Assembly (NCBI RefSeq): GCF_900637975.1 | Contig: NZ_LR134477.1 | Location: forward strand, 1,984,001 to 2,048,000 | DNA: 64,000 nt | Origin: Actinomyces viscosus | GTDB lineage: Bacteria > Actinomycetota > Actinomycetes > Actinomycetales > Actinomycetaceae | Reading direction: 5' to 3' | Shown: positions 1-64,000 of the stretch, piece after piece | How the letters are laid out: each line of letters starts with the position of its first letter | Position numbering within the stretch: the stretch's first letter is position 1 | Translations under genes and position numbers: made by a program | The notes under the pieces: generated by a model | What the model was told of the DNA's origin: nothing | The model's input: only the letters and a program-made list of their open reading frames with translations | Database searches by the model: none

Positions 1-123
1 GAGGACTGCGGTCAGGTCGGTGCCCTCGGTGGCGTACTGGGCGACGTTCTCCCCCGCCGGCCCGCCACCTATGACGACGACGTCGTAGGTGCTGGTCTGC
101 TCGGATGCCGACTCGTTGCTCAT
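1..123 (-). CDS. FAD/NAD(P)-dependent disulfide oxidoreductase, N-terminal part only
   Basis: Only the first 41 codons lie in the window; the gene continues beyond base 1. After a short polar leader, the reverse-strand translation reads YDVVVIGGGPAGENVAQYA. This is the dinucleotide-binding GxGxxG Rossmann motif that opens the FAD domain of pyridine nucleotide-disulfide oxidoreductases (dihydrolipoamide dehydrogenase, mercuric reductase and mycothione reductase types). The redox-active CxxxxC would lie about 25 residues further on and is not visible, so substrate and subfamily cannot be set. The start is the ATG at 123-121. Fold assignment is fairly secure; the specific enzyme is unknown. Confidence 0.7.
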   Translation of the reverse strand, partial: MSNESASEQTSTYDVVVIGGGPAGENVAQYATEGTDLTAVL

Positions 124-202
124 GCCACCGATGCTGCCAGACAACAGGTAGACGTACCGAGCGCACTCCGCTCTTAGACCCTGCAGGTGCTAAGATGTCG
201 GC

Positions 203-398
203 GTGCGGAGTGTTGACATCGAGCTGGTTGCAGCGTGGCTGGCTTCACTGGACAGCAGCTCACAGGCGCAGGTGGTCGCGGCCATCGAGTTGCTGGAAGA
301 ACAAGGACCTCACCTCGGCCGCCCCCTGAGACAAGCAAAACATCCCCATAGCCGATGACTTGTTCGACAAGCACTTGCACGCACTGAGAGGAGAGTAG
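203..398 (+). pseudogene. HigB-type toxin, broken (internal deletion and frameshift)
   Basis: From a GTG at 203 the frame reads DIELVAAWLASLDSSSQAQV, then VVAAIELLEEQGPHLGRPL. This is the conserved N-terminal half of RelE/HigB-superfamily host-inhibition toxins. After RPL the expected VDT-I-G-S-x-x-N-x-K-E-L-R core is missing and the frame stops at 356-358. A second frame then gives IADDLFDKHLHALRGE up to the TAG at 396-398, just 5 bases before the higA start, and looks like the original toxin C-terminus. About 30-40 central residues, including the catalytic region, are therefore lost. The order toxin then antitoxin is typical of higBA. The reading rests on recalled family features, not an alignment. 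Confidence 0.6.
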
Positions 399-403
399 CC
401 ACA

Positions 404-709
404 ATGCCCATGACAATTACAGAGTTCTTAGACACCCACCCGGTGAGCCGAGACCAGATCGAGGCCCACAAAGAGCGCATGCGCACCGAGATCCGCGCAT
501 ACCGCTTACGCGAGCTGCGCGAGCAGGCCGGACTCACTCAAGCACAGTTAGCGGATCGCATCGGAGTCGGTCAGCGGCAGGTCTCAAAGATCGAACGCGG
601 CGACCTTGACGACTCGAAGATCGGCACTATCCGCAGATACCTGGAGGCGGTTGGTGGGGACCTGGCGATTGAGTATGTGACAGGCGATCAGCGAGTTCAA
701 GTGGCTTAG
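404..709 (+). CDS. higA: HigA-type antitoxin, XRE family
   Basis: A 101-residue protein with a helix-turn-helix domain at about residues 36-88. LRELREQAGLTQAQLADRIG followed by QRQVSKIERG is a textbook XRE/Cro-CI HTH. The tail (AVGGDLAIEYVTGDQ) matches HigA proteins encoded with small HigB toxins. It would neutralise the toxin and repress its own operon. The ATG lies 5 bp after the toxin-remnant stop and is preceded by GAGAGGAGAG, a good ribosome site. With the toxin gene broken just upstream, this is an orphan antitoxin or regulator. Family confidence is high; its present function is uncertain. Confidence 0.8.
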   Translation: MPMTITEFLDTHPVSRDQIEAHKERMRTEIRAYRLRELREQAGLTQAQLADRIGVGQRQVSKIERGDLDDSKIGTIRRYLEAVGGDLAIEYVTGDQRVQVA

Positions 710-763
710 TAAACACACGGATTTAGTAGCGGCAACGCGTCTTATCCTTCATTCACAGTGTCT

Positions 764-1561
764 TCAGGCGGTCAGGAGGTCGTAGGCGGTCACGGCACAC
801 ACGCCCAGGAGCAGGACGCCGAAGACGGTCGTCAGCGTCGCCGCCGAGGCCCGCTTCGTCAACGGACCACCGAGGAGCCCGCCCGCCATCGAGGCCGCGG
901 CGAAGACCAGGACCACGGGCCAGTCCACGTTCGAGTGCGTCCCCACCCGCGCCACCAGGCCGGCCGCGGAGGCGATAATCATGACCAGCAACGAGGTCCC
1001 AGAAGCCTCCTTCATCGGGAAACCCAGAGCCAGCACGAGCATCGGCACAACGATGAACCCGCCACCGACCCCGAAGAAGCCGGTGAGGAACCCGGTGAAG
1101 GTCGCCGCGCCCGCGATGACCAGCAGGCCGCGCCGGGCCGCCCCTCCCCCTCCGTCGCAGCCGTCGCAGCCGTCACCGCCGCCGTCAGCGCCCCTGCGCG
1201 AGCGCAGCCCGCGCACGAGCATGATCACGCCCACGACGGCCAGCATCGCGCTGAACAGGGTCAGCAGGACGGTGCCGTTCACGGCCACGGAGGCCTGGGA
1301 TCCCACGAGGGCGCCGAGCACGCTCATGAGCCCAAAGGTCAGCCCATCGCGCCAGTGCACCCGACCGGCCCGGGCCGGGGCGATGAGGGAGACGATCGCG
1401 GTCAGCCCCACCACCACGAGGGAGCCGGCGGAGGCGTCGTGCGGATCCTGTCCCAGCAGGTAGACCAGGGCGGGCACCGACAGGATGCCGCCACCCGCCC
1501 CCAGGGCGCCGACGACGACGCCAACCAGCACCCCGACAGCCAGGGCGGTGAGCACAGACAC
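764..1561 (-). CDS. TauE/SafE-family sulfite/anion exporter
   Basis: A 265-residue, very hydrophobic protein with two repeated halves. Each begins with a glycine-rich helix (VGALGAGGGILSVPALVYL; TGFFGVGGGFIVVPMLVLAL), the duplicated signature of the TauE/SafE (DUF81) permeases, with about eight membrane segments. Members export sulfite, sulfoacetate or related anions. The GTG start has GAGGAAC upstream, and only 6 bp separate it from the radical SAM gene stop, so the two are cotranscribed. Behind a sulfatase and its maturase, a natural role would be removal of sulfate or sulfite released in the cytoplasm; that role is inferred from context. Confidence 0.85.
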   Translation of the reverse strand: MSVLTALAVGVLVGVVVGALGAGGGILSVPALVYLLGQDPHDASAGSLVVVGLTAIVSLIAPARAGRVHWRDGLTFGLMSVLGALVGSQASVAVNGTVLLTLFSAMLAVVGVIMLVRGLRSRRGADGGGDGCDGCDGGGGAARRGLLVIAGAATFTGFLTGFFGVGGGFIVVPMLVLALGFPMKEASGTSLLVMIIASAAGLVARVGTHSNVDWPVVLVFAAASMAGGLLGGPLTKRASAATLTTVFGVLLLGVCAVTAYDLLTA

Positions 1562-1567
1562 GTTCCT

Positions 1568-2965
1568 CTACTCCTCCTCGGGCCGCAGGGAGCGCCTGGT
1601 GCCCGGGTCCATGATCTCGGCCGGCGCGCGCCCCGCCCCCAGGAGCCGGACCATGGCGAGCAGGTCGGGCGTGATGTGGGAGTAGAAGGCGCCGTACCCG
1701 GCGCACAGGTAGTTGTGGCCCTCCTGGCCGTCGACCGAGCGGGTGAAGCGGTCCTTGGGGCACCCTCCCCAGCACAGCTGCACCACGGGGCAGCGTCGGC
1801 ACTGGTCGGTCAGCTGGGCGCTCTTCTTGGTGGCGAAGCGCTGCATCGTGGGGGTGCCGGCCAGGTCGGCGAAGGGCTCGTCGGTGACGTTGCCGAGCCT
1901 CCACTCGGGCTCGACCCAGTGGTCGCAGGCGTAGACGTCCCCGTTGAACTCCATGGCCATGTTGTTGCCGCACTCGGGGGCGTGGACGCAGGTGGGGTGG
2001 ATGCCGAACATCGCCGACAGCGCCGAGTCGAAGTCCTGGACGAACACGCGGCCGACGTCGGCGGCCACCCACTCGTCGAAGATCTCCGAGAGGAAGCGGC
2101 CGTAGGCCTGGGGGTCGACGCTGCGGGAGGTCACCGAGCTGCCGGCCTGGCGGTAGAGGAGGCGGGCACCGGTGTCGGTGCGCCAGCCGGCCTCGGCGGC
2201 GGCCAGCTGCTCGGGCTCGACCCGCTCGACGATCGGGATGAACTGCAGGTGGGTGGCGCCCAGCTCGTCACGGAAGTAGCGGTAGACCTCGGCGCCGTGG
2301 TCCTGGTTGGCGGCGTGGACGGTGCACAGGATGTTGCGGCGCACGCCGGCGGCCACGAGGTGCTTCCAGCCGCGCAGCACTATGGAGTGGGTGCCGCGCC
2401 CGCCGCGGTTGAGCCGGTAGGCGTCGTGCATGGCCGGCGGCCCGTCCATGGACAGGCCCACGAGGACGTCGTTGTCCGCCAGGAAGGCCGCCCACTCCTC
2501 ATCGATGAGGGTGCCGTTGGTCTGCAGGGCGTGGACCACCTTCTGGCTGGGGCGCCGGTAGGTCTCGCACAGCTCGATGAGCCGGCGGAAGAACGGCAGT
2601 CCGCGCAGGGTCGGCTCGCCGCCCTGCCAGAGCATGGTGACCTCGCCGTCGGCGCTGGCGGCCAGGTACTCGGCGACGTAGCGCTCCAGGGTCTCCTCGC
2701 TCATGAGCTGGCGGGGGATGTTGTAGAGCAGCTCCTTGGACAGGAAGAAGCAGTACTGGCAGTCCAGGTTGCAGGCGGCTCCGGTCGGCTTGGCGACGAC
2801 GGACAGGGGCAGGCGGCGTCGGCTCAGCGGCCCCGCTGCGGGGTCCGCCTCGGGCAGGGCCGTCGCATCCAGGTACGGGGTCGGGGCGAGTCCCGGCCCC
2901 GACGAGGCGGCCTCGTCCGGGTGGGCCGGGCGGACCGTGGGCATCGGGAGGGCCACGGTGCTCAT
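1568..2965 (-). CDS. Anaerobic sulfatase-maturating enzyme (radical SAM/SPASM)
   Basis: A 465-residue radical SAM protein. The 4Fe-4S/SAM motif CNLDCQYC (Cys65, Cys69, Cys72) follows the anSME hallmark VAKPTGAACN. The C-terminal half has the SPASM cysteines (CVHAPECGNN, ACDHW, CRRCPVVQLCWGGCPKDRF, YLCAGY). anSMEs oxidise the active-site Cys or Ser of a sulfatase to formylglycine without oxygen. The likely client is the Cys-type sulfatase encoded at 4345-5952. I start at the ATG overlapping the ROK stop (ATGA) rather than extending the frame upstream, where it only shadows the ROK gene. The N-terminal ~50 residues are a non-conserved extension. Confidence 0.93.
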   Translation of the reverse strand: MSTVALPMPTVRPAHPDEAASSGPGLAPTPYLDATALPEADPAAGPLSRRRLPLSVVAKPTGAACNLDCQYCFFLSKELLYNIPRQLMSEETLERYVAEYLAASADGEVTMLWQGGEPTLRGLPFFRRLIELCETYRRPSQKVVHALQTNGTLIDEEWAAFLADNDVLVGLSMDGPPAMHDAYRLNRGGRGTHSIVLRGWKHLVAAGVRRNILCTVHAANQDHGAEVYRYFRDELGATHLQFIPIVERVEPEQLAAAEAGWRTDTGARLLYRQAGSSVTSRSVDPQAYGRFLSEIFDEWVAADVGRVFVQDFDSALSAMFGIHPTCVHAPECGNNMAMEFNGDVYACDHWVEPEWRLGNVTDEPFADLAGTPTMQRFATKKSAQLTDQCRRCPVVQLCWGGCPKDRFTRSVDGQEGHNYLCAGYGAFYSHITPDLLAMVRLLGAGRAPAEIMDPGTRRSLRPEEE

Positions 2966-4128
2966 CCGAAGCTCCTCTGGCGGCGCTTGGCCTCCTCCAG
3001 GCAGGCCGTCACGTAGGAGTCGGCGGCCCCGGCGGCGCCGCGGGCCGGGCCGAGCGCGTCGAGACCGGCGGCGACGACCTCCACGGACCATCCGGTCCCC
3101 GGTACGAGGCGGTCGGCGATCTCGGTGGCGATCTGGGGGACGATCTCGGGGCAGGCGGCCACGAGCTCGCCGCCGACGACGATGCGGCCCGGGCTCATGA
3201 GCAGCACCGCCGTCGCGCAGGCCTGGGCGACGGCCCGGCTGGCCTCGGTCAGGGCGCAGCGCGCGGCGGGGGCGCCGTCGTCGAGCATCCGGCGCAGCTC
3301 GGCGAGGTCCTTGGCCCCGGCGATCTCGACGACGGCGGGGGCCGAGGCCAGGGTCTCCAGGCAGCCGGTCCTGCCGCACTGGCAGGGGCGCGTCCCACCG
3401 GGGACGGTGGCGTGCCCGAGCTCGCCGGCGTACCCGGTGCTGCCGCCGCCGATGCGGTCGGCGACGATGACGCAGGCGCCCACTCCTCCCCCGAGGTGGA
3501 CGTAGATCTGCTCCGGCGCCCCCTGGCCCGCGCCCCACCGGGCCTCGGCCAGGGCGGTCATGCGGATCGTGTTGTCCACGAGCAGCGAGCCGCTCCAGTA
3601 GGGGGAGACGATCTGCTCCACGGAGCTGAACAGGTCCTCCCCCAGGGCGGTTCCCGGGCCGGTCCCCTGTCCCACGGGGACGGGCAGGCCGACGCCGATG
3701 CGCGAGACGTAGGACATGTCGACGCCGTCGTCGTCGGCCCTGTCCTTGAGGTCCCGGCACAGCTGGTCCAGCGGCTCCTGCCAGCCGGTGAAGGACAGCG
3801 GGGTCAGGACCGAGGCGAGGACCTCGCCCTTGCGGTCCAGGACGATGCCGCCGGCGGCGGTGCGGGAGATGTGGAGGCCGACGGCGCAGGCGATGCGCTC
3901 GGCCAGGCCCAGCTGCTCGACGGGCCGGCCCCGTCCCTCCTCGTGGGAGCGGTAGGCGACGACGCGCACGGCCCCGTCCTGGCGCAGCTCCGTCAGGGCG
4001 CGCCCCAGCACGGTGCGTGAGACGTCCAGGCGGGTGCACAGCTCGCTGCGCGTGGCCGGGCCGGAGGCCAGGGCCTGGACGATCCTCTCCTCCAGGCTCG
4101 AGGGGGCCAGGGTGGCCAGGTAGTCCAT
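2962..4128 (-). CDS. ROK-family transcriptional regulator
   Basis: A 388-residue protein. Residues ~10-75 are a winged helix-turn-helix (VQALASGPATRSELCTRLDV then SRTVLGRALTELRQDG). The rest is a ROK sugar-binding domain with the zinc motif CQCGRTGCLE. Such NagC/Mlc/XylR-type proteins repress sugar operons and respond to the sugar or its phosphate. Its stop overlaps the anSME start by four bases, so it is translationally coupled inside the sulfatase operon and probably controls it. Three tandem 14-bp repeats lie 15-56 bp upstream of its start and could be its binding sites. The ligand is unknown; a released amino sugar is a reasonable guess. Confidence 0.88.
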   Translation of the reverse strand: MDYLATLAPSSLEERIVQALASGPATRSELCTRLDVSRTVLGRALTELRQDGAVRVVAYRSHEEGRGRPVEQLGLAERIACAVGLHISRTAAGGIVLDRKGEVLASVLTPLSFTGWQEPLDQLCRDLKDRADDDGVDMSYVSRIGVGLPVPVGQGTGPGTALGEDLFSSVEQIVSPYWSGSLLVDNTIRMTALAEARWGAGQGAPEQIYVHLGGGVGACVIVADRIGGGSTGYAGELGHATVPGGTRPCQCGRTGCLETLASAPAVVEIAGAKDLAELRRMLDDGAPAARCALTEASRAVAQACATAVLLMSPGRIVVGGELVAACPEIVPQIATEIADRLVPGTGWSVEVVAAGLDALGPARGAAGAADSYVTACLEEAKRRQRSFG

Positions 4129-4142
4129 GTCGCATCCTCCTC

Positions 4143-4184
4143 GTGTCGGTCAGGCTGTGTCGGTCAGGGTGTGTCGGTCAGGTC
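4143..4184. repeat. Three tandem 14-bp repeats upstream of the ROK gene
   Basis: The unit GTGTCGGTCAGG plus two bases occurs three times in succession, with the last units differing only in the final bases. The array lies directly upstream of the ROK regulator start (4128) and downstream of the sulfatase. Head-to-tail sites on one helical face are a common arrangement for autoregulation. No family-specific consensus is recognised, so an operator role is inference. Confidence 0.5.
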
Positions 4185-4259
4185 GTGCTGGGCGTGGTGG
4201 TCGGGATGGTCAAGATGATCGAGTGCCGCTCGGGTGGCAGCGACGGTTCCACCGTTCCC

Positions 4260-4290
4260 GGCGGGCCCGGTGCAGGGAAGTGGGCCCGCC
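4260..4290 (-). terminator. Hairpin after the sulfatase gene
   Basis: A 9-bp perfect stem (GGCGGGCCC / GGGCCCGCC) with a 13-nt loop, about 55 bp after the sulfatase stop and before the ROK repeats. There is no clear U-tract, so it may be a pause, partial terminator or mRNA stabiliser inside the operon. Confidence 0.4.
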
Positions 4291-4344
4291 GGGGATCGGC
4301 GTCGAAGGTGCCGCAAGGCGACTGAGGGCGGTCGAGACCGGCTT

Positions 4345-5952
4345 TCAGTCGCTGAGCACCTTGTCCAGGTCGCTTCGCGCGGTGTTGACCAGCGGGATGT
4401 CGAAGTCCGTCATCGCCGCCATCCACTTGGCGAAGGAGTGGTCTCCGCGTTCGCGGAGCTGTCGGTAGAGCTCGGTGGCCAGCTCGCGGCGGATCTGGTC
4501 GTAGACGGGCACCGTGTAGACGTTGTTCATCTCGGCGGGGTCCACGCGCAGGTCGTAGAGCTCGTTGATGGACTCGTGGTTGACCACGAGCTTGAAGTCC
4601 CGGGTGCGCAGCATGCGCTGCTGGAGGGGGAAGTGGTGGCCGTGGAACTCGCAGACGATGTTCTCGCGCCAGTCGGGCACCTCCTGGCCCCGGGTGAGGT
4701 CGACGATCGAGCGGCCGTCCTCCACCAGGGAGGGGTCGAGTCCCGCGATGTCCAGGACGGTGGCCGGAAGGTCGATGAGCGAGGTGAAGGCGTCCGAGCG
4801 CCCCACCGTGGACACGCCCGGGATGTGGGCGATGAAGGGGACGTTGTAGATGTCGTCGTACATGGCCGGGCCCTTGTCGTTCATCCGGTGGGAGCCGGTG
4901 AACTCGCCGTGGTCGGCGCAGAAGAAGACGGCGGTGTCGTCCAGGACGCCGAGCTCGCGGGCCACGTCCATGATGCGGCCGATCTCGAAGTCGATCATGG
5001 CCACGTAGCCCCAGTAGACGGCGATGAGCTTCTTCCACTGCTCGTTGGTGAACGACGACGTCGACCAGTAGGTGGCGTAGTTCTGCTGGATCGGGGGCTT
5101 GCCGATGAGGGAGTCCCCGAAGTTCTCCGGCAGGGTGACGGTCTCGGGGTCGATGAGGTCGAACCACTCGTCGGGCAGGAAGTAGGGCAGGTGGGGCCCG
5201 AAGAAGTGCACGTCGAGGCTGAAGGGCTTGGAGTCCTTCTTCCAGTCGGCGGCGTACTCGCGCAGCTTCTCGATGGCGCGGTCGGCCAGGAAGCGCTCGA
5301 AGGTGGCCTCCTCGGGCTGGTCGAGGCGGGCGGCGATGATGTGCCCGTCGCGGTTGCCGGGGAGCTTGCCGCGCCACAGGTCGTGGGCCTTGACCGGCGG
5401 GAGGTTGTTCTTCTCCAGCCAGGCCACGTACTTCTCGTTGCCCACGGGGTTCTCGGCGCCCCAGTAGGAGTCGTCGTCCATGCCGAACTGGTCGGGCAGG
5501 TTGGGGCCGCAGTGGTACTTGCCGACGATGCCGACGTTGTAGCCGTGGTCGCGCAGGGCCTGGGTGTAGGTCCAGGTGCCCAGCGGGATGGCGGTCTGGT
5601 AGGCGATGTTCCACTCCGGGTTGGCCAGGACCTGGTGCTTGCGCGGCAGCTTGCCGGTCAGCAGGGAGGCGCGCGCCGGGGTGCAGATGGCGGTGGGCGT
5701 GTAGCAGTTGGTGAAGGCGAATCCGTTCTCGCCCATGGCGTCGATGACCGGGGTCTGGGCGTGGGGGTTGCCCAGGCAGCCGATGGTGTCGGTGCGGTGC
5801 TGGTCGGTCATGATGACCAGGACGTTGCGGACGTTGTCGGGGATATCCCGACCCGGGCGGGCCGGCTGGGCGCCCTCGACCGGCCCGGCGGGCTCTGTGG
5901 GCCCTGCGGATTCAGCGGGCTGAGCGGCTTGAGGGTTCGACGTCGTCGTCAT
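4345..5952 (-). CDS. Cys-type sulfatase (formylglycine-dependent), cytoplasmic
   Basis: A 535-residue sulfatase of the alkaline phosphatase superfamily. NVLVIMTDQHRTDT supplies the first metal ligand (Asp50). The modification motif is ICTPARASLLTG with Cys90-T-P-A-R94, a Cys-type site suited to the anSME encoded downstream. ADHGEFTGSH provides the second metal site. It hydrolyses sulfate esters; the architecture resembles sulfatases acting on sulfated sugars, but the substrate cannot be read from sequence. The first 36 residues are polar and A/P/E-rich with no signal peptide, so the enzyme should act in the cytosol on an imported sulfated saccharide. The ATG at 5952 is preceded by AAAGGA; longer in-frame extensions overlap the transporter gene. 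Confidence 0.92.
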   Translation of the reverse strand: MTTTSNPQAAQPAESAGPTEPAGPVEGAQPARPGRDIPDNVRNVLVIMTDQHRTDTIGCLGNPHAQTPVIDAMGENGFAFTNCYTPTAICTPARASLLTGKLPRKHQVLANPEWNIAYQTAIPLGTWTYTQALRDHGYNVGIVGKYHCGPNLPDQFGMDDDSYWGAENPVGNEKYVAWLEKNNLPPVKAHDLWRGKLPGNRDGHIIAARLDQPEEATFERFLADRAIEKLREYAADWKKDSKPFSLDVHFFGPHLPYFLPDEWFDLIDPETVTLPENFGDSLIGKPPIQQNYATYWSTSSFTNEQWKKLIAVYWGYVAMIDFEIGRIMDVARELGVLDDTAVFFCADHGEFTGSHRMNDKGPAMYDDIYNVPFIAHIPGVSTVGRSDAFTSLIDLPATVLDIAGLDPSLVEDGRSIVDLTRGQEVPDWRENIVCEFHGHHFPLQQRMLRTRDFKLVVNHESINELYDLRVDPAEMNNVYTVPVYDQIRRELATELYRQLRERGDHSFAKWMAAMTDFDIPLVNTARSDLDKVLSD

Positions 5953-5995
5953 GAGAGTTCCTTTCTGTCGTCGTGGTCCGTAGGTGACCGGCGGG

Positions 5996-7319
5996 TCACT
6001 TGGAGACGACCTTGTCGACGTCCTCGAGCTGGGTGCCGGTGGTCTCGTGGAGGTAGCGGGCAGTGAAGATGACGGCCAGGACGCCGAAGGCGCAGTAGAT
6101 CCAGTAGGTGCCAGCCGGCGACCAGGCGATGAGGTAGGGGAAGAACAGGACGACGAGGAAGTTGACCAGGAAGTCGGCCCCCGAGGCCAGGGACATGGCG
6201 CCACCGCGGATCTGGTTGGGGAACATCTCGCCCATGACGATGGAGAAGATGGGGCCCCAGGAGGAGGTGAAGCCGAAGATGAAGGTGCACAGGGCCGCCA
6301 CGGCGATGAAGCCGAGGGTCGGGTTGCCGGCGATGTCGGGCTTGCCGTCCACGATCGGGGCGATGGTGAAGACGGTGGCGACGACAGCCAGGGACAGGAA
6401 GATGATGGTCCCTCCGTAGATGAGCATGCGCTTGCGGCCGATCTTGTCCACCAGGAGGATGCCGCTGACGACGCCGACGACCTTGAAGGCGGTGATGATG
6501 AGGGTCTGCTGGAGGGCCATGTCCTCGGTGAAGCCGACGGCGCCGAAGAGGGTGTTGGAGTAGAAGAAGACGCCGTTGATGCCGGTGAGCTGCTGGAAGG
6601 CGGCGATGGCCATGCCGACCAGGACCAGGCCGCGCCACTGGGAGGCCCAGATCTGGCCGACGCTCATCTTAACGGCGCCGTCGGCGCCCATGGAGTCGGC
6701 GATGGCCTGGACGCGGGCGGCGGGGTCGGGCTCGGCCGTGACCTTGACGAGGATCTTCTCGGCCTCCTCGCGGCGGCCCACCGAGACCAGGTAGCGGGGC
6801 GACTCGGGGATGAAGGTGGTGAAGATGATGTAGAAGGCGGCCGCGGATGTCGGCCGGGGCGATCTCGGCGACGTAGCCGGGGGCCACGGTGGTGGCGGCG
6901 CCGAAGCCAATGCCGCCGATGACGCGGCACAGGAGCAGGAAGGGGTAGCCGTAGGAGCCGAGCATGGGGCTGAAGACACCGCAGATCGCCTCGAAGGCGA
7001 GGAAGGGGCCGACCCACATGAGGGTGGTCTTGCGGCCGATCTTGTCCGAGATGCGGCCGGCCAGGACGGCGCCGATGAGACCGCCGATGATGCCGGCGCT
7101 GCCGGCGACGCCCTTGGCGAGCTCACCGAGGTGGAACTCGCTGCCGACGGCCTTGATGGCGCCGTTGAGGACCATGCCCTCGAAGCCGTAGAAGAACGGG
7201 CCGAGGGTGGCGATGAGAGCCAGGACCGTGGCGTAGCGTCGGGCTGCGGCGCGCGCCTGCGGGCTGGGCTGCTTGCCCGGGGAGGAGACCTTGCTGCCCG
7301 GGGAGGCTGTGGTGGTCAT
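5996..7319 (-). pseudogene. MFS sugar porter, inactivated by internal deletion and frameshift
   Basis: The 5' part (ATG 7319, with GAAGAAGGTG upstream) encodes helices 1-4 of a sugar porter: FFYGFEGMVLNGAIKAVG, then GRISDKIGRKTTL and PADIRGR. At about 6845-6850 the frame changes and resumes directly at AAFYIIFTTFIPESPRYLVS. It then runs through FQQLTGINGVFFYS and DKIGRKRML to the stop. In intact porters roughly 45 residues (helices 5-6) separate RGR from the PESPR motif; here they are absent. The join lies in GGCCGCC, which would fit both sides of a deletion between short repeats. The gene is first in the sulfatase operon, 43 bp ahead of it, and was probably the substrate importer. A sequencing error could explain a frameshift but not the missing helices. 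Confidence 0.85.
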
Positions 7320-7369
7320 GGGGTTGTGCACCTTCTTCGTTGACACGTGCCACGGCCGACGTCATCGTT

Positions 7370-7433
7370 GACATCTGATGTCCAGTGGCGGGAAGACTAT
7401 AGGCAGGTGCGACTTTCGTCCGTCGGAACGGAC
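7370..7433 (-). promoter_or_regulatory. Candidate regulated promoter of the sulfatase operon
   Basis: Upstream of the transporter start (7319) the minus strand carries a TATAGT-like -10 (7401-7396). It lies between two palindromes: GACATCTGATGTC (7370-7382, perfect) and GTCCGT-cgga-ACGGAC (7418-7433, perfect arms). Palindromes straddling a promoter fit repressor control, plausibly by the ROK protein of the operon. No convincing -35 was found. Confidence 0.4.
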
Positions 7434-8012
7434 ATTAGACAGCCCGGATCGTAATCTAGATCACTTTTTGGTGGGCGCCGGAGCGCCGTCCGCCCGGGGT
7501 GGCAGCATCGGATCCGACGTCGGAGCACGGAGGAGAAGCCGGACGGATGCTGTCACGAAGAGGGGCCGGAGACCCTCCTGTATCACCTCACACCCTTCGG
7601 GAAGGGGTGACATGAGGAACTTCTTCGCTCGAACCCGGTCGCCCGCCAGAGGTACACAATCTTCTCTTCTCGAAATAGCTGCACGATCTCTGTCCCTCAG
7701 AGACTCACCATCCCTCACAAGGACCTGTTCACCCTCCTCACCGAAACACACCGGCGTTACCGCCACAGGAAACGCTAATACCTGCCGAAGCGCAATAACA
7801 AGGACAGGCGCACCTAAGACGAGTCCACCGGCAACCTAGCTTCCAGCCCACCCAGACTCGGCCTCCACCTCAACAGATACGTCGATTCGCGCGCGTCACC
7901 TCCACTCACATCCGGTTAGCTGAGCTGGCACGAGTCAAGCGGGCGTCGACACGACCAGCCGCCCGCAACTGTTGGCAGCAACACCGGTGACCACTGGCCC
8001 ATGCGACACTTG
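7434..8012. other. Intergenic stretch without a convincing gene
   Basis: About 580 bp of lower-GC sequence between the sulfatase operon and the DUF1877 gene. Open frames on both strands lack recognisable motifs, good ribosome sites or codon bias like the neighbours. It may be decayed DNA. No RNA gene or IS end was recognised. Confidence 0.4.
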
Positions 8013-8522
8013 TCAGCCAATCATGTAGACCATGCCGCGCCCGTCCTCGACAAGTTCCTCAGCAAATCGGCAGGCCTCCTGAAGATATCTGACGAGGTAT
8101 GACATGCTCTCTTCAGATCCTCCCCCGTGACTGCGCTTCGATATCGACGCCTCCTCCTGGCACAACAACTTCAGATCCCAGCTGATCCCCCTCATCTCCT
8201 CAGGCCTCAGCACTCTGACCCACGGCTCCCACTCCGGCCCGACCATGCGCACCCTCCCTTCAAACATGCGATAAGAAGGGCGACATTCTCCACCATTATT
8301 CTCAGCTCGAGTAAGTTCTTGCAGCTCATCCCAGGCCTTATCCAGATAGAGCATGTCCCTCTTCGGGACCACTTGCTTCATGGTGGCCGGCCCGGACATC
8401 ACGCCGCCCTCCATTCCCCAGGCGTCGGCAAGAGGATCGCAGGACAGGAACATCGAGGGACACTCAATAGCGTCGTCGATCCTGTCCGCCTCAACTGCAT
8501 ATGCGTAGTATCGAATTCCCAT
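8013..8522 (-). CDS. DUF1877 (YfbM-like) domain protein
   Basis: A 169-residue protein beginning MGIRYYAYAVEADRIDDAIE, with LSCDPLADAWG soon after. Many DUF1877/YfbM proteins start with MGI and have an aromatic strand followed by a DP-x-AD-W region. The remainder (LYLDKAWDELQELTRAEN and YLQEACRFAEELVEDGRG) is helical, acidic and soluble. Family function is unknown; some members sit near toxin or immunity loci. I start at 8522 because the conserved MGI lies there, although an ATG at 8549 is also in frame. It has no operon partner, and its base composition is lower in GC than the flanking operons, which suggests transfer. Confidence 0.55.
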   Translation of the reverse strand: MGIRYYAYAVEADRIDDAIECPSMFLSCDPLADAWGMEGGVMSGPATMKQVVPKRDMLYLDKAWDELQELTRAENNGGECRPSYRMFEGRVRMVGPEWEPWVRVLRPEEMRGISWDLKLLCQEEASISKRSHGGGSEESMSYLVRYLQEACRFAEELVEDGRGMVYMIG

Positions 8523-9025
8523 GCAACCATCATGCAAGAACCCCACCATTCATGCACATCCGGCCTTCCCGCCTTGTGGATAACATTCTTTATCCACAGC
8601 CTGAGATCGCCGGCCTCCCCCGACATCCCGCGGTTAACGCAACAGGTCGACCCCAGATGGATTCACGCGAGATGATCTGCCAGATTTCCAACGGAGCTCA
8701 CGCAGCCGAATTGATATCACCAGAACCCTTTCCCCACTCCGGTCCCGACTAGCAGCTTTCCGGCGCGAGCTCACCGTCAGGCCGGCGCCAGCGCAGCAGG
8801 GACACCCCGCCCTGGCGGCACTGCCCGCACGGCTACCGGCACCGCCACCCCACCGGATGCCGCCAAGCACAACCAACCAACCCGCAGGCCCGTCTCGGGA
8901 GGCGGCGACTCGCCCGACTTTGCAGAATCGCAACCATCCGTTACCTTATTGTAAGACGTCAGACATCTTCGGTCGGCGTTCCCCCGATGAGGCAAGGTCG
9001 CCTCGTTATCCCGAACGGAAGCCCT
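8523..9025. other. Upstream region of the sialidase gene
   Basis: No gene is supported in these 500 bases. A partial palindrome at 8955-8967 (GACGTCAGACATC) matches 10 of 13 positions of the reverse complement of the perfect palindrome 7370-7382 in front of the sulfatase operon. It lies 58 bp before the nanH start, where an operator could act. An AT-rich stretch (8938-8954) just before it could hold promoter elements. Confidence 0.35.
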
Positions 9026-11407
9026 ATGACAACAACGAAGTCCTCCGCCCTGAGGCGCCTGTCGGCCCTCGCGGGCTCGCTGGCTCTTGCCGTCACCGGC
9101 ATCATCGCAGCCGCGCCACCGGCGCACGCCACCCCCACGAGTGACGGCCTGGCCGATGTCACCATCACGCAGACGCATGCGCCGGCCGACGGCATCTACG
9201 CCGTCGGCGACGTCATGACCTTCGACATCACGCTGACCAACACCAGCGGCCAGGCCCGCTCCTTCGCCCCGGCCTCGACGAACCTGTCTGGCAACGTCCT
9301 CAAGTGCCGCTGGAGCAATGTCGCGGCCGGTGCCACCAAGACCGACTGCACGGGTCTGGCCACCCACACCGTGACGGCCGAGGACCTCAAGGCCGGCGGC
9401 TTCACCCCGCAGATCGCCTACGAGGTCAAGGCCGTGGGCTACAAGGGCGAGGCCCTGAACAAGCCCGAGCCGGTCACCGGCCCCACGAGCCAGATCAAGC
9501 CGGCCTCCCTCAAGGTCGAGTCCTTCACGCTTGCCTCCCCCAAGGAGACCTACACGGTCGGTGACGTCGTCAGCTACACGGTGCGCATCCGCTCACTGTC
9601 GGACCAGACCATCAACGTCGCCGCCACCGACTCCTCCTTCGACGACCTGGCCCGACAGTGCCACTGGGGCAACCTCAAGCCAGGCCAGGGAGCGGTCTAC
9701 AACTGCAAGCCGCTGACCCACACGATCACGCAGGCCGACGCCGACCACGGCACCTGGACGCCGTCGATCACCTTGGCCGCGACCGGGACCGACGGCGCGG
9801 CCCTCCAGACCCTGGCCGCCACCGGGGAGCCGCTGAGTGTCGTCGTCGAGCGCCCGAAGGCCGATCCGGCTCCGGCGCCCGACGCGAGCACGGAGCTTCC
9901 CGCCTCGATGAGCGATGCCCAGCACCTGGCCGAGAACACGGCCACCGACAACTACCGCATCCCGGCGATCACCACCGCCCCCAACGGGGACCTGCTGGTC
10001 TCCTACGACGAGCGCCCCAGGGACAACGGCAACAACGGCGGCGACTCGCCCAACCCGAACCACATCGTCCAGCGCCGCTCCACCGACGGCGGCAAGACGT
10101 GGTCGGCGCCGAGCTACATCCACCAGGGCGTGGAGACGGGGCGCAAGGTCGGCTACTCCGACCCGAGCTACGTCGTCGACAACCAGACGGGCACGATCTT
10201 CAACTTCCACGTCAAGTCCTTCGACCAGGGCTGGGGCCACTCACAGGCCGGCACCGACCCGGAGGACCGGAGCGTCATCCAAGCCGAGGTCTCCACCTCC
10301 ACCGACAACGGCTGGAGCTGGACCCACCGCACCATCACCGCGGACATCACGAGGGACAATCCGTGGACTGCGCGCTTCGCGGCCTCGGGCCAGGGCATCC
10401 AGATCCACCAGGGTCCGCACGCCGGTCGCTTGGTGCAGCAGTACACGATCAGGACCGCCGACGGGGTGGTGCAGGCTGTCTCCGTCTACTCCGACGACCA
10501 CGGGCAGACCTGGCAGGCGGGAACGCCGACCGGCACCGGCATGGACGAGAACAAGGTCGTCGAGCTCTCCGACGGCTCCCTCATGCTCAACTCGCGCGCC
10601 TCGGACGGCACGGGCTTCCGTAAGGTGGCCACCTCCACCGACGGCGGACAGACTTGGAGCGAGCCGGTCCCCGACAAGAACCTGCCCGACTCGGTGGACA
10701 ACGCCCAGATCATCCGCCCCTTCCCCAACGCCGCCCCCAGCGACCCGCGCGCCAAGGTGCTGCTGCTGAGCCACTCGCCGAACCCCAGGCCCTGGTCGCG
10801 CGACCGCGGCACCATCTCGATGTCCTGCGACAACGGCGCCTCCTGGGTGACCGGCCGGGTCTTCAACGAGAAGTTCGTCGGCTACACGACGATCGCGGTG
10901 CAGTCCGACGGCAGCATCGGCCTGCTCAGCGAGGACGGGAACTACGGCGGCATCTGGTACCGCAACTTCACGATGGGCTGGGTGGGCGACCAGTGCAGCC
11001 AGCCGCGCCCGGAGCCGAGCCCGAGCCCGACGCCGTCAGCAGCCCCGAGCGCCGAGCCGACCAGCGAGCCGACTACTGCGCCCGCACCGGAGCCCACCAC
11101 GGCGCCGAGCAGTGAGCCGAGCGTTTCGCCTGAGCCCTCGTCGAGTGCTATCCCGGCGCCGAGTCAGTCCTCGTCGGCGACGTCGGGACCGAGTACGGAG
11201 CCCGATGAGATTGATCGGCCCTCCGACGGTGCCATGGCGCAGCCGACCGGCGGGGCGGGTAGGCCCAGCACCTCGGTGACCGGGGCGACGTCGAGGAACG
11301 GCTTGTCGCGGACGGGTACCAACGCGCTGCTGGTTCTTGGTGTCGCTGCCGCAGCGGCCGCTGGGGGCTACCTGGTCCTGCGCATTCGTCGCGCCCGGAC
11401 CGAGTGA
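9026..11407 (+). CDS. nanH: Cell-wall-anchored exo-alpha-sialidase NanH
   Basis: A 793-residue secreted sialidase that removes terminal sialic acid from glycoproteins. A signal peptide (about residues 1-35, ending APPAHA) is followed by two Ig-like domains (TYTVGDVVSYTVRIRSLSDQ). The GH33 beta-propeller starts at TDNYRIPAITT (the RIP arginine, about residue 311). Asp-boxes SxDxGxxW are visible as STDGGKTW, STDNGWSW, SDDHGQTW, STDGGQTW and SCDNGASW. A Pro/Ser/Glu-rich wall spanner follows, then LSRTG (760-764), a hydrophobic helix and an Arg-rich tail, a non-canonical LPXTG signal. It resembles the A. viscosus sialidase as I recall it. ATG 9026 is preferred over 8987 because the signal peptide and GGAAG fit there. 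Regulation may be shared with the sulfatase operon. Confidence 0.95.
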   Translation: MTTTKSSALRRLSALAGSLALAVTGIIAAAPPAHATPTSDGLADVTITQTHAPADGIYAVGDVMTFDITLTNTSGQARSFAPASTNLSGNVLKCRWSNVAAGATKTDCTGLATHTVTAEDLKAGGFTPQIAYEVKAVGYKGEALNKPEPVTGPTSQIKPASLKVESFTLASPKETYTVGDVVSYTVRIRSLSDQTINVAATDSSFDDLARQCHWGNLKPGQGAVYNCKPLTHTITQADADHGTWTPSITLAATGTDGAALQTLAATGEPLSVVVERPKADPAPAPDASTELPASMSDAQHLAENTATDNYRIPAITTAPNGDLLVSYDERPRDNGNNGGDSPNPNHIVQRRSTDGGKTWSAPSYIHQGVETGRKVGYSDPSYVVDNQTGTIFNFHVKSFDQGWGHSQAGTDPEDRSVIQAEVSTSTDNGWSWTHRTITADITRDNPWTARFAASGQGIQIHQGPHAGRLVQQYTIRTADGVVQAVSVYSDDHGQTWQAGTPTGTGMDENKVVELSDGSLMLNSRASDGTGFRKVATSTDGGQTWSEPVPDKNLPDSVDNAQIIRPFPNAAPSDPRAKVLLLSHSPNPRPWSRDRGTISMSCDNGASWVTGRVFNEKFVGYTTIAVQSDGSIGLLSEDGNYGGIWYRNFTMGWVGDQCSQPRPEPSPSPTPSAAPSAEPTSEPTTAPAPEPTTAPSSEPSVSPEPSSSAIPAPSQSSSATSGPSTEPDEIDRPSDGAMAQPTGGAGRPSTSVTGATSRNGLSRTGTNALLVLGVAAAAAAGGYLVLRIRRARTE

Positions 11408-11415
11408 GAGTCGCG

Positions 11416-11475
11416 TTCAGGCTGATGCCTGAATGATGTGCGAGGGGCAGAACGCCGGTGCGTCCTGCCCCTCGC
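11416..11475 (+). terminator. Double hairpin after nanH
   Basis: TTCAGGC-tgat-GCCTGAA (11416-11433) is followed by an 11-bp stem GCGAGGGGCAG / CTGCCCCTCGC (11440-11450 and 11465-11475). Both are perfect and lie just past the nanH stop. There is no long U-run, but the strength suggests a terminator. Confidence 0.6.
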
Positions 11476-11520
11476 CTTCATGCATTACGGCGCGGATCCT
11501 AAGGCTATCGTGCACAGCTA

Positions 11521-11727
11521 ATGCGGCGTGACGGCGGACACGGCCGTGAGACTGCCAGGTACTTCGGCACATCGGCTGAGCTCTGGATGAGCCGGCAGAC
11601 CCACTACGAGCTGCGGCTTAAGCGCAGAGCGCTGCGAGAGCAGCTCGAGAACATCGTGCCACGCAAGTCCGTGGCACAGCAGAGCGAGCCGGTGCGGGCT
11701 CTCAGCGCTGAGGAAACATCTTCCTTG
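11521..11727 (+). pseudogene. HigA-type antitoxin remnant (C-terminal part)
   Basis: The frame from 11521 contains ARYFGTSAELWMSRQTHYEL, then RLKRRALREQLENIVPR. This matches the end of HigA addiction-module antitoxins, where ARYFGTxPxFWLNLQxxYDL and a terminal IVPR are conserved. The N-terminal HTH is absent upstream. The frame runs on into sequence antisense to yoeB, so the natural stop is lost too. A leftover of a TA module between nanH and the intact YefM-YoeB pair; no function is expected. Confidence 0.6.
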
Positions 11728-11982
11728 TCAGTAGTGGTAGCGAGCCTGAAGAATCACCAGGTCATCGCCAACAACGAGATACACAAGACGGTGCTCGTCA
11801 CTGATCCTCCGCGACCATGCGCCCGAGGCGCCGTACTTGAGCTGTTCGGGTTTGCCGATGCCACCGAAGGGGTCGCGAAGAGCTGCACCAATGAGTGTGT
11901 TGACTCGTTTGAGGACCCGACGATCCGTCGTCTGCCAATGCTTGTAGTCCTCCCAAGCAGACGGGTCCCATACGAGACGCAT
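11728..11982 (-). CDS. yoeB: YoeB-type toxin (Txe/YoeB family mRNA interferase)
   Basis: An 84-residue basic protein of normal YoeB length. It starts MRLVWDPSAWEDYKHWQTTD, contains LIGAALRDPFGGIGKPEQLK and ends SRRISDEHRLVYLV followed by ARYHY. These are the conserved YoeB blocks, with catalytic Glu/Arg/His in KPEQLK, SRRI and DEHRLVY and the typical terminal RYHY. YoeB binds the ribosomal A site and cleaves mRNA near start codons. The ATG overlaps the antitoxin stop by one base (TGATG), the usual coupling with yefM upstream. The module looks intact. Confidence 0.93.
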   Translation of the reverse strand: MRLVWDPSAWEDYKHWQTTDRRVLKRVNTLIGAALRDPFGGIGKPEQLKYGASGAWSRRISDEHRLVYLVVGDDLVILQARYHY

Positions 11983-12233
11983 CAGTCCTCCCAGTCGAGA
12001 TCATGGGTCTCAGTACGGCCCGAACGAGCCCGGTCGTAGGCGTCGAGAAGGCGTCGCGCGTTTTCAGGCGACCGGAACAGGTAGGCGGTCTCCTGCCAGG
12101 CGGCGTACTCGTCGGCAGGCATAAGAACAACAGCGCCCTTACGCGAAACAATCTCTACAGCGTCATGATCTGCATTGACCCGCTCGATGAGCGGGTACAG
12201 CGTCTTGCGAGCCTCACTTGCACTGATGGACAC
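11982..12233 (-). CDS. yefM: YefM-type antitoxin (Phd/YefM family)
   Basis: An 83-residue protein. The N-terminal DNA-binding fold (SISASEARKTLYPLIERVNA, then AVVLMPADEYAAWQETAYLF) and the acidic C-terminal toxin-binding tail (TETHDLDWED) are typical of YefM. It binds YoeB and represses the operon with it. The start is a GTG at 12233 with GAGGGGTG upstream. A near-perfect inverted repeat 13 bp upstream of the start is the probable operator. The module seems complete, unlike most TA loci in this region. Confidence 0.93.
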   Translation of the reverse strand: MSISASEARKTLYPLIERVNADHDAVEIVSRKGAVVLMPADEYAAWQETAYLFRSPENARRLLDAYDRARSGRTETHDLDWED

Positions 12234-12245
12234 AGGAACACCCCT

Positions 12246-12286
12246 CTTTCGCTAGTGGTACCAGATCATGGTACCATTAGCGAAAG
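12246..12286 (-). promoter_or_regulatory. Inverted-repeat operator of yefM-yoeB
   Basis: Two 18-base arms (CTTTCGCTAGTGGTACCA and its complement) match at 17 of 18 positions around a 5-bp centre. The array ends 13 bp before the yefM start. Each arm contains TGGTACCA, itself a palindrome, much like the paired short palindromes bound by YefM-YoeB complexes in other bacteria. Confidence 0.75.
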
Positions 12287-12385
12287 CAACCCACCCTCGC
12301 TGCACCGGGACTGACACTCACCCTCGACGGCTCCTGCACCACCCGACCACTGGCACACCCTTGACACACCCTGCCCCAGAGGACG

Positions 12386-12428
12386 AGCTCGACGGCGGTC
12401 ACCGGGCGCGCTTTCTAGTGAGACTGGA
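12386..12428 (-). pseudogene. Remnant of a hipB/hipA junction
   Basis: On the minus strand this segment encodes SLTRKRAR followed by a stop overlapping a GTG that begins TAVEL. The same junction occurs in the hipB-hipA pair at 17236-17280 (LTRKRAR, then ATGA, then MTAVEIV). Only about 43 bases of similarity remain, so a former second copy was almost wholly deleted or this is a recombination scar. Confidence 0.45.
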
Positions 12429-12883
12429 TGACCGAGAGGGCGTCCGACAGCCCTCATCAAGCAGCCCACCTGAAGAGCACCCTTGAACCGACTGCAGTAA
12501 CAGTAATGAAGCCGTCGGCAGCGACGGCGAGCCCCTGAGCACCTCACCACAAACGATTCTCACATCACCGTCCTCCGTCGCACCGGACACCTCCCGAGGT
12601 ATTCCAGGACAAAGCACCAGAACACTCTTGGCGACAATTCACCGTCCCACTCACCGACAGGCGGCCGCATAAGGCACATTAAATGATCAGATAAATAACG
12701 ACAACCCTTTTGTTTCACCAATAATTTCTTTTTCGTAACGCTTCTATGACATTCTTATAACGTCTTCAAAGCCGTTGACTGGTACACCACAATACTTGCC
12801 CAGAATTTGCCTCCCACGATACTCTTCACCGGCCACCAGCGGCCATCAACGGACCGCAAGTTCCTACTGAAGAGGAAGCATAA
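12429..12883. other. AT-rich upstream region of the adhesin gene
   Basis: No gene is supported. Bases 12660-12800 are distinctly AT-rich for this genome, with runs such as TTTTGTTTCACC and TTTCTTTTTCG and a TTATAA-type element at about 12756. This could be a strong or bent promoter region for the surface protein that begins at 12884. No clear -35/-10 pair was fixed. Confidence 0.4.
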
Positions 12884-15800
12884 ATGCAGGTTACTGCCGA
12901 TCTCAGGCACACCACACCCAGGGTACGGCTGGCGACCATCGCACTCGCCCTCCTAGCCCTGATTCTCAGCGCGATGCCACCTTTGCAGGCCTACGGCGCA
13001 GTCAATAACGGTATCGAGGTGTCGAGCCTCACCCTGTCCAAGTCCGACCGGGACGGCAACAACGCCTCGGGGGCCATCACAACACAGGACGTGGCCAAGC
13101 TGTCCTACACGTGGGACGCCACCAAGACCACGATCAATCCGGGAGACTCATTCTCAATCGATCTGGGCGACCATTTCAAGAACCTGGAAAGTCCGAAAAC
13201 CGTCTCTATGAGCCTTCCGTACAACGGGACATCCACAGAAGTGGGTACTTGCTCGTTGACAGAAAAAACCATGGAGTGCACCTTCAACGACAAGATCGAA
13301 GACCTCAAGAAGGCAGGGTTCACGGAGTTCAGGGGCTCAGGTGAGGCGCTGCTCCTCGTCACGCAGACCACCACCGCAGAGACGGTGGACATGACTGTCA
13401 ACGGCAGCCAGAAGGTGAGCGTCGACCTGCCGGGAACCGGGGGCATCGCGGGCCCCCCGCCAGCGGTCTACACCCCCTTCAAGTTCACGAAGGTCTCCTC
13501 GGTCATCACCTCGACATCCTCCTCCATGGTCTGGGAGGTGAACTTCGGCTCGGACTACATCAAGGAGCAGCTGGCCGGAGGAGCCGGCCCCATCATCGTG
13601 GACGGCAAGACCCGCCAGACGATCACCGTCACCGACACCCTCGGCCCCGGCATGACCTTCAACCCCGATCCGAGCAGGTGGAACCTCTCACTGCGCAACA
13701 GCGCCGCTGAGCCGGATATGTCCGGAGTCACCCTGACCAACGCTGCGGGCAAGGACCTGAGTACGAAGTACGGCGACTTCGACATGACGGTGGACATCCA
13801 GGGTCAGGTCGCCACCATCAAGGTCACCGGCCCCTTCGCCGCCAGCTCCAACTACAAGATCTCCTACCCCGTGACCTTCACCTCACACAACGGCAAGGCC
13901 ACCGCCGGCGTGCGCTACAACAACTCCGCCTCCCTCAACAACTCCGGGGCCCAGGGGGAGTTCACCCGCAGCTACACCGACTCCTTCAAGGTGAACGTGG
14001 AGATGGCCGCAGGATTCGGCGGATTCGAGATCGTCAAGATGCTTGACGGTAGCGGTCTGGACGCCGTCGACGTCACCTCCACGACCCTGCCGGTCAAGGT
14101 CGACTACGTCCTGCCCGGGCCCGCCAGCAGCTATGTCGGCTGGCAGGCTCCCGGGACGCTCCACGACGACGGCCTCAGCGGTACCGCCGTCCTCAACGTC
14201 AGTATCGGCAAGACCAACACGTTCCAGGGCACCTTCCCCCAGGGTACCGTCGTCACCCTGTCGGAGGACACCGGCCAGGCCTCCCCCGCCCCTTCCGGGT
14301 ACACCTGGGGGGATCCGGTCTTCATGGTCGGCAACACCGAGACCAATGTCCTGACCATCGGCAACCGGGTATCGACCAAGGTCACGCTCAACAACACCGC
14401 CGACCTCGTCAAGGCGCCCGGAACCTTCCAGGTGACGAAGACCGTCGTCGGCGCCCCCGCGGGTGGTCGTGACAAGGACTTCACCTTCACCTACACCTGC
14501 TCCGACGGCCAGTCCGGACAGGTGAGCGCTAAGGGCGACGGGACGGCGGTCCAGGCCGGCGCGACCTTCCCGCAGGACACCACCTGCACGGTGAAGGAGG
14601 ATGCCGACTCCGCGCAGCTCGACGGCTACACGCTCACGGCTCCCGAGGAGCAGACCGTCACCGTCAAGGACCCTGCCGAGCCGGTCGCCACGGCCGCGTT
14701 CACGAACTCCTACACCCGTGACACGGGGTCCTTCTCCATCGCCAAGTCGGTCCAGGGAGGCCCGGACGGGGCGGCCAACAGCCCCTACACCTTCACCTAC
14801 ACCTGCGACGGTGACGTGAAGGGCACCCTGACGGTCCCCGGTGACGGGACGGCCGTGTCCTCTCCGCAGATCCCGACCGGACTCTCCTGCACGATCGCGG
14901 AGGACGCCGCGTCGGCCGCCAAGGACGGGTACTCGGTGACCTCGACCCTGTCGCAGGACACGGTGACCATCGCCAAGGACCAGACCGTTGCCGTCACCGC
15001 CACCAACACCTACACCCGTGACACCGGTACCTTCTCGGTCACCAAGAGCGTCAAGGGCGATTACGTCCCGCAGGCGGGCGACTCCGTCAAGGTCGGCTAC
15101 ACCTGCAACGACCCCGACAGCACCCAGGGAAGCCTCGATGTGCCCATGGACGGCACCGCCGTCAGCGGGCCGGCCCTCCCCACGGGGACGGAGTGCACCC
15201 TGAGTGAGGACAACGCCTCGGCTCAGCGTGAGGGTTACGCGGTCGCCACCGCCTACTCCTCGACAACCGTGAGGATCGTGAAGGACCAGGTTCCGGACGT
15301 CTCGGTGACGAACACCTACACGCGCCAGACCGGGGGCTTCTCGGTCTCCAAGACGGTTCAGGGAGACGGCGCGCAGTCCGCTCCCGCGGAGTTCACCTTC
15401 GAGTACACCTGTACCGACAAGGTCACCGGCAAGGCCGGCTCCCCCAAGCAGGTCGTGGTCAAGGCCGGCGAGACCGCACACGTGGGCGACGTGCCGACCG
15501 GTTCCTGCACGCTCACGGAGAAGGACGCCTCCGCCAAGGGAACGAGCCTCTCAACGGCCCTGGCCGTCAACGGCACGCCCGTGCAAGGCGACAAAGCGAC
15601 CTTCGATGTCCTGGGCGGGGACGCCGCCGCCGTCAGCGTCTCGGCCGTCAACACCTACACCCTGGACCGCGGCACCTTCACCGTGTCGAAGAAGGTGGAG
15701 GGCGATGGCGCCAAGACCCACAAGAACGTCACCTTCACCTTCCAGTACACCTGCACCTCCGACGTCGAGGGCGAGGTCAGTGGTGAGCTGACGGCTCGCG

Positions 15801-16828
15801 GTGACGGCACTGCCGTCTCCGGGCCCGCGCTGCCCGTCGGGGCGACGTGCTCGGTGTCGGAGAAGGCGTCGTCGGCCCAGGTCAACGGCTATGACGTGAA
15901 GACCCCGGAGGCGCAGAACGTGACGATCGCGGAGAAGGACGCCGCGCTGTCCTTCACCAACGCCTACAGCCGTCAGACCGGCTCGTTCTCGGTGACCAAG
16001 ACGGTGACGGGAGCGGAGGCCGGCGACAAGCAGTTCTCCTTCGCCTACACCTGCACCGACGGGACCAAGGGCACGCTGAAGGCCAAGGCCGACGGCGAGG
16101 CGGTCGCCGGACCGAAGGTGCCCACCGGTACGCAGTGCACCGTGACCGAGGACGCCAAGGCGGCCGCGATCGACGGCTACACGCTGGCGACCCCGGAGGC
16201 CCAGACGGTGACGGTCTCGGAGAAGGACCAGGTGGTCAACGCCTCCTTCGTCAACACCTACAGCCGTCAGACCGGCTCGTTCTCGGTGACCAAGACCGTG
16301 ACGGGCGCGGAGGCCGGCGACAAGCAGTTCTCCTTCGCCTACACCTGCACCGACGGGACCAAGGGCACACTGAAGGCCAAGGCCGACGGCGAGGCGGTCG
16401 CCGGACCGAAGGTGCCCACCGGTACGCAGTGCACCGTGACCGAGGACGCCAAGGCGGCCGCGATCGACGGCTACACGCTGGCAGCCCCGGAGGCCCAAAC
16501 GGTGACGGTCTCGAAGAAGGACCAGGTGGTCAACGCCTCCTTCATCAACGCCTACACCGAGAATCCGAGTGTCCCGGAGCCGTCGGCGAGCCCCGAGCCG
16601 TCGGCGAGCCCCGAGCCCTCCGCATCCGGCGAGCCGACACCCAGCGACCCCGAGCCCTCAGCAAACCCTGAGCCGTCGGCGTCCAGCGAGCCGACACCCA
16701 GCGACCCGGCGCAGGAAGACTCCGGATCGTCTCTGGCCCGGACCGGGGCATTCGTGGGGATCCCCCTCGCCCTGGCTCTGGCCGCGATCGCGGGCGGCGT
16801 GCTCCTGGCGTATCGCCGCAGGGCGTGA
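12884..16828 (+). CDS. Large cell-wall-anchored adhesin with DUF5979 repeats
   Basis: A 1314-residue surface protein. The N-terminal signal peptide (hydrophobic residues ~17-36) is followed by a ~450-residue adhesin head (NPGDSFSIDLGDHF; KISYPVTFTSHNGKA) resembling collagen/fibrinogen-binding MSCRAMM domains. Seven DUF5979-type Ig repeats of ~100 residues follow (starting near residues 513, 615, 715, 816, 930, 1032 and 1130). Each has GxFxVxKxVxG, YTC and a late CTVxED, hinting at an intradomain bond. A Pro/Ser/Glu stalk and LARTG (1284-1288), a hydrophobic helix and RRRA complete the sortase signal. It probably mediates host or partner adhesion. ATG 12884 is preceded by AGAGGAAG. No pilin partner or sortase is nearby; the ligand is unknown. 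Confidence 0.88.
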   Translation: MQVTADLRHTTPRVRLATIALALLALILSAMPPLQAYGAVNNGIEVSSLTLSKSDRDGNNASGAITTQDVAKLSYTWDATKTTINPGDSFSIDLGDHFKNLESPKTVSMSLPYNGTSTEVGTCSLTEKTMECTFNDKIEDLKKAGFTEFRGSGEALLLVTQTTTAETVDMTVNGSQKVSVDLPGTGGIAGPPPAVYTPFKFTKVSSVITSTSSSMVWEVNFGSDYIKEQLAGGAGPIIVDGKTRQTITVTDTLGPGMTFNPDPSRWNLSLRNSAAEPDMSGVTLTNAAGKDLSTKYGDFDMTVDIQGQVATIKVTGPFAASSNYKISYPVTFTSHNGKATAGVRYNNSASLNNSGAQGEFTRSYTDSFKVNVEMAAGFGGFEIVKMLDGSGLDAVDVTSTTLPVKVDYVLPGPASSYVGWQAPGTLHDDGLSGTAVLNVSIGKTNTFQGTFPQGTVVTLSEDTGQASPAPSGYTWGDPVFMVGNTETNVLTIGNRVSTKVTLNNTADLVKAPGTFQVTKTVVGAPAGGRDKDFTFTYTCSDGQSGQVSAKGDGTAVQAGATFPQDTTCTVKEDADSAQLDGYTLTAPEEQTVTVKDPAEPVATAAFTNSYTRDTGSFSIAKSVQGGPDGAANSPYTFTYTCDGDVKGTLTVPGDGTAVSSPQIPTGLSCTIAEDAASAAKDGYSVTSTLSQDTVTIAKDQTVAVTATNTYTRDTGTFSVTKSVKGDYVPQAGDSVKVGYTCNDPDSTQGSLDVPMDGTAVSGPALPTGTECTLSEDNASAQREGYAVATAYSSTTVRIVKDQVPDVSVTNTYTRQTGGFSVSKTVQGDGAQSAPAEFTFEYTCTDKVTGKAGSPKQVVVKAGETAHVGDVPTGSCTLTEKDASAKGTSLSTALAVNGTPVQGDKATFDVLGGDAAAVSVSAVNTYTLDRGTFTVSKKVEGDGAKTHKNVTFTFQYTCTSDVEGEVSGELTARGDGTAVSGPALPVGATCSVSEKASSAQVNGYDVKTPEAQNVTIAEKDAALSFTNAYSRQTGSFSVTKTVTGAEAGDKQFSFAYTCTDGTKGTLKAKADGEAVAGPKVPTGTQCTVTEDAKAAAIDGYTLATPEAQTVTVSEKDQVVNASFVNTYSRQTGSFSVTKTVTGAEAGDKQFSFAYTCTDGTKGTLKAKADGEAVAGPKVPTGTQCTVTEDAKAAAIDGYTLAAPEAQTVTVSKKDQVVNASFINAYTENPSVPEPSASPEPSASPEPSASGEPTPSDPEPSANPEPSASSEPTPSDPAQEDSGSSLARTGAFVGIPLALALAAIAGGVLLAYRRRA
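15965..16552 (+). repeat. Near-identical tandem 294-bp duplication in the adhesin
   Basis: Bases 15965-16258 and 16259-16552 encode the last two DUF5979 domains and differ at only a handful of bases, while the other five domains have diverged. This points to a recent in-frame unit duplication, and the locus should vary in repeat number between strains. Confidence 0.9.
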
Positions 16829-16860
16829 GCCGGCGCGCTGAGAGCCGGTAACCGCGGCCG

Positions 16861-17255
16861 TCAGCCAGATGAGTGAGGGTCCTCCACCCGGGCGGGTGGA
16901 GGACCCTCACGGCTTTCCGCCAGGAACCCGTCAGCTTCATCGGACATCACGTCGGCCCTCATGATCGAGGTGGCACGGGCCCTGCTGAGGTCGGGGCTCA
17001 GGTTGACGTCGAACACGGGGCTGAGCCTCCAGAATCTGCGGTCGGCGAGGAACCCAAGACGCCGGGGAGACTCGGATGGTACTGAGCTCCGGGGACCAGG
17101 CTCAGGGCCGGGTCGATGTTCGCTCCGCCGTCGGCGAGGTAGGTGGGGTCGTAGAGGAAGGTGGTGGAGACCTGGCCGCGCGATCCCGCGAAGTGCGCCA
17201 GGCCGACCAGGCGGGGTGAGCCGTTGGTGCCGGTGACGATCTCGACGGCGGTCAT
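16861..17255 (-). pseudogene. HipA-like toxin kinase, large internal deletion
   Basis: The 5' end is intact and overlaps hipB (ATGA). It reads MTAVEIVTGTNGSPRLVGLA, then STTFLYDPTYLADGGANIDP, the N-terminal domain of HipA Ser/Thr kinases. After about 65-70 residues the frame is lost. A different frame gives WRLSPVFDVNLSPDLSRARA and SIMRADVMSDEADGFLAE, which corresponds to the WxLxPAYDV segment near the HipA C-terminus. The whole kinase core (~250-300 residues with the P-loop and catalytic Asp) is missing, so no toxin activity is possible. The 3' end runs into the adhesin terminator. Confidence 0.72.
16873..16910. terminator. Strong hairpin after the adhesin gene
   Basis: A 17-bp perfect stem (GTGAGGGTCCTCCACCC and its complement) around a 4-nt loop, 44 bp after the adhesin stop. 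It lies between convergent genes (adhesin and the hipA remnant) and probably terminates both ways. Confidence 0.8.
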
Positions 17256-17572
17256 CGGGCGCGCTTTCTGGTGAGGCGGCCGGCGCGGAGGCGACCGATG
17301 TCGCTGGACAGGGGGTCGACGGCGTCGACGAGCTGGTCAAGGATGCCCAGGGCGCGCAGCACCTGGGCGACGCTGTTGAAGCTGACGTTGGGGTTGCCCG
17401 ACTCGATCTTGCGCAGGGTGTCGCGGGTGATGCCCGCGCGCTCGGAGACCTGCTGCGCGGTCAGGCCGAGCACCATGCGCCACCCGCGCACGTGCTCCCC
17501 GAGCTCCTTACACCTGACGGTTGATCCTGTAGCCGGGCACAGTCCTCGTCCTCCGTTCACTATGGCTAGCAC
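17252..17572 (-). CDS. HipB-like antitoxin (XRE family)
   Basis: A protein of up to 106 residues with an HTH at about 27-80: RMVLGLTAQQVSERAGITRD, then TLRKIESGNP. The C-terminus DPLSSDIGRLRAGRLTRKRA, with the stop overlapping the hipA start, is typical of actinobacterial HipB partners. It would bind DNA and restrain HipA kinase. Because hipA is gutted, this is now an orphan regulator. Start uncertain: GTG 17572 is the longest option, GTG 17560 and later codons are alternatives, and no strong ribosome site decides. Confidence 0.75.
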   Translation of the reverse strand: MLAIVNGGRGLCPATGSTVRCKELGEHVRGWRMVLGLTAQQVSERAGITRDTLRKIESGNPNVSFNSVAQVLRALGILDQLVDAVDPLSSDIGRLRAGRLTRKRAR

Positions 17573-17762
17573 CGTAGCCCGAACTGGAAGTTATGGCGAG
17601 CGCGATCGTCACAAGAAACGAGAGGAAGCGGGGTGGGGGCTCGACGGCGGGTCCGGTGATCGGGGTGGTTTCTCAGATGCGTCGACCGCCCGCTTGGTGG
17701 TCTGCCGCCAACAGCGACTTGCTGCTCTCCCGCCCCCACCCCTTGGAACAGAGGTACTTTCC

Positions 17763-18431
17763 GTGCGCAGTCCCCTTTTCGACCAGGCCAACCGTGAACA
17801 GGAGACCGGCCAGCGCTGGACTCTTCAGTCCGACAAGATGCTGCGCGTGGCTCTGGGGCCGGAGGTGCTGGCCGCGCAGGGGTCGATGGTCGCCTACCAG
17901 GGGAATATCGACTTCTCCTACCAGGGTTCGAGGAGCCTGGGCGGCATGATCAAGAAGGCCGCCACCGGGGAGGGTGGCAACCTCATGCGCGCCTCCGGGC
18001 AGGGCGAGGTGTTCTTCGCCCGCAGTGCGCACAACGTGTTCCTGCTTCAGCTGGAGGGCGACGCGATCACGGTGAACACGCCGTCACTGCTGGCCTTCGA
18101 TGCACACCTGGGTTACGATATCCGGATGCTCGGCAACGCGGGGATTCTTGCCGGCGGCTTGTTCAACCTCATGGTTCAGGGGCAGGGCGTGGTTGCTGTG
18201 TCCTCTGACGGGCCGCCGATGCTGCTGGACTGCTCCCAGCAGCCGACCTTCGTCGACCCGCAGGCGGCGATCTGCTGGTCGGCGAACCTGCAGCCGCAGA
18301 TCAAGAGCACCTTCAAGATAGGGTCCCTCATTGGCCGGGGCTCGGGCGAGTCCTTCCAGCTGGCCTTCCACGGCCCGGGCTTCGTCGTGGTCCAGCCCAG
18401 CGAGGGCCAGCCGGTGGTGACGGCTTCCTGA
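17763..18431 (+). CDS. AIM24 family protein
   Basis: A 222-residue protein of the AIM24/TerD-like beta-sandwich family. Blocks such as MLRVALGPEVLAAQGSMVAY and ASGQGEVFFARSAHNVFLLQ are followed by NTPSLLAFDAHLGYDI and a glycine-rich C-terminal GRGSGESFQLAFHGPGFVVV. The mitochondrial namesake affects membrane organisation; the bacterial role is unknown. I use GTG 17763 (AGAGG upstream), since more upstream sequence in frame has no similarity. A second, truncated and diverged copy of the 3' end occurs at 19168-19390, beyond the MntA-HepT module, so the genes were probably tandem paralogs. Confidence 0.85.
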   Translation: MRSPLFDQANREQETGQRWTLQSDKMLRVALGPEVLAAQGSMVAYQGNIDFSYQGSRSLGGMIKKAATGEGGNLMRASGQGEVFFARSAHNVFLLQLEGDAITVNTPSLLAFDAHLGYDIRMLGNAGILAGGLFNLMVQGQGVVAVSSDGPPMLLDCSQQPTFVDPQAAICWSANLQPQIKSTFKIGSLIGRGSGESFQLAFHGPGFVVVQPSEGQPVVTAS

Positions 18432-18455
18432 ACTGGGTGCCTCGCGGGTGCTTGC

Positions 18456-18803
18456 TTAAGGTTCCATGTTGGACAGCAAGGCATCGAGTTGCCGGCCAAG
18501 TTCAGGAAGGTCGTTGCGCGCTGTCGTCACCAGGATGTCGACATCGATTGACCAGTAACCGTGCACGACTCGATTGCGCAAGCCGATGGGGCGACGCCAG
18601 ATAACCTCCGGATGGCCCGAGCGGAACTTCTCGGGTAGTTTCGCAGCAGCTTCCCCGAGAACAGTGAAGTTCCAGGACAGAGCATCAGCCTTCACCCAGT
18701 CATCCTCGAGATCAGTCCCCACCGAGACACCATCAACGAGAGCGATGATGCGAGTGACCGCATCCCGCATCTCTCGCAGATACAGATACTCAGGCCGCGT
18801 CAT
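18456..18803 (-). CDS. hepT: HepT-like ribonuclease toxin (DUF86)
   Basis: A 115-residue helical protein. The HEPN active-site motif Rx4HxY is present as RNRVVHGY, preceded by WNFTVLGEAAAKLPEKFRSG, another conserved DUF86 block. HEPN toxins cleave RNA and are silenced when the partner nucleotidyltransferase adds AMP to the motif tyrosine. The ATG at 18803 overlaps the antitoxin gene by 14 bases; longer starts lie deeper in the antitoxin gene and are unlikely. Both genes look intact, giving a functional type VII-like module. Confidence 0.9.
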   Translation of the reverse strand: MTRPEYLYLREMRDAVTRIIALVDGVSVGTDLEDDWVKADALSWNFTVLGEAAAKLPEKFRSGHPEVIWRRPIGLRNRVVHGYWSIDVDILVTTARNDLPELGRQLDALLSNMEP

Positions 18804-19086
18804 AAAATGGCTCCGCGTCCGCAAGGACCTGTTCACGAATCAGCGGGTGCAAAGCAGACCGCGACACCAGGTCGACTGGACGCCCGAACAGGTCGGCTAG
18901 GTCCTGAGACAGGTCCTCGATCTCCCAGCCGAGCGACCGCCCCTGAGCAAGTTCGTAAAGAAGATCGACGTCGCTTCCCGGGCGATCCTCACCACGGGCG
19001 ACCGATCCGAAGACATCGAGGCGCGCAATCCCGAAATGACGACACAGTGCATCAAGCCTCACTCGGTCGACGTCTAGGGTCTCCAT
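18790..19086 (-). CDS. mntA: MntA-like nucleotidyltransferase antitoxin
   Basis: A 98-residue minimal nucleotidyltransferase. LDVFGSVARGEDRPGSDVDL contains the exact GSx10DxD motif of the MNT fold, whose aspartates bind metal and ATP. It would AMPylate the HepT toxin. The ATG at 19086 leads the two-gene operon and overlaps hepT by 14 bp. The module sits between an intact AIM24 gene and a 5'-truncated paralog, so it probably replaced part of that paralog when it arrived. Confidence 0.9.
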   Translation of the reverse strand: METLDVDRVRLDALCRHFGIARLDVFGSVARGEDRPGSDVDLLYELAQGRSLGWEIEDLSQDLADLFGRPVDLVSRSALHPLIREQVLADAEPFYDAA

Positions 19087-19167
19087 GTCTGGAGTCTACG
19101 CGATGAGAGGCATGACAACATGCCCGAAGGCAGGAGGTAGGGTGCGCCGCCTCCACCAGCTCTCCAA

Positions 19168-19390
19168 TGCTGCTGAACTGCCCCAACTGCCGACCTTCGT
19201 CGACCCGCAGGCGGCGATCTGCTGGTCGGCGAACCTGCAGCCGCAGATCAAGAGCACCTTCAAGATGGGCTCCCTCATCGGACGGGGCTCGGGCGAGTCC
19301 TTCCAGCTGGCCTTCCACGGTCCGGGCTTCGTCGTGGTCCAGCCCAGCGAGGGCCAGCCGCGGTGGCGTCTTCCTGAACTGGGCTCCTAC
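19168..19390 (+). pseudogene. AIM24 paralog, 3' remnant
   Basis: The frame encodes PTFVDPQAAICWSANLQPQI and then GRGSGESFQLAFHGPGFVVV, the last third of AIM24, almost as in the intact gene at 17763-18431. There are several silent and a few other changes (for example ATGGGCTCC for ATAGGGTCC). Homology begins at about 19168, with no N-terminal two-thirds, and the frame diverges after EGQP. This is an old tandem paralog cut by the TA module rather than a fresh target duplication. Confidence 0.8.
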
Positions 19391-19445
19391 TACGGAGCAC
19401 ACGAGCACCAGCATGTGGAGGCCGACCCACAGTCGTTCAGCCTGT

Positions 19446-19734
19446 TTACAGCCGTTCATCCCGCTGATCGTCAAGGGCACCCAGAGCGTCCGCCGAGTCA
19501 GCACTGGGCTCGATCTCCAGCCTCAGTCTGTTCATCTCGACGGCGCACTGCTCGTTCAGCCGCAACGAGTTGAGGATCGGCAGCCTTTCGGCCGATCGAA
19601 GGAGGTCCCAAAACTGGCTGCGGCAGTTGTCGGACGTCGTAGCCAGCCTCTGCTTCGTCAGCCCACGCCCGGATCTGCCTACCGCTGATGCGACGCCCAT
19701 GAAGAAGATGCTCGACCACGGCAGTACCGTACAA
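19446..19734 (-). pseudogene. Ribbon-helix-helix antitoxin-like remnant, frameshifted
   Basis: One minus frame gives GRQIRAWADEAEAGYDVRQL, like the linker of actinobacterial CopG/RHH antitoxins (AWADEAExGYDV). A neighbouring frame continues with LRLNEQCAVEMNRLRLEIE, like the RHH beta-strand and helix (VRLxxxLxxEMDRLAE). Together they suggest one frameshifted gene. The toxin is not visible. The match relies on remembered family features and is moderate only. Confidence 0.4.
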
Positions 19735-19808
19735 GAAAATCGACCATGTGGCTCTATTCTGTCACCATCAGCAGCGACAACGACCACCCAACACTCACTA
19801 ACGAAAAG

Positions 19809-20186
19809 TCAGTGCGCCATTAAAACACAAGACGAAATGAGCCTATCGATCTTGCGGACATCGACCTGAGACCCGAGCTTGATCTTGATGTGACCAGCCC
19901 GCGTCCACAACTCGACTTCTGAGTTGATGTCAAACGTTCCCGCATTCTCGGTCGACCACATATTGATGGCACTGTAGGGCAGCGAATAGATCTCCACCTT
20001 CCGACCGGTCAGCCCTTGAGCATCACGGACGATCAACCTCTTCGACGTAAATATGGCGGAGTCTCGCATCGTCTTGAAGGCAGCATAAGGCTGCTCGCCT
20101 TGCACGAGAACCCCCATAACATCCTGAGGGATTGGAACCTCGGCCAGGAAGGTCCATGTAGCCACTGAGGCCATCTCCATGCTCAC
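19809..20186 (-). CDS. PH domain (bPH_1, YvbH-like) protein
   Basis: A 125-residue protein. Blocks VQGEQPYAAFKTMRDSAIFT, SKRLIVRDAQGLTGRKVEIY and SLPYSAINMWSTENAGTFDI follow the bacterial PH-like domain bPH_1 (YvbH N-terminal type) throughout. The fold often binds lipids or proteins; the role of this single-domain form is unknown. The start is GTG 20186 with GAGGTG six bases upstream. The nested IS630 elements lie about 60 bp upstream of the start and may have separated the gene from its promoter or neighbours. Confidence 0.8.
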   Translation of the reverse strand: MSMEMASVATWTFLAEVPIPQDVMGVLVQGEQPYAAFKTMRDSAIFTSKRLIVRDAQGLTGRKVEIYSLPYSAINMWSTENAGTFDINSEVELWTRAGHIKIKLGSQVDVRKIDRLISSCVLMAH

Positions 20187-20450
20187 GTTTTCACCTCATC
20201 GTAAAACAAAGAACTTCGGGAACTCACCTCCCGCAGGACACGGATATGGCGGTCTTTAATCAAGCTTTTCTTGGGTTGGTGTGATGGGTAGGTGCTCGAA
20301 GTCGTAGTCGAAGGTGCGGCTGGTGATGTAGCTGGTGAATGCGGTGTAGGTTTCCTCGGGGTTGTCTCGTTGTATGTTTGAGATGTTCTTCTTGGCGGTG
20401 TTCCAGACGTGCTCTATTGGGTTGTGGTCGGGCGCGTAAGGAGGTAGGTA

Positions 20451-21601
20451 TGGCGGTCTTTAATCAAGCTTTTCTTGGGTTGGTGTGATGGGTAGGTGCT
20501 CGAAGTCGTAGTCGAAGGTGCGGCTGGTGATGTAGCTGGTGAATGCGGTGTAGGTTTCCTCGGGGTTGTCTCGTTGTATGTTTGAGATGTTCTTCTTGGC
20601 GGTGTTCCAGACGTGCTCTATTGGGTTGTGGTCGGGCGCGTAAGGAGGTAGGTAGATCGGCCTGACGCGCTCCAGGGCCTGGCCGGGCTCATACAGGTCA
20701 GTGACCGCCTTGGCGTGGTGGAAGCCGGCGTTGTCAAGAACAACAGCGATCTTGTCGTTTGCCGTCTCGCGTACCAGACGGGCCAGGGCCAGGGTGACCT
20801 GCTCGGCGTTCTGGTTGCCCTCGATGGGGTAGACGCGCACCTGCTTGCTGGTCAGGCTCAGGGCGCCGAAGAAAGACTGGGCCGAGCGTTCTCGGTCGAC
20901 ATAGATCTTGGTCCGACGGCCGGTGGGCAGCCACATACGCCGGGTGACGGCCTCGTGCTCGACGCGCACCTCGTCGACGGTGTAGACCTCCCAGCCCCGG
21001 GCCAGCAGGTCGGCGACCTCCTGACGGACCTGGTCCATTCGCTCGGTGACGGCGGCCTCGTCGCGGCGCTTGTCGAAGGGGTCGGGCAGCTTGAAGCTCA
21101 TCCCCACGAAGCGCAGGAGCAGCTGGTAGGAGGAGTCTGAGGCGTACTCCACGCCGAACTTGATCCGCACCACGTCACGCAGGGCCGGTACGTCCCAGAA
21201 GTCCGCCCTGATCCCGCTCTGGGCCGGTGGCCTACTCAGGATCCGCTTGAGCTGCTCCTTGTGGGCGCGGGTGAGCTTGGCGGCGTTCTCGTTGCCGGCG
21301 TGCCCAGTGACAACCGAGTGCAACCTGGAGCACCGCCAGCGGCGCAGCCAGTTGCTCACCGTCCTGCGGCTGCGGCCGACCATCTCAGCGATAACACCCG
21401 TGCCGACACCACGAGAGGCATACAAAATGGCCTCAGCCTTTAAACGCACCAGGACGAACGAGTCACCGCGTTTCTTCCACGCCAGAAGAACATCCCGCTC
21501 CTCCGCAGTCACATCAACAACCACACACACATTCTATATCGATACCCCCAAAACCACCCGACAACACAACCCCAGAAGGAAACTTTGTTTAATGCCGGCC
21601 A
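20451..21601 (-). mobile_element. IS630-family element, inner complete copy
   Basis: A 1151-bp element inside the outer copy, with the same ends and one intact transposase. The 194-base match of 20256-20449 to 20460-20653 and the match of 21604-22550 to the rest show both copies are near-identical, so the second transposition was recent. Confidence 0.93.
20460..21530 (-). CDS. IS630-family transposase, intact
   Basis: A 356-residue DDE transposase. An N-terminal helix-turn-helix (GVIAEMVGRSRRTVSNWLRR) is followed by the catalytic domain. The acidic residues are in YTVDEVRVEHE (Asp), VVLDNAGFHHAK (Asp) and DHNPIEHVWNTAKKN (Glu), in the usual IS630/Tc1 spacing. The enzyme inserts the element at TA. 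The start is a GTG at 21530. It is full length, so the copy is probably active. Confidence 0.95.
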   Translation of the reverse strand: MCVVVDVTAEERDVLLAWKKRGDSFVLVRLKAEAILYASRGVGTGVIAEMVGRSRRTVSNWLRRWRCSRLHSVVTGHAGNENAAKLTRAHKEQLKRILSRPPAQSGIRADFWDVPALRDVVRIKFGVEYASDSSYQLLLRFVGMSFKLPDPFDKRRDEAAVTERMDQVRQEVADLLARGWEVYTVDEVRVEHEAVTRRMWLPTGRRTKIYVDRERSAQSFFGALSLTSKQVRVYPIEGNQNAEQVTLALARLVRETANDKIAVVLDNAGFHHAKAVTDLYEPGQALERVRPIYLPPYAPDHNPIEHVWNTAKKNISNIQRDNPEETYTAFTSYITSRTFDYDFEHLPITPTQEKLD

Positions 21602-22595
21602 TAGATCGGCCTGACGCGCTCCAGGGCCTGGCCGGGCTCATACAGGTCAGTGACCGCCTTGGCGTGGTGGAAGCCGGCGTTGTCAAGAACAACAGCGATC
21701 TTGTCGTTTGCCGTCTCGCGTACCAGACGGGCCAGGGCCAGGGTGACCTGCTCGGCGTTCTGGTTGCCCTCGATGGGGTAGACGCGCACCTGCTTGCTGG
21801 TCAGGCTCAGGGCGCCGAAGAAAGACTGGGCCGAGCGTTCTCGGTCGACATAGATCTTGGTCCGACGGCCGGTGGGCAGCCACATACGCCGGGTGACGGC
21901 CTCGTGCTCGACGCGCACCTCGTCGACGGTGTAGACCTCCCAGCCCCGGGCCAGCAGGTCGGCGACCTCCTGACGGACCTGGTCCATTCGCTCGGTGACG
22001 GCGGCCTCGTCGCGGCGCTTGTCGAAGGGGTCGGGCAGCTTGAAGCTCATCCCCACGAAGCGCAGGAGCAGCTGGTAGGAGGAGTCTGAGGCGTACTCCA
22101 CGCCGAACTTGATCCGCACCACGTCACGCAGGGCCGGTACGTCCCAGAAGTCCGCCCTGATCCCGCTCTGGGCCGGTGGCCTACTCAGGATCCGCTTGAG
22201 CTGCTCCTTGTGGGCGCGGGTGAGCTTGGCGGCGTTCTCGTTGCCGGCGTGCCCAGTGACAACCGAGTGCAACCTGGAGCACCGCCAGCGGCGCAGCCAG
22301 TTGCTCACCGTCCTGCGGCTGCGGCCGACCATCTCAGCGATAACACCCGTGCCGACACCACGAGAGGCATACAAAATGGCCTCAGCCTTTAAACGCACCA
22401 GGACGAACGAGTCACCGCGTTTCTTCCACGCCAGAAGAACATCCCGCTCCTCCGCAGTCACATCAACAACCACACACACATTCTATATCGATACCCCCAA
22501 AACCACCCGACAACACAACCCCAGAAGGAAACTTTGTTTAATGCCGGCCATAATATCAGGAGAATCAGCGCGACCCAAACCTACGAAAATGTCCA

Positions 22596-22718
22596 TCAGG
22601 ATAGTTGGGCCAACATATCGACCATTAGGTAGAGTCCTACGGAGGCCGATACGGAGCCCGCCACCCCGACGATCACGTATCGATACCCCACTAAAGCACT
22701 AACTCCAAACCGATCGCC
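22596..22718 (-). pseudogene. Short membrane-protein-like fragment
   Basis: Forty minus-strand codons before a TGA encode RYVIVGVAGSVSASVGLYLM and VDMLAQLS, a plausible last membrane helix of a larger protein. A stop (22719-22721) closes the frame upstream and there is no start. Next to two insertion sequences it may be a gene tail left by deletion. Family not recognised. Confidence 0.2.
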
Positions 22719-22732
22719 CTAAACTTTACTTA

Positions 22733-22809
22733 AGGCCAGTACAAGATCATCGGCTTCAATATGCAGGTCGCCTGTACCCAGGCCGAGACCCTGGCATGGG
22801 TGTCCGACC
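22733..22809 (+). pseudogene. DDE transposase fragment interrupted by the ISAs1 element
   Basis: Reads GQYKIIGFNMQVACTQAETL then AWVSDP directly up to the left end of the ISAs1 element. The pattern of a G-x-N-x-QV strand followed by a W-V/I-S-D/P strand resembles the catalytic domain of IS5/DDE_4-type transposases. No continuation is seen past 24108. A remnant only. Confidence 0.3.
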
Positions 22810-24108
22810 CAGGGGGTCGGCAAAGTCGGTTTTAGGGGGTTGGTTGGGTCTGTAGGCTGATGGCTCGTTTGGGGCGTCTGGACAGGGATCTGGTGGTTGA
22901 GGCGATGGAGACGCCGGGCCCGAGGAAGAGGCGGATGAGGCTGATGGCCAGGTTCCTTAGGGCGGCCATGATCTCGGGGCCGTTGCGGGTGCTCAGCTGG
23001 TGACGGTCCTCGTCGAAGACCACGTCCCGGATCCAGTGGAGACGGTTCTCTATCCCCCAGTGCCCGCGGACCCAGGCCGCGACGGCCTCGGGCTGGGCGT
23101 CGGTCATGGGCAGGGAGCAGATCAGGTAGACCACCTCGACACGCTTGCGGCCTTTGACGGTTCGGGTGCGTCGGATCTGGATCACCTGGGCGGCGGCGGG
23201 GAAGTCCACCCACTTAGGGGCCTCGAGGGCCTTGACGGTGCGCCGCACCCACCGACCGTGGCAGCGCTCGACCGAGGAGATGGACGGGACGTCCTTCCAC
23301 GGCAGGGCCTTGAGCGTCCTGCGCAGGGTCTTCTGATTGCCCTTGACGGTGAACACGTAGTGACCACCACGCCGGGTGATCCACCGGGCGGTGTCCACCT
23401 GGGTGTGCATGGCGTCAGCGGTCACCACGACCCCGTCCAGGTCGAGGGGCTCAAGCAGAACCCTGAGTGCGGGGATCTCGTTGGACTTGCCGGCCACCCG
23501 CTCCTGGGTAAGCACGGCGCCCGTGGCGTGGTCCAAGGCGGCCAGGAGGTGCGGCGCCGGATCCTCGCCCCTGCGCGCTGCACGCATGGTCTTGCCGTCC
23601 ACGGCGATCACTGTGCGGCCGTTGATGGTGCCGGTACGCGTGTAGAACCAGGTCATCAGATGGGCGTCGAGGTCTGCGGGGTCCAGGTCCTGGAGCACCC
23701 GTCGGATGGTGGACTCCGATGGAAGGGCCTGCCCCTCCTCCAGCCCCAGAGAGCGCAGGTCGGCGCCGGTCAGGTCGGTGGTGTGCTCCCATATCGCCGT
23801 CAGGCTCCGGCAGCCGGCCAGCACCCCGGTGACGGCCAGGGACAGGACCGTGGGCAGGCCTCAAGCGCACACCCCGCCGATCGCGGGGGTCGGTCACGTT
23901 CCTGAGAACCTGGACCAGGGGCTGGCGCGACAAGGCGGTCGTGGTGGAGGATGGCATCAGCGCGGGCTCCCAGGACGAGGGGATGACTAGACACCACTCA
24001 TCGTCCCCACGGGGCCCGCGCCCCCGTCTCAACGACACACCAAACCCCGTCAAAGCCCCCGTCAGACCGGCTCATCCCTCATCACCCACCGACTTTGCCG
24101 ACCCCCTG
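22810..24108 (-). mobile_element. ISAs1-family element
   Basis: A 1299-bp element with perfect 20-bp terminal inverted repeats (CAGGGGGTCGGCAAAGTCGG at 22810 and its complement ending at 24108). It carries a single transposase gene that is out of frame near its start. I see no convincing target duplication: the 8-mers GTCCGACC and ATTGAACC flank it. It lies 70 bp after the ychF stop. Confidence 0.9.
22832..23957 (-). pseudogene. ISAs1-family transposase, frameshifted near the N-terminus
   Basis: From 23824 downward the frame encodes the full ISAs1 catalytic region: LAGCRSLTAIWEH, then VIAVDGKTMRAARR, VVTADAMHTQVDTA and VRGHWGIENRLHWIRDVVFD. The beginning (ATG 23957, SRQPLVQVLRNVTDPRDRRG) is in another frame, and the two join near 23865, where GLPTVLSLAVTGV should follow RRGVR. 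One base seems lost. Unless ribosomal frameshifting occurs, which this family is not known to use here, the transposase is inactive. Confidence 0.8.
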
Positions 24109-24177
24109 ATTGAACCCCAGGTTGGTGCTCTTGTTTTACGTAACAAAATCGTAATAGTTCTGTCTAGAAATTTGGTC

Positions 24178-25263
24178 TTACACATTAAACCTAAACTCCA
24201 CGACGTCTCCGTCGCTCATCACGTAGTCCTTCCCCTCCATGCGCACTCGACCGCGCGCGCGGGCCTCGGCGACGCTGCCGCACTGGATCAGGTCATCGTA
24301 ACTCACGATTTCCGCCTTGATGAAACCCCGCTCAAAGTCAGTGTGGATCACCCCGGCCGCCTGAGGCGCCGTCGCGCCCTTGCGGATCGTCCAGGCCCGG
24401 GACTCCTTCTCCCCCGCCGTCAGGTACGTCTGCAGCCCCAGGGTGTCGAACCCGACCCTCGCCAGCTTATCCAGGCCGGACTCCTCCTGACCGTTCTCGT
24501 GCAGCATCTCCGCCGCCTCCTCGGGCTCCAGCTCCACGAGCTCGGCCTCGAACTGGGCATCCAGGAAGATCGCCTCCGCCGGCGCCACCAGCTCACGCAG
24601 CTCGGCCTGACGGGCCTCGTCGCTCATCCCGGCGTCGTCCAAGTTGAACACGTAGATGAACGGCTTGGTCGTCATCAGCTGGAAGGTCTTGAGCACCTCC
24701 ACGTCGATCCCGGCGGCCTCCGCCCCGGCGGACAGCAGCGTCCCCTCCTCCAGGACCCTGAGGGCCGCCTGTGCCGTCTCCAGCACCACGGGCTCCGTCT
24801 TCCTGCCCCGCACCTCCTTCTCCAGGCGCGAGATCGCCTTCTCCAGGGTCTGCATGTCCGCCAGCACCAGCTCGGTGCTGATCGTCTCGATGTCCCCGGC
24901 CGGCTCCACCTTGCCGTCCACGTGCACCACGTCCGGGTCCTCGAAGGCGCGCGTCACCATGCAGATCGCGTCCGCCTCGCGAATATTGGCCAGGAACTGG
25001 TTACCCAGCCCCTCGCCCTCGCTGGCACCGCGCACGATCCCGGCGATGTCCACGAAGGAGACCGTCGCCGGGACCACCCTCGCGGAGTGGAACAGCTCGG
25101 CCAGCTTGTCCAGGCGCGCATCCGGCAGCGGCACAACCCCCACGTTCGGCTCAATGGTCGCGAACGGGTAGTTGGCGGCCAGGACGGTCGCACGGGTCAG
25201 GGCGTTGAACAGGGTGGACTTGCCGACGTTGGGCAGTCCGACGATTCCGATGGTAAGTGCCAC
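24178..25263 (-). CDS. ychF: Redox/ribosome-associated ATPase YchF (Obg family)
   Basis: A 361-residue P-loop NTPase, the normal YchF length. GIVGLPNVGKSTLFNALTRA is the Walker A region. NYPFATIEPNVGVVPLPDAR and VDIAGIVRGASEGEGLGNQF follow as in all YchF proteins. NLDD replaces the NKxD guanine motif, explaining the family's preference for ATP. The TGS domain ends ...DYVMSDGDVVEFRFNV. It binds ribosomes and modulates oxidative-stress and translation responses. GTG 25263 gives the canonical start; upstream in-frame residues are not conserved. An ISAs1 element sits 70 bp downstream. Confidence 0.96.
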   Translation of the reverse strand: MALTIGIVGLPNVGKSTLFNALTRATVLAANYPFATIEPNVGVVPLPDARLDKLAELFHSARVVPATVSFVDIAGIVRGASEGEGLGNQFLANIREADAICMVTRAFEDPDVVHVDGKVEPAGDIETISTELVLADMQTLEKAISRLEKEVRGRKTEPVVLETAQAALRVLEEGTLLSAGAEAAGIDVEVLKTFQLMTTKPFIYVFNLDDAGMSDEARQAELRELVAPAEAIFLDAQFEAELVELEPEEAAEMLHENGQEESGLDKLARVGFDTLGLQTYLTAGEKESRAWTIRKGATAPQAAGVIHTDFERGFIKAEIVSYDDLIQCGSVAEARARGRVRMEGKDYVMSDGDVVEFRFNV

Positions 25264-25371
25264 GCAGGAGAGTTTAGACGGCCCCTCCGACACCGTGCGC
25301 CCCAACCGGGCACAGCGGCGCCGCTCCCCCACCCCGACCGGCTGCGCCGGCCGGCCCGGGCCTGTCCTCCG

Positions 25372-27060
25372 CTAACCGGCCTGGTTGTTCATCCGCACCG
25401 AGGCGCGCAGATCACGCCACGAGGTGTAGAAGCCCCCGCCGGCGTTGACCCCGATGCCCACCGTCGTCGCGATGAGGGAGGCCGCCACCATCACCACCGC
25501 GAAACGTCCCACGATCGCACCAACCAACCGCAGCCCTGAGGGACTGTCTCCCTCGCGCCGTCGGCCCCAGCGAGGAGCCCAGGCCAGCGCGATCCCGACC
25601 GTCGCCAGCGAGGCCACCACGGCCACGATGATGGTGCCCAGGCCGTTGATCTCGAAGGGCGCGGCGCGCATCGGCGAGATGGATCCAGCCGTGCGCTGGT
25701 CCCTGGGCGTCTCCGTCAGCGGCTTGACGCCGTCGGCTCTCGCCTTGGCCCACGGATCGCCCCCGGGTGCCGGCAGACCGGCCGCGGCGAAGACCTCCGG
25801 ATCGGATCCCCACCACGTCAACAGCGAGGGGAAGCGGTCATTCCACAGGACCCAGGAGTGCCCGCCCTGCACCGGGGTATCAATCGTCACCGAGTCGGGC
25901 GCCTGCACCGAGTCCTCCATGAACCAGGCGGCGCGGGCCTCGCCGGAGGAGTCGTCCTGGGCCCCCATGACGTAGAAGCGCAGGCCGTCAGGGGTGCGCT
26001 TCCCCAGCATGGTGGACAGCGTGTTCTCGGCCCGGAGCTGCTTGCCGCTGTGGGCCAGAGCCCCCTCGCCCGGGCTGTCGGAGGAGGACATGACCCCGAC
26101 CGCCCCGAAGCGCTGCGGAACGTCGTAGGCGGTCCGGGCCGCGCAGTAGGCGCCCGCCGAGATCCCCATGAGCATCCAGCCGGCCCGCTGCGTGGAGACG
26201 TTGGGGAAGGTGGCCCGGATCATGCGGGGGATCTCCTCGGCGGTCCAGGTCTCCACAGCCGGGCGGCCGGCGATGTTGACGCAGTCGTGCTGGCCGCCGT
26301 CCACGTTGACCGAGGGAAGCACCATGATCGACGGCGGGATGCGCCCGGCGTCGATCGCCTCCTGGAGCTGCTTGGGCGAGGTCATGCCCGTCACCAGGGA
26401 CTGCGGGTCTCCGACCCAGCCGTGGATGCCCTCGATGACGTTGTAGGTGCGGCCGTCGTCGGGCCGGTAGCCCGACGGCACGATGACGCGCACCGGCAGC
26501 CTGATACCGCTGACCGGGCCGGTCCAGGTGGCCTCCTGAGAGCCGTCGCCGGCGTCCTGGAAGGTTGCCTTCCAGGCGGAGGCCGGGACGGCGTCGTAGA
26601 CGGAGGGGTCCGGCAGGGGCGTCACGCGCGAGGCCCCCTGGGTGCGAGGGGCTGCGGCCTCGATGACGTCGCCGAGCGTGCGCACGTAGTGCATGGGTCG
26701 ATTGATGAGCAGGCCTCCGAGCACGACGACGAGCAGCACCGGCACACCAACCATGACGGCACGCGCGGTATAGCGGCCGACGGCGCGCAGCACCGCGCGG
26801 GCCGAGGCGCGGCCGGGGGTGGGGCTCGCGGGCTCGGTGGTGGGCTTGGTGGGGATCTCGGCAGTGCCCGGGCCGTCCGCGGTATCCGCGGCATCGGTCG
26901 GACCCGGGACGTCGGCCGGCTCAGCCGGCCGGGTCCGCGCACGGGCCGGCAGGGTCCACGGCAGCAGGACCGCGGCGACGACGGCGCTCAGGACCGCCAG
27001 GACCGCGACGGTCCAGATCGTGCTGGCGCTGGTCAACTCGATTCCACGCAGGAGGCTCAC
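25372..27060 (-). CDS. Membrane-anchored esterase (esterase D / antigen 85-like fold)
   Basis: About 562 residues. Two N-terminal helices (TIWTVAVLAVLSAVVAAVLL; VMVGVPVLLVVVLGGLLI) flank a Pro/Thr-rich segment, and two further helices lie at the C-terminus (GLGTIIVAVVASLATVGIAL; FAVVMVAASLIATTVGIGV). Between them is an alpha/beta-hydrolase domain: YNVIEGIHGWVGD, IMVLPSVNVDGGQHD, then the nucleophile elbow MGISAGAYCA (GxSxG) and a late GGHSWVLWND likely holding the His. It is probably an exported acyl-ester hydrolase or acyltransferase acting on envelope lipids or glycans. GTG 27060 with GGAG close upstream is my start; the frame extends further without similarity. Confidence 0.75.
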   Translation of the reverse strand: MSLLRGIELTSASTIWTVAVLAVLSAVVAAVLLPWTLPARARTRPAEPADVPGPTDAADTADGPGTAEIPTKPTTEPASPTPGRASARAVLRAVGRYTARAVMVGVPVLLVVVLGGLLINRPMHYVRTLGDVIEAAAPRTQGASRVTPLPDPSVYDAVPASAWKATFQDAGDGSQEATWTGPVSGIRLPVRVIVPSGYRPDDGRTYNVIEGIHGWVGDPQSLVTGMTSPKQLQEAIDAGRIPPSIMVLPSVNVDGGQHDCVNIAGRPAVETWTAEEIPRMIRATFPNVSTQRAGWMLMGISAGAYCAARTAYDVPQRFGAVGVMSSSDSPGEGALAHSGKQLRAENTLSTMLGKRTPDGLRFYVMGAQDDSSGEARAAWFMEDSVQAPDSVTIDTPVQGGHSWVLWNDRFPSLLTWWGSDPEVFAAAGLPAPGGDPWAKARADGVKPLTETPRDQRTAGSISPMRAAPFEINGLGTIIVAVVASLATVGIALAWAPRWGRRREGDSPSGLRLVGAIVGRFAVVMVAASLIATTVGIGVNAGGGFYTSWRDLRASVRMNNQAG

Positions 27061-27375
27061 GTCTCCAAAGCATGGCACTACCTGCGCGAATGCCCATCCT
27101 CCCGAGGTAGCAGAGGAGCCGTGCCGTTGGTCTCCTCGGCTCCTGCGCAGGGAGGAGAAAGCCATGAAGAGGGACCCTTGACCCAGGTCCGAACGGTCGG
27201 TTGGCCGGTGGCTGCGGGACGGCCGGCCGACGGCGTCGATAGTCGACACGAGCCGCGCGGGTTCCTGCCGGCCCCATCCTGATGACCCACGGTGTGTCCG
27301 CGATGCCCGGCAGACCTCCGCAAGCCGGTTTAAGAGTCCCGAATAGATGTCACACCCCTGGGGCACCATCGGTTC

Positions 27376-28641
27376 ATGAGTTCCTCACCCGTCCTTCTTC
27401 CCGTCCTGCTGCTCCTCATTGGCCTGGTGATCGGGGTGGCGATCGGCTATATCGGTGCGATCGCCCGGCGTACCACCGCGCACCGGTCGGACGGCGAGCA
27501 GCTGGCGGAGCTGCGGGCGCAGGCCGCCCAGTGGCAGGCCCGGGCCGAGGAGCTGTCCACACGTACCCAGGTGGCCGAGGAGCGCGCCGAGCGGGACGGC
27601 TCAGTGCTGCGGGCCCTGGCACCGGTACGCAGCCAGCTCGAGCAGGTGGGGTCCCGGGTGGAGTCCCTGGAGAAGCAGCGCGCCGAGCAGCACGCGGCCC
27701 TGGCCGAGCAGCTGCGGGCCACCGCCCTGCGCGAGCAGGACCTGGCGCGTTCCGCCGCCTCCCTGGAGGGGGCGCTGCGCTCGCGCTCGGCCCGCGGCAT
27801 GTGGGGAGAGGTCGAGCTGGCCCGCGTCCTGGAGGCCTCCGGGATGATGCGGCACGTGGACTTCTCCGAGCAGCGCACCATCGGCGCCCTGGTCCAGCGG
27901 CGCGGTGGGCTGGGAGCCGCGACTGACTCCGCTGACGGTGCTGCTGGTCGGTCCCGACCCGACGTCGTCGTCCATCTGCCGGGGGACGGGTACCTGGCCG
28001 TGGACGCCAAGGCCCCCATGAACTCCTACCTGGCGGCCACGGCGGTCCAGGGCGCCTCCCCCGAGGCCGAGGACCGACGCCGCGAGCTCCTGGACGCGCA
28101 CGCTAAGGCACTGCGCGGGCACGTCGACCAGCTCGCCGCGCGCCGCTACGACCGGGCGCTGGGGGACTCCCCCGAGCTCGTGGTGCTCTTCGTGCCGGCC
28201 GAGGCCGTGCTCTCGGCCGCCCTGGAGACCGACCCCGCGCTCCTGGAGCACGCGCTGGGGCACGGCGTCGCCCTGGCCTCACCGGTATCGCTGCTGACCC
28301 TGCTGCGCACGTGCGCCACGGCCTGGGCGCGCACCGCCATCAACGACGACGCTCGCGAGCTGCTCGCGCTCGGGCGCACCCTCTACGAGCGGCTGGGGAC
28401 CGTGGCCGGCCACCTCGATGCCCTGGGCGGGGCGCTGCGGCGGGGCGTGACCGCCTACAACAAGGCGGTCGGCTCCATGGAGAACCGGCTGCTGGTGACC
28501 GCCCGGTCCCTGGAGACCCTCGGCGAGCAGGTCGACTCCCCCGCGCTCATCGGCGCCGACGCCGCCCAGGTGCGCACCTTCACCGCACCCGAGTTCACCG
28601 CCCCCGTCTCCGAAGGGCAGGACCACCTCACGAATCCGTAA
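27376..28641 (+). CDS. rmuC: DNA recombination protein RmuC homolog
   Basis: A 421-residue protein. An N-terminal membrane helix (VLLPVLLLLIGLVIGVAIGY) is followed by a coiled coil rich in Ala, Glu and Arg (~35-135). The nuclease-like RmuC core comes next: RSARGMWGEVELARVLEASG, DVVVHLPGDGYLAVDAKAPM, ELVVLFVPAEAVLSAAL and TAYNKAVGSMENRLL. RmuC limits recombination at inverted repeats. The gene is whole. Its last ~20 codons are duplicated beyond an IS1634-type insertion that begins 120 bp after its stop. Confidence 0.93.
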   Translation: MSSSPVLLPVLLLLIGLVIGVAIGYIGAIARRTTAHRSDGEQLAELRAQAAQWQARAEELSTRTQVAEERAERDGSVLRALAPVRSQLEQVGSRVESLEKQRAEQHAALAEQLRATALREQDLARSAASLEGALRSRSARGMWGEVELARVLEASGMMRHVDFSEQRTIGALVQRRGGLGAATDSADGAAGRSRPDVVVHLPGDGYLAVDAKAPMNSYLAATAVQGASPEAEDRRRELLDAHAKALRGHVDQLAARRYDRALGDSPELVVLFVPAEAVLSAALETDPALLEHALGHGVALASPVSLLTLLRTCATAWARTAINDDARELLALGRTLYERLGTVAGHLDALGGALRRGVTAYNKAVGSMENRLLVTARSLETLGEQVDSPALIGADAAQVRTFTAPEFTAPVSEGQDHLTNP

Positions 28642-28760
28642 CGCACGCCATATTCCAATTCCGTGACGATCGACGCTTCCATGGCGTCTATCAGGGAGCG
28701 TTGTCTCCGGTCTCATGACGAGTTGCCACGCTGCCAGAACGTATCAACGTCCACATGAGA
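28580..28760 (+). repeat. Direct repeat, left copy, flanking the IS1634-type element
   Basis: 181-182 bp identical to 30411-30592. It covers the last 20 codons of rmuC and 119 bp of downstream DNA. Base 28761 is shared with the IS end, so the exact length is 181 or 182. Confidence 0.93.
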
Positions 28761-30410
28761 CCTGAGTTGGCTCATTTAGTGTCGTGGTGGATGTTGTTGA
28801 GGGCTTGGATGAGGTCGGGTGGGAGTGGGTCGGCGGCTGTGAGGGTGTGTCCGGTGATGTTGATGGTGATGGTGCGGTAGCGGCGGGCGGTGGTGATCAG
28901 GCGTCTGATGGACCAGCCGGTGGTGTTCTCCAGCCATCGGGCCATGGCCAGGGCGGCGGTGACGATGGTCAGGTGGGCCTCGATGGACTGGCGCAGGTGG
29001 TGGTAGATGGGGCGTGCTCTCAGGTCGGACTTGGACATGCGGAAGGACTTCTCGATGTTGTACAGGCGGTGGTAGGCACCGATGACCGTCTCGGGGTCGG
29101 GGTTGGGCAGGTTGGTGACGTATCCCTTCCACCCGGCCAGGGTCCGGGCCCGTGTCTCCAGGTCGCGGTTGATGCTCCTGGTGGCGCCGGACAGGTGCAC
29201 GAAGCGGTTGCGTTTGACGGGGATCTTTCCTGCGACGGCTTTCTCGGCCTTGGCGACCTGGGTGTCGATCCCGTGTAGCGTGCGTCGGGCCCTGTCGGCG
29301 CTGTAGCGGTAGTAGATGGTCTCGTCACGGCGCTGGTCGCTGGCTCCGGCGGGCCAGGGCTGGGTCAGGGTCAGCCCGTCGGGGACGTCCTGGTCGGGGT
29401 GGTTGTCGTGCCAGGAGCTGATCACGTGGGGGACGCGTGAGGTGCGTGAGCCCAGCACGTAAGACAGGCCGGCTGCCTCCAGGGCCTGCTTGTTGGCGGC
29501 GCTGATCATCCCGGCGTCGGCGACGACCACCACGTCGTCGAGGTTGTAGGCGTTCATGAAGTCGTTGATCGTCGGGATCATGGTGGCGGTCTCGGCCTTG
29601 TTGCCCTCAAAGGCCTCGGCCCGTAGAGGGAACCCGGTCTCGTCGGTGAGCAGCCCTACCGTGATCTGCGGCTCCAGGCGTCTTTCCTTCGAGAAGCCCG
29701 GCTCGCGGAAACCGTCGGCCTTGTCGGTCTCGAAGTACAGGGTCGTCACGTCGAACAGGACCAGCGAGGCCCGGTCGATGCGGGCGCGTCCGGCCAGCAG
29801 GCGCGACAGGCCCCGGGTGAACTCCTCAGCGGCGTAGCGGGGCAGATGACGCTTGACCGTGGCGTAGGACACCGGCGTCAGACCTGCCTCGGCCAGGACC
29901 CGCAGGGAGCCCTGCTTGCTGGTCGGCTCGATCAGCCTGGCGGTAACGAGCTGGCGGAAGACCTCGTCAGCACCACCGAGCCCGTCCAGGCCCACTGCCT
30001 TCCAAGCCGCTTCCAGCGTCTCCAGGAGCACTCCCATCCGGTTGGAGGTGATCGGCGCTACGCGCCCGGCCCCAGCCAGCGCCTGCGGTCCCTTTCCCCC
30101 GACGTCCGCACCGTTCAGGCCCGGCAGGTCAAGGCCGAGCTGGCCAGCGTTGAGACGCTGCCTGGCGACCTCCTTAAGCGCCGCCAGCTCAGCATCGTCA
30201 TGGGCTGAGCCGATGTGCTCGATGCTGCGGGCTCCTTTGCGGGAGGAGTACACGATCTGCACCGCACGGGCCCCCGACGCCGTCCTGACCGCGCGAACGT
30301 ACGGACTCATACCCCCACGTTAGTGCGCACCCCCACCCACGCAACCCGCACAATCCCAACCACAACCACACCCCCAGCGACCCAACCACCCCGCAATGAG
30401 CCAAGTCAGG
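28761..30410 (-). mobile_element. IS1634/IS1549-family element with long target duplications
   Basis: About 1650 bp. Inverted ends CCTGAGTTGGCTCATT and (complemented) CCTGACTTGGCTCATT match at 15 of 16 positions. One intact transposase is present. The flanks are 181-182 bp perfect direct repeats. Long, variable target duplications are a known trait of this family, so insertion alone explains the repeats. Confidence 0.93.
28772..30310 (-). CDS. IS1634-family transposase, intact
   Basis: A 512-residue IS4-superfamily transposase. LVLFDVTTLYFETDKADGFR gives the first acidic residue. VVVVADAGMISAANKQALEA holds the second. NIEKSFRMSKSDLRARPIYH is the YREK-like Glu segment with the family's DLRxRP. 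Length and motifs match the IS1549/IS1634 group. ATG 30310 opens a full-length frame with no disruption, and the flanking repeats are identical, so the insertion is young and possibly active. Confidence 0.94.
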   Translation of the reverse strand: MSPYVRAVRTASGARAVQIVYSSRKGARSIEHIGSAHDDAELAALKEVARQRLNAGQLGLDLPGLNGADVGGKGPQALAGAGRVAPITSNRMGVLLETLEAAWKAVGLDGLGGADEVFRQLVTARLIEPTSKQGSLRVLAEAGLTPVSYATVKRHLPRYAAEEFTRGLSRLLAGRARIDRASLVLFDVTTLYFETDKADGFREPGFSKERRLEPQITVGLLTDETGFPLRAEAFEGNKAETATMIPTINDFMNAYNLDDVVVVADAGMISAANKQALEAAGLSYVLGSRTSRVPHVISSWHDNHPDQDVPDGLTLTQPWPAGASDQRRDETIYYRYSADRARRTLHGIDTQVAKAEKAVAGKIPVKRNRFVHLSGATRSINRDLETRARTLAGWKGYVTNLPNPDPETVIGAYHRLYNIEKSFRMSKSDLRARPIYHHLRQSIEAHLTIVTAALAMARWLENTTGWSIRRLITTARRYRTITINITGHTLTAADPLPPDLIQALNNIHHDTK

Positions 30411-30592
30411 TCACCGCACCCGAGTTCACCGCCCCCGTCTCCGAAGGGCAGGACCACCTCACGAATCCGTAACGCACGCCATATTCCAATTCCGTGACGA
30501 TCGACGCTTCCATGGCGTCTATCAGGGAGCGTTGTCTCCGGTCTCATGACGAGTTGCCACGCTGCCAGAACGTATCAACGTCCACATGAGAC
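30411..30592 (+). repeat. Direct repeat, right copy, flanking the IS1634-type element
   Basis: Second copy of the duplicated rmuC 3' end and downstream DNA (see 28580-28760). It now forms the immediate upstream region of the GlsB-type gene, preserving that gene's original promoter DNA to 182 bp. Confidence 0.93.
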
Positions 30593-30637
30593 ATACTCCC
30601 GCCTCCGTCTCATCGGACCCTCTCGAAGGAAGACACC

Positions 30638-30895
30638 ATGCTGTCAATCATCGGAATGATCATCGCCGGTGCCGTCATCGGCGCCCTCGCCCGGCTCATC
30701 ATGCGGGGAGAGCAGAACATCTCGGTGCTGTGGACCATCGCGCTGGGCGCCGTCGGCGCGCTCATCGGAAGCGCAGTCGCCGGCTTCTTCGGCGTCGCCC
30801 ACACTCCTGGGGTCGACTGGATCAAGTGGGCCACATCCGTGGTCGCCGCCATCATCGCGATCTCCATCTACCTGAGCGTCACCGGCCGGAAGTAG
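30638..30895 (+). CDS. GlsB/YeaQ/YmgE-family stress membrane protein
   Basis: An 85-residue protein with three membrane helices. MIIAGAVIGALARLIMRGEQ, then WTIALGAVGALIGSAVAGFF and a final VVAAIIAISIYLSV match the transglycosylase-associated (GlsB/YeaQ) family, including the conserved GxxxGxLAR in helix 1. Members are induced by general stress; molecular function unknown. ATG 30638 has AAGGAAG 7 bases upstream. Confidence 0.9.
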   Translation: MLSIIGMIIAGAVIGALARLIMRGEQNISVLWTIALGAVGALIGSAVAGFFGVAHTPGVDWIKWATSVVAAIIAISIYLSVTGRK

Positions 30896-30930
30896 GCTCC
30901 ATAGCCCGGCACTCGCCGGCCGGTGGCCGG

Positions 30931-32556
30931 TCAGCGGCGCTCGTGGACGACGACACCGGAGACGTCGGCGTCCTCCAGGCGTACCGCGCGCGAACCGGAC
31001 ACCAGCCGGTGACCCAGCCAGATCGCCCCGAAGACCGGCAGGCCGATGTAGGAGGAGAGCACCTCCAGCAGCTGCCCCTTGAAGACGGCCTCATAGTTCT
31101 GCCCCAGGATCACCAGGGCGCACAGGATGAAGGCGAGGATCGGCCCCAGCGGGAACCAGGGCGCCCGGTAGGGCAGGTCGGCCGGGTCGTTGCCCTGGAG
31201 CACGTAGGCGCGCCGGAAGCGGAAGTGGCACACGGCGATCCCCAGCCACACGATGAAGCCGCACAGGGCCGAGACGTTGAGCAGCCACGTGTAGGCGGTG
31301 TCCTGCCCCACCACGGCGGTGAGGAAGCCGGCCGCCCCCACCAGCGCCGTCGCCCCCAGGGCCCGCACCGGGACCCCGTGGCGGTTGACGTAGGAGAACC
31401 AGGCCGGTGCCTGGCCCTGGAGGGCCATCGAGTGCAGCATGCGGGTCGAGGCGTACAGGCCGGAGTTGCCGGCACTGAGCACCGCGGTGAGGATGACGGC
31501 GTTCATGAGAGCCGCCGCGATCCCGATGCCCGCCCGCTCGAAGACCAGGGTGAAGGGTGAGTAGGAGATGTCGGAGGTGTCCGAGCGCAGCAGGTTCGGG
31601 TCGGTGTAGGGCACCAGGAAGCCGATGACCGAGATCGCGCCGATGTAGAAGATCATGATCCGCCAGAACACCGTGTGGATCGCCTTGGGCACGTCACGGC
31701 GCGGGTCGCGGGCCTCGCCGGCCGCCACGCCCACCAGCTCGGTTCCCTGGAAGGAGAAGCCGGCCACCATGAACACCGACACGATCGCCAGCATCCCGCC
31801 GTGGAAGGGCGCGTCCCCGGTGGTCCAGTTGCCGAAGCCGGCGGGCCCGCCGCCGATGACGCCCAGGATCATCGCCACGCCCGCGATGAGGAAGACGACG
31901 ACCGTGACCACCTTGATGGCCGACAGCCAGAACTCCCCCTCCCCGAAGGCGCGGGCCGACAGGGCGTTGAGGGTCGTCAGCAGCGACAGGAACAGCGCCG
32001 CCCAGATCCACGGGGGCACCCCCGGCAGCCAGTAGGCCATGACGATCCCGGCGGCCACCAGTTCGGCCGCCACCGTGATCGCCCAGTTGAACCAGTAGTT
32101 CCAGCCCATGGCGAAGCCGAAGGAGGGGCTGACGAACCGGGTGGCGTAGGTCTGGAAGGAGCCGGCCACCGGCATGTGCGCGGTCATCTCCCCCAGGGAC
32201 TGCATGAGGAGGAGCACCATGAGGCCGATCGCCGCGTAGGCCACCAGGGCGCCACCCGGCCCGGCCGTGGAGACCGTGGCCCCCGAGGCCACGAACAGCC
32301 CCGTGCCGATGGCACCTCCGATGGCGATCATCTGCATGTGCCGGTTGGTCAGGCTGCGCTGCAGCCCGCTGCTCTCCTCCAGAGCCTCGTTGGAGACCTG
32401 CCCGGAGGCATCGGGGACCAGCGAGTCGGCGGCGGCGCTGGGAGCGGGATCGGCGGCGCCGGCAGTACCGTCCGTGGCGTCGGACCGGCGCCCCGGCTCG
32501 GCGGGTGCGCGGCCGCCGGCGGCCGCCCCGTCATGATCGTCATGGGAGTGTGTCAC
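30931..32556 (-). CDS. Amino acid permease, LysP-like (APC family)
   Basis: A 541-residue APC permease. A ~60-residue polar Ala/Asp-rich N-terminus precedes LQRSLTNRHMQMIAIGGAIG and TGLFVASGATVSTAGPGGAL, the helix-1 motif of the amino acid transporter subfamily. Twelve helices follow, with FSFQGTELVGVAAGEARDPR in the middle, typical of LysP and close relatives. The short C-terminal tail after the last helix (HRLVSGSRAVRL) also resembles LysP. The substrate is probably lysine or another amino acid; not proven. The GTG at 32556 is the likely start although its ribosome site is weak; upstream extension is out of family. Stands alone. Confidence 0.85.
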   Translation of the reverse strand: MTHSHDDHDGAAAGGRAPAEPGRRSDATDGTAGAADPAPSAAADSLVPDASGQVSNEALEESSGLQRSLTNRHMQMIAIGGAIGTGLFVASGATVSTAGPGGALVAYAAIGLMVLLLMQSLGEMTAHMPVAGSFQTYATRFVSPSFGFAMGWNYWFNWAITVAAELVAAGIVMAYWLPGVPPWIWAALFLSLLTTLNALSARAFGEGEFWLSAIKVVTVVVFLIAGVAMILGVIGGGPAGFGNWTTGDAPFHGGMLAIVSVFMVAGFSFQGTELVGVAAGEARDPRRDVPKAIHTVFWRIMIFYIGAISVIGFLVPYTDPNLLRSDTSDISYSPFTLVFERAGIGIAAALMNAVILTAVLSAGNSGLYASTRMLHSMALQGQAPAWFSYVNRHGVPVRALGATALVGAAGFLTAVVGQDTAYTWLLNVSALCGFIVWLGIAVCHFRFRRAYVLQGNDPADLPYRAPWFPLGPILAFILCALVILGQNYEAVFKGQLLEVLSSYIGLPVFGAIWLGHRLVSGSRAVRLEDADVSGVVVHERR

Positions 32557-32678
32557 CCAACCGAGGGTAATGGCTGGGCGCGCAACCCGGTGTTCACCTT
32601 GTCCCGTCTCACGCGTTCCGAGATGTGCTGACGGTCTCAGCCACGACGGGACCGACCGCCGTCGGGAGCCGCCCGGAG

Positions 32679-33788
32679 TCAGCGGGTGTGGCCGGCGGCA
32701 GGCTCGCGGCGCTTGTGCGTGGCCGGAGCGCCCTGGGCGGCCATGAGGTCGGCACGCAGGTTCTTGGGCAGGGAGAAGGAGATCTTCTCCGTGGTGGTGC
32801 GCACCTCCTCGACGTCGTCGAACCCGAACTCGGCCAGGCGCTCGATCACCTCGCGCACGAGGATCTCCGGCACCGAGGCGCCCGAGGTCAGGCCGATCGT
32901 CTCCACGCCGTCGAGCCAGGCCGGGTCGATCTCGCTGGCGAAGTCCACCCGGTGGGAGGCGCCGGCCCCGGCCTCCAGGGCCACCTCCTTGAGGCGCACC
33001 GAGTTCGAGGAGTTGCCCGAGCCGACCACGAGCATGAGGTCGACCTGCGGGGCGATCTGCTTGACCGCGCCCTGACGGTTCTGGGTGGCGTAGCAGATGT
33101 CCTCGCCGGGCGGGTCGATCATCTCCGGGAAGCGCTCGCGCAGCAGGCGCACCGTCTCCAGGGTCTCGTCCACGCTCAGGGTGGTCTGGCTGATCCACAC
33201 GACCTTGGAGGGGTCGCGCACCTCGACCTGGTCCACCTCGTGGGGGCCGTTGACGACCTGGATGTTGTCCGGGGCCTCGCCCTGGGTGCCCTCAACCTCC
33301 TCGTGGCCGATGTGGCCCACCAGGATGATGTCGTAGTCCTTGGAGGCGAAGCGCACCGCCTGCTTGTGCACCTTGGTCACCAGCGGGCAGGTCGCGTCGA
33401 TCGTGGCCAGCCGGCGCTCGGCGGCCTCGGCGTGGACGGCCGGGGAGACGCCGTGGGCGGAGAAGACGACGCGCGCGCCCACCGGCACCTCGTCGGTCTC
33501 GGAGACGAAGATGGCGCCACGCCGGGAGAGGGCCTCCACGACGAACTTGTTGTGGACGATCTCCTTGCGCACGTAGATCGGCGCCCCGTAGTGGGCCAGG
33601 GCCTGCTCGACGGCGTCGACGGCGCGGTCCACGCCGGCGCAGTAGCCGCGCGGGGCGGCCATGAGGATCCGCTTACCGCCCTTGCTGCGGCCCTTGGCAG
33701 TGGCCTCGCCGTCCTGCGGGGCGTCCCCGGAGCCGGCCTCGGGCGCGGTGGCGTCGGTGTGCTCGCTGGCGAGCTCGATGGTCGTCAC
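32679..33788 (-). CDS. ispH: 4-hydroxy-3-methylbut-2-enyl diphosphate reductase IspH
   Basis: The last enzyme of the MEP isoprenoid pathway, reducing HMBPP to IPP and DMAPP. The 369-residue product has the three cluster cysteines in [24 protein letters not shown] and [11 protein letters not shown], plus SAHGVSP and [11 protein letters not shown]. There is a ~40-residue polar extension at the N-terminus. I use GTG 33788; GTG codons at 33794 and 33797 are also possible. It shares a symmetric start region with xseA, which is read the other way, and may be leaderless. Confidence 0.95.
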
Positions 33789-33855
33789 GGCCACCACTGT
33801 GCCACAGTAGGACCCAGGTCCCCAGTGGCAGACGTGGCACAGTGGTGCATGTGAC
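33784..33855. promoter_or_regulatory. Symmetric divergent promoter of ispH and xseA
   Basis: GTGGCACAGTGGTG-nnn-GTGAC occurs in both directions: outward to ispH (33805 to 33784) and to xseA (33834 to 33855). Each copy runs into the GTG start codon. CACAGT ends 7 bases before the GTG, the distance expected between a -10 element and a leaderless start. The 14-base core arms are perfect inverted repeats. Confidence 0.6.
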
Positions 33856-35215
33856 AGGCCAGAGCCCCACCCAGCCCAGCCCGCAGTCCTCCCCCGCCGG
33901 CGGCCCCGTGCCCGGGACGGCGCCCGGCCCCACCGCCGACGGGAGCCCCCAGGAGCTGGCGCCGCGCGCGAACCTCACCACCGCCGAGAACCCGTGGCCG
34001 CTGCGGCTGCTGTCCTCCAAGATCGACCAGTACGTCGCCCGCATGAGCCAGGTGTGGGCGGAGGGCCAGATCATCCAGCTCAACCGCCGCCCCGGCGCGG
34101 GCATGGCCTTCCTCACCCTGCGGGACACGGACGCCGACGTCTCCATGTCGGTGGCGATCTACGCGCGCGTCCTGGACGCCGTCCTGGCCCGCACCGGCGC
34201 CGAGCTGAGCGAGGGCGCCCGCGTCGTCATCCGAGCCAAGCCCACCTTCTGGACCAGGCGCGGCTCCCTGCAGCTCCAGGCCGACGACATCCGGCCCGTC
34301 GGCGTCGGCGACCTGCTGGCGCGCATCGAGCAGCTGCGCCGCATCCTGGCCGCCGAGGGCCTGTTCGACGCCGAGCGCAAGCAGCCCCTGCCCTTCCTGC
34401 CGCGCAAGGTGGGGCTCGTGTGCGGCCGCCAGGCCAAGGCCAAGGACGACGTGCTGGTCAACGCCCGCCTGCGCTGGCCGGGGCTGCCCTTCGAGATCCG
34501 GGAGGTCGCCGTCCAGGGGGCGCGCGCCGTCGGCGAGGTCACCCGCGCCATCCAGGAGCTCGACGCCGATCCCGAGATCGACGTCATCGTCGTGGCCCGC
34601 GGGGGCGGCGCCGTCGAGGACCTGCTGCCCTTCTCCGACGAGGGGCTCGTGCGCGCCGCGTCCGCCTGCCGCACGCCGCTGGTCTCGGCGATCGGCCACG
34701 AGACCGACTGCCCCCTGCTGGACCTGGTGGCCGACTACCGGGCCTCCACCCCCACCGACGCCGCCCGCCGGATCGTGCCCGACCTCGCCCAGGAGACCGT
34801 CGGCCTGGACTCGGCCCGCGAGCGCCTGCGCGCCGTGCTCACCTCGCGCCTGGACGCCGAGCAGGCGGCGCTGGACCAGCTGCGGGCCCGGCCGGTCATG
34901 GCCAACCCCACCTCGATCGTGCGCGACCGGATCGTCGAGCTGGGTCAGGCCCGCGACCGGATGCGCCGGGCCGTCAGCCACCGCCTGTCGCTGGCGGCCG
35001 CGGACCTGCGCGCCGACCACGCCCGCCTGACGGCCCTGTCGCCGCAGGGCGTCCTGGACCGCGGCTACACGATCCTGCGCACCCCCGGCGGCAAGGTCAT
35101 CACCAGCGCCGAGGACGTCAAGAAGGGCGACCTCATCGAGGGCGTGCTGGCCTCAGGGCGGCTCGTCGCCCAGGTCGTCGGCGCCACCAAGCCGCGGCCG
35201 ACCAACATCGACTGA
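33851..35215 (+). CDS. xseA: Exodeoxyribonuclease VII large subunit
   Basis: A 454-residue XseA. The N-terminal OB-fold covers [20 protein letters not shown] and the following strands. The nuclease domain has [54 protein letters not shown] and [20 protein letters not shown], then a coiled coil and the closing VLDRGYTIL. With XseB it degrades single-stranded DNA. GTG 33851 fits the leaderless promoter; GTG 33842 and 33845 are alternatives. The small subunit gene, normally adjacent, is 2.8 kb away beyond an efflux/regulator islet. Confidence 0.95.
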
Positions 35216-35289
35216 GCAGGCCGACTACTGGGCACTGCCTCCGGGGCCCGCGCCCGTCGTCGGCATCCGAGCGCCCGACAAGCGCCCGA

Positions 35290-35367
35290 CGTCACCGCGG
35301 ACGCACCATCGGGCTCGCGGGCGGCCCCTTGAGGGTCAGTCGTCGGGGCCTACGGTGCGTCCGCGCG
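35290..35367. repeat. Palindromic intergenic repeat, copy 1 (78 bp)
   Basis: Bounded by CGCGGACGCACC and its complement GGTGCGTCCGCG, with a GGGTCAG centre. Perfectly identical over 78 bp to 37635-37712; related copies lie at 61761-61830 and 62755-62824. The 3' end of the adjacent efflux gene runs into it. Confidence 0.9.
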
Positions 35368-36754
35368 CTTCAGACGGGCTCCGGTCAGCTGTGGCGGGCC
35401 GCCCGGAGCCTGCGGCACAGACGACGGCGACCGGGACTGCGGCCACGACGAAGACGGCCGAGGCGACGACAACCGCCTGGTGGAAGCCGGTGAGGACATC
35501 GCCCGCGGCGATCATGCTGCCCAGGACCGCCACGCCGACGACGCTGCCGGTCTGCCTCGCCGCGTTAACAACGCTTCCAGCGACTCCGGTGTAGCCCGTC
35601 GGTGCGGAGGCCACCGCAGCCGCGGTCGCCGCAGGCATGGTCAGCGCGGTACCGAAACCACCCAGGAAGGTCAGCGCCGCAACGACCGGGTACGGCGTCG
35701 AGGCAGTAGTGAGAACGAGTCCGCAGAAGCCGGCCGCCCCGATGAGCAGTCCGATCAGCATCGTGGGAAACGCTCCGATCCTGGCTGTCACCCTTCCTCC
35801 CAGTGGGGACGCGACGACGGCGCTGCACGCCTGCGGCGCCAGGGCCAGGCCTGCGAGCCACGGCTCGTAGCCCAGGTAGCGCTGCAGGAACAGGGACAGG
35901 ACGAAGAGCTGGCCGAAGAAGCCGGTGTTGAGCGCTAACCCAACCGTGGTGGCCACAGCAAACCGCGGTCGGGAGAACACCGCCGTCGGCAGCATCGGTC
36001 GGCTCACGATGCGCTCGACCATCACGAAGACCATCAGCAGAACGAGACCGACAAGGACCGAGGCGACAACGGACAGGCTCCAGCCACTCTCACCCGCGGC
36101 GATAACTCCGTAGGTGGCAGCGGCGAGCCCCACGACGGAGAGAACCTGACCGGGCAGGTCACTACCTCCTCGGAGCCGCACCGAATGCGTCGTCGGACTG
36201 GGCACGCAACGGGCGGTGAGCCACGCGGTGATCGCGATGAGGGGCAGGTTCACCCAGAACACGAACCGCCAGCCGGTCCAGGTGACGAGCAGGCCTCCGG
36301 CCACCGGGCCGACGGCCGCGGCGATTCCTCCTGCTCCTCCCCACAGGCCGATGGCTCGGGCCCGGTCGGCGGGACGATCGTGGATGAGGGACAGGATCGC
36401 CAGTGAGGCCGGAACGATGGCGGCGGCACCGACTCCCTGCAGCGCCCGGGAGGCGATGAGCACCCCACCGGTGGGGGCCAGGGCGCAGGCCACCGAGAGC
36501 AGGCCGAACACCACCAGGCCGAGCAGGTGGACGCTCCTGGCGCCAACCCGGTCGCAGGCCGAGCCTGCCGACAGCTGCAGAGCGGCGAAGGTGAGGGCAT
36601 AGGCGTCGACGACCCACTGCAAGGACGTGACCGCCGCACCGAGGTCCGCACCAATCTGCGACAGCGCCACGTTGACGACTGTCGTGTCGAGCATGACGAT
36701 GAAGAACCCGAGCAGCGCCGCGATGAGTGCGTCGTGCCGTCGGTGTCCGCTCAT
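35336..36754 (-). CDS. MFS drug efflux transporter (DHA2 type)
   Basis: A 472-residue transporter with about 14 helices. MLDTTVVNVALSQIGADLGA is the DHA2 motif D1. LQWVVDAYALTFAALQLSAG, DRVGARSVHLLGLVVFGLLS and the motif C-like helix GVGAAAIVPASLAIL follow as in EmrB/QacA proteins. It probably exports drugs or lipophilic compounds by proton antiport. AAGGAG precedes the ATG. It diverges from an ArsR-type regulator gene, with a perfect palindrome between them. The C-terminal codons (SEARGRTVGPDD) come from the 78-bp repeat, so the original end was probably different. Confidence 0.9.
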   Translation of the reverse strand: MSGHRRHDALIAALLGFFIVMLDTTVVNVALSQIGADLGAAVTSLQWVVDAYALTFAALQLSAGSACDRVGARSVHLLGLVVFGLLSVACALAPTGGVLIASRALQGVGAAAIVPASLAILSLIHDRPADRARAIGLWGGAGGIAAAVGPVAGGLLVTWTGWRFVFWVNLPLIAITAWLTARCVPSPTTHSVRLRGGSDLPGQVLSVVGLAAATYGVIAAGESGWSLSVVASVLVGLVLLMVFVMVERIVSRPMLPTAVFSRPRFAVATTVGLALNTGFFGQLFVLSLFLQRYLGYEPWLAGLALAPQACSAVVASPLGGRVTARIGAFPTMLIGLLIGAAGFCGLVLTTASTPYPVVAALTFLGGFGTALTMPAATAAAVASAPTGYTGVAGSVVNAARQTGSVVGVAVLGSMIAAGDVLTGFHQAVVVASAVFVVAAVPVAVVCAAGSGRPATADRSPSEARGRTVGPDD

Positions 36755-36845
36755 GAGGAGCTCCTTATCATCCTGGGTCCCATCCGGCGTCGTCCTTCAG
36801 CCGTCACCGTTCGCCGCCGGCTCCTGGCAGGTTAGGGCGGTTCTC

Positions 36846-36863
36846 GTTCGGTCCGGACCGAAC
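36846..36863. promoter_or_regulatory. Perfect 18-bp palindrome between efflux and ArsR genes
   Basis: GTTCGGTCCGGACCGAAC is its own complement. It lies 24 bp before the regulator start and 92 bp before the efflux start, where a dimeric ArsR-type repressor could control both. Confidence 0.75.
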
Positions 36864-36886
36864 CGGTGCGGGCGCATACTGGCTGC

Positions 36887-37621
36887 ATGCCATGGCTGCC
36901 CGATCGTCTCTTTCCCGAGGCGGTTCCCGATATCGCCGGTACGGCTGCGGCGCTCGCAGACCCGTCCCGGGCGGCCATGTGCGCGGCGCTCATGAACGGA
37001 CTGGCCTGGACGGTGGGCGAGCTCGGCTCGTACGCGGGGATCGCGCGGTCGACGGCCAGTGAGCACATCGACGTGCTCGCGGCACGAGGAATCGTCACCA
37101 AGGTCCGTCAGGGACGGCACTGCTACGTCCTGCTTGCGGGAGCCGAGGCGGCCCGGATCATCGAAGGGCTGGGGGCGATGGCGACATCGACGCTGCCAAC
37201 AGCGCGTAGTCTCAACGCCTGGACGGCGAACAGGCAGCTGCTCGCGGCGCGCACCTGCTACCACCACCTGGCGGGGAGGCTCGGCGTGGGGCTGGCCGAG
37301 CAGCTCCAGGAGTACGGATACCTGAACGCCTCGTGGCAGCTGACCGACCGCGGGGAGGCTCTTCTGGTGGCCTGGGGACTGCCGGAGCCACGTCGCGCTC
37401 CTGGGGAAGCGTGCCTGGACTCCACTGAACGGCGGTTCCATCTCGGTGGCCGGTTGGGGGCAGCGTTGACCGACCTTCTCTTCCACCAGGACTGGATCTC
37501 ACGCATCGGGAAGAGTCGGGCCGTCGCCCTCACAGAGGCGGGCCGCGAGGCACTGATGCAGGCGGGTCTGGGGGCCGTCCTTGCACGCCTCGATGAGAGC
37601 TCCCCCTCTGACAACGGGTAA
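36887..37621 (+). CDS. ArsR-family winged-helix regulator
   Basis: A 244-residue protein. The HTH occupies about residues 20-85: ALADPSRAAMCAALMNGLAW, GIARSTASEHIDVLAARGIV, then a wing with VRQGRHCYVLLAG. The longer C-terminal part (YHHLAGRLGVGLAEQLQEYG; RWHLGGRLGAAL-like ERRFHLGGRLGAALTDLLF) is usual in the extended ArsR group that controls efflux pumps. It probably represses itself and the divergent MFS gene via the palindrome 36846-36863. ATG 36887 is chosen because the conserved start lies there; the upstream GTG or ATG at 36866 would overlap the palindrome. No metal-binding cysteine motif is obvious, so an organic ligand is likely. Confidence 0.88.
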   Translation: MPWLPDRLFPEAVPDIAGTAAALADPSRAAMCAALMNGLAWTVGELGSYAGIARSTASEHIDVLAARGIVTKVRQGRHCYVLLAGAEAARIIEGLGAMATSTLPTARSLNAWTANRQLLAARTCYHHLAGRLGVGLAEQLQEYGYLNASWQLTDRGEALLVAWGLPEPRRAPGEACLDSTERRFHLGGRLGAALTDLLFHQDWISRIGKSRAVALTEAGREALMQAGLGAVLARLDESSPSDNG

Positions 37622-37634
37622 ACGCGGGCCCATG

Positions 37635-37712
37635 CGTCACCGCGGACGCACCATCGGGCTCGCGGGCGGCCCCTTGAGGGTCAGTCGTCGGGGCCTACGG
37701 TGCGTCCGCGCG
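37635..37712. repeat. Palindromic intergenic repeat, copy 2 (78 bp)
   Basis: Identical to 35290-35367. Together they bracket the efflux/ArsR islet (35368-37634). Confidence 0.9.
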
Positions 37713-37768
37713 ATCCAGGTGGTCACCGGGCAGCAATCGGGCGGCAGTGACGGGCCGCTTGACCCGGA

Positions 37769-37895
37769 TTTTGTCCGTATGGGACGACTTTGAAGCCCCA
37801 GCGGCCAGGAGCCGCCACGGCAAAACGCTCTGACCAGCACACATGCAAACACGCCTCAACGAGAGCGTCGTCAAAGTCGTCCCTCCTGGACATTT
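37769..37895. other. Structured intergenic element, copy X (127 bp)
   Basis: The ends are inverted: TTTTGTCCG-x-x-x-GGACGACTTTGA and TCAAAGTCGTCC-x-x-x-GGACATTT. Inside are a hairpin GCGGC-cagga-GCCGC (37801-37815) and the 18-base core CAAAACGCTCTGACCAGC (37821-37838). The same element, inverted, lies at 62934-63062 with the same ends, the same core and a hairpin of different sequence but the same position. It could be a small structured RNA or a MITE. The name Actinomyces-1 RNA motif exists for a structured RNA of this genus, but I cannot confirm identity. Confidence 0.6.
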
Positions 37896-38019
37896 CTCGC
37901 CCCGCAGACGCCAGCCCACCCGCTCGGCGCCCGAACACAGCCTCTCGGTATCTTCTAACAGTCTTGGCTCGCCAGCCCACCCGCTCGGCGCCCGAACCGG
38001 CCCGTGCGAGAATCGAGGC

Positions 38020-38352
38020 GTGAGCTCCGAGATGAACCCCGGCCCGTACTCCGACCAGTACCCAGACGAGTACTCAACCCAGAACAGCCCTTACTCAGGG
38101 GCGTCGGCATCGTCGGCGTCCTCCGGCGACCGTGCCTCCGGCGCCAATGAGGACGTCGCCTCGCTCAGCTACGAGCGGGCCCGCGAGGAGCTGGTGGCCG
38201 TCGTGCAGCGCCTCGAGGCGGGCTCCGTCCCTCTGGAGGACTCCCTGGCCCTGTGGGAGCGCGGCGAAGCCCTGGCCCAGCGCTGCCAGACCTGGCTCGA
38301 TGACGCCCGCGCCCGCCTGGCCGCGGTCGCACAGGACGACTCCGACGACTGA
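38020..38352 (+). CDS. xseB: Exodeoxyribonuclease VII small subunit
   Basis: A 110-residue product. The conserved part is the last ~65 residues: SLSYERAREELVAVVQRLEA, GSVPLEDSLALWERGEALAQ, then RCQTWLDDARARLA. This is the XseB helical hairpin (LxFEEALxELExIVxxLE and PLEExLxxYExG). The first ~40 residues are Ser/Pro/Tyr-rich and not conserved. GTG 38020 is likely; ATG 38032 is an alternative. It binds the XseA coiled coil. Normally next to xseA, here separated by the islet. Confidence 0.93.
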   Translation: MSSEMNPGPYSDQYPDEYSTQNSPYSGASASSASSGDRASGANEDVASLSYERAREELVAVVQRLEAGSVPLEDSLALWERGEALAQRCQTWLDDARARLAAVAQDDSDD

Positions 38353-38603
38353 CAGGAACTGACAGAGACCGACAAGGACGAGACACGCCCGGAGAGCAGC
38401 GCAGGGTCGGTAGTCTGTCCGCATCCGCCCGCCCGCCTCCTCCGGCCCCATCGACTAGCTCGCCGATCACCTCCGGGAGGACCGCGCCGCCGCGGCCTCC
38501 TCTGATGACCATCCCCCAGTCCGTCCAAGCTTCTTCATCTCTCGCCCCCGTCTCACCTCAACCCACAGCCACCGGACCCCGGTCCCGCACAAAGGAGTCA
38601 CCC

Positions 38604-39545
38604 ATGACCGCACCTGGCCGTCAAGGATCCGCCCTCGTCATCGGCGAGGCCCTGGTCGACGTCGTCATCCACCCCGGGCAGAAGCCCGTGGACATCCCCG
38701 GCGGCTCGCCCGCCAACGTCGCCCTGGGGCTGGCGCGCCTGGGCCGCGACGCCGAGCTGCACTGCTGGATCGGCACCGACGAGCGCGGCAGGGCGGTGCG
38801 CGCCCACCTGGAGGCCTCCGGGGTCCGGCTGGCTCCGGGCTCCGACGGCGCCGCGCGCACCTCGACGGCGCAGGCCACCATCGGTGAGGACCGAGCCGCC
38901 ACCTATGTCTTCGACCTGGACTGGAACCCGCCGCGCCCCGCACTGGCCGACGGCGCCGCGCCGCTGCTGGTCCACACCGGGTCGATCGCCGCGATCCTCT
39001 CCCCCGGCGCCGCCACCGTGGAGCAGGTGCTGCGCGAGACCCGCGCCACCTCCACCATCGCCTACGACCCCAACGCCCGCCCCCAGCTCATGGGCGAGCC
39101 GGAGGACGCCCGCCAGATCGTTGAGCGCCTCGTGGGCCTGTCCGACCTGGTCAAGTGCTCGGACGAGGACATCGCCTGGCTCTACGGCGAGGACGCGTAC
39201 CTGGAGACGGTGCTGCGCTCCTGGCTGGAGAAGGGCGCGGCCGTCGTGGTCGTCACGCGCGGCAAGGACGGCGCCCTGGCCCTGTCCGCCTCCGGGGTGC
39301 GCCTGGAGGTGCCCGCCGACCCGAGCGTCGTCGTGGCCGACACGGTCGGCGCCGGCGACTCCTTCATGGGCGGTCTGGAGGACGCCCTGTGGAGCGAGGA
39401 CCTCGTGGGCGCGGACCGGCGCGAGGCGCTGCGCGCGGTGGACGCCGAGACCCTGGAGCGGATCGTGCGCCATGCCGCGGCCATCGCCGACATCACGGTC
39501 TCACGGGCCGGGGCCAACCCGCCCACCCGCGACGAGCTGGCCTGA
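38604..39545 (+). CDS. PfkB-family carbohydrate kinase (fructokinase-like)
   Basis: A 313-residue ribokinase-fold kinase. GGSPANVALGLARLGRDAEL is the N-terminal PfkB signature. DTVGAGDSFMGGL near residue 250 is the C-terminal signature with the catalytic Asp and anion hole. It phosphorylates a sugar, most likely fructose judging by overall resemblance to bacterial fructokinases. ATG 38604 has AAAGGAG nine bases upstream. It is probably monocistronic, followed by a hairpin at 39620-39656. Confidence 0.88.
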   Translation: MTAPGRQGSALVIGEALVDVVIHPGQKPVDIPGGSPANVALGLARLGRDAELHCWIGTDERGRAVRAHLEASGVRLAPGSDGAARTSTAQATIGEDRAATYVFDLDWNPPRPALADGAAPLLVHTGSIAAILSPGAATVEQVLRETRATSTIAYDPNARPQLMGEPEDARQIVERLVGLSDLVKCSDEDIAWLYGEDAYLETVLRSWLEKGAAVVVVTRGKDGALALSASGVRLEVPADPSVVVADTVGAGDSFMGGLEDALWSEDLVGADRREALRAVDAETLERIVRHAAAIADITVSRAGANPPTRDELA

Positions 39546-39619
39546 GGCCGATCTCCCGCCTGCTCGGCGGGGACATTCCACACGTCCGGGTGCGTCCACG
39601 AACTCGGCGGGGACATCTC

Positions 39620-39656
39620 ACGCCGTCGGGTGCAGGATTTCTGTCCCCGACGGCGT
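39620..39656. terminator. Hairpin between convergent pfkB-type and AEC genes
   Basis: ACGCCGTCGGG and CCCGACGGCGT form an 11-bp perfect stem with a 15-nt loop. It lies inside a larger mirror of GGGGACA/TGTCCCC motifs (39569-39692). It probably terminates both converging transcripts; no U-run. Confidence 0.6.
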
Positions 39657-39713
39657 CGAACGTCCCCGCCCACGAGAGACTGTCCCCGCCGGTGGAACGG
39701 CGCTGGGGCAGGC

Positions 39714-40676
39714 TCAGCGCAGGATCGCGGCGGCGAGCAGGACCACGGGCACGAATCCGGCGGTCGTCAGCAGGACCGCGTCACGGGCCAGGTCCTTGCC
39801 CACCCCGTAGCGCGAGGCGTACATGAACACGTTCTGCGCGGTGGGCAGGGCGGCGGTGACGACCGGGACGAGCAGCTGCGCCCCGCCGAGGCCTGCGGCC
39901 AGCCCGACGACGACGGCCAGCCCCGGCATGACGGCCAGCTTCCAGGCCACGGCCAGCCACAGTCCGCTGCGCCTGTTCATGCTTTGCCCCGGCCGGTCCG
40001 ACTCGGGGTCCTGGAGCGGCTTGGGCGCCCCGGCCAGGCTCATGCCCAGGGCCAGCATCATGAGCGGCACCGCGACGCGCCCGAGCATCTCCAGGCCCTG
40101 GGCCGGGTAGCCCCCGCACCAGTCCTCCAGGTTCACCCCGACCAGGTTCGCGGCGGTCCCGGCCACGACGCCCCACAGCAGCGGGTTGCGCAGCGGAACG
40201 GTCAGGGTCGCCAGGCGTGACGGGTTGCCTCGGCGGGTGACGGCGTCGAGCACGGTGAAGGTGACGGGGGTCAGTACGAGGAGCTGGAGCAGGAGGATCG
40301 GGGCGATCGTGGCCGCATCCCCCAGGACGAGGACGGCCACCGGGATCCCCAGGTTCGCGGCATTGACGTAGCCGGAGGCCAACGCCCCGATCGTGGCCTC
40401 AGCGGTGGCGTGCCGCAGCACGAGGCGGTGCAGGCACCAGGCGGAGACGATGGCGGCGAGCTCCGCGGCCACGGCCACGGCGGTGGCCCGTGAGACGACG
40501 GCGGTGAGGTCGGCCCGGCTCAAGGTGGTCACGAGCAGCACCGGCGTGGCGGCGAAGAAGCAGACGCGGGTGAGGACCCCGTCGGCGTCGGCGGGCACGG
40601 CCCGGGTGCGCACCAGCAGCCAGCCGACGGCGATGACAGCGCCGAAGACGGCCAGCCCCGCCACGACGTCGGCCAT
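39714..40676 (-). CDS. AEC-family transporter (auxin efflux carrier fold)
   Basis: A 320-residue protein with about ten membrane helices in two inverted halves. Conserved points include YVNAANLGIPVAVLVLGD (broken helix of half 1), PVTFTVLDAVTRRG, NPLLWGVVAG and ALPTAQNVFMYASRYG near the C-terminus, as in AEC/MdcF permeases. Members carry malate, malonate or unknown organic acids. ATG 40676 (with CAGGGGG upstream) is better placed than GTG 40682. Alone between two intergenic hairpins; the substrate cannot be predicted. Confidence 0.9.
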   Translation of the reverse strand: MADVVAGLAVFGAVIAVGWLLVRTRAVPADADGVLTRVCFFAATPVLLVTTLSRADLTAVVSRATAVAVAAELAAIVSAWCLHRLVLRHATAEATIGALASGYVNAANLGIPVAVLVLGDAATIAPILLLQLLVLTPVTFTVLDAVTRRGNPSRLATLTVPLRNPLLWGVVAGTAANLVGVNLEDWCGGYPAQGLEMLGRVAVPLMMLALGMSLAGAPKPLQDPESDRPGQSMNRRSGLWLAVAWKLAVMPGLAVVVGLAAGLGGAQLLVPVVTAALPTAQNVFMYASRYGVGKDLARDAVLLTTAGFVPVVLLAAAILR

Positions 40677-40751
40677 AGCCACCCCCTGTCATCAGCCGTC
40701 CTGACAGCGATGATAGTTCGAAGACAGGAGGGAGGGCCGCCCGGTCTCGAG

Positions 40752-40812
40752 TTCGTAGGGTAGGTCGCGCGTTCGAGGGGTAGAGGGTACGACCGCGCGC
40801 CTTACCCTACGA
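40752..40812. repeat. Imperfect intergenic palindrome
   Basis: GTTCGTAGGGTAGGTCGCGCG is answered by the near-complement GCGCGCCTTACCCTACGAC. The motif TACGACCGCGCG occurs twice in the right half. It lies between the AEC start and the end of the endonuclease/phosphatase gene and may act as a terminator or be another repeat family. Confidence 0.45.
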
Positions 40813-40855
40813 CCGCGCGGGCGAGGAGCGGCCGGAGGAGCGGCAGCAGGGACCG

Positions 40856-41854
40856 CTAGCCGACCGGTTCGAGGTCCACCCAGGTGCCGACGTGGTCGGA
40901 GATGATGAAGGAGGCCGTCCCCCATTCCACGGCGCGCAGCAGCGGGCCTCCACCCCCTTCCGAGCCTGCGGCGGCTGCGGCGGCCACGGCCGCCTCGTCC
41001 GACAGCGGCAGGCCGTCGGGGCCGGTGGGCCACAGGTCGGTCAGGACGTGGTCGATGCGCCGCGTGGGGCCGGCGGCGGGGAAGGTGAGCCCCTCCCCCA
41101 CGGTTCGTCCCAGCCCCAGGGCACCGACCTGCTCGGCGCTGAGGTTGTAGTCGCCCACGAGCAGGTGCGGTCCGGGCAGCCCCGCCAGCGCCCCCCAGGC
41201 GGCGGCGAGCTGGCGAGCGGCCATGGAGCCGCGGGTCGCCAGGTGCGTGGAGGCGACCGACAGCTGTCGGACCGGGCCGCCGACCTCCTCGGGCAGGTCG
41301 AGGGTGGCGGCCACCATGACGCGGTGGGAGGCGGTGGACACGTGGTAGGAGCGCGGGTCCCAGGCGCGCTCGCCGCGCTTCTCGACGCTGGAGGCCCCGC
41401 GCCCCAGGCGCTTGACGTGCCAGCCGGCGGCCGGGAAGCGGGAGATGAGGGCGTTGCCGTAGCCGATCGGCCCGGCCCCGACGGCGGCGCGCAGCAGCCC
41501 GAAGACGTCGTCGGTCGGCGAGCTCAGCGCGCTGCGCAGCGGACGGCGGCGCAGGCCCACGACCGGCCCCGCGTAGCTGGCGGCGAAGCGGCAGGTGGGC
41601 ATCCCCAGCTCCTCGGCCAGGAAGGCGGCCTGGTTCAGGCGCCCGGAGCGGGCCTGGCCCAGGTCCACCTCCTGGAGGGCGACGACGTCGGGGGCCAGCT
41701 CGGCGATCTGCTCGGCCGTGGCCCGCATGACGGCGCGGGCGGTGGCCGGGTCGGAGATGTCGGCGCCGGCCAGCGAGCCGGTGGCGGCGCTGCCGTCCCC
41801 GGCCCCGGCGCCGGGCAGACCGTGCTGGAGGTTGAGACTCAGGACCCGGATCAT
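40856..41854 (-). CDS. Endonuclease/exonuclease/phosphatase-family protein
   Basis: A 332-residue protein. IRVLSLNLQHGLPG, PDVVALQEVDLGQARSGRLN (QE metal ligand), STHLATRG, HLLVGDYNLSAEQV (GDxN) and IDHVL then ISDHVGTWVDL (SDH) are the EEP catalytic motifs in order. It cleaves phosphodiesters; the substrate may be nucleic acid or a phospholipid head group. No signal peptide. ATG 41854 is chosen because GAGGAGGA ends seven bases before it, while ATG 41860 would abut the ribosome site. It follows msrB by 2 bp, so they form an operon. Confidence 0.88.
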   Translation of the reverse strand: MIRVLSLNLQHGLPGAGAGDGSAATGSLAGADISDPATARAVMRATAEQIAELAPDVVALQEVDLGQARSGRLNQAAFLAEELGMPTCRFAASYAGPVVGLRRRPLRSALSSPTDDVFGLLRAAVGAGPIGYGNALISRFPAAGWHVKRLGRGASSVEKRGERAWDPRSYHVSTASHRVMVAATLDLPEEVGGPVRQLSVASTHLATRGSMAARQLAAAWGALAGLPGPHLLVGDYNLSAEQVGALGLGRTVGEGLTFPAAGPTRRIDHVLTDLWPTGPDGLPLSDEAAVAAAAAAGSEGGGGPLLRAVEWGTASFIISDHVGTWVDLEPVG

Positions 41855-41856
41855 GC

Positions 41857-42321
41857 TCATTCCTCCTCGAAGGTGAGGCTGACGGAGTTCATGCAGTAGC
41901 GCTGACCGGTGGGGGTCTGGGGGGCGTCGTCGAAGACGTGGCCCAGGTGGCTGCCGCAGGTGGCGCAACGGACCTCGGTGCGCACCATGCCGTGGGAGGT
42001 GTCGGTGCTCAGGGTGACCGCCTCAAGGCTGGAGGGGTCGTAGAAGGAGGGCCACCCGCAGTGGGAGTCGAACTTGGTGGTGGAGCGGAACAGCTCGGCG
42101 CCGCAGCCGCGGCAGCGGTAGACGCCCTCGCGGTGCTCGTCGAGCAGGGCCCCGGTGAAGGGCCGCTCGGTACCGGCCTCGCGCAGCACGTGGTACTCCA
42201 TGGGGCTCAGGGCCGCACGCCACTGCGCGTCGGTGCGCGCCGCGGCCTCCAGGTCGAGGGCCGGGGCGGAGGGCGTGGAGGTGGGCGTCGTGGACGGTTC
42301 GCCGCTCGTGTTGGTGCTCAT
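41857..42321 (-). CDS. msrB: Peptide-methionine (R)-S-oxide reductase MsrB
   Basis: A 154-residue MsrB that repairs oxidised methionine. [67 protein letters not shown] and [12 protein letters not shown] are the family blocks. Zinc is held by the two CxxC pairs, and Cys in RYCMNS is catalytic. The first ~28 residues are a Thr/Pro/Ser-rich extension. ATG 42321 is the only good start. Cotranscribed with the EEP gene downstream. Confidence 0.96.
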
Positions 42322-42467
42322 GGGCTCATCGTGCCCGCCCGACGGCGCCGGGCGAACCGCGTTCACGCAGCGAAAACGCACCCATCCGGCGGGCTGTCGG
42401 CAACGTAGCGGGGGTCCGACGGCGGCCGGCCGCACCCCAGACGGCTCTGTCAGCCCGCCGGTCCGGG

Positions 42468-43898
42468 TCAGCGCGGGCCCAGGCCCCCGCGCCGGGCGCG
42501 GTGCAGCAGGGAGCGCCCCATGGCTCGCCCGAGGGTGACGGCGCGCCGGGCCCCCCGGCCATGAGCCGCGGTCTCCCCCTCGGCCTCGGTGGCCCCGGCG
42601 CCCTCGGCGTCGTCACCGGCCGACGTGCTGGAGGCGCTGTCGGCCTCGGCCTTCTGCTTGGCGACGATCTCCTGGGCCGTGCGGGCCACTTCCTCGGGGC
42701 TGAGGTCCTGGGTGACCTCGACCTGGTCGACCTCCACGCGCGTGCGCGGCAGGGCGTAGGGGGCCTCGCGCTGCAGCCAGGTGACCAGCTCCTCGCGCAC
42801 GTAGGACTTGAGGGCGCCGACGTCGCCGGGGTTGGCCCCGGTCAGGACGACGCGCACGGTGACGTGGCCGCTGACGGCGTCGGAGACCTCCAGGGAGGCC
42901 TGCCTCCCGTCCCAGACGGTCGAGGCGGCCACGAGCCGGGCCAGCTCGGCGCGCATCGCGGCGATGGGGGCGCGCCAGTCCAGGTCCAGGGTGAAGGTGC
43001 CGGTGCTCTGGGAGCCGCCGCGCGTCCAGTTGGCGAAGGGGTTCTCGGTGAAGTGGGTCGAGGGCAGGATGAGGCGCCGCTCGTCCCAGGTCCGCATGAC
43101 CACGTAGGTCAGGGTGATCTCCTCGATGGTGCCCTGCTCGTCGTCGACGACGACGATGTCGTCCACGCGGATGGCGTCGGTGGTGGCCAGCTGGAGCCCG
43201 GCGAAGACGTTGCCCAGCGTGGAGCGGGCGGCCATACCGGCGATGACCGAGGCCAGACCGGCCGAGGCGAGCAGCGAGCCCATGGCGAGCTGAACGCTGG
43301 GGAAGGTCATGATGGCGGCGACGAGCCCGGCGATGATGATGATCACCTGGGCGACGCGCCGGATGATCTGGCTCTGGGTGGTCACCCGGTTGGCGCGTCC
43401 TTGGTTCTCGCTGGCCTGGACGCCTTTGACGACGGTGGACTCGATGGCCTTGGCGAAGGCGACGACGAGCCAGGTCACCGAAAGGATGAGGGCGATGGTC
43501 ACCCCGCGCTCGATGATGACCATCGTGGTCGAGTCTTCCTTGGTCTGTCGCAGCCCGGCCAGGGCGATCTGCGTGCCCAGGAAGGCGCCGGTCATGGCGC
43601 CGACGGCGTAGGCGGGCCGGCGCCCGAAGTCCACGATCTCGCGGTACAGGAGCCGGCGCCGGCCCATGAACCTGAGGATCGCCACGGCCACGACGGCGAT
43701 CAGGATGCCGATGAGGGCACCGGCACCGGCCTGCCAGCCGATGGTGACGAGGTCGTTGGTCGTCTTGGTGACCGCCTTGACGGTCTCGTCAACGTTCACG
43801 GACGGCACTCCGGTGGGACCGGAGGTGGGCGTGGGAGTCGGGGAGGCAGAGGGATCCGCACTGGGGGTCGCGGGAGGCGTGGTGGCTGCAAACAGCAT
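42468..43898 (-). CDS. MscS-family mechanosensitive channel
   Basis: A 476-residue protein. A short Thr/Pro-rich exterior N-terminus is followed by four or more helices. The pore helix is [21 protein letters not shown], then [20 protein letters not shown] and [28 protein letters not shown]: the MscS beta domain. The C-terminal tail is long and acidic then basic ([28 protein letters not shown]), likely cytoplasmic. It releases solutes at hypo-osmotic shock. The ATG at 43898 is used; upstream sequence is not coding. Confidence 0.9.
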
Positions 43899-44010
43899 GA
43901 GGCCAGCCTAGGCAGCGGGGCTGTGCCCGGGCTGTGACGAACGACCGCGGGCGCGATCGCACACGCTGACAACCATCACCGAGGACAAGGACGACCGAGG
44001 GCATGAGGGA

Positions 44011-44037
44011 GGCCCGGAACCTGTAAGGTTCCGGGCC
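44011..44037. terminator. Hairpin after the alpha/beta-hydrolase gene
   Basis: A 12-bp perfect stem (GGCCCGGAACCT / AGGTTCCGGGCC) around a 3-nt loop. Essentially the same hairpin recurs at 46925-46953, so it is a recurrent terminator-like module. Confidence 0.75.
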
Positions 44038-44108
44038 CCTCCTCTTGCCTCAGGGACTCGACGCCTCAGCCGACGTCGTCACCCAAGGTCTGGTCTGGCC
44101 TGCTCAGG

Positions 44109-45125
44109 TCAGGCGATGTGCTCATCGAACCAGGCGATGAGCTTCTCGGGGTGCTGGCCGAAGTAGTTGTAGACGTAGAAGCGCTGGTTGGAGTCCTCGA
44201 CCCACAGCAGCTCCTTGGTCTTCGTCCCCAGCGCGTCGAAGATCTCCTGGCCGTCCTGCTCGCCGTGGACCAGGAAGTCCCGGCGCAGCTGGGCCATGAG
44301 CGTGGGCACCTTGACCGCGTGGGCGTGCGGCAGCGGCGTCTCCTCATCCAGACGGAAGCCGACGAGGTCGCGCAGGCGCTCGCTGAGCATCTGGGCGGCC
44401 TCGGCCGGGTCCTGCCCGATGTTCTCGGCTCCGCGCTCGATGAAGGTCTTGCCCGAGACCACGTTGAGGACGGCCAGGGCCTGCACGTCGGCGAACTCCT
44501 CGGGCCAGAAGTCCATGGCGATGATGGTGGAGTTGCCTCCCATGCAGCGGCTGAACAGGCCGAGCTTCATCGAGGCCAGCTCGGGGCGGCTGCGCACGTA
44601 GCGCAGCGAGCCGACGACGTCCCGGCACTCCAGCAGGCCCAGCCCGCTGATGACACCGTTGGCGTCACTGCTCAGGCCGCAGTTGCGCAGGTCGTAGGTG
44701 AGGATGTTGTAGCCGGCGTCGTGCAGGTGGCGCAGCTCGGGCAGGAAGTCCACCTCGAAGCCGCCGAACATGGTGTTCCACGGCTCCAGGTGGCCGGGGA
44801 AGCCGTACCGGTTGCAGGTCATGGGGTGGTTGACGATGAGGAGCCGGTCGGAGTCGGCGGGAATGAACCACGCCTCCAGGGGCGTGCCGTCCATGGAGGG
44901 GAAGAAGACGTCCTCGTACTCCATGCCGACGTCGCTGGGCCGCTTGATCACCGGGGTGCGGGCTCCGTGGGCGAACATCTGCGCGTACTGCTCGACGAGC
45001 GCGTCCAGGGCCTCCCGGCCCTCGGCGCCCGTGGGCGCCTGAGTGGGGTCGGGCTCGGGGACGTCGTTCTGCCCCAGGTCCTTGTCGACGTCGATCCGGT
45101 TGCCTTGAGAGTCAAAACCGATCAT
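44109..45125 (-). CDS. Alpha/beta hydrolase with a probable Cys nucleophile
   Basis: A 338-residue protein. DGTPLEAWFIPADSDRLLIV and NILTYDLRNCGLS are core strands. The nucleophile elbow reads KLGLFSRCMGGNSTII with Cys194 in the sm-x-Nu-x-sm position, where most relatives have Ser. Dienelactone hydrolases also use Cys. VEDSNQRFYVYNYFG near the end could hold the acid, but a catalytic His is not obvious there. Substrate unknown. ATG 45125 has AGGAG nine bases upstream; ATG 45134 would overlap it. Forms a same-strand cluster with the next gene. Confidence 0.75.
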   Translation of the reverse strand: MIGFDSQGNRIDVDKDLGQNDVPEPDPTQAPTGAEGREALDALVEQYAQMFAHGARTPVIKRPSDVGMEYEDVFFPSMDGTPLEAWFIPADSDRLLIVNHPMTCNRYGFPGHLEPWNTMFGGFEVDFLPELRHLHDAGYNILTYDLRNCGLSSDANGVISGLGLLECRDVVGSLRYVRSRPELASMKLGLFSRCMGGNSTIIAMDFWPEEFADVQALAVLNVVSGKTFIERGAENIGQDPAEAAQMLSERLRDLVGFRLDEETPLPHAHAVKVPTLMAQLRRDFLVHGEQDGQEIFDALGTKTKELLWVEDSNQRFYVYNYFGQHPEKLIAWFDEHIA

Positions 45126-45245
45126 GGCGGTCATCTCCTGCGATCTTCTCAGTGGTGAAACATGGGCGGCTGAACCGATGGCGGACCAGCCGGGAGCGGG
45201 GAGAGGGCAGAGGGGAGCAGGCGGAGTGCCCGGCGACTCGAAGGC

Positions 45246-45875
45246 TCACATGAAGGACGGCTTGGGGCCGTCCGTGCCGGGCTTGTTGACGCCGAGGTTC
45301 GTGCGGGCGAAGCGCTGGGGCTCCTCCAGGGCCTCGACGACGACCGCGGCGACGCTGCGCCGGGAGACCTCCGTGCCCTTGAACTGCTCGTCGCGGCCGG
45401 TGGTCTCGTAGTCGAGCTCGTCGGCGTTGGTGAGCCAGGCCGGCCGCAGGATGGTGTAGTCGAGGTCGGAGGCCTCGATGACGTCGGCCGCCGCGCGGTA
45501 GCGGACCAGCTCCTGACCGATCATCGCGTCGTTCCAGGACTCGAAGGGCTCGGGCAGCTCGTGGTAGATCCCCAGGGAGGTGACGAACACCAGGGGCTTG
45601 ATGCCGAGCTCGTCCATGACCGAGACGATCACGCGGGCCTGCTCGTCGACGGGTCCGGACAGGTTGGCGTAGACGGCGTCGGCTCCCCGCATCGCCTCAG
45701 TGAGCGCGGGGGCGTCGAGGACGTCGGCCTCGACCACGCTGGCTCCGGCAGATACAGAGGCCACTCGTGAGGCGCTGCGCACCACGAGGGCCAGCTCGTG
45801 CCCGCGCTCGGCCAGCATCTCGACGGCGTGGCGAGCGATCTGCCCGCCTGCGCCCAGAACCACGATCCTACTCAT
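45246..45875 (-). CDS. NAD(P)-binding atypical SDR (NmrA/YwnB-like)
   Basis: A 209-residue Rossmann protein. IVVLGAGGQIARHAVEMLAE is the GxGGxxA nucleotide motif of atypical short-chain dehydrogenases. LALVVRSASRVASV, GADAVYANLSGP, VFVTSLGIYHELPEP and LDYTILRPAWLTNADELDYE follow the NAD(P)H-binding/NmrA-like pattern. It may sense redox state or reduce small substrates. AAAGGAG precedes ATG 45875. It diverges from an XRE/MmyB-type regulator, the classic arrangement for that regulator group and its SDR target. Confidence 0.87.
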   Translation of the reverse strand: MSRIVVLGAGGQIARHAVEMLAERGHELALVVRSASRVASVSAGASVVEADVLDAPALTEAMRGADAVYANLSGPVDEQARVIVSVMDELGIKPLVFVTSLGIYHELPEPFESWNDAMIGQELVRYRAAADVIEASDLDYTILRPAWLTNADELDYETTGRDEQFKGTEVSRRSVAAVVVEALEEPQRFARTNLGVNKPGTDGPKPSFM

Positions 45876-45900
45876 CAGCACTCCTTTGCAGTCTTCAACC

Positions 45901-45975
45901 ACCGATTGGTTGGTCGACGTTTCACACTGACACACCGATCGGTCTCCAGCAAGCCGAGGTTATCGGGGGGGGGGG
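45901..45975. promoter_or_regulatory. Divergent control region with operator-like repeats and an 11-G tract
   Basis: ACCGATTGGT (45901-45910) and ACCGATCGGT (45935-45944, perfect palindrome) lie 34 bp apart, just upstream of the SDR start, as expected for sites of the divergent regulator. A run of 11 G follows (45965-45975), 46 bp before the regulator start. Length change of the run by slippage could alter promoter spacing. Confidence 0.5.
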
Positions 45976-46021
45976 ATTGCGATCCCCTGGATAAAAACAG
46001 ACGGCCACGTACAGTGCTGAT

Positions 46022-46891
46022 GTGACGAGCAATGCCGACAACCCGGTTCGCGATTTCCTCATGTCGCGTCGCGCGCAGGTGCAGCCCGAATCCGTTGGGC
46101 TGCCACGGGGACGCCGGCGTCGCGTCAGCGGCCTGCGCCGCGAGGAGGTCGCCTCCCTGGCCGGCATCAGTGCGGAGTACTACACGCAGATCGAGCGCGG
46201 AGAGGTCTCCCGGGTGTCCGACGACGTCCTCCAGGCTGTTGCCAACGCCATACGGCTCGACCCTGTCGAGACCGGGTACCTGATCTCCCTCGTGCACGGG
46301 GCCCGCCGCCCCGCGGGTCCCCCAGAGCCTGCGCAGCAGGTCGAACCGAGCCAGGCGCTCCCGCCCACCATACGAAGCATCATCGCCGGGATGTCGAGGG
46401 TGGCCGTGCTCGCCCTGTCCGGCTCGCTGGACATCGTCGCCGCCAACCCGCCGGGGAGAGCCCTTCACGCACCCGTTTTCGATCGCGCGCAGGAGCGCCC
46501 CAACCTCGCCAGGTTCATGTTCGAGGACCCGCAGTCCCGCAGCCTCTTTCCGGACTGGTCGCTGATAGCCGACGAGTGCGTGGCCATGCTGCGCCTGGAG
46601 ACCAGCCGCTCCCCCGGCTCAGCCAGGCTCCGTGAGGTGGTCAACACGTTGACCGCCTCCGAGACCTTCGCCGCCCGCTGGCGGGATCACGACGTCACCC
46701 AGCACCACTCGGGGACGAAGCGCTTCAACCACCCTCAGGCCGGGCCCATGACGCTGCAGTTCCAGGCCCTGACGGCCCCGGGGATCGCAGACCTCACGCT
46801 GTACTGCTACACCCCGGTCGACGGGGACGAGCAGACGAGCCGGACCTTCGCGAGCCTCCTGGAGATCAGTGGCGCCCCGGACGAGCCCTAA
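46022..46891 (+). CDS. XRE-family regulator with MmyB-like ligand-binding domain
   Basis: A 289-residue protein. The N-terminal HTH (LPRGRRRRVSGLRREEVASL then AGISAEYYTQIERGEVSRVS) is the standard form in this family, and the C-terminal MmyB-like domain contains VAANPPGRALHAPVF, NLARFMFEDPQSRSLFPDW and FNHPQAGPMTLQFQAL. Such actinobacterial proteins bind fatty-acid-like ligands and usually repress a neighbouring SDR gene, here 45246-45875. GTG 46022 is the start; the upstream sequence has little ribosome site, so it may be leaderless. Confidence 0.92.
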   Translation: MTSNADNPVRDFLMSRRAQVQPESVGLPRGRRRRVSGLRREEVASLAGISAEYYTQIERGEVSRVSDDVLQAVANAIRLDPVETGYLISLVHGARRPAGPPEPAQQVEPSQALPPTIRSIIAGMSRVAVLALSGSLDIVAANPPGRALHAPVFDRAQERPNLARFMFEDPQSRSLFPDWSLIADECVAMLRLETSRSPGSARLREVVNTLTASETFAARWRDHDVTQHHSGTKRFNHPQAGPMTLQFQALTAPGIADLTLYCYTPVDGDEQTSRTFASLLEISGAPDEP

Positions 46892-46924
46892 GAGCTCCGA
46901 AGACTTGCGCCGGAACATGAGCGA

Positions 46925-46953
46925 AGGCCCGGAACCTTGTGGGTTCCGGGCCT
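46925..46953. terminator. Hairpin between the XRE regulator and tRNA-Phe
   Basis: AGGCCCGGAACC / GGTTCCGGGCCT forms a perfect 12-bp stem with a short loop. It is suitable to end both the regulator mRNA and the converging tRNA transcript. Same core as 44011-44037. Confidence 0.75.
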
Positions 46954-46960
46954 CTCGCAG

Positions 46961-47033
46961 TGGCTCCGACCGGCGTCGATCCGGTGACCTTTCGATTTTC
47001 AGTCGAACGCTCTACCAACTGAGCTACAGAGCC
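46961..47033 (-). tRNA. tRNA-Phe (GAA)
   Basis: 73 nt. The acceptor GGCTCTG pairs with CGGAGCC and the discriminator is A. The D-arm is GCTCAGTTGGTAGAGC, and the anticodon loop CTGAAAA gives GAA between TTCGA and TCGAA. The T-arm is CCGGATCGACGCCGG. CCA is not encoded. First of three same-strand tRNA genes, at the promoter-distal end. Confidence 0.95.
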
Positions 47034-47081
47034 TTGGGATGGAATCGGCCCGACCATTTCTGATCGGACCAACCCTTTCCG

Positions 47082-47155
47082 CGACCTCGACGGGACTTGA
47101 ACCCGCGACCTCCGCCGTGACAGGGCGGCGCGCTAACCAACTGCGCCACGAGGCC
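47082..47155 (-). tRNA. tRNA-Asp (GTC)
   Basis: 74 nt. Acceptor GGCCTCG/CGAGGTC with discriminator G. D-arm GCGCAGTTGGTTAGCGC, anticodon loop CTGTCAC (GTC) in a CCGCC/GGCGG stem, T-arm CGGGTTCAAGTCCCG. No encoded CCA. Lies 48 bp from tRNA-Phe. Confidence 0.95.
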
Positions 47156-47193
47156 AGTGTGAATTCACTGTGTTATTCACTTGTGCGAATCCG

Positions 47194-47266
47194 TACCCCC
47201 AACGGGATTCGAACCCGTGCTACCGCCGTGAAAGGGCGGGGTCCTAGGCCGCTAGACGATGGGGGC
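47194..47266 (-). tRNA. tRNA-Glu (TTC)
   Basis: 73 nt. GCCCCCA pairs with TGGGGGT, discriminator A. Anticodon loop CTTTCAC gives TTC in a CCGCC/GGCGG stem, and the T-arm is ACGGGTTCGAATCCCGT. No encoded CCA. Probably first in the Glu-Asp-Phe tRNA operon. Confidence 0.95.
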
Positions 47267-47445
47267 CAGGGGCCTTCGACGTCGTCGCGCCTCGAACCGG
47301 GATGAACACTAAGGGGACAGTCTTCCGCAGCGCAAATCCCAGCGACGTGACCCTCCTCACCGCTCGGTTTTCGGCGGGATTCCGGCCCGAGACCCAGGTC
47401 GAGGAGAAGTCGAGGAAGGCCTGCGCAATCTGGCAGGCTGGCCCC

Positions 47446-47865
47446 GTGAGCCAAGCGCACCAGCAAGAGCCGGAACAGGCGCCGGGGCGGATGTCGGAGC
47501 AGGACTTCGAGGACGTCGTCGGCGACGCCCTGGACCAGATCCCGGCGGACCTGGCCGAGGCGATGGACAACGTCGTCGTCCTCGTCCAGGACGAGCCCGA
47601 CCCGGAGATGCTCACCGAGGAGGACTACGACGAGGCTGGGCTGCCCACGCTCCTGGGGCTCTACGACGGCGTCCCTCTCACCGAGCGCGACGAGGGCTGG
47701 TCCATGGTGCTGCCCGATCGCATCCTCATCTTCCGCGGGCCGCTGGAGCGCTGGTGCACGAGCCGTGAGGAGCTGGTGGAGGAGATCACAGTGACCGTCA
47801 TCCATGAGGTGGCCCACCACTTCGGCATCCCCGACGAGCGCCTCCACGAGCTGGGCTGGGCCTAG
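47446..47865 (+). CDS. Zincin-like metallopeptidase family protein
   Basis: Up to 139 residues. FEDVVGDALDQIPADLAEAM and DNVVVLVQDEP begin the conserved part, and ILIFRGPLERWC precedes the zinc site VIHEVAHHFGIPDERLHELG, the HExxHxxGxxD of the MMP-like (DUF1025) family. These small proteins occur throughout Actinobacteria and their substrates are unknown. GTG 47446 is the longer start; ATG 47491 (GGGGCGG upstream) is nearer the conserved start and equally possible. Confidence 0.85.
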   Translation: MSQAHQQEPEQAPGRMSEQDFEDVVGDALDQIPADLAEAMDNVVVLVQDEPDPEMLTEEDYDEAGLPTLLGLYDGVPLTERDEGWSMVLPDRILIFRGPLERWCTSREELVEEITVTVIHEVAHHFGIPDERLHELGWA

Positions 47866-47960
47866 CGCCGGAGACGCTGCCGACAAGGACGCGCCGGGAA
47901 TAGACCTTGAGAGCCAATTTGCCTCGCGCACCCCCCGGGGCCTGCCTTAGTGTGGCCGGC

Positions 47961-49277
47961 ATGAACGACCGTCATCGGCCTGCCGCTCCGGGTGCCGGGG
48001 AGCCTCCCGCCCCCACCGCCCCGGGCGAGTCCCCGCAGAACATGAGTCGACGGCCAGTGCTTCTGGCGGCCCTCCTGGGCGCCGGCTCGCTGGCGGGGTG
48101 CTCCCTCATCCCCGGCTCCTCGTCGGCCGGAAGCGCCTCCCCCAGCGCGAAACCCACCACTGCGGCGCCGACGCCGTCGAGCGCCGCACCGTCACCCACC
48201 ACGGCCGCGGCCGCGAGCGCGACGCCATCCGCCTCCGCGAGCGCCGGGACGCTGCAGGGCTGGAGCCTGGAGGAGAAGGTCGGCCAGCTCATGATGGTCG
48301 GGGTCGATGCCGCCTCCCCCGCGCAGGCCTCCACCGACGCGGTCGCCAGCCACCACGTCGGCAACATCTTCATCGCCGGCCGCACCACCGCGGGCAGCCA
48401 GGCGACGCAGAAGGTCATCAGCGGCTTCACCTCCAAGGTCGGCCCCGGCACCACCCATGACACCAGGATGCTCGTGGCCACGGACCAGGAGGGCGGCGAG
48501 GTCCAGGTCCTGTCCGGCTCGGGCTTCTCCGACATGCCCTCGGCGATGGACCAGTCGAGCCAACCGCGCGATCAGCTGGCGGCCTCGGCGCGCACCTGGG
48601 GCAAGGAGCTGGCCGACGCCGGTGTGAACATGAACCTGGCCCCGGTCATCGACCTGGTCGACGTCGCCCGGCCGTCCACGAACGAGCCCATCGGCCGCTG
48701 GGGCCGCGAGTACGGCCACGACGCCACCACCGTCTCCTCGCAGGCCGGCGCCTTCGCCGAGGGGATGCAGGCCTCCGGCGTCATCCCCACCTACAAGCAC
48801 TTCCCGGGACTGGGGCGGGTCACGGCCAACACGGACACCTCCGCCGACGTCGTCGACCGCACGACCACCCGCAGCTCTGACGCCGCCGTCGGTGTCTTCG
48901 CCTCCGCCATCGCCGCCGGCGCGCAGGTCATCATGGTCTCCTCGGCCACCTACGCGCTCATCGACGCCTCGGCGCCGGCCGTCTTCTCCTCGACGATCGT
49001 CACCGACATGCTGCGCACGGAGATGGGCTTCTCCGGGGTGGTCATCACCGACGACGTCTCCGCGGCCGTCCAGGTGCAGGGCGTGGCCGCCGGCGAGCGC
49101 GCCGTGCGGGCCGTGCGGGCCGGCTGCGACATCGTGCTGGCCTCGGCCGACCCGACGGTGGCCGCCGACATGGTCAAGGCCCTGATCGCCGCCGCGCAGT
49201 CGGACCCGGCCTTCGCGGCGCGGGTGGATGAGTCGGCCGCGCGGGTCCTGGCGCTCAAGGGCAGCCTCCAGTCCTGA
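47961..49277 (+). CDS. Glycoside hydrolase family 3 lipoprotein (beta-N-acetylhexosaminidase-like)
   Basis: A 438-residue exported protein. A lipobox (LLGAGSLAGC, lipid on the Cys about residue 43) follows a positively charged N-region. A long Ser/Ala/Thr/Pro linker reaches residue ~95, then the GH3 barrel starts at WSLEEKVGQLMMVGVDA. LVATDQEGGEVQVL, YKHFPGLGRVTANTD (the KHFPGHG motif) and GVVITDDVSAAV, holding the nucleophile Asp, are as in NagZ-type enzymes. It probably trims N-acetylglucosamine from peptidoglycan fragments or host glycans outside the membrane. ATG 47961 is the start. Confidence 0.9.
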   Translation: MNDRHRPAAPGAGEPPAPTAPGESPQNMSRRPVLLAALLGAGSLAGCSLIPGSSSAGSASPSAKPTTAAPTPSSAAPSPTTAAAASATPSASASAGTLQGWSLEEKVGQLMMVGVDAASPAQASTDAVASHHVGNIFIAGRTTAGSQATQKVISGFTSKVGPGTTHDTRMLVATDQEGGEVQVLSGSGFSDMPSAMDQSSQPRDQLAASARTWGKELADAGVNMNLAPVIDLVDVARPSTNEPIGRWGREYGHDATTVSSQAGAFAEGMQASGVIPTYKHFPGLGRVTANTDTSADVVDRTTTRSSDAAVGVFASAIAAGAQVIMVSSATYALIDASAPAVFSSTIVTDMLRTEMGFSGVVITDDVSAAVQVQGVAAGERAVRAVRAGCDIVLASADPTVAADMVKALIAAAQSDPAFAARVDESAARVLALKGSLQS

Positions 49278-49346
49278 GGCCGGCGGTCCTCCTGAGCCGG
49301 TGGCTTCAGAAGGACCGCTCGGAGGCGCTGGAGCCGGTCCGGCGCC

Positions 49347-52160
49347 TCAGCGGGACTTCGTGGTGCCCTGCGGCGGGCCGCTGGACTCCATGCGCTTGGC
49401 CAGGCAGTGCTCGGCGTCGTAGCCCTGGGCGTCGCACCAGGCGTTGGCCTCGTCGGCGCTTCCGTAGAGCTCGCCGGACAGGGTCACCCACCAGCCGCCG
49501 ACGTCGAACACCGACCAGTCGCTGCTGTTGACGAGCACGGCGTTCGGGTCGGCCTGACGCGTCTTGAGGAACTCCGCGAGGATGAGCCGGTTGGTCCAGG
49601 TCTGCCCGTCGGCGAACAGGTTCACCTGCTTGGAGGACAGCTGCGGGGTCCACTTGCCCAGGAACTTGCTCATGACGACGGGGCGGTCGTGGTCGGCCTG
49701 CCACCGCAGGGCCTGGCCGGCGGCCTGCTCGTCCTGCTGCTCCTGGTTGGCGCTGGAGATTGAGGACGAGGCGATCGTCATCGGGGAGTTCGCGGAGCTG
49801 CTCGAGGTGACGCTGGACTGGGAGCCCCGGTCGAAGGTGGGGGTGATCTTGAGGCCCTTGAGGTCGAGGTCCTTGGCGATGCGGAAGTAGTGCTGCTCGC
49901 CGAAGCGCAGCGTCAGCGTCCGCCCGCCGTTGGGGATGATCAGCGGATCGCTGGAGAGGTCGAAGGTTCCCGAGGCCACGAGGTGGTCGGTGTCCGCTCC
50001 GCCGGTCGGGCTCGTGGAGCTGTAGATGAGGACCTGGTTGGACGGGCCGGCCAGGAAGTCGCCGTCGGCGCAGGAGGTCGTCACGTTGGCCTGGACCTTG
50101 AGCTCGCCCTGGCCGTCCTCAACCGAGGTGATGGTGAGGTCCGGCATGCTGGAGCAGGCCTTGATGGCGCCCGAGGGCAGCGCCGACGCGGTCGCTGTTG
50201 CGGCGGCGTCGGCCTGGCCGGAGTCCTGCTTACCGCCCTGGCCGTCGGCCTTGTCCTGGGAGCTGCCGGAGGAGTCGTCATTCCTGCCCGAGAAGTAGGA
50301 GCCGGCCCACACGCCTCCCCCGCCGACGATGACGAGGAGGAGCACCACGATCACCGCCACCAGGCGGCCGTTGCTTGATCCCGTTGTCTGCTTCTGCTGC
50401 GGCGGAGGCATCTGGGGACCGAACATGTCCAGCTCCACCGCCGGCTGAGGAGCGGAGAAGCCCGACGGCGCCCCGCTGGGGGTCTCGGCCCAGGCGGCAA
50501 TGTCCTCGGCCGACGGCGGCGGGGGCATGGGCATGGCCACCGACTCGGCGGAGTCGGCCGCCGGCAGCTGGGACGCGGCGAAGACGGCGGTGGCCTCGGT
50601 GGCTGGGAAGGCCTCGGTCTGACTGCCGGCCTCCTCGGCCGAAGACGAAGACTCAGCCTCACCATCTGCCGGGGCAGCCTCGTCGTCGGCTACCTGATCC
50701 TCTGCAGCCGCCTCGGGCTCCTCCTCAAGGTCCTCCTCGGAAGGGGCCGCCACTGCTGCGTCTTCGGCAATGTCCTCAGAAGCGTCCTCAGAAGCGTCTT
50801 CGGCAATGTCCTCGGTATTGTCCTCGGCGTCTTCAGGCTCGTCCGGCTCCTCGGCCGAGTCATCGGCCGCGGAGTCCTCGGCGACCGACTCCTCCGAGTC
50901 CTGGTCGGCGTCCTGGGGCACGTCGGCCGCGGGTTCCTCGTCGGAGGGTTCCTGCTCGTCCTCCTCCGACTCGACGCCGGCCTCATCACTCTCGTCAGCG
51001 GAGCTCTCGACCTCATCGGCTGCAGCCGCAGGCTCTGCTTCCCCGGCGCCTTCGGCCGTCTCATCGGTCTCCTCCTCGGCCGAGTCATCGGCTGCGGAGT
51101 CCTCGGCGACCGGCTCCTCCGAGTCCCGGTCGTCACTGTCCTGGTCCGCGGCCTCCTCAGAAGGCTCCTCGGCCTCCCGCTCGTCATCCTCGACAGAGCC
51201 GTCCTCAGCAGAGTCATCCTCAGCAGAGCCGTCCTCGGCTGAGAGGTCATCAGCGGCATCCGCGTTCTCCTCGGCAGCCGGCCCCTCAGGCTCATCATCG
51301 GTCTCATCCGCAGGCTCACCAGAGCTCCGCGCCTCGGCTGCCGGCTCCTCCGTCGGCTCCTCCGACGACTCCTGATCCTCCTGAGAGTCGGCATCGATCA
51401 CCGGTTCGTCAACTGCCTCATCACCCTCATCCGGCTCAGGCTCATCAGCCCCGGACTCATCGGTCTCATCGGTCGTGTCGGCCTCATCGGCGTCGACCGG
51501 AGCCGCCTCAACCAGCTCGTCCTCGGCCGACATCTCCCGAGCGACAGCGGGCTCCACGGCGGGCTCGCCGCTCTCGGCGTCGGCTGCGTCGGCTGCGTCC
51601 TCAGCGGACCCGGCAGTCCCGGCAGCGGCGTCGTCGGTCAGGTGGCCGCGCGCCCGGAGATTGGCCAGAACCTCGGCGTTGCCGGTCCTGGCCAACCAGT
51701 CGAGCAGATCGGGGTAGACCGCCGGGTTGGTCGACAACGCCACCCACAGATCAGGACGGCTCTGCGCGATCGCAGCCTGCAAGGCCTGGTCCGGCGTCTG
51801 GGCGGCAACCGCCGCATCGGCCTGCTCCGCCTCAGTCGGCGCCCCTTGAGCCGGAGCCCCGGCAGCGGCGACGGGCTCACCGCTGCCCGCAGTCCCGGCG
51901 GTCTCAGCGGATCCGGCAGTCCCGGCAGCGGCGTCGTCGGTCAGGTGGCCTCGCGCCCGGAGATTGGCCAGAATCTCAGCGTTGCCGGTCCTGGCCAACC
52001 AGTCGAGCAGATCGGGGTAGACCGCCGGGTTGGTCGACAACGCCACCCACAGATCGGGACGGCTCTGCGCGATCGCGGCCTGCAGGGCCTGGTCCGGCGT
52101 CTGGGCGGCGACCGCCGCATCGGCCTGATGAGCGGCCATCATGAGCTGAACCGGATCCAT
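49347..52160 (-). CDS. Large acidic membrane protein with duplicated variant leucine-rich repeats
   Basis: A 937-residue protein. Residues 13-86 and 114-187 are near-identical LRV-type modules (SRPDLWVALSTNPAVYPDLL, then WLARTGNAEILANLRARGHL). Next comes a ~380-residue disordered linker dominated by Glu, Asp, Ser and Ala. A Pro/Met-rich patch and one helix (LVAVIVVLLLVIVGGGGVWA, about residue 600) lead to an exterior domain with cysteines in IKACSSMPDL, TTSCADGDFL and ANAWCDAQGYDAEHCLA. The topology suggests cytoplasmic LRV modules and an outside C-terminus, perhaps a scaffold or sensor. Function unknown. GGAAGG precedes the ATG. Confidence 0.72.
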   Translation of the reverse strand: MDPVQLMMAAHQADAAVAAQTPDQALQAAIAQSRPDLWVALSTNPAVYPDLLDWLARTGNAEILANLRARGHLTDDAAAGTAGSAETAGTAGSGEPVAAAGAPAQGAPTEAEQADAAVAAQTPDQALQAAIAQSRPDLWVALSTNPAVYPDLLDWLARTGNAEVLANLRARGHLTDDAAAGTAGSAEDAADAADAESGEPAVEPAVAREMSAEDELVEAAPVDADEADTTDETDESGADEPEPDEGDEAVDEPVIDADSQEDQESSEEPTEEPAAEARSSGEPADETDDEPEGPAAEENADAADDLSAEDGSAEDDSAEDGSVEDDEREAEEPSEEAADQDSDDRDSEEPVAEDSAADDSAEEETDETAEGAGEAEPAAAADEVESSADESDEAGVESEEDEQEPSDEEPAADVPQDADQDSEESVAEDSAADDSAEEPDEPEDAEDNTEDIAEDASEDASEDIAEDAAVAAPSEEDLEEEPEAAAEDQVADDEAAPADGEAESSSSAEEAGSQTEAFPATEATAVFAASQLPAADSAESVAMPMPPPPSAEDIAAWAETPSGAPSGFSAPQPAVELDMFGPQMPPPQQKQTTGSSNGRLVAVIVVLLLVIVGGGGVWAGSYFSGRNDDSSGSSQDKADGQGGKQDSGQADAAATATASALPSGAIKACSSMPDLTITSVEDGQGELKVQANVTTSCADGDFLAGPSNQVLIYSSTSPTGGADTDHLVASGTFDLSSDPLIIPNGGRTLTLRFGEQHYFRIAKDLDLKGLKITPTFDRGSQSSVTSSSSANSPMTIASSSISSANQEQQDEQAAGQALRWQADHDRPVVMSKFLGKWTPQLSSKQVNLFADGQTWTNRLILAEFLKTRQADPNAVLVNSSDWSVFDVGGWWVTLSGELYGSADEANAWCDAQGYDAEHCLAKRMESSGPPQGTTKSR
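51600..52124 (-). repeat. Tandem duplication of the LRV module
   Basis: Two units offset by 303 bp (51600-51821 and 51903-52124) encode the same 74 residues with one amino-acid change (Ile/Val) and few silent ones. A recent in-frame duplication that may vary between strains. Confidence 0.88.
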
Positions 52161-52563
52161 GCAGAGACCTTCCGGGAGAACGTATGGGTGACCTCAACTG
52201 ATCAGGCTCGTCACAAACCCGTCATGGGTCCCTCACAAGACGCCGATCAGCCACGATGGTAGTCACGAATCGGCCAAGAGGGTCAAGAAACGGCATCGGC
52301 CGAGGAAATCCACCGCCCGACCATGAGCCAGCCGGGTCCCCGGCAAGTCGGGCCGCCCCAGACGCACCAACGCAACCCCTCTGCCGACACCGGCGCTGAG
52401 CCCGAGCCTGCTCCTATCGCTGTCCGTATCGTTTACCTGCGCCGTCCCACCGTCGTCTCAGGGACCTCCCCTACTGCAGATCAGGGTTGACTGGCCAGGA
52501 GGTCAGGGCCCGGTCCTCCGGCAGGAGGATTCGACTGAGCCATGCCGCTGCCAGACTGAACCT
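52161..52563. other. Divergent intergenic region, no gene seen
   Basis: About 400 bp between the start of the acidic LRV protein and the ABC ATPase gene. Promoters for both should lie here. No hairpin, repeat or small gene stands out. TATCGTTTACC near 52427-52437 might hold promoter elements for the ABC gene, but no pair was fixed. Confidence 0.35.
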
Positions 52564-53430
52564 ATGAGTAGCTCCGTTCCCGCACCAGCCACAGCACCCT
52601 CCGTTCTCGCACCTCACCGGCCGGTGGACGACCCCGTGGTCTCCGCCCGCAGTCTCACCAAGATCTACGGCCGCGGCTCGGGGGCGGTCAAAGCCCTCGA
52701 CGCCGTCAACGTCGACATCGCCCGGGCCCGCTTCACCGCCATCATGGGCCCCTCCGGGTCGGGCAAGTCCACGCTCATGCACTGCCTGGCCGGCCTGGAC
52801 TCGGTGACCTCCGGGCAGATCATGCTCGACGGCGACATGGTCTCCTCGATGAGCCAGCGCCGCCTGACCCGCCTGCGCCGCGAGCGCATCGGCTTCATCT
52901 TCCAGTCCTTCAACCTGGTCCCCACCCTCTCCGCGGCGGAGAACATCACCCTGCCCCTGGACATCGCCCGCAAGAAGGTCAATCCGCAGCGCTTCGACCA
53001 GGTGGTCGACGCCGTCGGCCTCAGGGAGCGCCTGTCCCACCGGCCCGCCGAGCTCTCCGGCGGCCAGGTCCAGCGCGTGGCCTGCGCCCGGGCGCTCGTG
53101 GGTGAGCCGGCGGTCGTCTTCGCCGACGAGCCCACCGGCAACCTCGACTCCCACTCCACCGACCAGGTCCTGGAGATCCTGCGCCGCAGCGTCGACGACC
53201 TGGGGCAGTCGGTGGTCATGGTGACCCACGAGCCGGAGGCGGCCGCCTGGGCCGACACCGTCATCTTCCTGCGCGACGGGCACGTCGTGGCCCAGCTGAC
53301 CGATCCCAACCGGGACCGGGTCCTGGACGCCCTGCGCGAGCTGAGCGAGGCGGAGTCCATGCAGCCCGGGCAGTCCGGGCCGGCCGCGCCCGCGGCCGGC
53401 GCCCAGGCTGAGGCCGTCAAGGGGGCCTGA
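52564..53430 (+). CDS. ABC transporter ATP-binding protein (MacB/LolD type)
   Basis: A 288-residue ATPase. Walker A GPSGSGKSTLMHCLAGLD, Q-loop FIFQSFNLVPTLSAAENI, signature LSGGQVQRVACARAL, Walker B VVFADEPTGNLD and H-loop VMVTHEP are intact. The FQSFNLVPTL Q-loop and PTGNLDS are typical of MacB/LolD/FtsE ATPases that pair with FtsX-like permeases. The gene is 3 bp from such a permease. Likely substrates are peptides, lipoproteins or antibiotics acted on from outside. The C-terminal ~25 residues (Ala/Gln/Pro-rich) are not conserved. Confidence 0.93.
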   Translation: MSSSVPAPATAPSVLAPHRPVDDPVVSARSLTKIYGRGSGAVKALDAVNVDIARARFTAIMGPSGSGKSTLMHCLAGLDSVTSGQIMLDGDMVSSMSQRRLTRLRRERIGFIFQSFNLVPTLSAAENITLPLDIARKKVNPQRFDQVVDAVGLRERLSHRPAELSGGQVQRVACARALVGEPAVVFADEPTGNLDSHSTDQVLEILRRSVDDLGQSVVMVTHEPEAAAWADTVIFLRDGHVVAQLTDPNRDRVLDALRELSEAESMQPGQSGPAAPAAGAQAEAVKGA

Positions 53431-53433
53431 GCC

Positions 53434-56028
53434 GTGAGACGAGTAGCCTGGCGCTCCGTACGCGCCCATGCCAAGCAGTTCTTCCTGACCACCTTCGCGG
53501 TCGTGCTGGGGGTGGCGTTCCTGTCGGGCACCCTGGCCCTGCGCGCCTCCATGTCGGAGACCTTCTCCAAGCTCGTGTCCTCCACCGCCACCTCGGACCT
53601 CTACGTCCAGGGCCCCAAGATCGGCAACGACAAAGCCAGTGGCGGCAGCGGCTCCAGCTCCTCGACGCCGCAGACCCAGCCCATCGACAGCTCCCTGACC
53701 GAGACGATCAAGCAGATCGACGGCGTCGAGGCCGCCAACCCCGGGATCCAGATGACCGGGGTCCTGGTGGGCGCCAACGACGCCCCCGTGACCACCTCCG
53801 GCGCCCCCACGCTCTTCCTGCCCATGTTCGACAAGGAGCCGGGTCGGAAGCTGGTGCAAGGTGATCTTCCCCAGGGCGAGGGCGAGATCGCCCTGGAGTC
53901 CGGGGCCCTGAAGACCTCCGGTCTCAAGGTCGGGGACAAGACGCACATCGTCCTGCAGGGCTCACCCACCGAGGTCACCGTGGTCGGCGAGTTCGCCTTC
54001 GACTCGCCCATGGCCGGCGCGACGGTCGTGGGACTGGACCCGAACTGGCTCATGCCCCTCGCCGCCCCGGACGGAAGGGTCTCAAGCATCTCGATCGACG
54101 TCGCCCAGGGCTCCTCGGTGGACACGGTCAAGTCCGAGGTCACCAAGATCCTCCCCGACGGCGCCCAGGTTCAGACCCGCGCCGAGGTCATCAAGGAGCA
54201 GAACAAGACCATCGAGGACCAGCTGGGCTTCATCCAGGTCTTCCTGCTGGTCTTCGTCGTCATCGCCATGTTCGTGGGCTCCTTCATCATCATGAACTCC
54301 TTCGCGATGAGTGTGCGCCAGCGAGTCAAGGAGTTCGCCCTCCTACGGGCGGTGGGCGCCTCACCCGCCTCGGTCTTCGGCGTCGTGTTCCTCCAGGCGG
54401 TCGTCATCGGAGTGGTCGGGGCCGCCCTGGGCGTGGCCGCGGGCGCCGGTCTCCTGGCCGGACTGTCCAAGCTGCTCGACACCATGGGCATGCCGCTGCT
54501 GGAAGGCACCGGCCTGACCGGGCCCATCATCGCGATCTCCCTGGCGGTGGGACTGGCCGTCACCGTCCTCGGCGCACTGCTGCCGGCGCGTGAGGCCGCC
54601 CTGACCCACCCGGTCGAGGCGATGCGCGGCGTGTCGGGCTCGCGGGAGAAGTCGCTCGTCCTGCGCACGATCATCGGCGGGCTGCTGCTGGCCGCCGGCG
54701 CGGCCGCGGTCGCCGCCGCCTGGGTCAACAAGGACCTGGAGCAGCGCAACCTCATCATGGGGCTGGGCGCGGGCGGCGTCGTCCTGGGACTACTCATCGT
54801 CTCCCCCACCCTGGCCCGTCCGGTGGTGGCCGTGCTGGGTCTGCCCTTCCGGCTGCTGCGGCCGGCCGGGCGCCTGGCGGTGCGCAACATCGTCCACAAC
54901 CCGCGCCGCACGGCCAACACCTCCGGTGCCCTCATGGTGGGCATGGCCCTGGTGTGCGCCGGTGCCACGCTGGCCGCCTCCTTCAACTCCTCGACCGCCG
55001 ACGAGATCAACAGGGCTCTCAAGGCCGACCTGCTGGTCCAGCCCGCAACCGCGAGCAGCCTGACCGCCCGGATCTCGAACGAGAAGGCCAAGGACATCGC
55101 CGCGATCGACGGCGTCAAGGAGACCTCCTCCTACACCGTCTACGCGGACGCGGTCACCAAGCCCGACGGCAAGCAGAACCCCACCGCCCAGGTCGTCGTC
55201 ATCGAGCCCGCCACGTACCCCAAGGCCTATGACCTCTCCGTAGTCTCCGGATCCCTGGAGGCTCTGGACGCCACCCACGTGGCGGCCACGAAGGACGAGG
55301 GCCTCGCAGTGGGTGACAAGGTCACGATGACCGGTCCCAACGGCGCCCTCGAGGCCACGGTGGGCGCAGTCGTCGACCCGAAGGGAATCGGCGGCAACTA
55401 CTTCGTCTCCCCCGAGGTGGCGGCATCGGTGGGCTCCTGGACCTCGCCGGGCACCAGCACCGACCCGGCTCACGTCCTGGACTCGCCCCTGGGCATGCTC
55501 CTGACCCTCGACGACGGCGCGAATCTCGACACGGTGCGGGGCAAGGCCCGCGACATCGTGGCCGACACCTACCAGTACTCGGTGCTCGACGCCAACGAGA
55601 TCTCCGACCAGGTCGGCCAGCGGATCAACCAGATGCTCGCGGTCCTCTACGGCCTGCTGGGTCTGAGCATCGTCATCGCCATCCTGGGCATCGTCAACAC
55701 GCTGGTGCTCTCGGTCTCCGAGCGCACCCGCGAGATCGGGCTCATGCGCGCCGTCGGGCTGGGCAAGGCCCAGCTGGCCGGGGAGATCATCACCGAGTCG
55801 GTTCTCACCGCCCTGTACGGCACGGTGCTGGGCGGAGCGACCGGCGTGGTCCTGGCCGCGGCCCTCAAGAGGATTCTGGAGGACCAGGGCCTTAAGACCC
55901 TGACCATCCCCTGGGGTCAGATGGTGGGCATGCTCGTGCTCTCCGTGGTGGTCGGCATCATCGCGGCCCTGTGGCCGGCGCTGCGCGCCTCCCGGGTCCC
56001 CGTCCTGGACGCCATCGCCACCGAGTAA
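53434..56028 (+). CDS. FtsX-like ABC permease (two-module)
   Basis: An 864-residue permease made of two FtsX modules. The first helix FFLTTFAVVLGVAFLSGTLA is followed by a large exterior domain (~45-250) and three helices with FAMSVRQRVKEFALLRAVGA. The second module begins around GRLAVRNIVHNPRRTANTSG and ends with LVLSVSERTREIGLMRAVGL and two further helices. This is the typical actinobacterial MacB-like permease partner, 10 helices in all. GTG 53434 with GGGGGCCTGA upstream, 3 bp after the ATPase. Mechanotransmission rather than transport through the membrane is usual in this class. Confidence 0.92.
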   Translation: MRRVAWRSVRAHAKQFFLTTFAVVLGVAFLSGTLALRASMSETFSKLVSSTATSDLYVQGPKIGNDKASGGSGSSSSTPQTQPIDSSLTETIKQIDGVEAANPGIQMTGVLVGANDAPVTTSGAPTLFLPMFDKEPGRKLVQGDLPQGEGEIALESGALKTSGLKVGDKTHIVLQGSPTEVTVVGEFAFDSPMAGATVVGLDPNWLMPLAAPDGRVSSISIDVAQGSSVDTVKSEVTKILPDGAQVQTRAEVIKEQNKTIEDQLGFIQVFLLVFVVIAMFVGSFIIMNSFAMSVRQRVKEFALLRAVGASPASVFGVVFLQAVVIGVVGAALGVAAGAGLLAGLSKLLDTMGMPLLEGTGLTGPIIAISLAVGLAVTVLGALLPAREAALTHPVEAMRGVSGSREKSLVLRTIIGGLLLAAGAAAVAAAWVNKDLEQRNLIMGLGAGGVVLGLLIVSPTLARPVVAVLGLPFRLLRPAGRLAVRNIVHNPRRTANTSGALMVGMALVCAGATLAASFNSSTADEINRALKADLLVQPATASSLTARISNEKAKDIAAIDGVKETSSYTVYADAVTKPDGKQNPTAQVVVIEPATYPKAYDLSVVSGSLEALDATHVAATKDEGLAVGDKVTMTGPNGALEATVGAVVDPKGIGGNYFVSPEVAASVGSWTSPGTSTDPAHVLDSPLGMLLTLDDGANLDTVRGKARDIVADTYQYSVLDANEISDQVGQRINQMLAVLYGLLGLSIVIAILGIVNTLVLSVSERTREIGLMRAVGLGKAQLAGEIITESVLTALYGTVLGGATGVVLAAALKRILEDQGLKTLTIPWGQMVGMLVLSVVVGIIAALWPALRASRVPVLDAIATE

Positions 56029-56111
56029 GGAGACGAGCAGGAGAACCCGGGCGGTCACCGCCCGGCCCGCTCGATCCACCCGGAACCGGATTACTCACGG
56101 AACCACTCACC

Positions 56112-56159
56112 CCGGCGCCCCGGCCTGTCCCCCTCAGTGGGGACCGACCGGGGCGCCGG
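56112..56159 (+). terminator. Hairpin after the FtsX-type permease
   Basis: A 12-bp perfect stem CCGGCGCCCCGG / CCGGGGCGCCGG, with a second small stem GTCCCC/GGGGAC inside the loop. It lies 84 bp after the permease stop and separates the two ABC operons. No U-run. Confidence 0.65.
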
Positions 56160-56229
56160 CGCGCTATCTCCCATCTCACCGGTTCTCCCTCTGCCGCACC
56201 CGCCCCGGCTCCGATAGCCTCGTGCGATC

Positions 56230-58167
56230 ATGCCCGAGCCGTCCACCCGGTCGTTCCGGAACGCCCCGAACAGCCCGTCCGCACTGTCCTCGCCGTCGAT
56301 GAGCCCCGACGCCCCGCTGCCCCAGCCCCCGTCCATCGGGGCCGGGGCTCTTCTGCGGTGGCTGCTGCGCCGCGCCGCCGTCCCGGTCGCGCTGGCGACC
56401 CTGGCGGCCTGCACCTCCAACATCATCCAGGCGATCGTGCCGGCCTTCCTGGGCCAGGCCCTCGACGCCGGGATCGAGAACGGCCTCAACGCCCGCGTCT
56501 GGGGGATCGGGGCGCTGCTGCTGGTGCTGTTCGTCGTTTACGCCGTCGGGGACACGATGCTGTCCTACTTCGGGGTGACGGCCTGGATGCGCACGGCCTT
56601 CGACGTCGACCGGCTCGTGGGCCGGCAGGTCTCCGCCACCGGCAAGGACCTGTCCCGGCAGGTCTCCACCGGCGAGGTCGCCACCATCATCGCCTCCGAC
56701 GCCGACTACCTGGGCAATCTCATCGAGCACCTGCCGGCCCTGCTGGGGGCGGCGGCCAGCTTCATCGTCGTGGCCGTCCTCATGCTCCGCACCTCGGTGA
56801 GCCTGGGGCTGGTGGTCATCCTGGGCATGCCGCTGGTGGCGGCGATCGTCACCCTGGTCATCCGCCCCCTGCAGAAGCGTCAGGCCGTCCAGCGCGAGGC
56901 GCAGTCCGCCGTCACCACGATCACCACCGACACGGTGGCGGGCCTGCGGATCCTGCGGGGCATCGGCGGGGAGGACGTCTTCGCCCGCCGCTACCGGGAC
57001 GCCTCCCAGGAGCTGCGGCGCCGCGGCGTCGAGGTGGCCTCCTCCCAGGCCACCCTCATGACCCTCCAGGTGCTGCTGCCCGGGCTCTTCGCCGCCGTCG
57101 TCGTGTGGATCGCCGCCCGCATGGCCGTGGCCGGCAGCCTCACCCCCGGCGGGCTCATCACCTTCTACGGCTACACCGCCTACCTGTCCTGGCCGCTGTG
57201 GGTCTTCACCAACTCCGTGCAGGACTACACCCGGGCCATCGTCGGGGCCCGGCGCCTGAGCCGCCTGCTGCAGGTGACGCCGGCGGCCGGCAGCCTCGTG
57301 GAGCGCCTCGACCTGGACCCCGCCGCCGCCCAGCCCCTCAGCGGTGAGCTGGTGGACACCGGAAGCGGTCTGCGCCTGGAGGAGGGCCGCATGACGGCCC
57401 TGGTGTGCCCGGACCCGGAGGTCTCAGCCGAGCTGGCCACGCGCCTGGGCCGCTTCACCGACTCCGGGCCCACCGTCACCCTGGCGGGCAGGCCGCTGAC
57501 CACCATGCCGCTGGACCAGGTGCGCGCCAGCATCGTCGTGGCCGGGGCGACCGCCCAGCTCTTCACCGGGACCCTGCGCGAGGCCCTTGATGTGCGCGGC
57601 GGTCCCGACCCGCGGCCGGCGGACCTCAAGGAGCTCGTGCGCGCCGAGGCCGAGCGCACCACCGGGGCCGACGTCGACCAGCAGGTCCGCGCCCAGGAGC
57701 GCCACGCGCCCGGCGACGACCGCCTGCTGGAGGCCATCGAGATCGCCGACGCCGGCGACGTCCTGACCTCGCTCAGCGAGGGCCTGGCCGGGATGATCAC
57801 CGAGAAGGGCCGGTCCCTGTCCGGCGGGCAGCGCCAGCGCGTCGCCCTGGCCCGGGCCCTGCTCACCGAGGCCCCCACGCTCGTGCTCATCGAGCCGACC
57901 TCCGCCCTGGACTCCCACACCGAGGCCCGGGTCGCCAACCAGGTGCACCGCTCCCGCGCCGGGCGCACCACCGTCGTCGTCACCGCCTCCCCGCTGGTGC
58001 TGGAGGCCTGCGACGAGGTCGTCTTCCTGGACTCCAGCGGGACCGAGCTCCTGCGCTCCACGCACCGCGAGCTCATGGCGATGGCCCGCTCCGGCGACGC
58101 GCAGGCGGCCGACTACCGCGCCGTCGTCTCCCGGGCCCTGGGCGAGGACGCGGAGGTGAGCTGCTGA
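56230..58167 (+). CDS. ABC exporter half-transporter, degenerate nucleotide site
   Basis: A 645-residue membrane-ATPase fusion. Six helices (~35-350; [20 protein letters not shown] and [16 protein letters not shown] [20 protein letters not shown]) precede the NBD. Where Walker A should lie the sequence is [17 protein letters not shown], without GxxGxGKS. Walker B is [12 protein letters not shown], lacking the Asp, and the H-loop His is replaced (VVTASPLVL). The signature [16 protein letters not shown] is perfect. It therefore serves as the non-hydrolysing half of a heterodimer with the next gene, whose start overlaps its stop (TGATG). Substrate unknown; drug or peptide export is likely. Confidence 0.9.
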
Positions 58168-59897
58168 TGGCGCTCCCCGTCGCACCCGGACCGGTCGCCC
58201 TGCGCAAGACCTTCCGGATCATGGCCTCCTACCGGTGGCGCTTCGCCGTCGTGCTGGCCCTCCAGATCGTGGCCGTCCTGTCCACGCTCGTGGCCCCCCA
58301 GCTGCTGGGGCGCCTGGTGGGGCGGGTCTCGGCCGGGCGGGCCGACGCCGGCTACGTGGACCGGATCGTGCTGACCATCATCGCCGTCACCCTCGTGGGG
58401 GCGCTCATCAACCGCTTCGCCCAGAAGTACGCCCGGACCCTGGGCGAGTCGGTCTTCGCCGACCTGCGCGAGCGCATGATGAACCGGGTGGTGCACCTGC
58501 CGCTGAGCGCCGTGGAGTCCGCCGGCACCGGCGACCTCGTGGGGCGCACCACCACCGACGTCTCCCGGATCGAGTTCCTCGTGCGCGTGGGCATCCCCCA
58601 GATCCTCGTGTGCCTGGTGACGATCGTCTTCACCCTGCTGGCGGCGGCCTTCGCCGACCCGGTCCTGGCGCTCGGGCTGCTCGTCATCGCCCCGCCGGTG
58701 TGGTCGATGATGCGCTGGTACCTGCCGATCTCCATCCCCGCCTACCGGGCCGAGTCGGCCGCCCAGGCCCGCCTCAACGGCGCGGTCTCCGAGACGGTCG
58801 AGCACGCCGAGACCGTGGACGCGCTGGGCATCGGGGCGCGCCGCGAGCGGGCCATCATGGCCTCCATCAAGGAGGCCTGGTCCCTGGAGCGTTACACGGC
58901 GATGCTGCGGGTGCGCCTGTTCATGGTGCTCGACGTCGCCTGGCGGGCGCCCGTCGTCGTCATCCTCCTGTGGGGCGGGTTCCTGGCGGCCCGCGGCTAC
59001 GCGCCCCTGGGGGCGATCACCACCGTGACGCTCTACGCGATGGAGCTGCGCAAGCCGGTGGGCCAGCTCATGTTCTGGATCGACCAGGTCCAGATCGCCC
59101 AGGCCTCCCTGTCCCGCATCCTGGGTGTTGAGGAGGTCCCCGACGACCGCGCCCCCACCGGTGAGCAGCCCGACGGCACGCGGATGGTGCTCGACGACGT
59201 GCGTTTCTCCTACCGGGAGGGCGTCGAGGTGCTCCATGGGATCGACCTGGAGCTCGTGCCCGGGGAGCGGCTGGCCGTCGTCGGGCCCTCCGGCTCGGGC
59301 AAGTCGACGCTGGGGCGCATGCTGGCGGGCATCAACCCGCCCACCTCCGGGAGCGTCACCGTGGGCGGGGTGGCGCTGACCGACCTCACCGAGGACGAGC
59401 TGCGCCGCCACGTGGCCCTGGTGACCCAGGAGCACCACGTGTTCGTCGGGTCCGTGGCGGACAACGTGCGCCTGGGGCGCCCGGGCGCCTCCGACGACAC
59501 GATCCGCGAGGCGATCGAGGCCATCGGGGCCGACGCCTGGGTCGATGAGCTGCCCGAGGGGATGGACACGATGGTCGGCTCGGGGCACCTGAGCCTCACG
59601 CCGGCCCAGGCCCAGGAGGTGGCGCTGGCCCGGCTGGTGCTGCTGGACCCGCACACGCTCATCCTGGACGAGGCCACCTCGCTGCTGGACCCGCGCGCCG
59701 CGCGCACCCTGGAGCGGACCCTGTCCACGGCGCTGGCCGGGCGCACCGTCATCGAGGTGGCCCACCGCCTCTACACGGCGCAGGACGCCGACCGGGTCGC
59801 CGTCGTCATGGACGGGCGGATCGTGGAGCTGGGCACCCATGACGAGCTCGTGGCGCTCGGCGGGGAGTACGCGAGCCTCTGGCAGGCCTGGAACTAG
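58167..59897 (+). CDS. ABC exporter half-transporter, catalytic partner
   Basis: A 576-residue membrane-ATPase fusion. Six helices are followed by an NBD with intact Walker A (VVGPSGSGKSTLGRMLAG, near residue 375), Walker B LILDEATSLLD and H-loop VIEVAHRLY. Its signature is LSLTPAQAQEVALARL instead of LSGGQ. Together with the preceding protein it forms one canonical site (its Walker A/B with the partner's LSGGQ) and one fully degenerate site, as in heterodimeric exporters of the TM287/288 or BmrCD type. The start overlaps the partner's stop by one base, ensuring coupled synthesis. Confidence 0.92.
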   Translation: MALPVAPGPVALRKTFRIMASYRWRFAVVLALQIVAVLSTLVAPQLLGRLVGRVSAGRADAGYVDRIVLTIIAVTLVGALINRFAQKYARTLGESVFADLRERMMNRVVHLPLSAVESAGTGDLVGRTTTDVSRIEFLVRVGIPQILVCLVTIVFTLLAAAFADPVLALGLLVIAPPVWSMMRWYLPISIPAYRAESAAQARLNGAVSETVEHAETVDALGIGARRERAIMASIKEAWSLERYTAMLRVRLFMVLDVAWRAPVVVILLWGGFLAARGYAPLGAITTVTLYAMELRKPVGQLMFWIDQVQIAQASLSRILGVEEVPDDRAPTGEQPDGTRMVLDDVRFSYREGVEVLHGIDLELVPGERLAVVGPSGSGKSTLGRMLAGINPPTSGSVTVGGVALTDLTEDELRRHVALVTQEHHVFVGSVADNVRLGRPGASDDTIREAIEAIGADAWVDELPEGMDTMVGSGHLSLTPAQAQEVALARLVLLDPHTLILDEATSLLDPRAARTLERTLSTALAGRTVIEVAHRLYTAQDADRVAVVMDGRIVELGTHDELVALGGEYASLWQAWN

Positions 59898-60307
59898 GAG
59901 TAGTGCACCGGCGAGGGTGAGGGTGAAGGTGAGGCTTCCGGGCTGCGGCCTGCGGCCAGGTACTCGCTGACCGAGCTACTCCACGAGCCTCGGGTCCCAC
60001 TGGCCAGGGGTTAACCGCACTGCACGGGGGTCCGACCCACGTGGAGTGCCCCCACACCTCTCCCAGTAGGATCCAGACCTCGTGCAGCCGGTGCAGCCGG
60101 CGCAGCCGAGGTCTCCACCGCAGATCGCCGGTGGCGAAAGGCAGGCCTCATTCAGCAAACCTACAAACCCGCCCGGGCCTGCGTTGTTCCACGATGGCGC
60201 GCGCTGTGAGATTCTTGGGTCGGCGGGTCGTCCCACTGTCGCGATCCCGCCGCCTGGCAGTCAGTCGGCTGCACCCAACGCTGCACCTCACACGAGAAGG
60301 TCCGTTC
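59898..60307. other. Intergenic region before the holin-like operon
   Basis: About 410 bp without a supportable gene. GTGCAGCCG, GTGCAGCCG and GCGCAGCCG repeat in tandem at 60082-60108. The ribosome site AGAAGG for the next gene lies near its end. A promoter is expected but not fixed. Confidence 0.35.
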
Positions 60308-60793
60308 ATGCCCAACAACCAGCCACCTCCCCCGCCGTCGCAGGCGACGCCGTCGGCCTCCGCCGTGCCTCCTCGGGGGACCAACGGGTCCCAGCCCACG
60401 CTCGGTGAGCTCATCGCCCGTATCTCGGAGAACATCTCAGCGCTGGTGCGCGGCGAGATCGACCTGGCCAAGGCCAAGGGCCAGCGCATGGCCAAGGAGA
60501 TGGGCCTGGGGGCCGGGCTGCTCGGTGCCGCCGGGGTCCTGACCCTGTTCGCCTTCGGGCTGCTGCTGGGGTCGCTGACGTCGGGGCTGTCCAACGTCAT
60601 GCCGCTGTGGGCTGCCTTCCTCGTGGTGGCGCTGCTCCTCATCGTCATCGCCGTGCCGCTGGCCCTGGTGGGCGTCAAGCGGCTCCAGGCGGCCAAGGAG
60701 AGCGCCCCCACGCCGCAGGAGGGGCTCATGGAGTCGGTCAACACCGTCAAGGGCGCCGTCGCCTCCGGCCTGGAGAGGGGGAACGCCAAGTGA
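60308..60793 (+). CDS. Phage holin family protein (Phage_holin_3_6 / DUF1469)
   Basis: A 161-residue protein. A Pro/Ser/Gln-rich leader precedes the family core: LIARISENISALVRGEIDLA, KAKGQRMAKEMGLGAGLLGA, then two helices (AGVLTLFAFGLLLGSLTSGL; LWAAFLVVALLLIVIAVPLA). The amphipathic helix followed by two membrane helices defines the group. Despite the name, these are chromosomal envelope proteins in Actinobacteria, usually beside DUF3618 genes as here. ATG 60308 has AGAAGG upstream. It overlaps the next gene by 4 bases (GTGA). Confidence 0.88.
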   Translation: MPNNQPPPPPSQATPSASAVPPRGTNGSQPTLGELIARISENISALVRGEIDLAKAKGQRMAKEMGLGAGLLGAAGVLTLFAFGLLLGSLTSGLSNVMPLWAAFLVVALLLIVIAVPLALVGVKRLQAAKESAPTPQEGLMESVNTVKGAVASGLERGNAK

Positions 60794-61254
60794 GCACCAA
60801 CGCAGTACCCGCGCCCGCAGAGCCGTCCGCTGACGCCGTCCTGTCCGACATGGAGGCCCGGCGCCGGGCGCTGGCCGCCGACGTCGACGAGCTCGCCGCG
60901 CGCCTGGCCCCGAACAGCCTGGCCAGGGTCGCCAAGCTCAAGGCCCGCGAGACGGTGCAGGGCCTGCGCAACCAGGCCGTCAGCAAGGCCGAGGACGCGG
61001 TCGGGCAGGTCAAGAGCCGTCTGGCCTCCCTGGTCGGTGGGGGCACCGACCCCGACGGCGGGGTCGACTCCTACGAGCCGGGCACGATGACCCTCGGCCA
61101 GCGGGTCACCCGCCTGTTCGACGACGCCCGCGACGGCGACCCCGCCTCGCTGGGGATCGTCACGGTCGCGGGCCTGGCGCTGGCCGGCCTGAGCGTCACG
61201 GCCACCGTCGCCGCGGTCAAGGCCTTCTCCCGCTCCCGGGCGGCCCGGCCATGA
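60790..61254 (+). CDS. DUF3618 protein
   Basis: A 154-residue protein. DMEARRRALAADVDELAARL is the DUF3618 signature (I-x-x-x-R-x-x-L-A-x-x-V-D-x-L). A helical segment and one C-terminal membrane helix (GIVTVAGLALAGLSVTATVA) follow. GTG 60790 overlaps the holin-like gene, and its stop overlaps the next start (ATGA). Probably part of a membrane or envelope-stress complex with its neighbours; molecular role unknown. Confidence 0.85.
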   Translation: MSTNAVPAPAEPSADAVLSDMEARRRALAADVDELAARLAPNSLARVAKLKARETVQGLRNQAVSKAEDAVGQVKSRLASLVGGGTDPDGGVDSYEPGTMTLGQRVTRLFDDARDGDPASLGIVTVAGLALAGLSVTATVAAVKAFSRSRAARP

Positions 61255-61682
61255 CCAGCGGCTCGCAGGCCGACGCGTCCGGTGCCGGTGGCGCTGGCGG
61301 CGCTGGCGGCGCCGAGGAGACCGGCGCCGAGCCGCTGAGCCCCGAGCAGATCGAGGAGCGGCTGCGCGCCCAGCGGGTGGCTCTGGCGGCGAGCGTTGAC
61401 GAGCTCGCGGCCCGGGTGGACCCGCGCACCCAGGCGCGGGAGGCCGGCGAGCACCTGCGCGAGCAGGCCACGGCGAGGGCCGACCAGCTGCGCGAGCAGG
61501 CTGCGGCCGGCGCCGGTCGGTTGCGTGAGGAAGCCCGCAGGCTGGCCGAGCAGGCCGAGCAGACCTGGGAGAGCGCCCGTCAGGGCGACGCCGAGGCGAC
61601 CTCCGCGCTCGCCAAGGCGGCCGCCGTCGCCGGAGGCGTGGTGACCGCCGGCATCCTCCTGACCCGCCTCGCCCGCCGCTGA
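61251..61682 (+). CDS. Second DUF3618 protein
   Basis: A 143-residue paralog of the preceding product. A Gly/Ala-rich leader, then LSPEQIEERLRAQRVALAAS and VDELAARVDP (DUF3618), a long coiled coil rich in Arg, Glu and Ala, and a final membrane helix (AAAVAGGVVTAGILLTRLAR). The ATG overlaps the previous stop by four bases. Its last five codons, stop and following DNA are duplicated at 62681 beyond the NYN gene. Confidence 0.85.
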   Translation: MTSGSQADASGAGGAGGAGGAEETGAEPLSPEQIEERLRAQRVALAASVDELAARVDPRTQAREAGEHLREQATARADQLREQAAAGAGRLREEARRLAEQAEQTWESARQGDAEATSALAKAAAVAGGVVTAGILLTRLARR

Positions 61683-61833
61683 GGCAGGGGCCGGCCGCCT
61701 CGCAGGCATCGGCGGCCCCACAGGCATCGGCCCCCTCGCGGACAGCGGCCTCATCCCCGTCGCGGACGCACCATAGGGCCCGGCGACTCACCTTAGTGGG
61801 TCAGCCCGCAAGCCCTATGGTGCGTCCGCGCGC
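61668..61833. repeat. Direct repeat left of the NYN islet, containing palindromic repeat copy 3
   Basis: 166 bp similar to 62681-62827 (147 bp), differing by a ~19-bp indel and a few bases. It starts in the last five codons of the DUF3618 gene. It ends with the palindromic element 61761-61830, whose 19-bp arms (CGCGGACGCACCATAGGGC) are perfect. Confidence 0.88.
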
Positions 61834-61984
61834 CAGGCATGTGATGAGGACAGTGATATCACCGCGGTGGTCCGAGACCGAGCTCGTGAGAGCACACGCC
61901 TACCATCGAACAACTATGTGATGTGAAGCACACATGCGTTATCTGGTCAAGCACGCAGAGAACCTCTAATCTGTACCCATAACT

Positions 61985-62019
61985 CCCCGCCGTCCTCCGG
62001 GACTGGCGGGGTCTATTTT
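61985..62019 (+). terminator. Intrinsic terminator or attenuator in the leader of the NYN gene
   Basis: CCCCGCC-gtcctccgggact-GGCGGGG with an inner GTCC/GGAC stem is followed at once by TCTATTTTTCTTT, a rare true U-tract for this genome. It lies just before GTAGGAGG and the GTG start. A TAATCT-like -10 (about 61969-61974) would put it inside the 5' leader, so attenuation is possible; alternatively it ends upstream transcripts. Confidence 0.65.
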
Positions 62020-62038
62020 TCTTTGTAGGAGGCTACTC

Positions 62039-62677
62039 GTGGCCCTCACAATGGCGGTCATCGTTGACTACCAGAACGTCCATCTCACGGCGGCAGGCTT
62101 GTACATGCCAGGGCGTCCTCCCGAGGAAGCCCTCATCGACCCCTACCGGTTTGCCAGCCAGCTTGCCTGCGCCCGTAACGCGAAGAACGACGATGCCTAC
62201 CAGGTCAAGGTCTCTAGAGTTGAGGTCTTTCGGGGCCTACCGATCCCGGAGGATGACAGCGATGCATACCGGCGTAACCAAGCCCAGAAGGCACAGTGGA
62301 CCCGAGGGCATCACGGAGTAGTCAACGTGACGCTGCGACCGCTGAAGTACTCATGGGAGTACATCGATGGAGTCAAGCAACCTATCCGCGCATCGAGACA
62401 AGAAAAGGGCGTCGATGTCCTATGCGCCTTGACGCTCGTCGACTTGGCTCGCTGCGGCATGTACGACGTCGTGGTTCTCGCCTCCCGGGACACAGACCTC
62501 GCTCCAGCCCTCGACAACGCTGCCCGAACTGGCAGCGCCAAAGTCGAAGCAGCTAAGTGGTACCACCCTGGAGTCTCTAGCACGCGAGGCCGCATCAAGA
62601 CCGAACGCCGACTGTGGACCACTTCCATGACGGAGCAGCACTTTCACTCCAGCCTGGACCCGATCGACTACACCTGA
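62039..62677 (+). CDS. NYN domain (PIN-like) ribonuclease-like protein
   Basis: A 212-residue protein. MAVIVDYQNVHLTAAGLYMP carries the first acidic residue (Asp plus N of the DxxN motif). EKGVDVLCALTLVDLARCGM gives the second Asp. VVVLASRDTDLAPALDNAAR supplies SxDxDL, the family's third acidic cluster. This is the full NYN/LabA-like catalytic set, so RNA cleavage is likely. GTG 62039 has GTAGGAGG. Codon use is less GC-biased than the neighbours, and direct repeats bracket the gene, both signs of transfer. It could be a defence or toxin-like nuclease; no antitoxin is seen. Confidence 0.85.
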   Translation: MALTMAVIVDYQNVHLTAAGLYMPGRPPEEALIDPYRFASQLACARNAKNDDAYQVKVSRVEVFRGLPIPEDDSDAYRRNQAQKAQWTRGHHGVVNVTLRPLKYSWEYIDGVKQPIRASRQEKGVDVLCALTLVDLARCGMYDVVVLASRDTDLAPALDNAARTGSAKVEAAKWYHPGVSSTRGRIKTERRLWTTSMTEQHFHSSLDPIDYT

Positions 62678-62680
62678 TAT

Positions 62681-62827
62681 CTCGCCCGCCGCTGAGGCGG
62701 AGGGCGGCCCCTCGCAGGCATCGGCCCCCTCGCGGACAGCGGCCTCATCCCCGTCGCGGACGCACCATCAGGCCCAGCGACTCACCTCTGTGGGTCAGCC
62801 CGCAAGCCCTATGGTGCGTCCGCGCGC
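62681..62827. repeat. Direct repeat right of the NYN islet, containing palindromic repeat copy 4
   Basis: Second copy of the DUF3618 3' end and following DNA. It includes the palindromic element at 62755-62824 (right arm intact; left arm differs at two bases). A further partial copy of the right arm (GGTGCGTCCGCGCGC) occurs at 62876-62890. Confidence 0.88.
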
Positions 62828-62933
62828 TACGGGACTCCGCTCTGCCCGCCGACCGCCTTCATCACGTGCAAGCCGGTGCGTCCGCGCGCTCCGGGCGATC
62901 CGTCGAGGACGTGCACCAGCGGGGCATCGGCGC

Positions 62934-63062
62934 AAAAGTGTCCGCCAGGGACGACTTTGACAGCGTCATCTTCGAAGGACTCTCGCATCTGCGCTGGTCA
63001 GAGCGTTTTGGGCCGGCGGCGCCGGCCCGCGGCGGCTTCAAAGTCGTCCCTGACGGACAAAA
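62934..63062. other. Structured intergenic element, copy Y (129 bp, inverted relative to copy X)
   Basis: Reverse-complement relative of 37769-37895. The ends GGGACGACTTTGA and TCAAAGTCGTCCC are kept. The core GCTGGTCAGAGCGTTTTG (62993-63010) is identical to that of copy X. The hairpin GGGCCGGC-ggc-GCCGGCCC (63010-63028) replaces the other copy's stem with different bases that still pair. As with copy X, a palindromic repeat lies within about 110 bp on its left. Confidence 0.6.
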
Positions 63063-63186
63063 CCGCCCCCACAACCCCCAGGAGCAACCGCCCCGCACAC
63101 CCCAGAGGCCACCCCCGCAGGTCACAGATCGGTCACCGCCCCGAATTGGTCTCGACCACCTGCACCCGAGTCTTAAGATCGTCTCC

Positions 63187-64000
63187 GTGACAACGGCGCC
63201 CCCTACTCCCCCGGATACGGCAACAGATCCTGCCCCTTCCCTTGATGTCGCGCCGGGTTCCGTGGTCCGGGTGCGCGATGAGGACTGGCTCGTCACCCAG
63301 GTTTCTATGACGTCCGACGGCACGCTGGTGACCGTCCAGGGCCTGTCCGAGCTGGTCCGGGACACCACCGCGCAGTTCTCCGCCGGCATCGACCGCATCA
63401 TCCCGGTGGACCCCCGCCACACCCGCGTCATCGCAGACACCTCCACCCGCCACCGGCTCTCCCGACTGTGGCTGGAGGCGACGCTGCGCAAGACAGCGCT
63501 GCCGGCAACCTCCACGGACCTGGCCGTGGTGGGCGACGTCCTGGCGGACCCGCTGACCTACCAGCTGACGGCAGTGCGCCAGGCCCTGGACCCGGCGAAC
63601 CTGCGCCCGCGCATCCTCCTGGCTGACACCGTGGGCCTGGGCAAGACCCTGGAGATCGGCATGATTCTGGCCGAGCTCGTGCGCCGCGGCCGGGGCGACC
63701 GCATCCTCATCGTCACGCCCCGTCACGTGCTCGAGCAGATGCAGCACGAGATGTGGTCGCGCTTCGCCCTGCCCTTCGTGCGCCTGGACTCGGTGGGCAT
63801 CCAGCGGGTGCGCCGTTCGGTGCCGGCCTCACGCAACCCGTTCTCGGTGTTCCACCGCGCAATCATCTCCATCGACACGTTGAAGTCGGACCGCTATCTC
63901 AATCATCTGCGCAAGCAGCGCTGGGATGCGGTCGTCATCGACGAGTCGCACAACGTCACCAACAAGGGCACGCTCAACAACCGGCTCGCGGACATTCTGG
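63187..64000 (+). CDS. SNF2-type DEAD/DEAH helicase, N-terminal part
   Basis: 271 codons lie in the window and the gene runs past base 64000. An N-terminal RapA/Tudor-like region (GSVVRVRDEDWLVTQVSMTS) precedes the first RecA domain: YQLTAVRQAL (Q-like motif), LADTVGLGKTLEIGMILAEL (Walker A), RILIVTPRHVLEQMQHEM (Ia), IISIDTLKSDRY and VVIDESHN (DESH, motif II). The arrangement is that of large stand-alone SNF2-family helicases often found with defence genes, including DISARM-like loci, but partners lie outside the window. GTG 63187 is the best start; the ribosome site is weak. Confidence 0.85.
   Translation, partial: MTTAPPTPPDTATDPAPSLDVAPGSVVRVRDEDWLVTQVSMTSDGTLVTVQGLSELVRDTTAQFSAGIDRIIPVDPRHTRVIADTSTRHRLSRLWLEATLRKTALPATSTDLAVVGDVLADPLTYQLTAVRQALDPANLRPRILLADTVGLGKTLEIGMILAELVRRGRGDRILIVTPRHVLEQMQHEMWSRFALPFVRLDSVGIQRVRRSVPASRNPFSVFHRAIISIDTLKSDRYLNHLRKQRWDAVVIDESHNVTNKGTLNNRLADIL

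What the first reader, a model, noticed from the sequence alone, without database searches (positions are those of the whole stretch)
37769..63062. Structured ~128-bp element with conserved core and a compensating hairpin (37769-37895 and 62934-63062)
Two copies in opposite orientation share inverted ends (GGACGACTTTGA), an identical 18-base core (CAAAACGCTCTGACCAGC) and a hairpin in the same place whose stem is GCGGC/GCCGC in one and GGGCCGGC/GCCGGCCC in the other. Pairing kept while bases change suggests selection on RNA or DNA structure. Each lies close to a copy of the palindromic repeat family. It may be a small RNA (perhaps related to the Actinomyces-1 motif name) or a MITE.
Basis: partly seen in the sequence, partly recalled or inferred. 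Interest (0 to 1): 0.8.

Follow-up and report, generated by a model that had tools for sequence, protein, structure and literature searches.

The report
Paired-arm DNA repeats of Actinomyces
The two look-alike stretches belong to a family of small non-coding DNA repeats scattered through Actinomyces chromosomes, whose two mirror-image ends stay matched to each other while differing between species, which points to an unknown DNA-handling protein more than to an RNA.

Summary
The two copies, their inverted ends and the 18-base core are real. The genome holds 13 copies with exact ends and one with other ends; relatives occur in 21 of 49 genus genomes. The claimed compensating hairpin fails: in 10 orthologues of copy 1 it pairs in 42% of cells. 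What covaries is the pair of terminal arms (15 of 22 pairs with two-sided changes). Lengths fall into classes about one helical turn apart. At nine orthologous sites the arms are 89-100% identical, the interior 58-84%. No transposase-bearing copy was found in the 12 genomes scanned with fitting arm patterns, and no integron integrase in 49. Close near-identical copies seen so far share orientation and bracket toxin-antitoxin, nuclease-like or other genes. Best reading: a miniature, non-autonomous mobile DNA element whose arms are sites of an unidentified recombinase-like protein and still selected. Against it: no such protein, no target duplication, and a mild G-U over A-C excess in the arms (55 v 34), mostly in one genome, which leaves a folded strand possible. 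Boldest reading: sites of an undescribed cassette system.

The parts
37772..37892 (+). element copy 1 (121 bp, TGTCC to GGACA; core on + strand)
   Evidence: the site is filled in 10 genomes compared, own genome included
37772..37793 (+). copy 1 left arm TGTCC-GTAT-GGGACGACTTTGA
37871..37892 (-). copy 1 right arm, inverse of the left arm apart from the four free bases
37821..37838 (+). copy 1 core CAAAACGCTCTGACCAGC
37801..37815 (+). copy 1 interior hairpin GCGGC/GCCGC; not conserved in orthologues
   Evidence: folds; rejected as conserved
62939..63059 (-). element copy 2 (121 bp; core on - strand)
   Evidence: full orthologue in G045, truncated one in G023
62939..62960 (+). copy 2 arm (low-coordinate end)
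63038..63059 (-). copy 2 arm (high-coordinate end)
62993..63010 (-). copy 2 core
63010..63028 (-). copy 2 interior hairpin GGGCCGGC/GCCGGCCC, seen also in the 94% identical copy at G000 2068876 with one change
38020..38352 (+). gene downstream of copy 1: exonuclease VII small subunit (PF02609)
62039..62677 (+). gene upstream of copy 2: NYN-domain protein
63187..64000 (+). start of a DrmD-like SNF2 helicase gene (GTG start taken from the G023 orthologue; runs out of the window), first gene of a block between copy 2 and its sister copy 22 kb away

Best explanation
[quoted passage not shown] Each is a dispersed, non-coding unit of about 122 bp (or 122 plus about one, two or three helical turns) made of two inverted 22-bp arms and a central core (near CTGACCTG). 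The arms are inferred to be binding sites, most likely as duplex DNA on one face of the helix, for a trans-acting recombinase- or transposase-like protein that has not been found; the core may be a third contact. Shown: the anatomy, the narrow spacing, arm covariation, arm conservation in place, dispersal, presence and absence between species, near-identical same-orientation copies around other genes. Inferred: the protein, the duplex mode, that it moves or recombines the elements, and that direct copies let toxin-antitoxin and other genes come and go.
For: Narrow architecture: 26 of 26 exact termini in G000 pair at 121 or 122 bp. Arm-pattern scans covered 15 genomes, 12 of them with fitting arm types; leaving out lone background matches, the pair of transposon size was G003 contig 8, an element interrupted by an IS256-type gene, and two lone exact ends in G023, one a truncated orthologue of copy 2, the other without a transposase gene in the frames listed nearby. 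Arms covary: 15 of 22 pairs with two-sided changes, 132 such cells against 44.6 (sd 7.0) in shuffles (35 rows picked by me from 113). Length classes near one turn apart. Arms 0.89-1.00 and interior 0.58-0.84 identical at 9 orthologous sites. Gain or loss: site 9 filled in G014, G053, G056 and, decayed, G051, but without intact element in G059, G005, G012; a G054 locus holds element-TA-element where G052 and G043 have 22 and 65 nt between the matched flanks; G047 has two copies 98% identical over about 152 bp in otherwise different flanks.
Against: No transposase, recombinase or autonomous copy was found. No target-site duplication could be read. G059 and G005 keep part of the right end, so these look like deletions rather than never-filled sites. 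With the four free bases of the G000 group left out, G-U mismatches in the arms exceed A-C, 55 v 34 when counted once per site and position (p 0.03), from G054 30 v 12 and the G000 group 11 v 9; that suits a folded single strand or RNA better than duplex DNA. If only movement mattered, arms at old sites should decay like the interior; that they do not needs continuing use, gene conversion or a host function. The helical steps rest on few independent changes. Site 9 in G000 has arms of another type than the other 13 copies.
Confidence: 0.45

Rival explanations
1. Fixed DNA sites for a host protein (regulator or chromosome-structuring protein) that bridges the two arms; copies persist because each works where it is.
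For: Arms conserved in place while the interior drifts; one site kept in 10 genomes; length classes.
Against: No constant position relative to genes in 12 fetched G000 loci by a rough gene call of my own, and no common neighbour seen there by eye; intact copies missing at an orthologous site of close relatives; near-identical copies.
Confidence: 0.17
2. Cassette recombination sites that work like integron attC sites: paired inverted sites, perhaps used as a folded strand; direct copies bracket gene modules, and recombination between two copies adds or removes the module.
For: Close near-identical copies share orientation in 5 of 5 G054 pairs, at the nuclease-like locus of 6 genomes and in one G047 pair. 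Between them: PhdYefM-like with PIN, FitA-like with PIN, VbhA, Schlafen-AlbA_2, DUF6571, a sub-threshold restriction-nuclease match, a short-chain dehydrogenase. In G001 a single element joins the outer flanks of the G011 pair and looks like a hybrid of both (by eye). G-U over A-C excess in the arms.
Against: Integron integrase model over cut-off in 0 of 49 genomes, with weak hits alike in all. No arrays beyond three copies within 10 kb. Most copies are single. The near-identity within pairs suggests local duplication or gene conversion; the L136 pair may be a plain tandem duplication.
Confidence: 0.17
3. Ordinary MITE family left by an extinct transposon, now neutral; arms look conserved only because copies are young or gene-converted.
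For: Short, inverted ends, no coding capacity, no autonomous partner; truncated and decayed copies exist; the G000 copy at 2068876 looks converted by copy 2 over about 220 bp.
Against: At 9 orthologous sites arms are more conserved than the interiors of the same copies, which neutrality alone does not give.
Confidence: 0.13
4. A multicopy structured RNA with a 22-bp closing stem.
For: Strong arm covariation; 7 of 7 copies fold better than shuffles as single strands (z -3.2 to -8.9, DNA parameters); G-U over A-C 55 v 34.
Against: No Rfam match above cut-off; the G-U excess comes mostly from G054 (30 v 12), the window's own group giving 11 v 9; within a species group the arm sequence itself, not only its pairing, is shared by dispersed copies; interior hairpin not kept.
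Confidence: 0.08

Closest known systems
MITEs (miniature inverted-repeat transposable elements)
   Same: Short, non-coding, terminal inverted repeats, dispersed, no own transposase
   Different: No partner transposon found; no target duplication read; arms conserved in place; arm types differ between species groups; narrow length classes; conserved core
REPINs and RAYT transposases (PMC3116915: abstract and outline read; PMC3733652: passages read)
   Same: Two inverted units around a spacer, dispersed outside genes
   Different: Arms of 22 bp that are not REP stem-loops with a GTAG end; narrow length; 14 copies in G000 and 31 model matches in G054. RAYT presence not tested
Integron attC sites and gene cassettes (PMC2727003: start of abstract in a search listing)
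   Same: Two inverted sites per element, structure kept more than sequence, copies around toxin-antitoxin and other modules
   Different: No integron integrase found; no long arrays; conserved sequence at the ends and in the core
pdif / dif modules of Acinetobacter (PMC6449649: abstract and outline read)
   Same: Adaptive genes between recombination sites
   Different: pdif sites are much shorter (recalled: about 28 bp, XerC/XerD arms) and mainly on plasmids; these elements are about 122 bp, and those of G000 are chromosomal
Actinomyces-1 RNA motif (PMC8191799 and PMC12510878 seen in a search listing only)
   Same: Genus name
   Different: No Rfam family matched the elements above cut-off

Membership tests
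MITE | short non-coding element with terminal inverted repeats, dispersed copies | tested here: met
MITE | related autonomous transposon with the same ends | tested here: not met
   none in 12 genomes scanned with fitting arm patterns. Three more (G014, G053, G012) gave 2, 0 and 3 background-like matches, so they were not really tested; other arm types were not scanned
MITE | target-site duplication at insertion | tested here: inconclusive
   empty-like sites too diverged or with residual ends
REPIN | inverted REP units ending in GTAG or CGTC | tested here: inconclusive
   one arm type contains CGTC, but the arms are not short stem-loops of the size given in PMC3733652; compared by eye only
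REPIN | RAYT (Y1) transposase in the genome | not tested
integron attC / cassette | integron integrase encoded in the genome | tested here: not met
   TIGR02249 over cut-off in 0 of 49 genus genomes
integron attC / cassette | array of cassettes separated by attC sites | tested here: not met
   copies dispersed; the densest place seen is three within 10 kb in G054 (512-522 kb, the third a weak match)
integron attC / cassette | conserved GTT/AAC triplets (recalled) at the cleavage site | tested here: not met
   ends are TGTCC in 35 of 35 and GGACA in 33 of 35 aligned copies
structured RNA (any Rfam family, incl. Actinomyces-1 if held) | covariance-model match above cut-off | tested here: not met
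   whether that family is in the library was not checked
structured RNA | transcript | not testable with these tools
   no RNA data
pdif module | dif-like XerC/XerD binding arms | not tested
   no dif comparison was run

The most novel reading that the evidence does not exclude
An undescribed cassette-trafficking system of oral Actinomyces: attC-like sites with two arms at set helical phase, read by a recombinase unlike integron integrases whose specificity drifts between species and drags both arms of each site along; direct site pairs hold toxin-antitoxin and defence-type modules that enter and leave by recombination between sites.
Probability: 0.15. Interest if true: 0.85.

Novelty: new variant of a known kind. 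Interest (0 to 1): 0.5.

Why it matters
If the arms are sites of a living recombinase, oral Actinomyces carry an unnoticed route for gain and loss of toxin-antitoxin and defence-type genes. Even if it is only a MITE, a family whose two ends change together between species while staying matched at old genomic sites is a natural experiment on how a DNA-binding protein changes specificity, and the arm types are ready-made bait to find that protein.

Tried and rejected
Compensating interior hairpin: rejected. Known RNA family: none above cut-off. IS256-type transposase as partner: rejected, it sits inside a copy whose two parts lie on both sides. Integron integrase as partner: rejected for the 49 genus genomes. 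Phage origin: no exact G000-type arm pair in viral contigs; other arm types not scanned there. Plasmids: two partial matches (32% of the query) in Pseudonocardia. Link with the palindromic repeat: 2 of 12 loci. The 22-kb gene block between copy 2 and its sister as a cassette: weakened, because block genes adjoin the same flanking region in G023, G045, G050, G058, G010 and G003, while the element at that end was found in G003 and G000 only (one arm-scan hit in G011 there is of another sequence).

'No strand bias' in the arms: my first count (71 G-U, 68 A-C) included four free bases of the G000 group; without them and once per site and position it is 55 v 34. I lowered the main reading from 0.50 to 0.45, raised RNA from 0.05 to 0.08 and the cassette rival from 0.15 to 0.17.

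Literature (open-licence library only, listings unless said): Actinomyces with 'miniature inverted-repeat transposable' gave one review; a cassette and repeat search gave two papers and Actinomyces oris with repeat terms two, judged unrelated by title and abstract start; 'Actinomyces-1' listings are; REPIN, integron and pdif listings.
Full report
What was checked. The two window copies are 121-bp elements at 37772-37892 (+) and 62939-63059 (-), each TGTCC-NNNN-GGGACGACTTTGA ... TCAAAGTCGTCCC-NNNN-GGACA with the same 18-base core. In the whole genome (G000, one contig, 3.49 Mb) a pattern search with up to 3 mismatches gave 34 matches: 26 exact termini forming 13 elements of 121 or 122 bp, and 8 with 3 mismatches that do not pair; none had 1 or 2. 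A later model found a 14th copy with other arms at 2367614-2367734.

Distribution. A model from 35 copies matches 21 of 49 genus genomes, own genome included (strict filters). A broader model matches 23 of 213 family genomes at E 1e-5, 21 in the genus and 2 outside; the two sets of 21 differ by one genome each way (G043 only, G005 only). The two outside the genus were not followed up. The exact G000-type arm pair occurs in 24 stretches of the collection of 84,980 species, all 24 titled Actinomyces (oris, johnsonii, naeslundii, oral taxon 170, sp. ZJ308), and in no viral contig.

Hairpin claim. Each window copy folds with an interior hairpin, but the consensus of 35 copies has none. In 10 orthologues of copy 1 the arms pair in 100% of cells and the hairpin in 42%, with a two-sided change in one sequence at one pair.

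Arms. Species groups have different arm types, with TGTCC outside and often ACTTTGA inside and about 10 variable bases between; some G007 copies begin TGTCA. Over 35 rows that I picked to span the types, 15 of 22 arm pairs show changes on both sides; 91.3% of cells pair against 76.3% in shuffles; 132 two-sided cells against 44.6 (sd 7.0), reached in 0 of 500; slid versions pair in 34-43%. Related rows inflate such counts. In the G000 group the four bases after TGTCC are free. Over 88 distinct arm pairs (102 oriented of 113 elements) there are 71 G-U and 68 A-C mismatches. Without the free bases, and once per site and position, it is 55 G-U and 34 A-C (p 0.03), G054 giving 30 and 12 and the G000 group 11 and 9 (101 elements, one false entry dropped). 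So there is a mild excess that a folded strand or RNA would give; cells are not independent. Both ends of a DNA element changing together also look like covariation, so the arms by themselves show neither RNA nor DNA.

Spacing. Of 143 distinct elements found by an arm scan of the loci fetched, 114 are 120-123 bp, 21 are 131-135, 4 are 142-145, 2 are 154, and one each 103 and 173; the scan on shuffled letters gave 5 hits in 1.14 Mb, so some are false. Classes about one helical turn apart suit two protein contacts on one face of a duplex. Independent changes are few, and those of G047 come from a repeated unit of about 11 nt.

Conservation in place. At 9 sites with 3 to 13 copies each, the 13-bp inner arm is 0.89-1.00 identical, TGTCC 0.93-1.00, the core window 0.79-0.97, the interior 0.58-0.84 and the aligned flanks 0.46-0.88. 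These are 9 of the 16 groups, chosen by me; site 1 pools both copies of a pair, in some groups (5, 8) members share one flank only, and two entries were dropped from their groups (a false hit in site 2, an unlike copy in site 7), so the flank figure is no clean neutral yardstick. At site 9 G014 and G056 hold the element at the same place with different arms, while both arms of each copy largely match; G051 holds a decayed copy; G053 has a different left flank. G006, G000, G003 and G023 have a copy of another arm type in the same interval.

Gain and loss. Site 9 is filled in G014 and lacks the intact element in G059, whose flanks are 98-99% identical; G059 keeps the right end, so deletion is likely; G005 keeps a shorter remnant and G012 none. 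Of 45 genomes with a match there, I read the interval in 12. In G054 an element-TA-element unit lies between what I read as amino-acid transporter genes (not scanned); the matched flanks are 22 nt apart in G052 and 65 nt in G043, while G024 and G040 hold other sequence.

Pairs and what they hold. Close, near-identical copies share orientation in 5 of 5 G054 pairs; 5 such short gaps among 31 matches are unexpected (P 0.0026 by simulation). Paired copies share 96-121 of 122 positions in 11 pairs (5 of G054 and the same locus in 6 genomes), against a median interior identity of 0.59 among 29 G054 copies; by eye, shared sequence stops at one end of the element and runs on about 10-27 nt at the other in most; L133 shows neither, and L136 may be a tandem duplication. 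In G047 a pair shares about 152 bp around a short-chain dehydrogenase gene. Pfam for the G054 pairs: PhdYefM (below cut-off) with PIN, FitA-like RHH with PIN, VbhA, Schlafen-AlbA_2, DUF6571; at the six-genome locus one of two proteins scanned has a sub-threshold restriction-nuclease match, the other none. In G001 a single element joins the outer flanks of that locus. An inverted neighbour pair in G007 has members of different arm types.

The gene block at copy 2. Copy 2 and a 94% identical copy 22 kb away lie on either side of genes for a DrmD-like helicase, a type IIG-like methylase, a reverse-transcriptase-type protein and a UvrD-type helicase, with a very long frame between. The homology between the copies spans 220 bp and the far copy differs from its G003 counterpart, so gene conversion is likely. 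The block adjoins the same flanking region in six other genomes, with the far element in one of them; it is not shown to be a cassette. G023 has a truncated orthologue of copy 2.

Partner protein. Arm patterns were scanned in 15 genomes, 12 with fitting arms. Apart from lone background-like matches, what did not pair was the G003 copy split by an IS256-type gene and two lone exact ends in G023. The integron integrase model passes its cut-off in 0 of 49 genomes. RAYT transposases were not searched.

Verdict. Observation partly confirmed; the RNA reading unlikely but not excluded; a mobile or recombining DNA element best supported, with the acting protein unknown. New variant of a known kind (miniature inverted-repeat element), interest 0.5.

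Noticed in passing
window 35296-35365, 37641-37710, 61761-61830, 62755-62824: A 70-bp palindromic repeat occurs as two same-orientation pairs, one around an MFS transporter plus HTH gene, one around the NYN gene; its interior also holds GGGTCAG, recalling the element core CTGACC.
   Followed up: partly
L225:7549-9423 (G000 2055048-2056922, outside the window): One open frame of 625 aa matches a defence reverse transcriptase (RT_UG33, PADLOC) and, at its C-terminal end, a DDE transposase with HTH (Pfam): an in-frame insertion or a fusion.
   Followed up: no
G003 contig 8, L064: An IS256-family transposase gene lies inside an element copy, between one arm and the core.
   Followed up: partly
G047 elements L175-L179: Length growth to 143-154 bp comes from tandem copies of a unit of about 11 nt next to the core.
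   Followed up: no
G000 2367614-2367734; G003, G006, G023 in the same interval: A second arm type (TGTCCACGGTGGCGACTTTT in G000 and G006) sits in genomes whose other copies mostly have the GGGACGACTTTGA arm.
   Followed up: partly
window 15950-16537, 20245-20652, 20653-20952 with 21602-21901, 28580-28761 with 30411-30592: Exact or 97% identical direct repeats of 182-300 nt, the first two head to tail; likely recent duplications.
   Followed up: no
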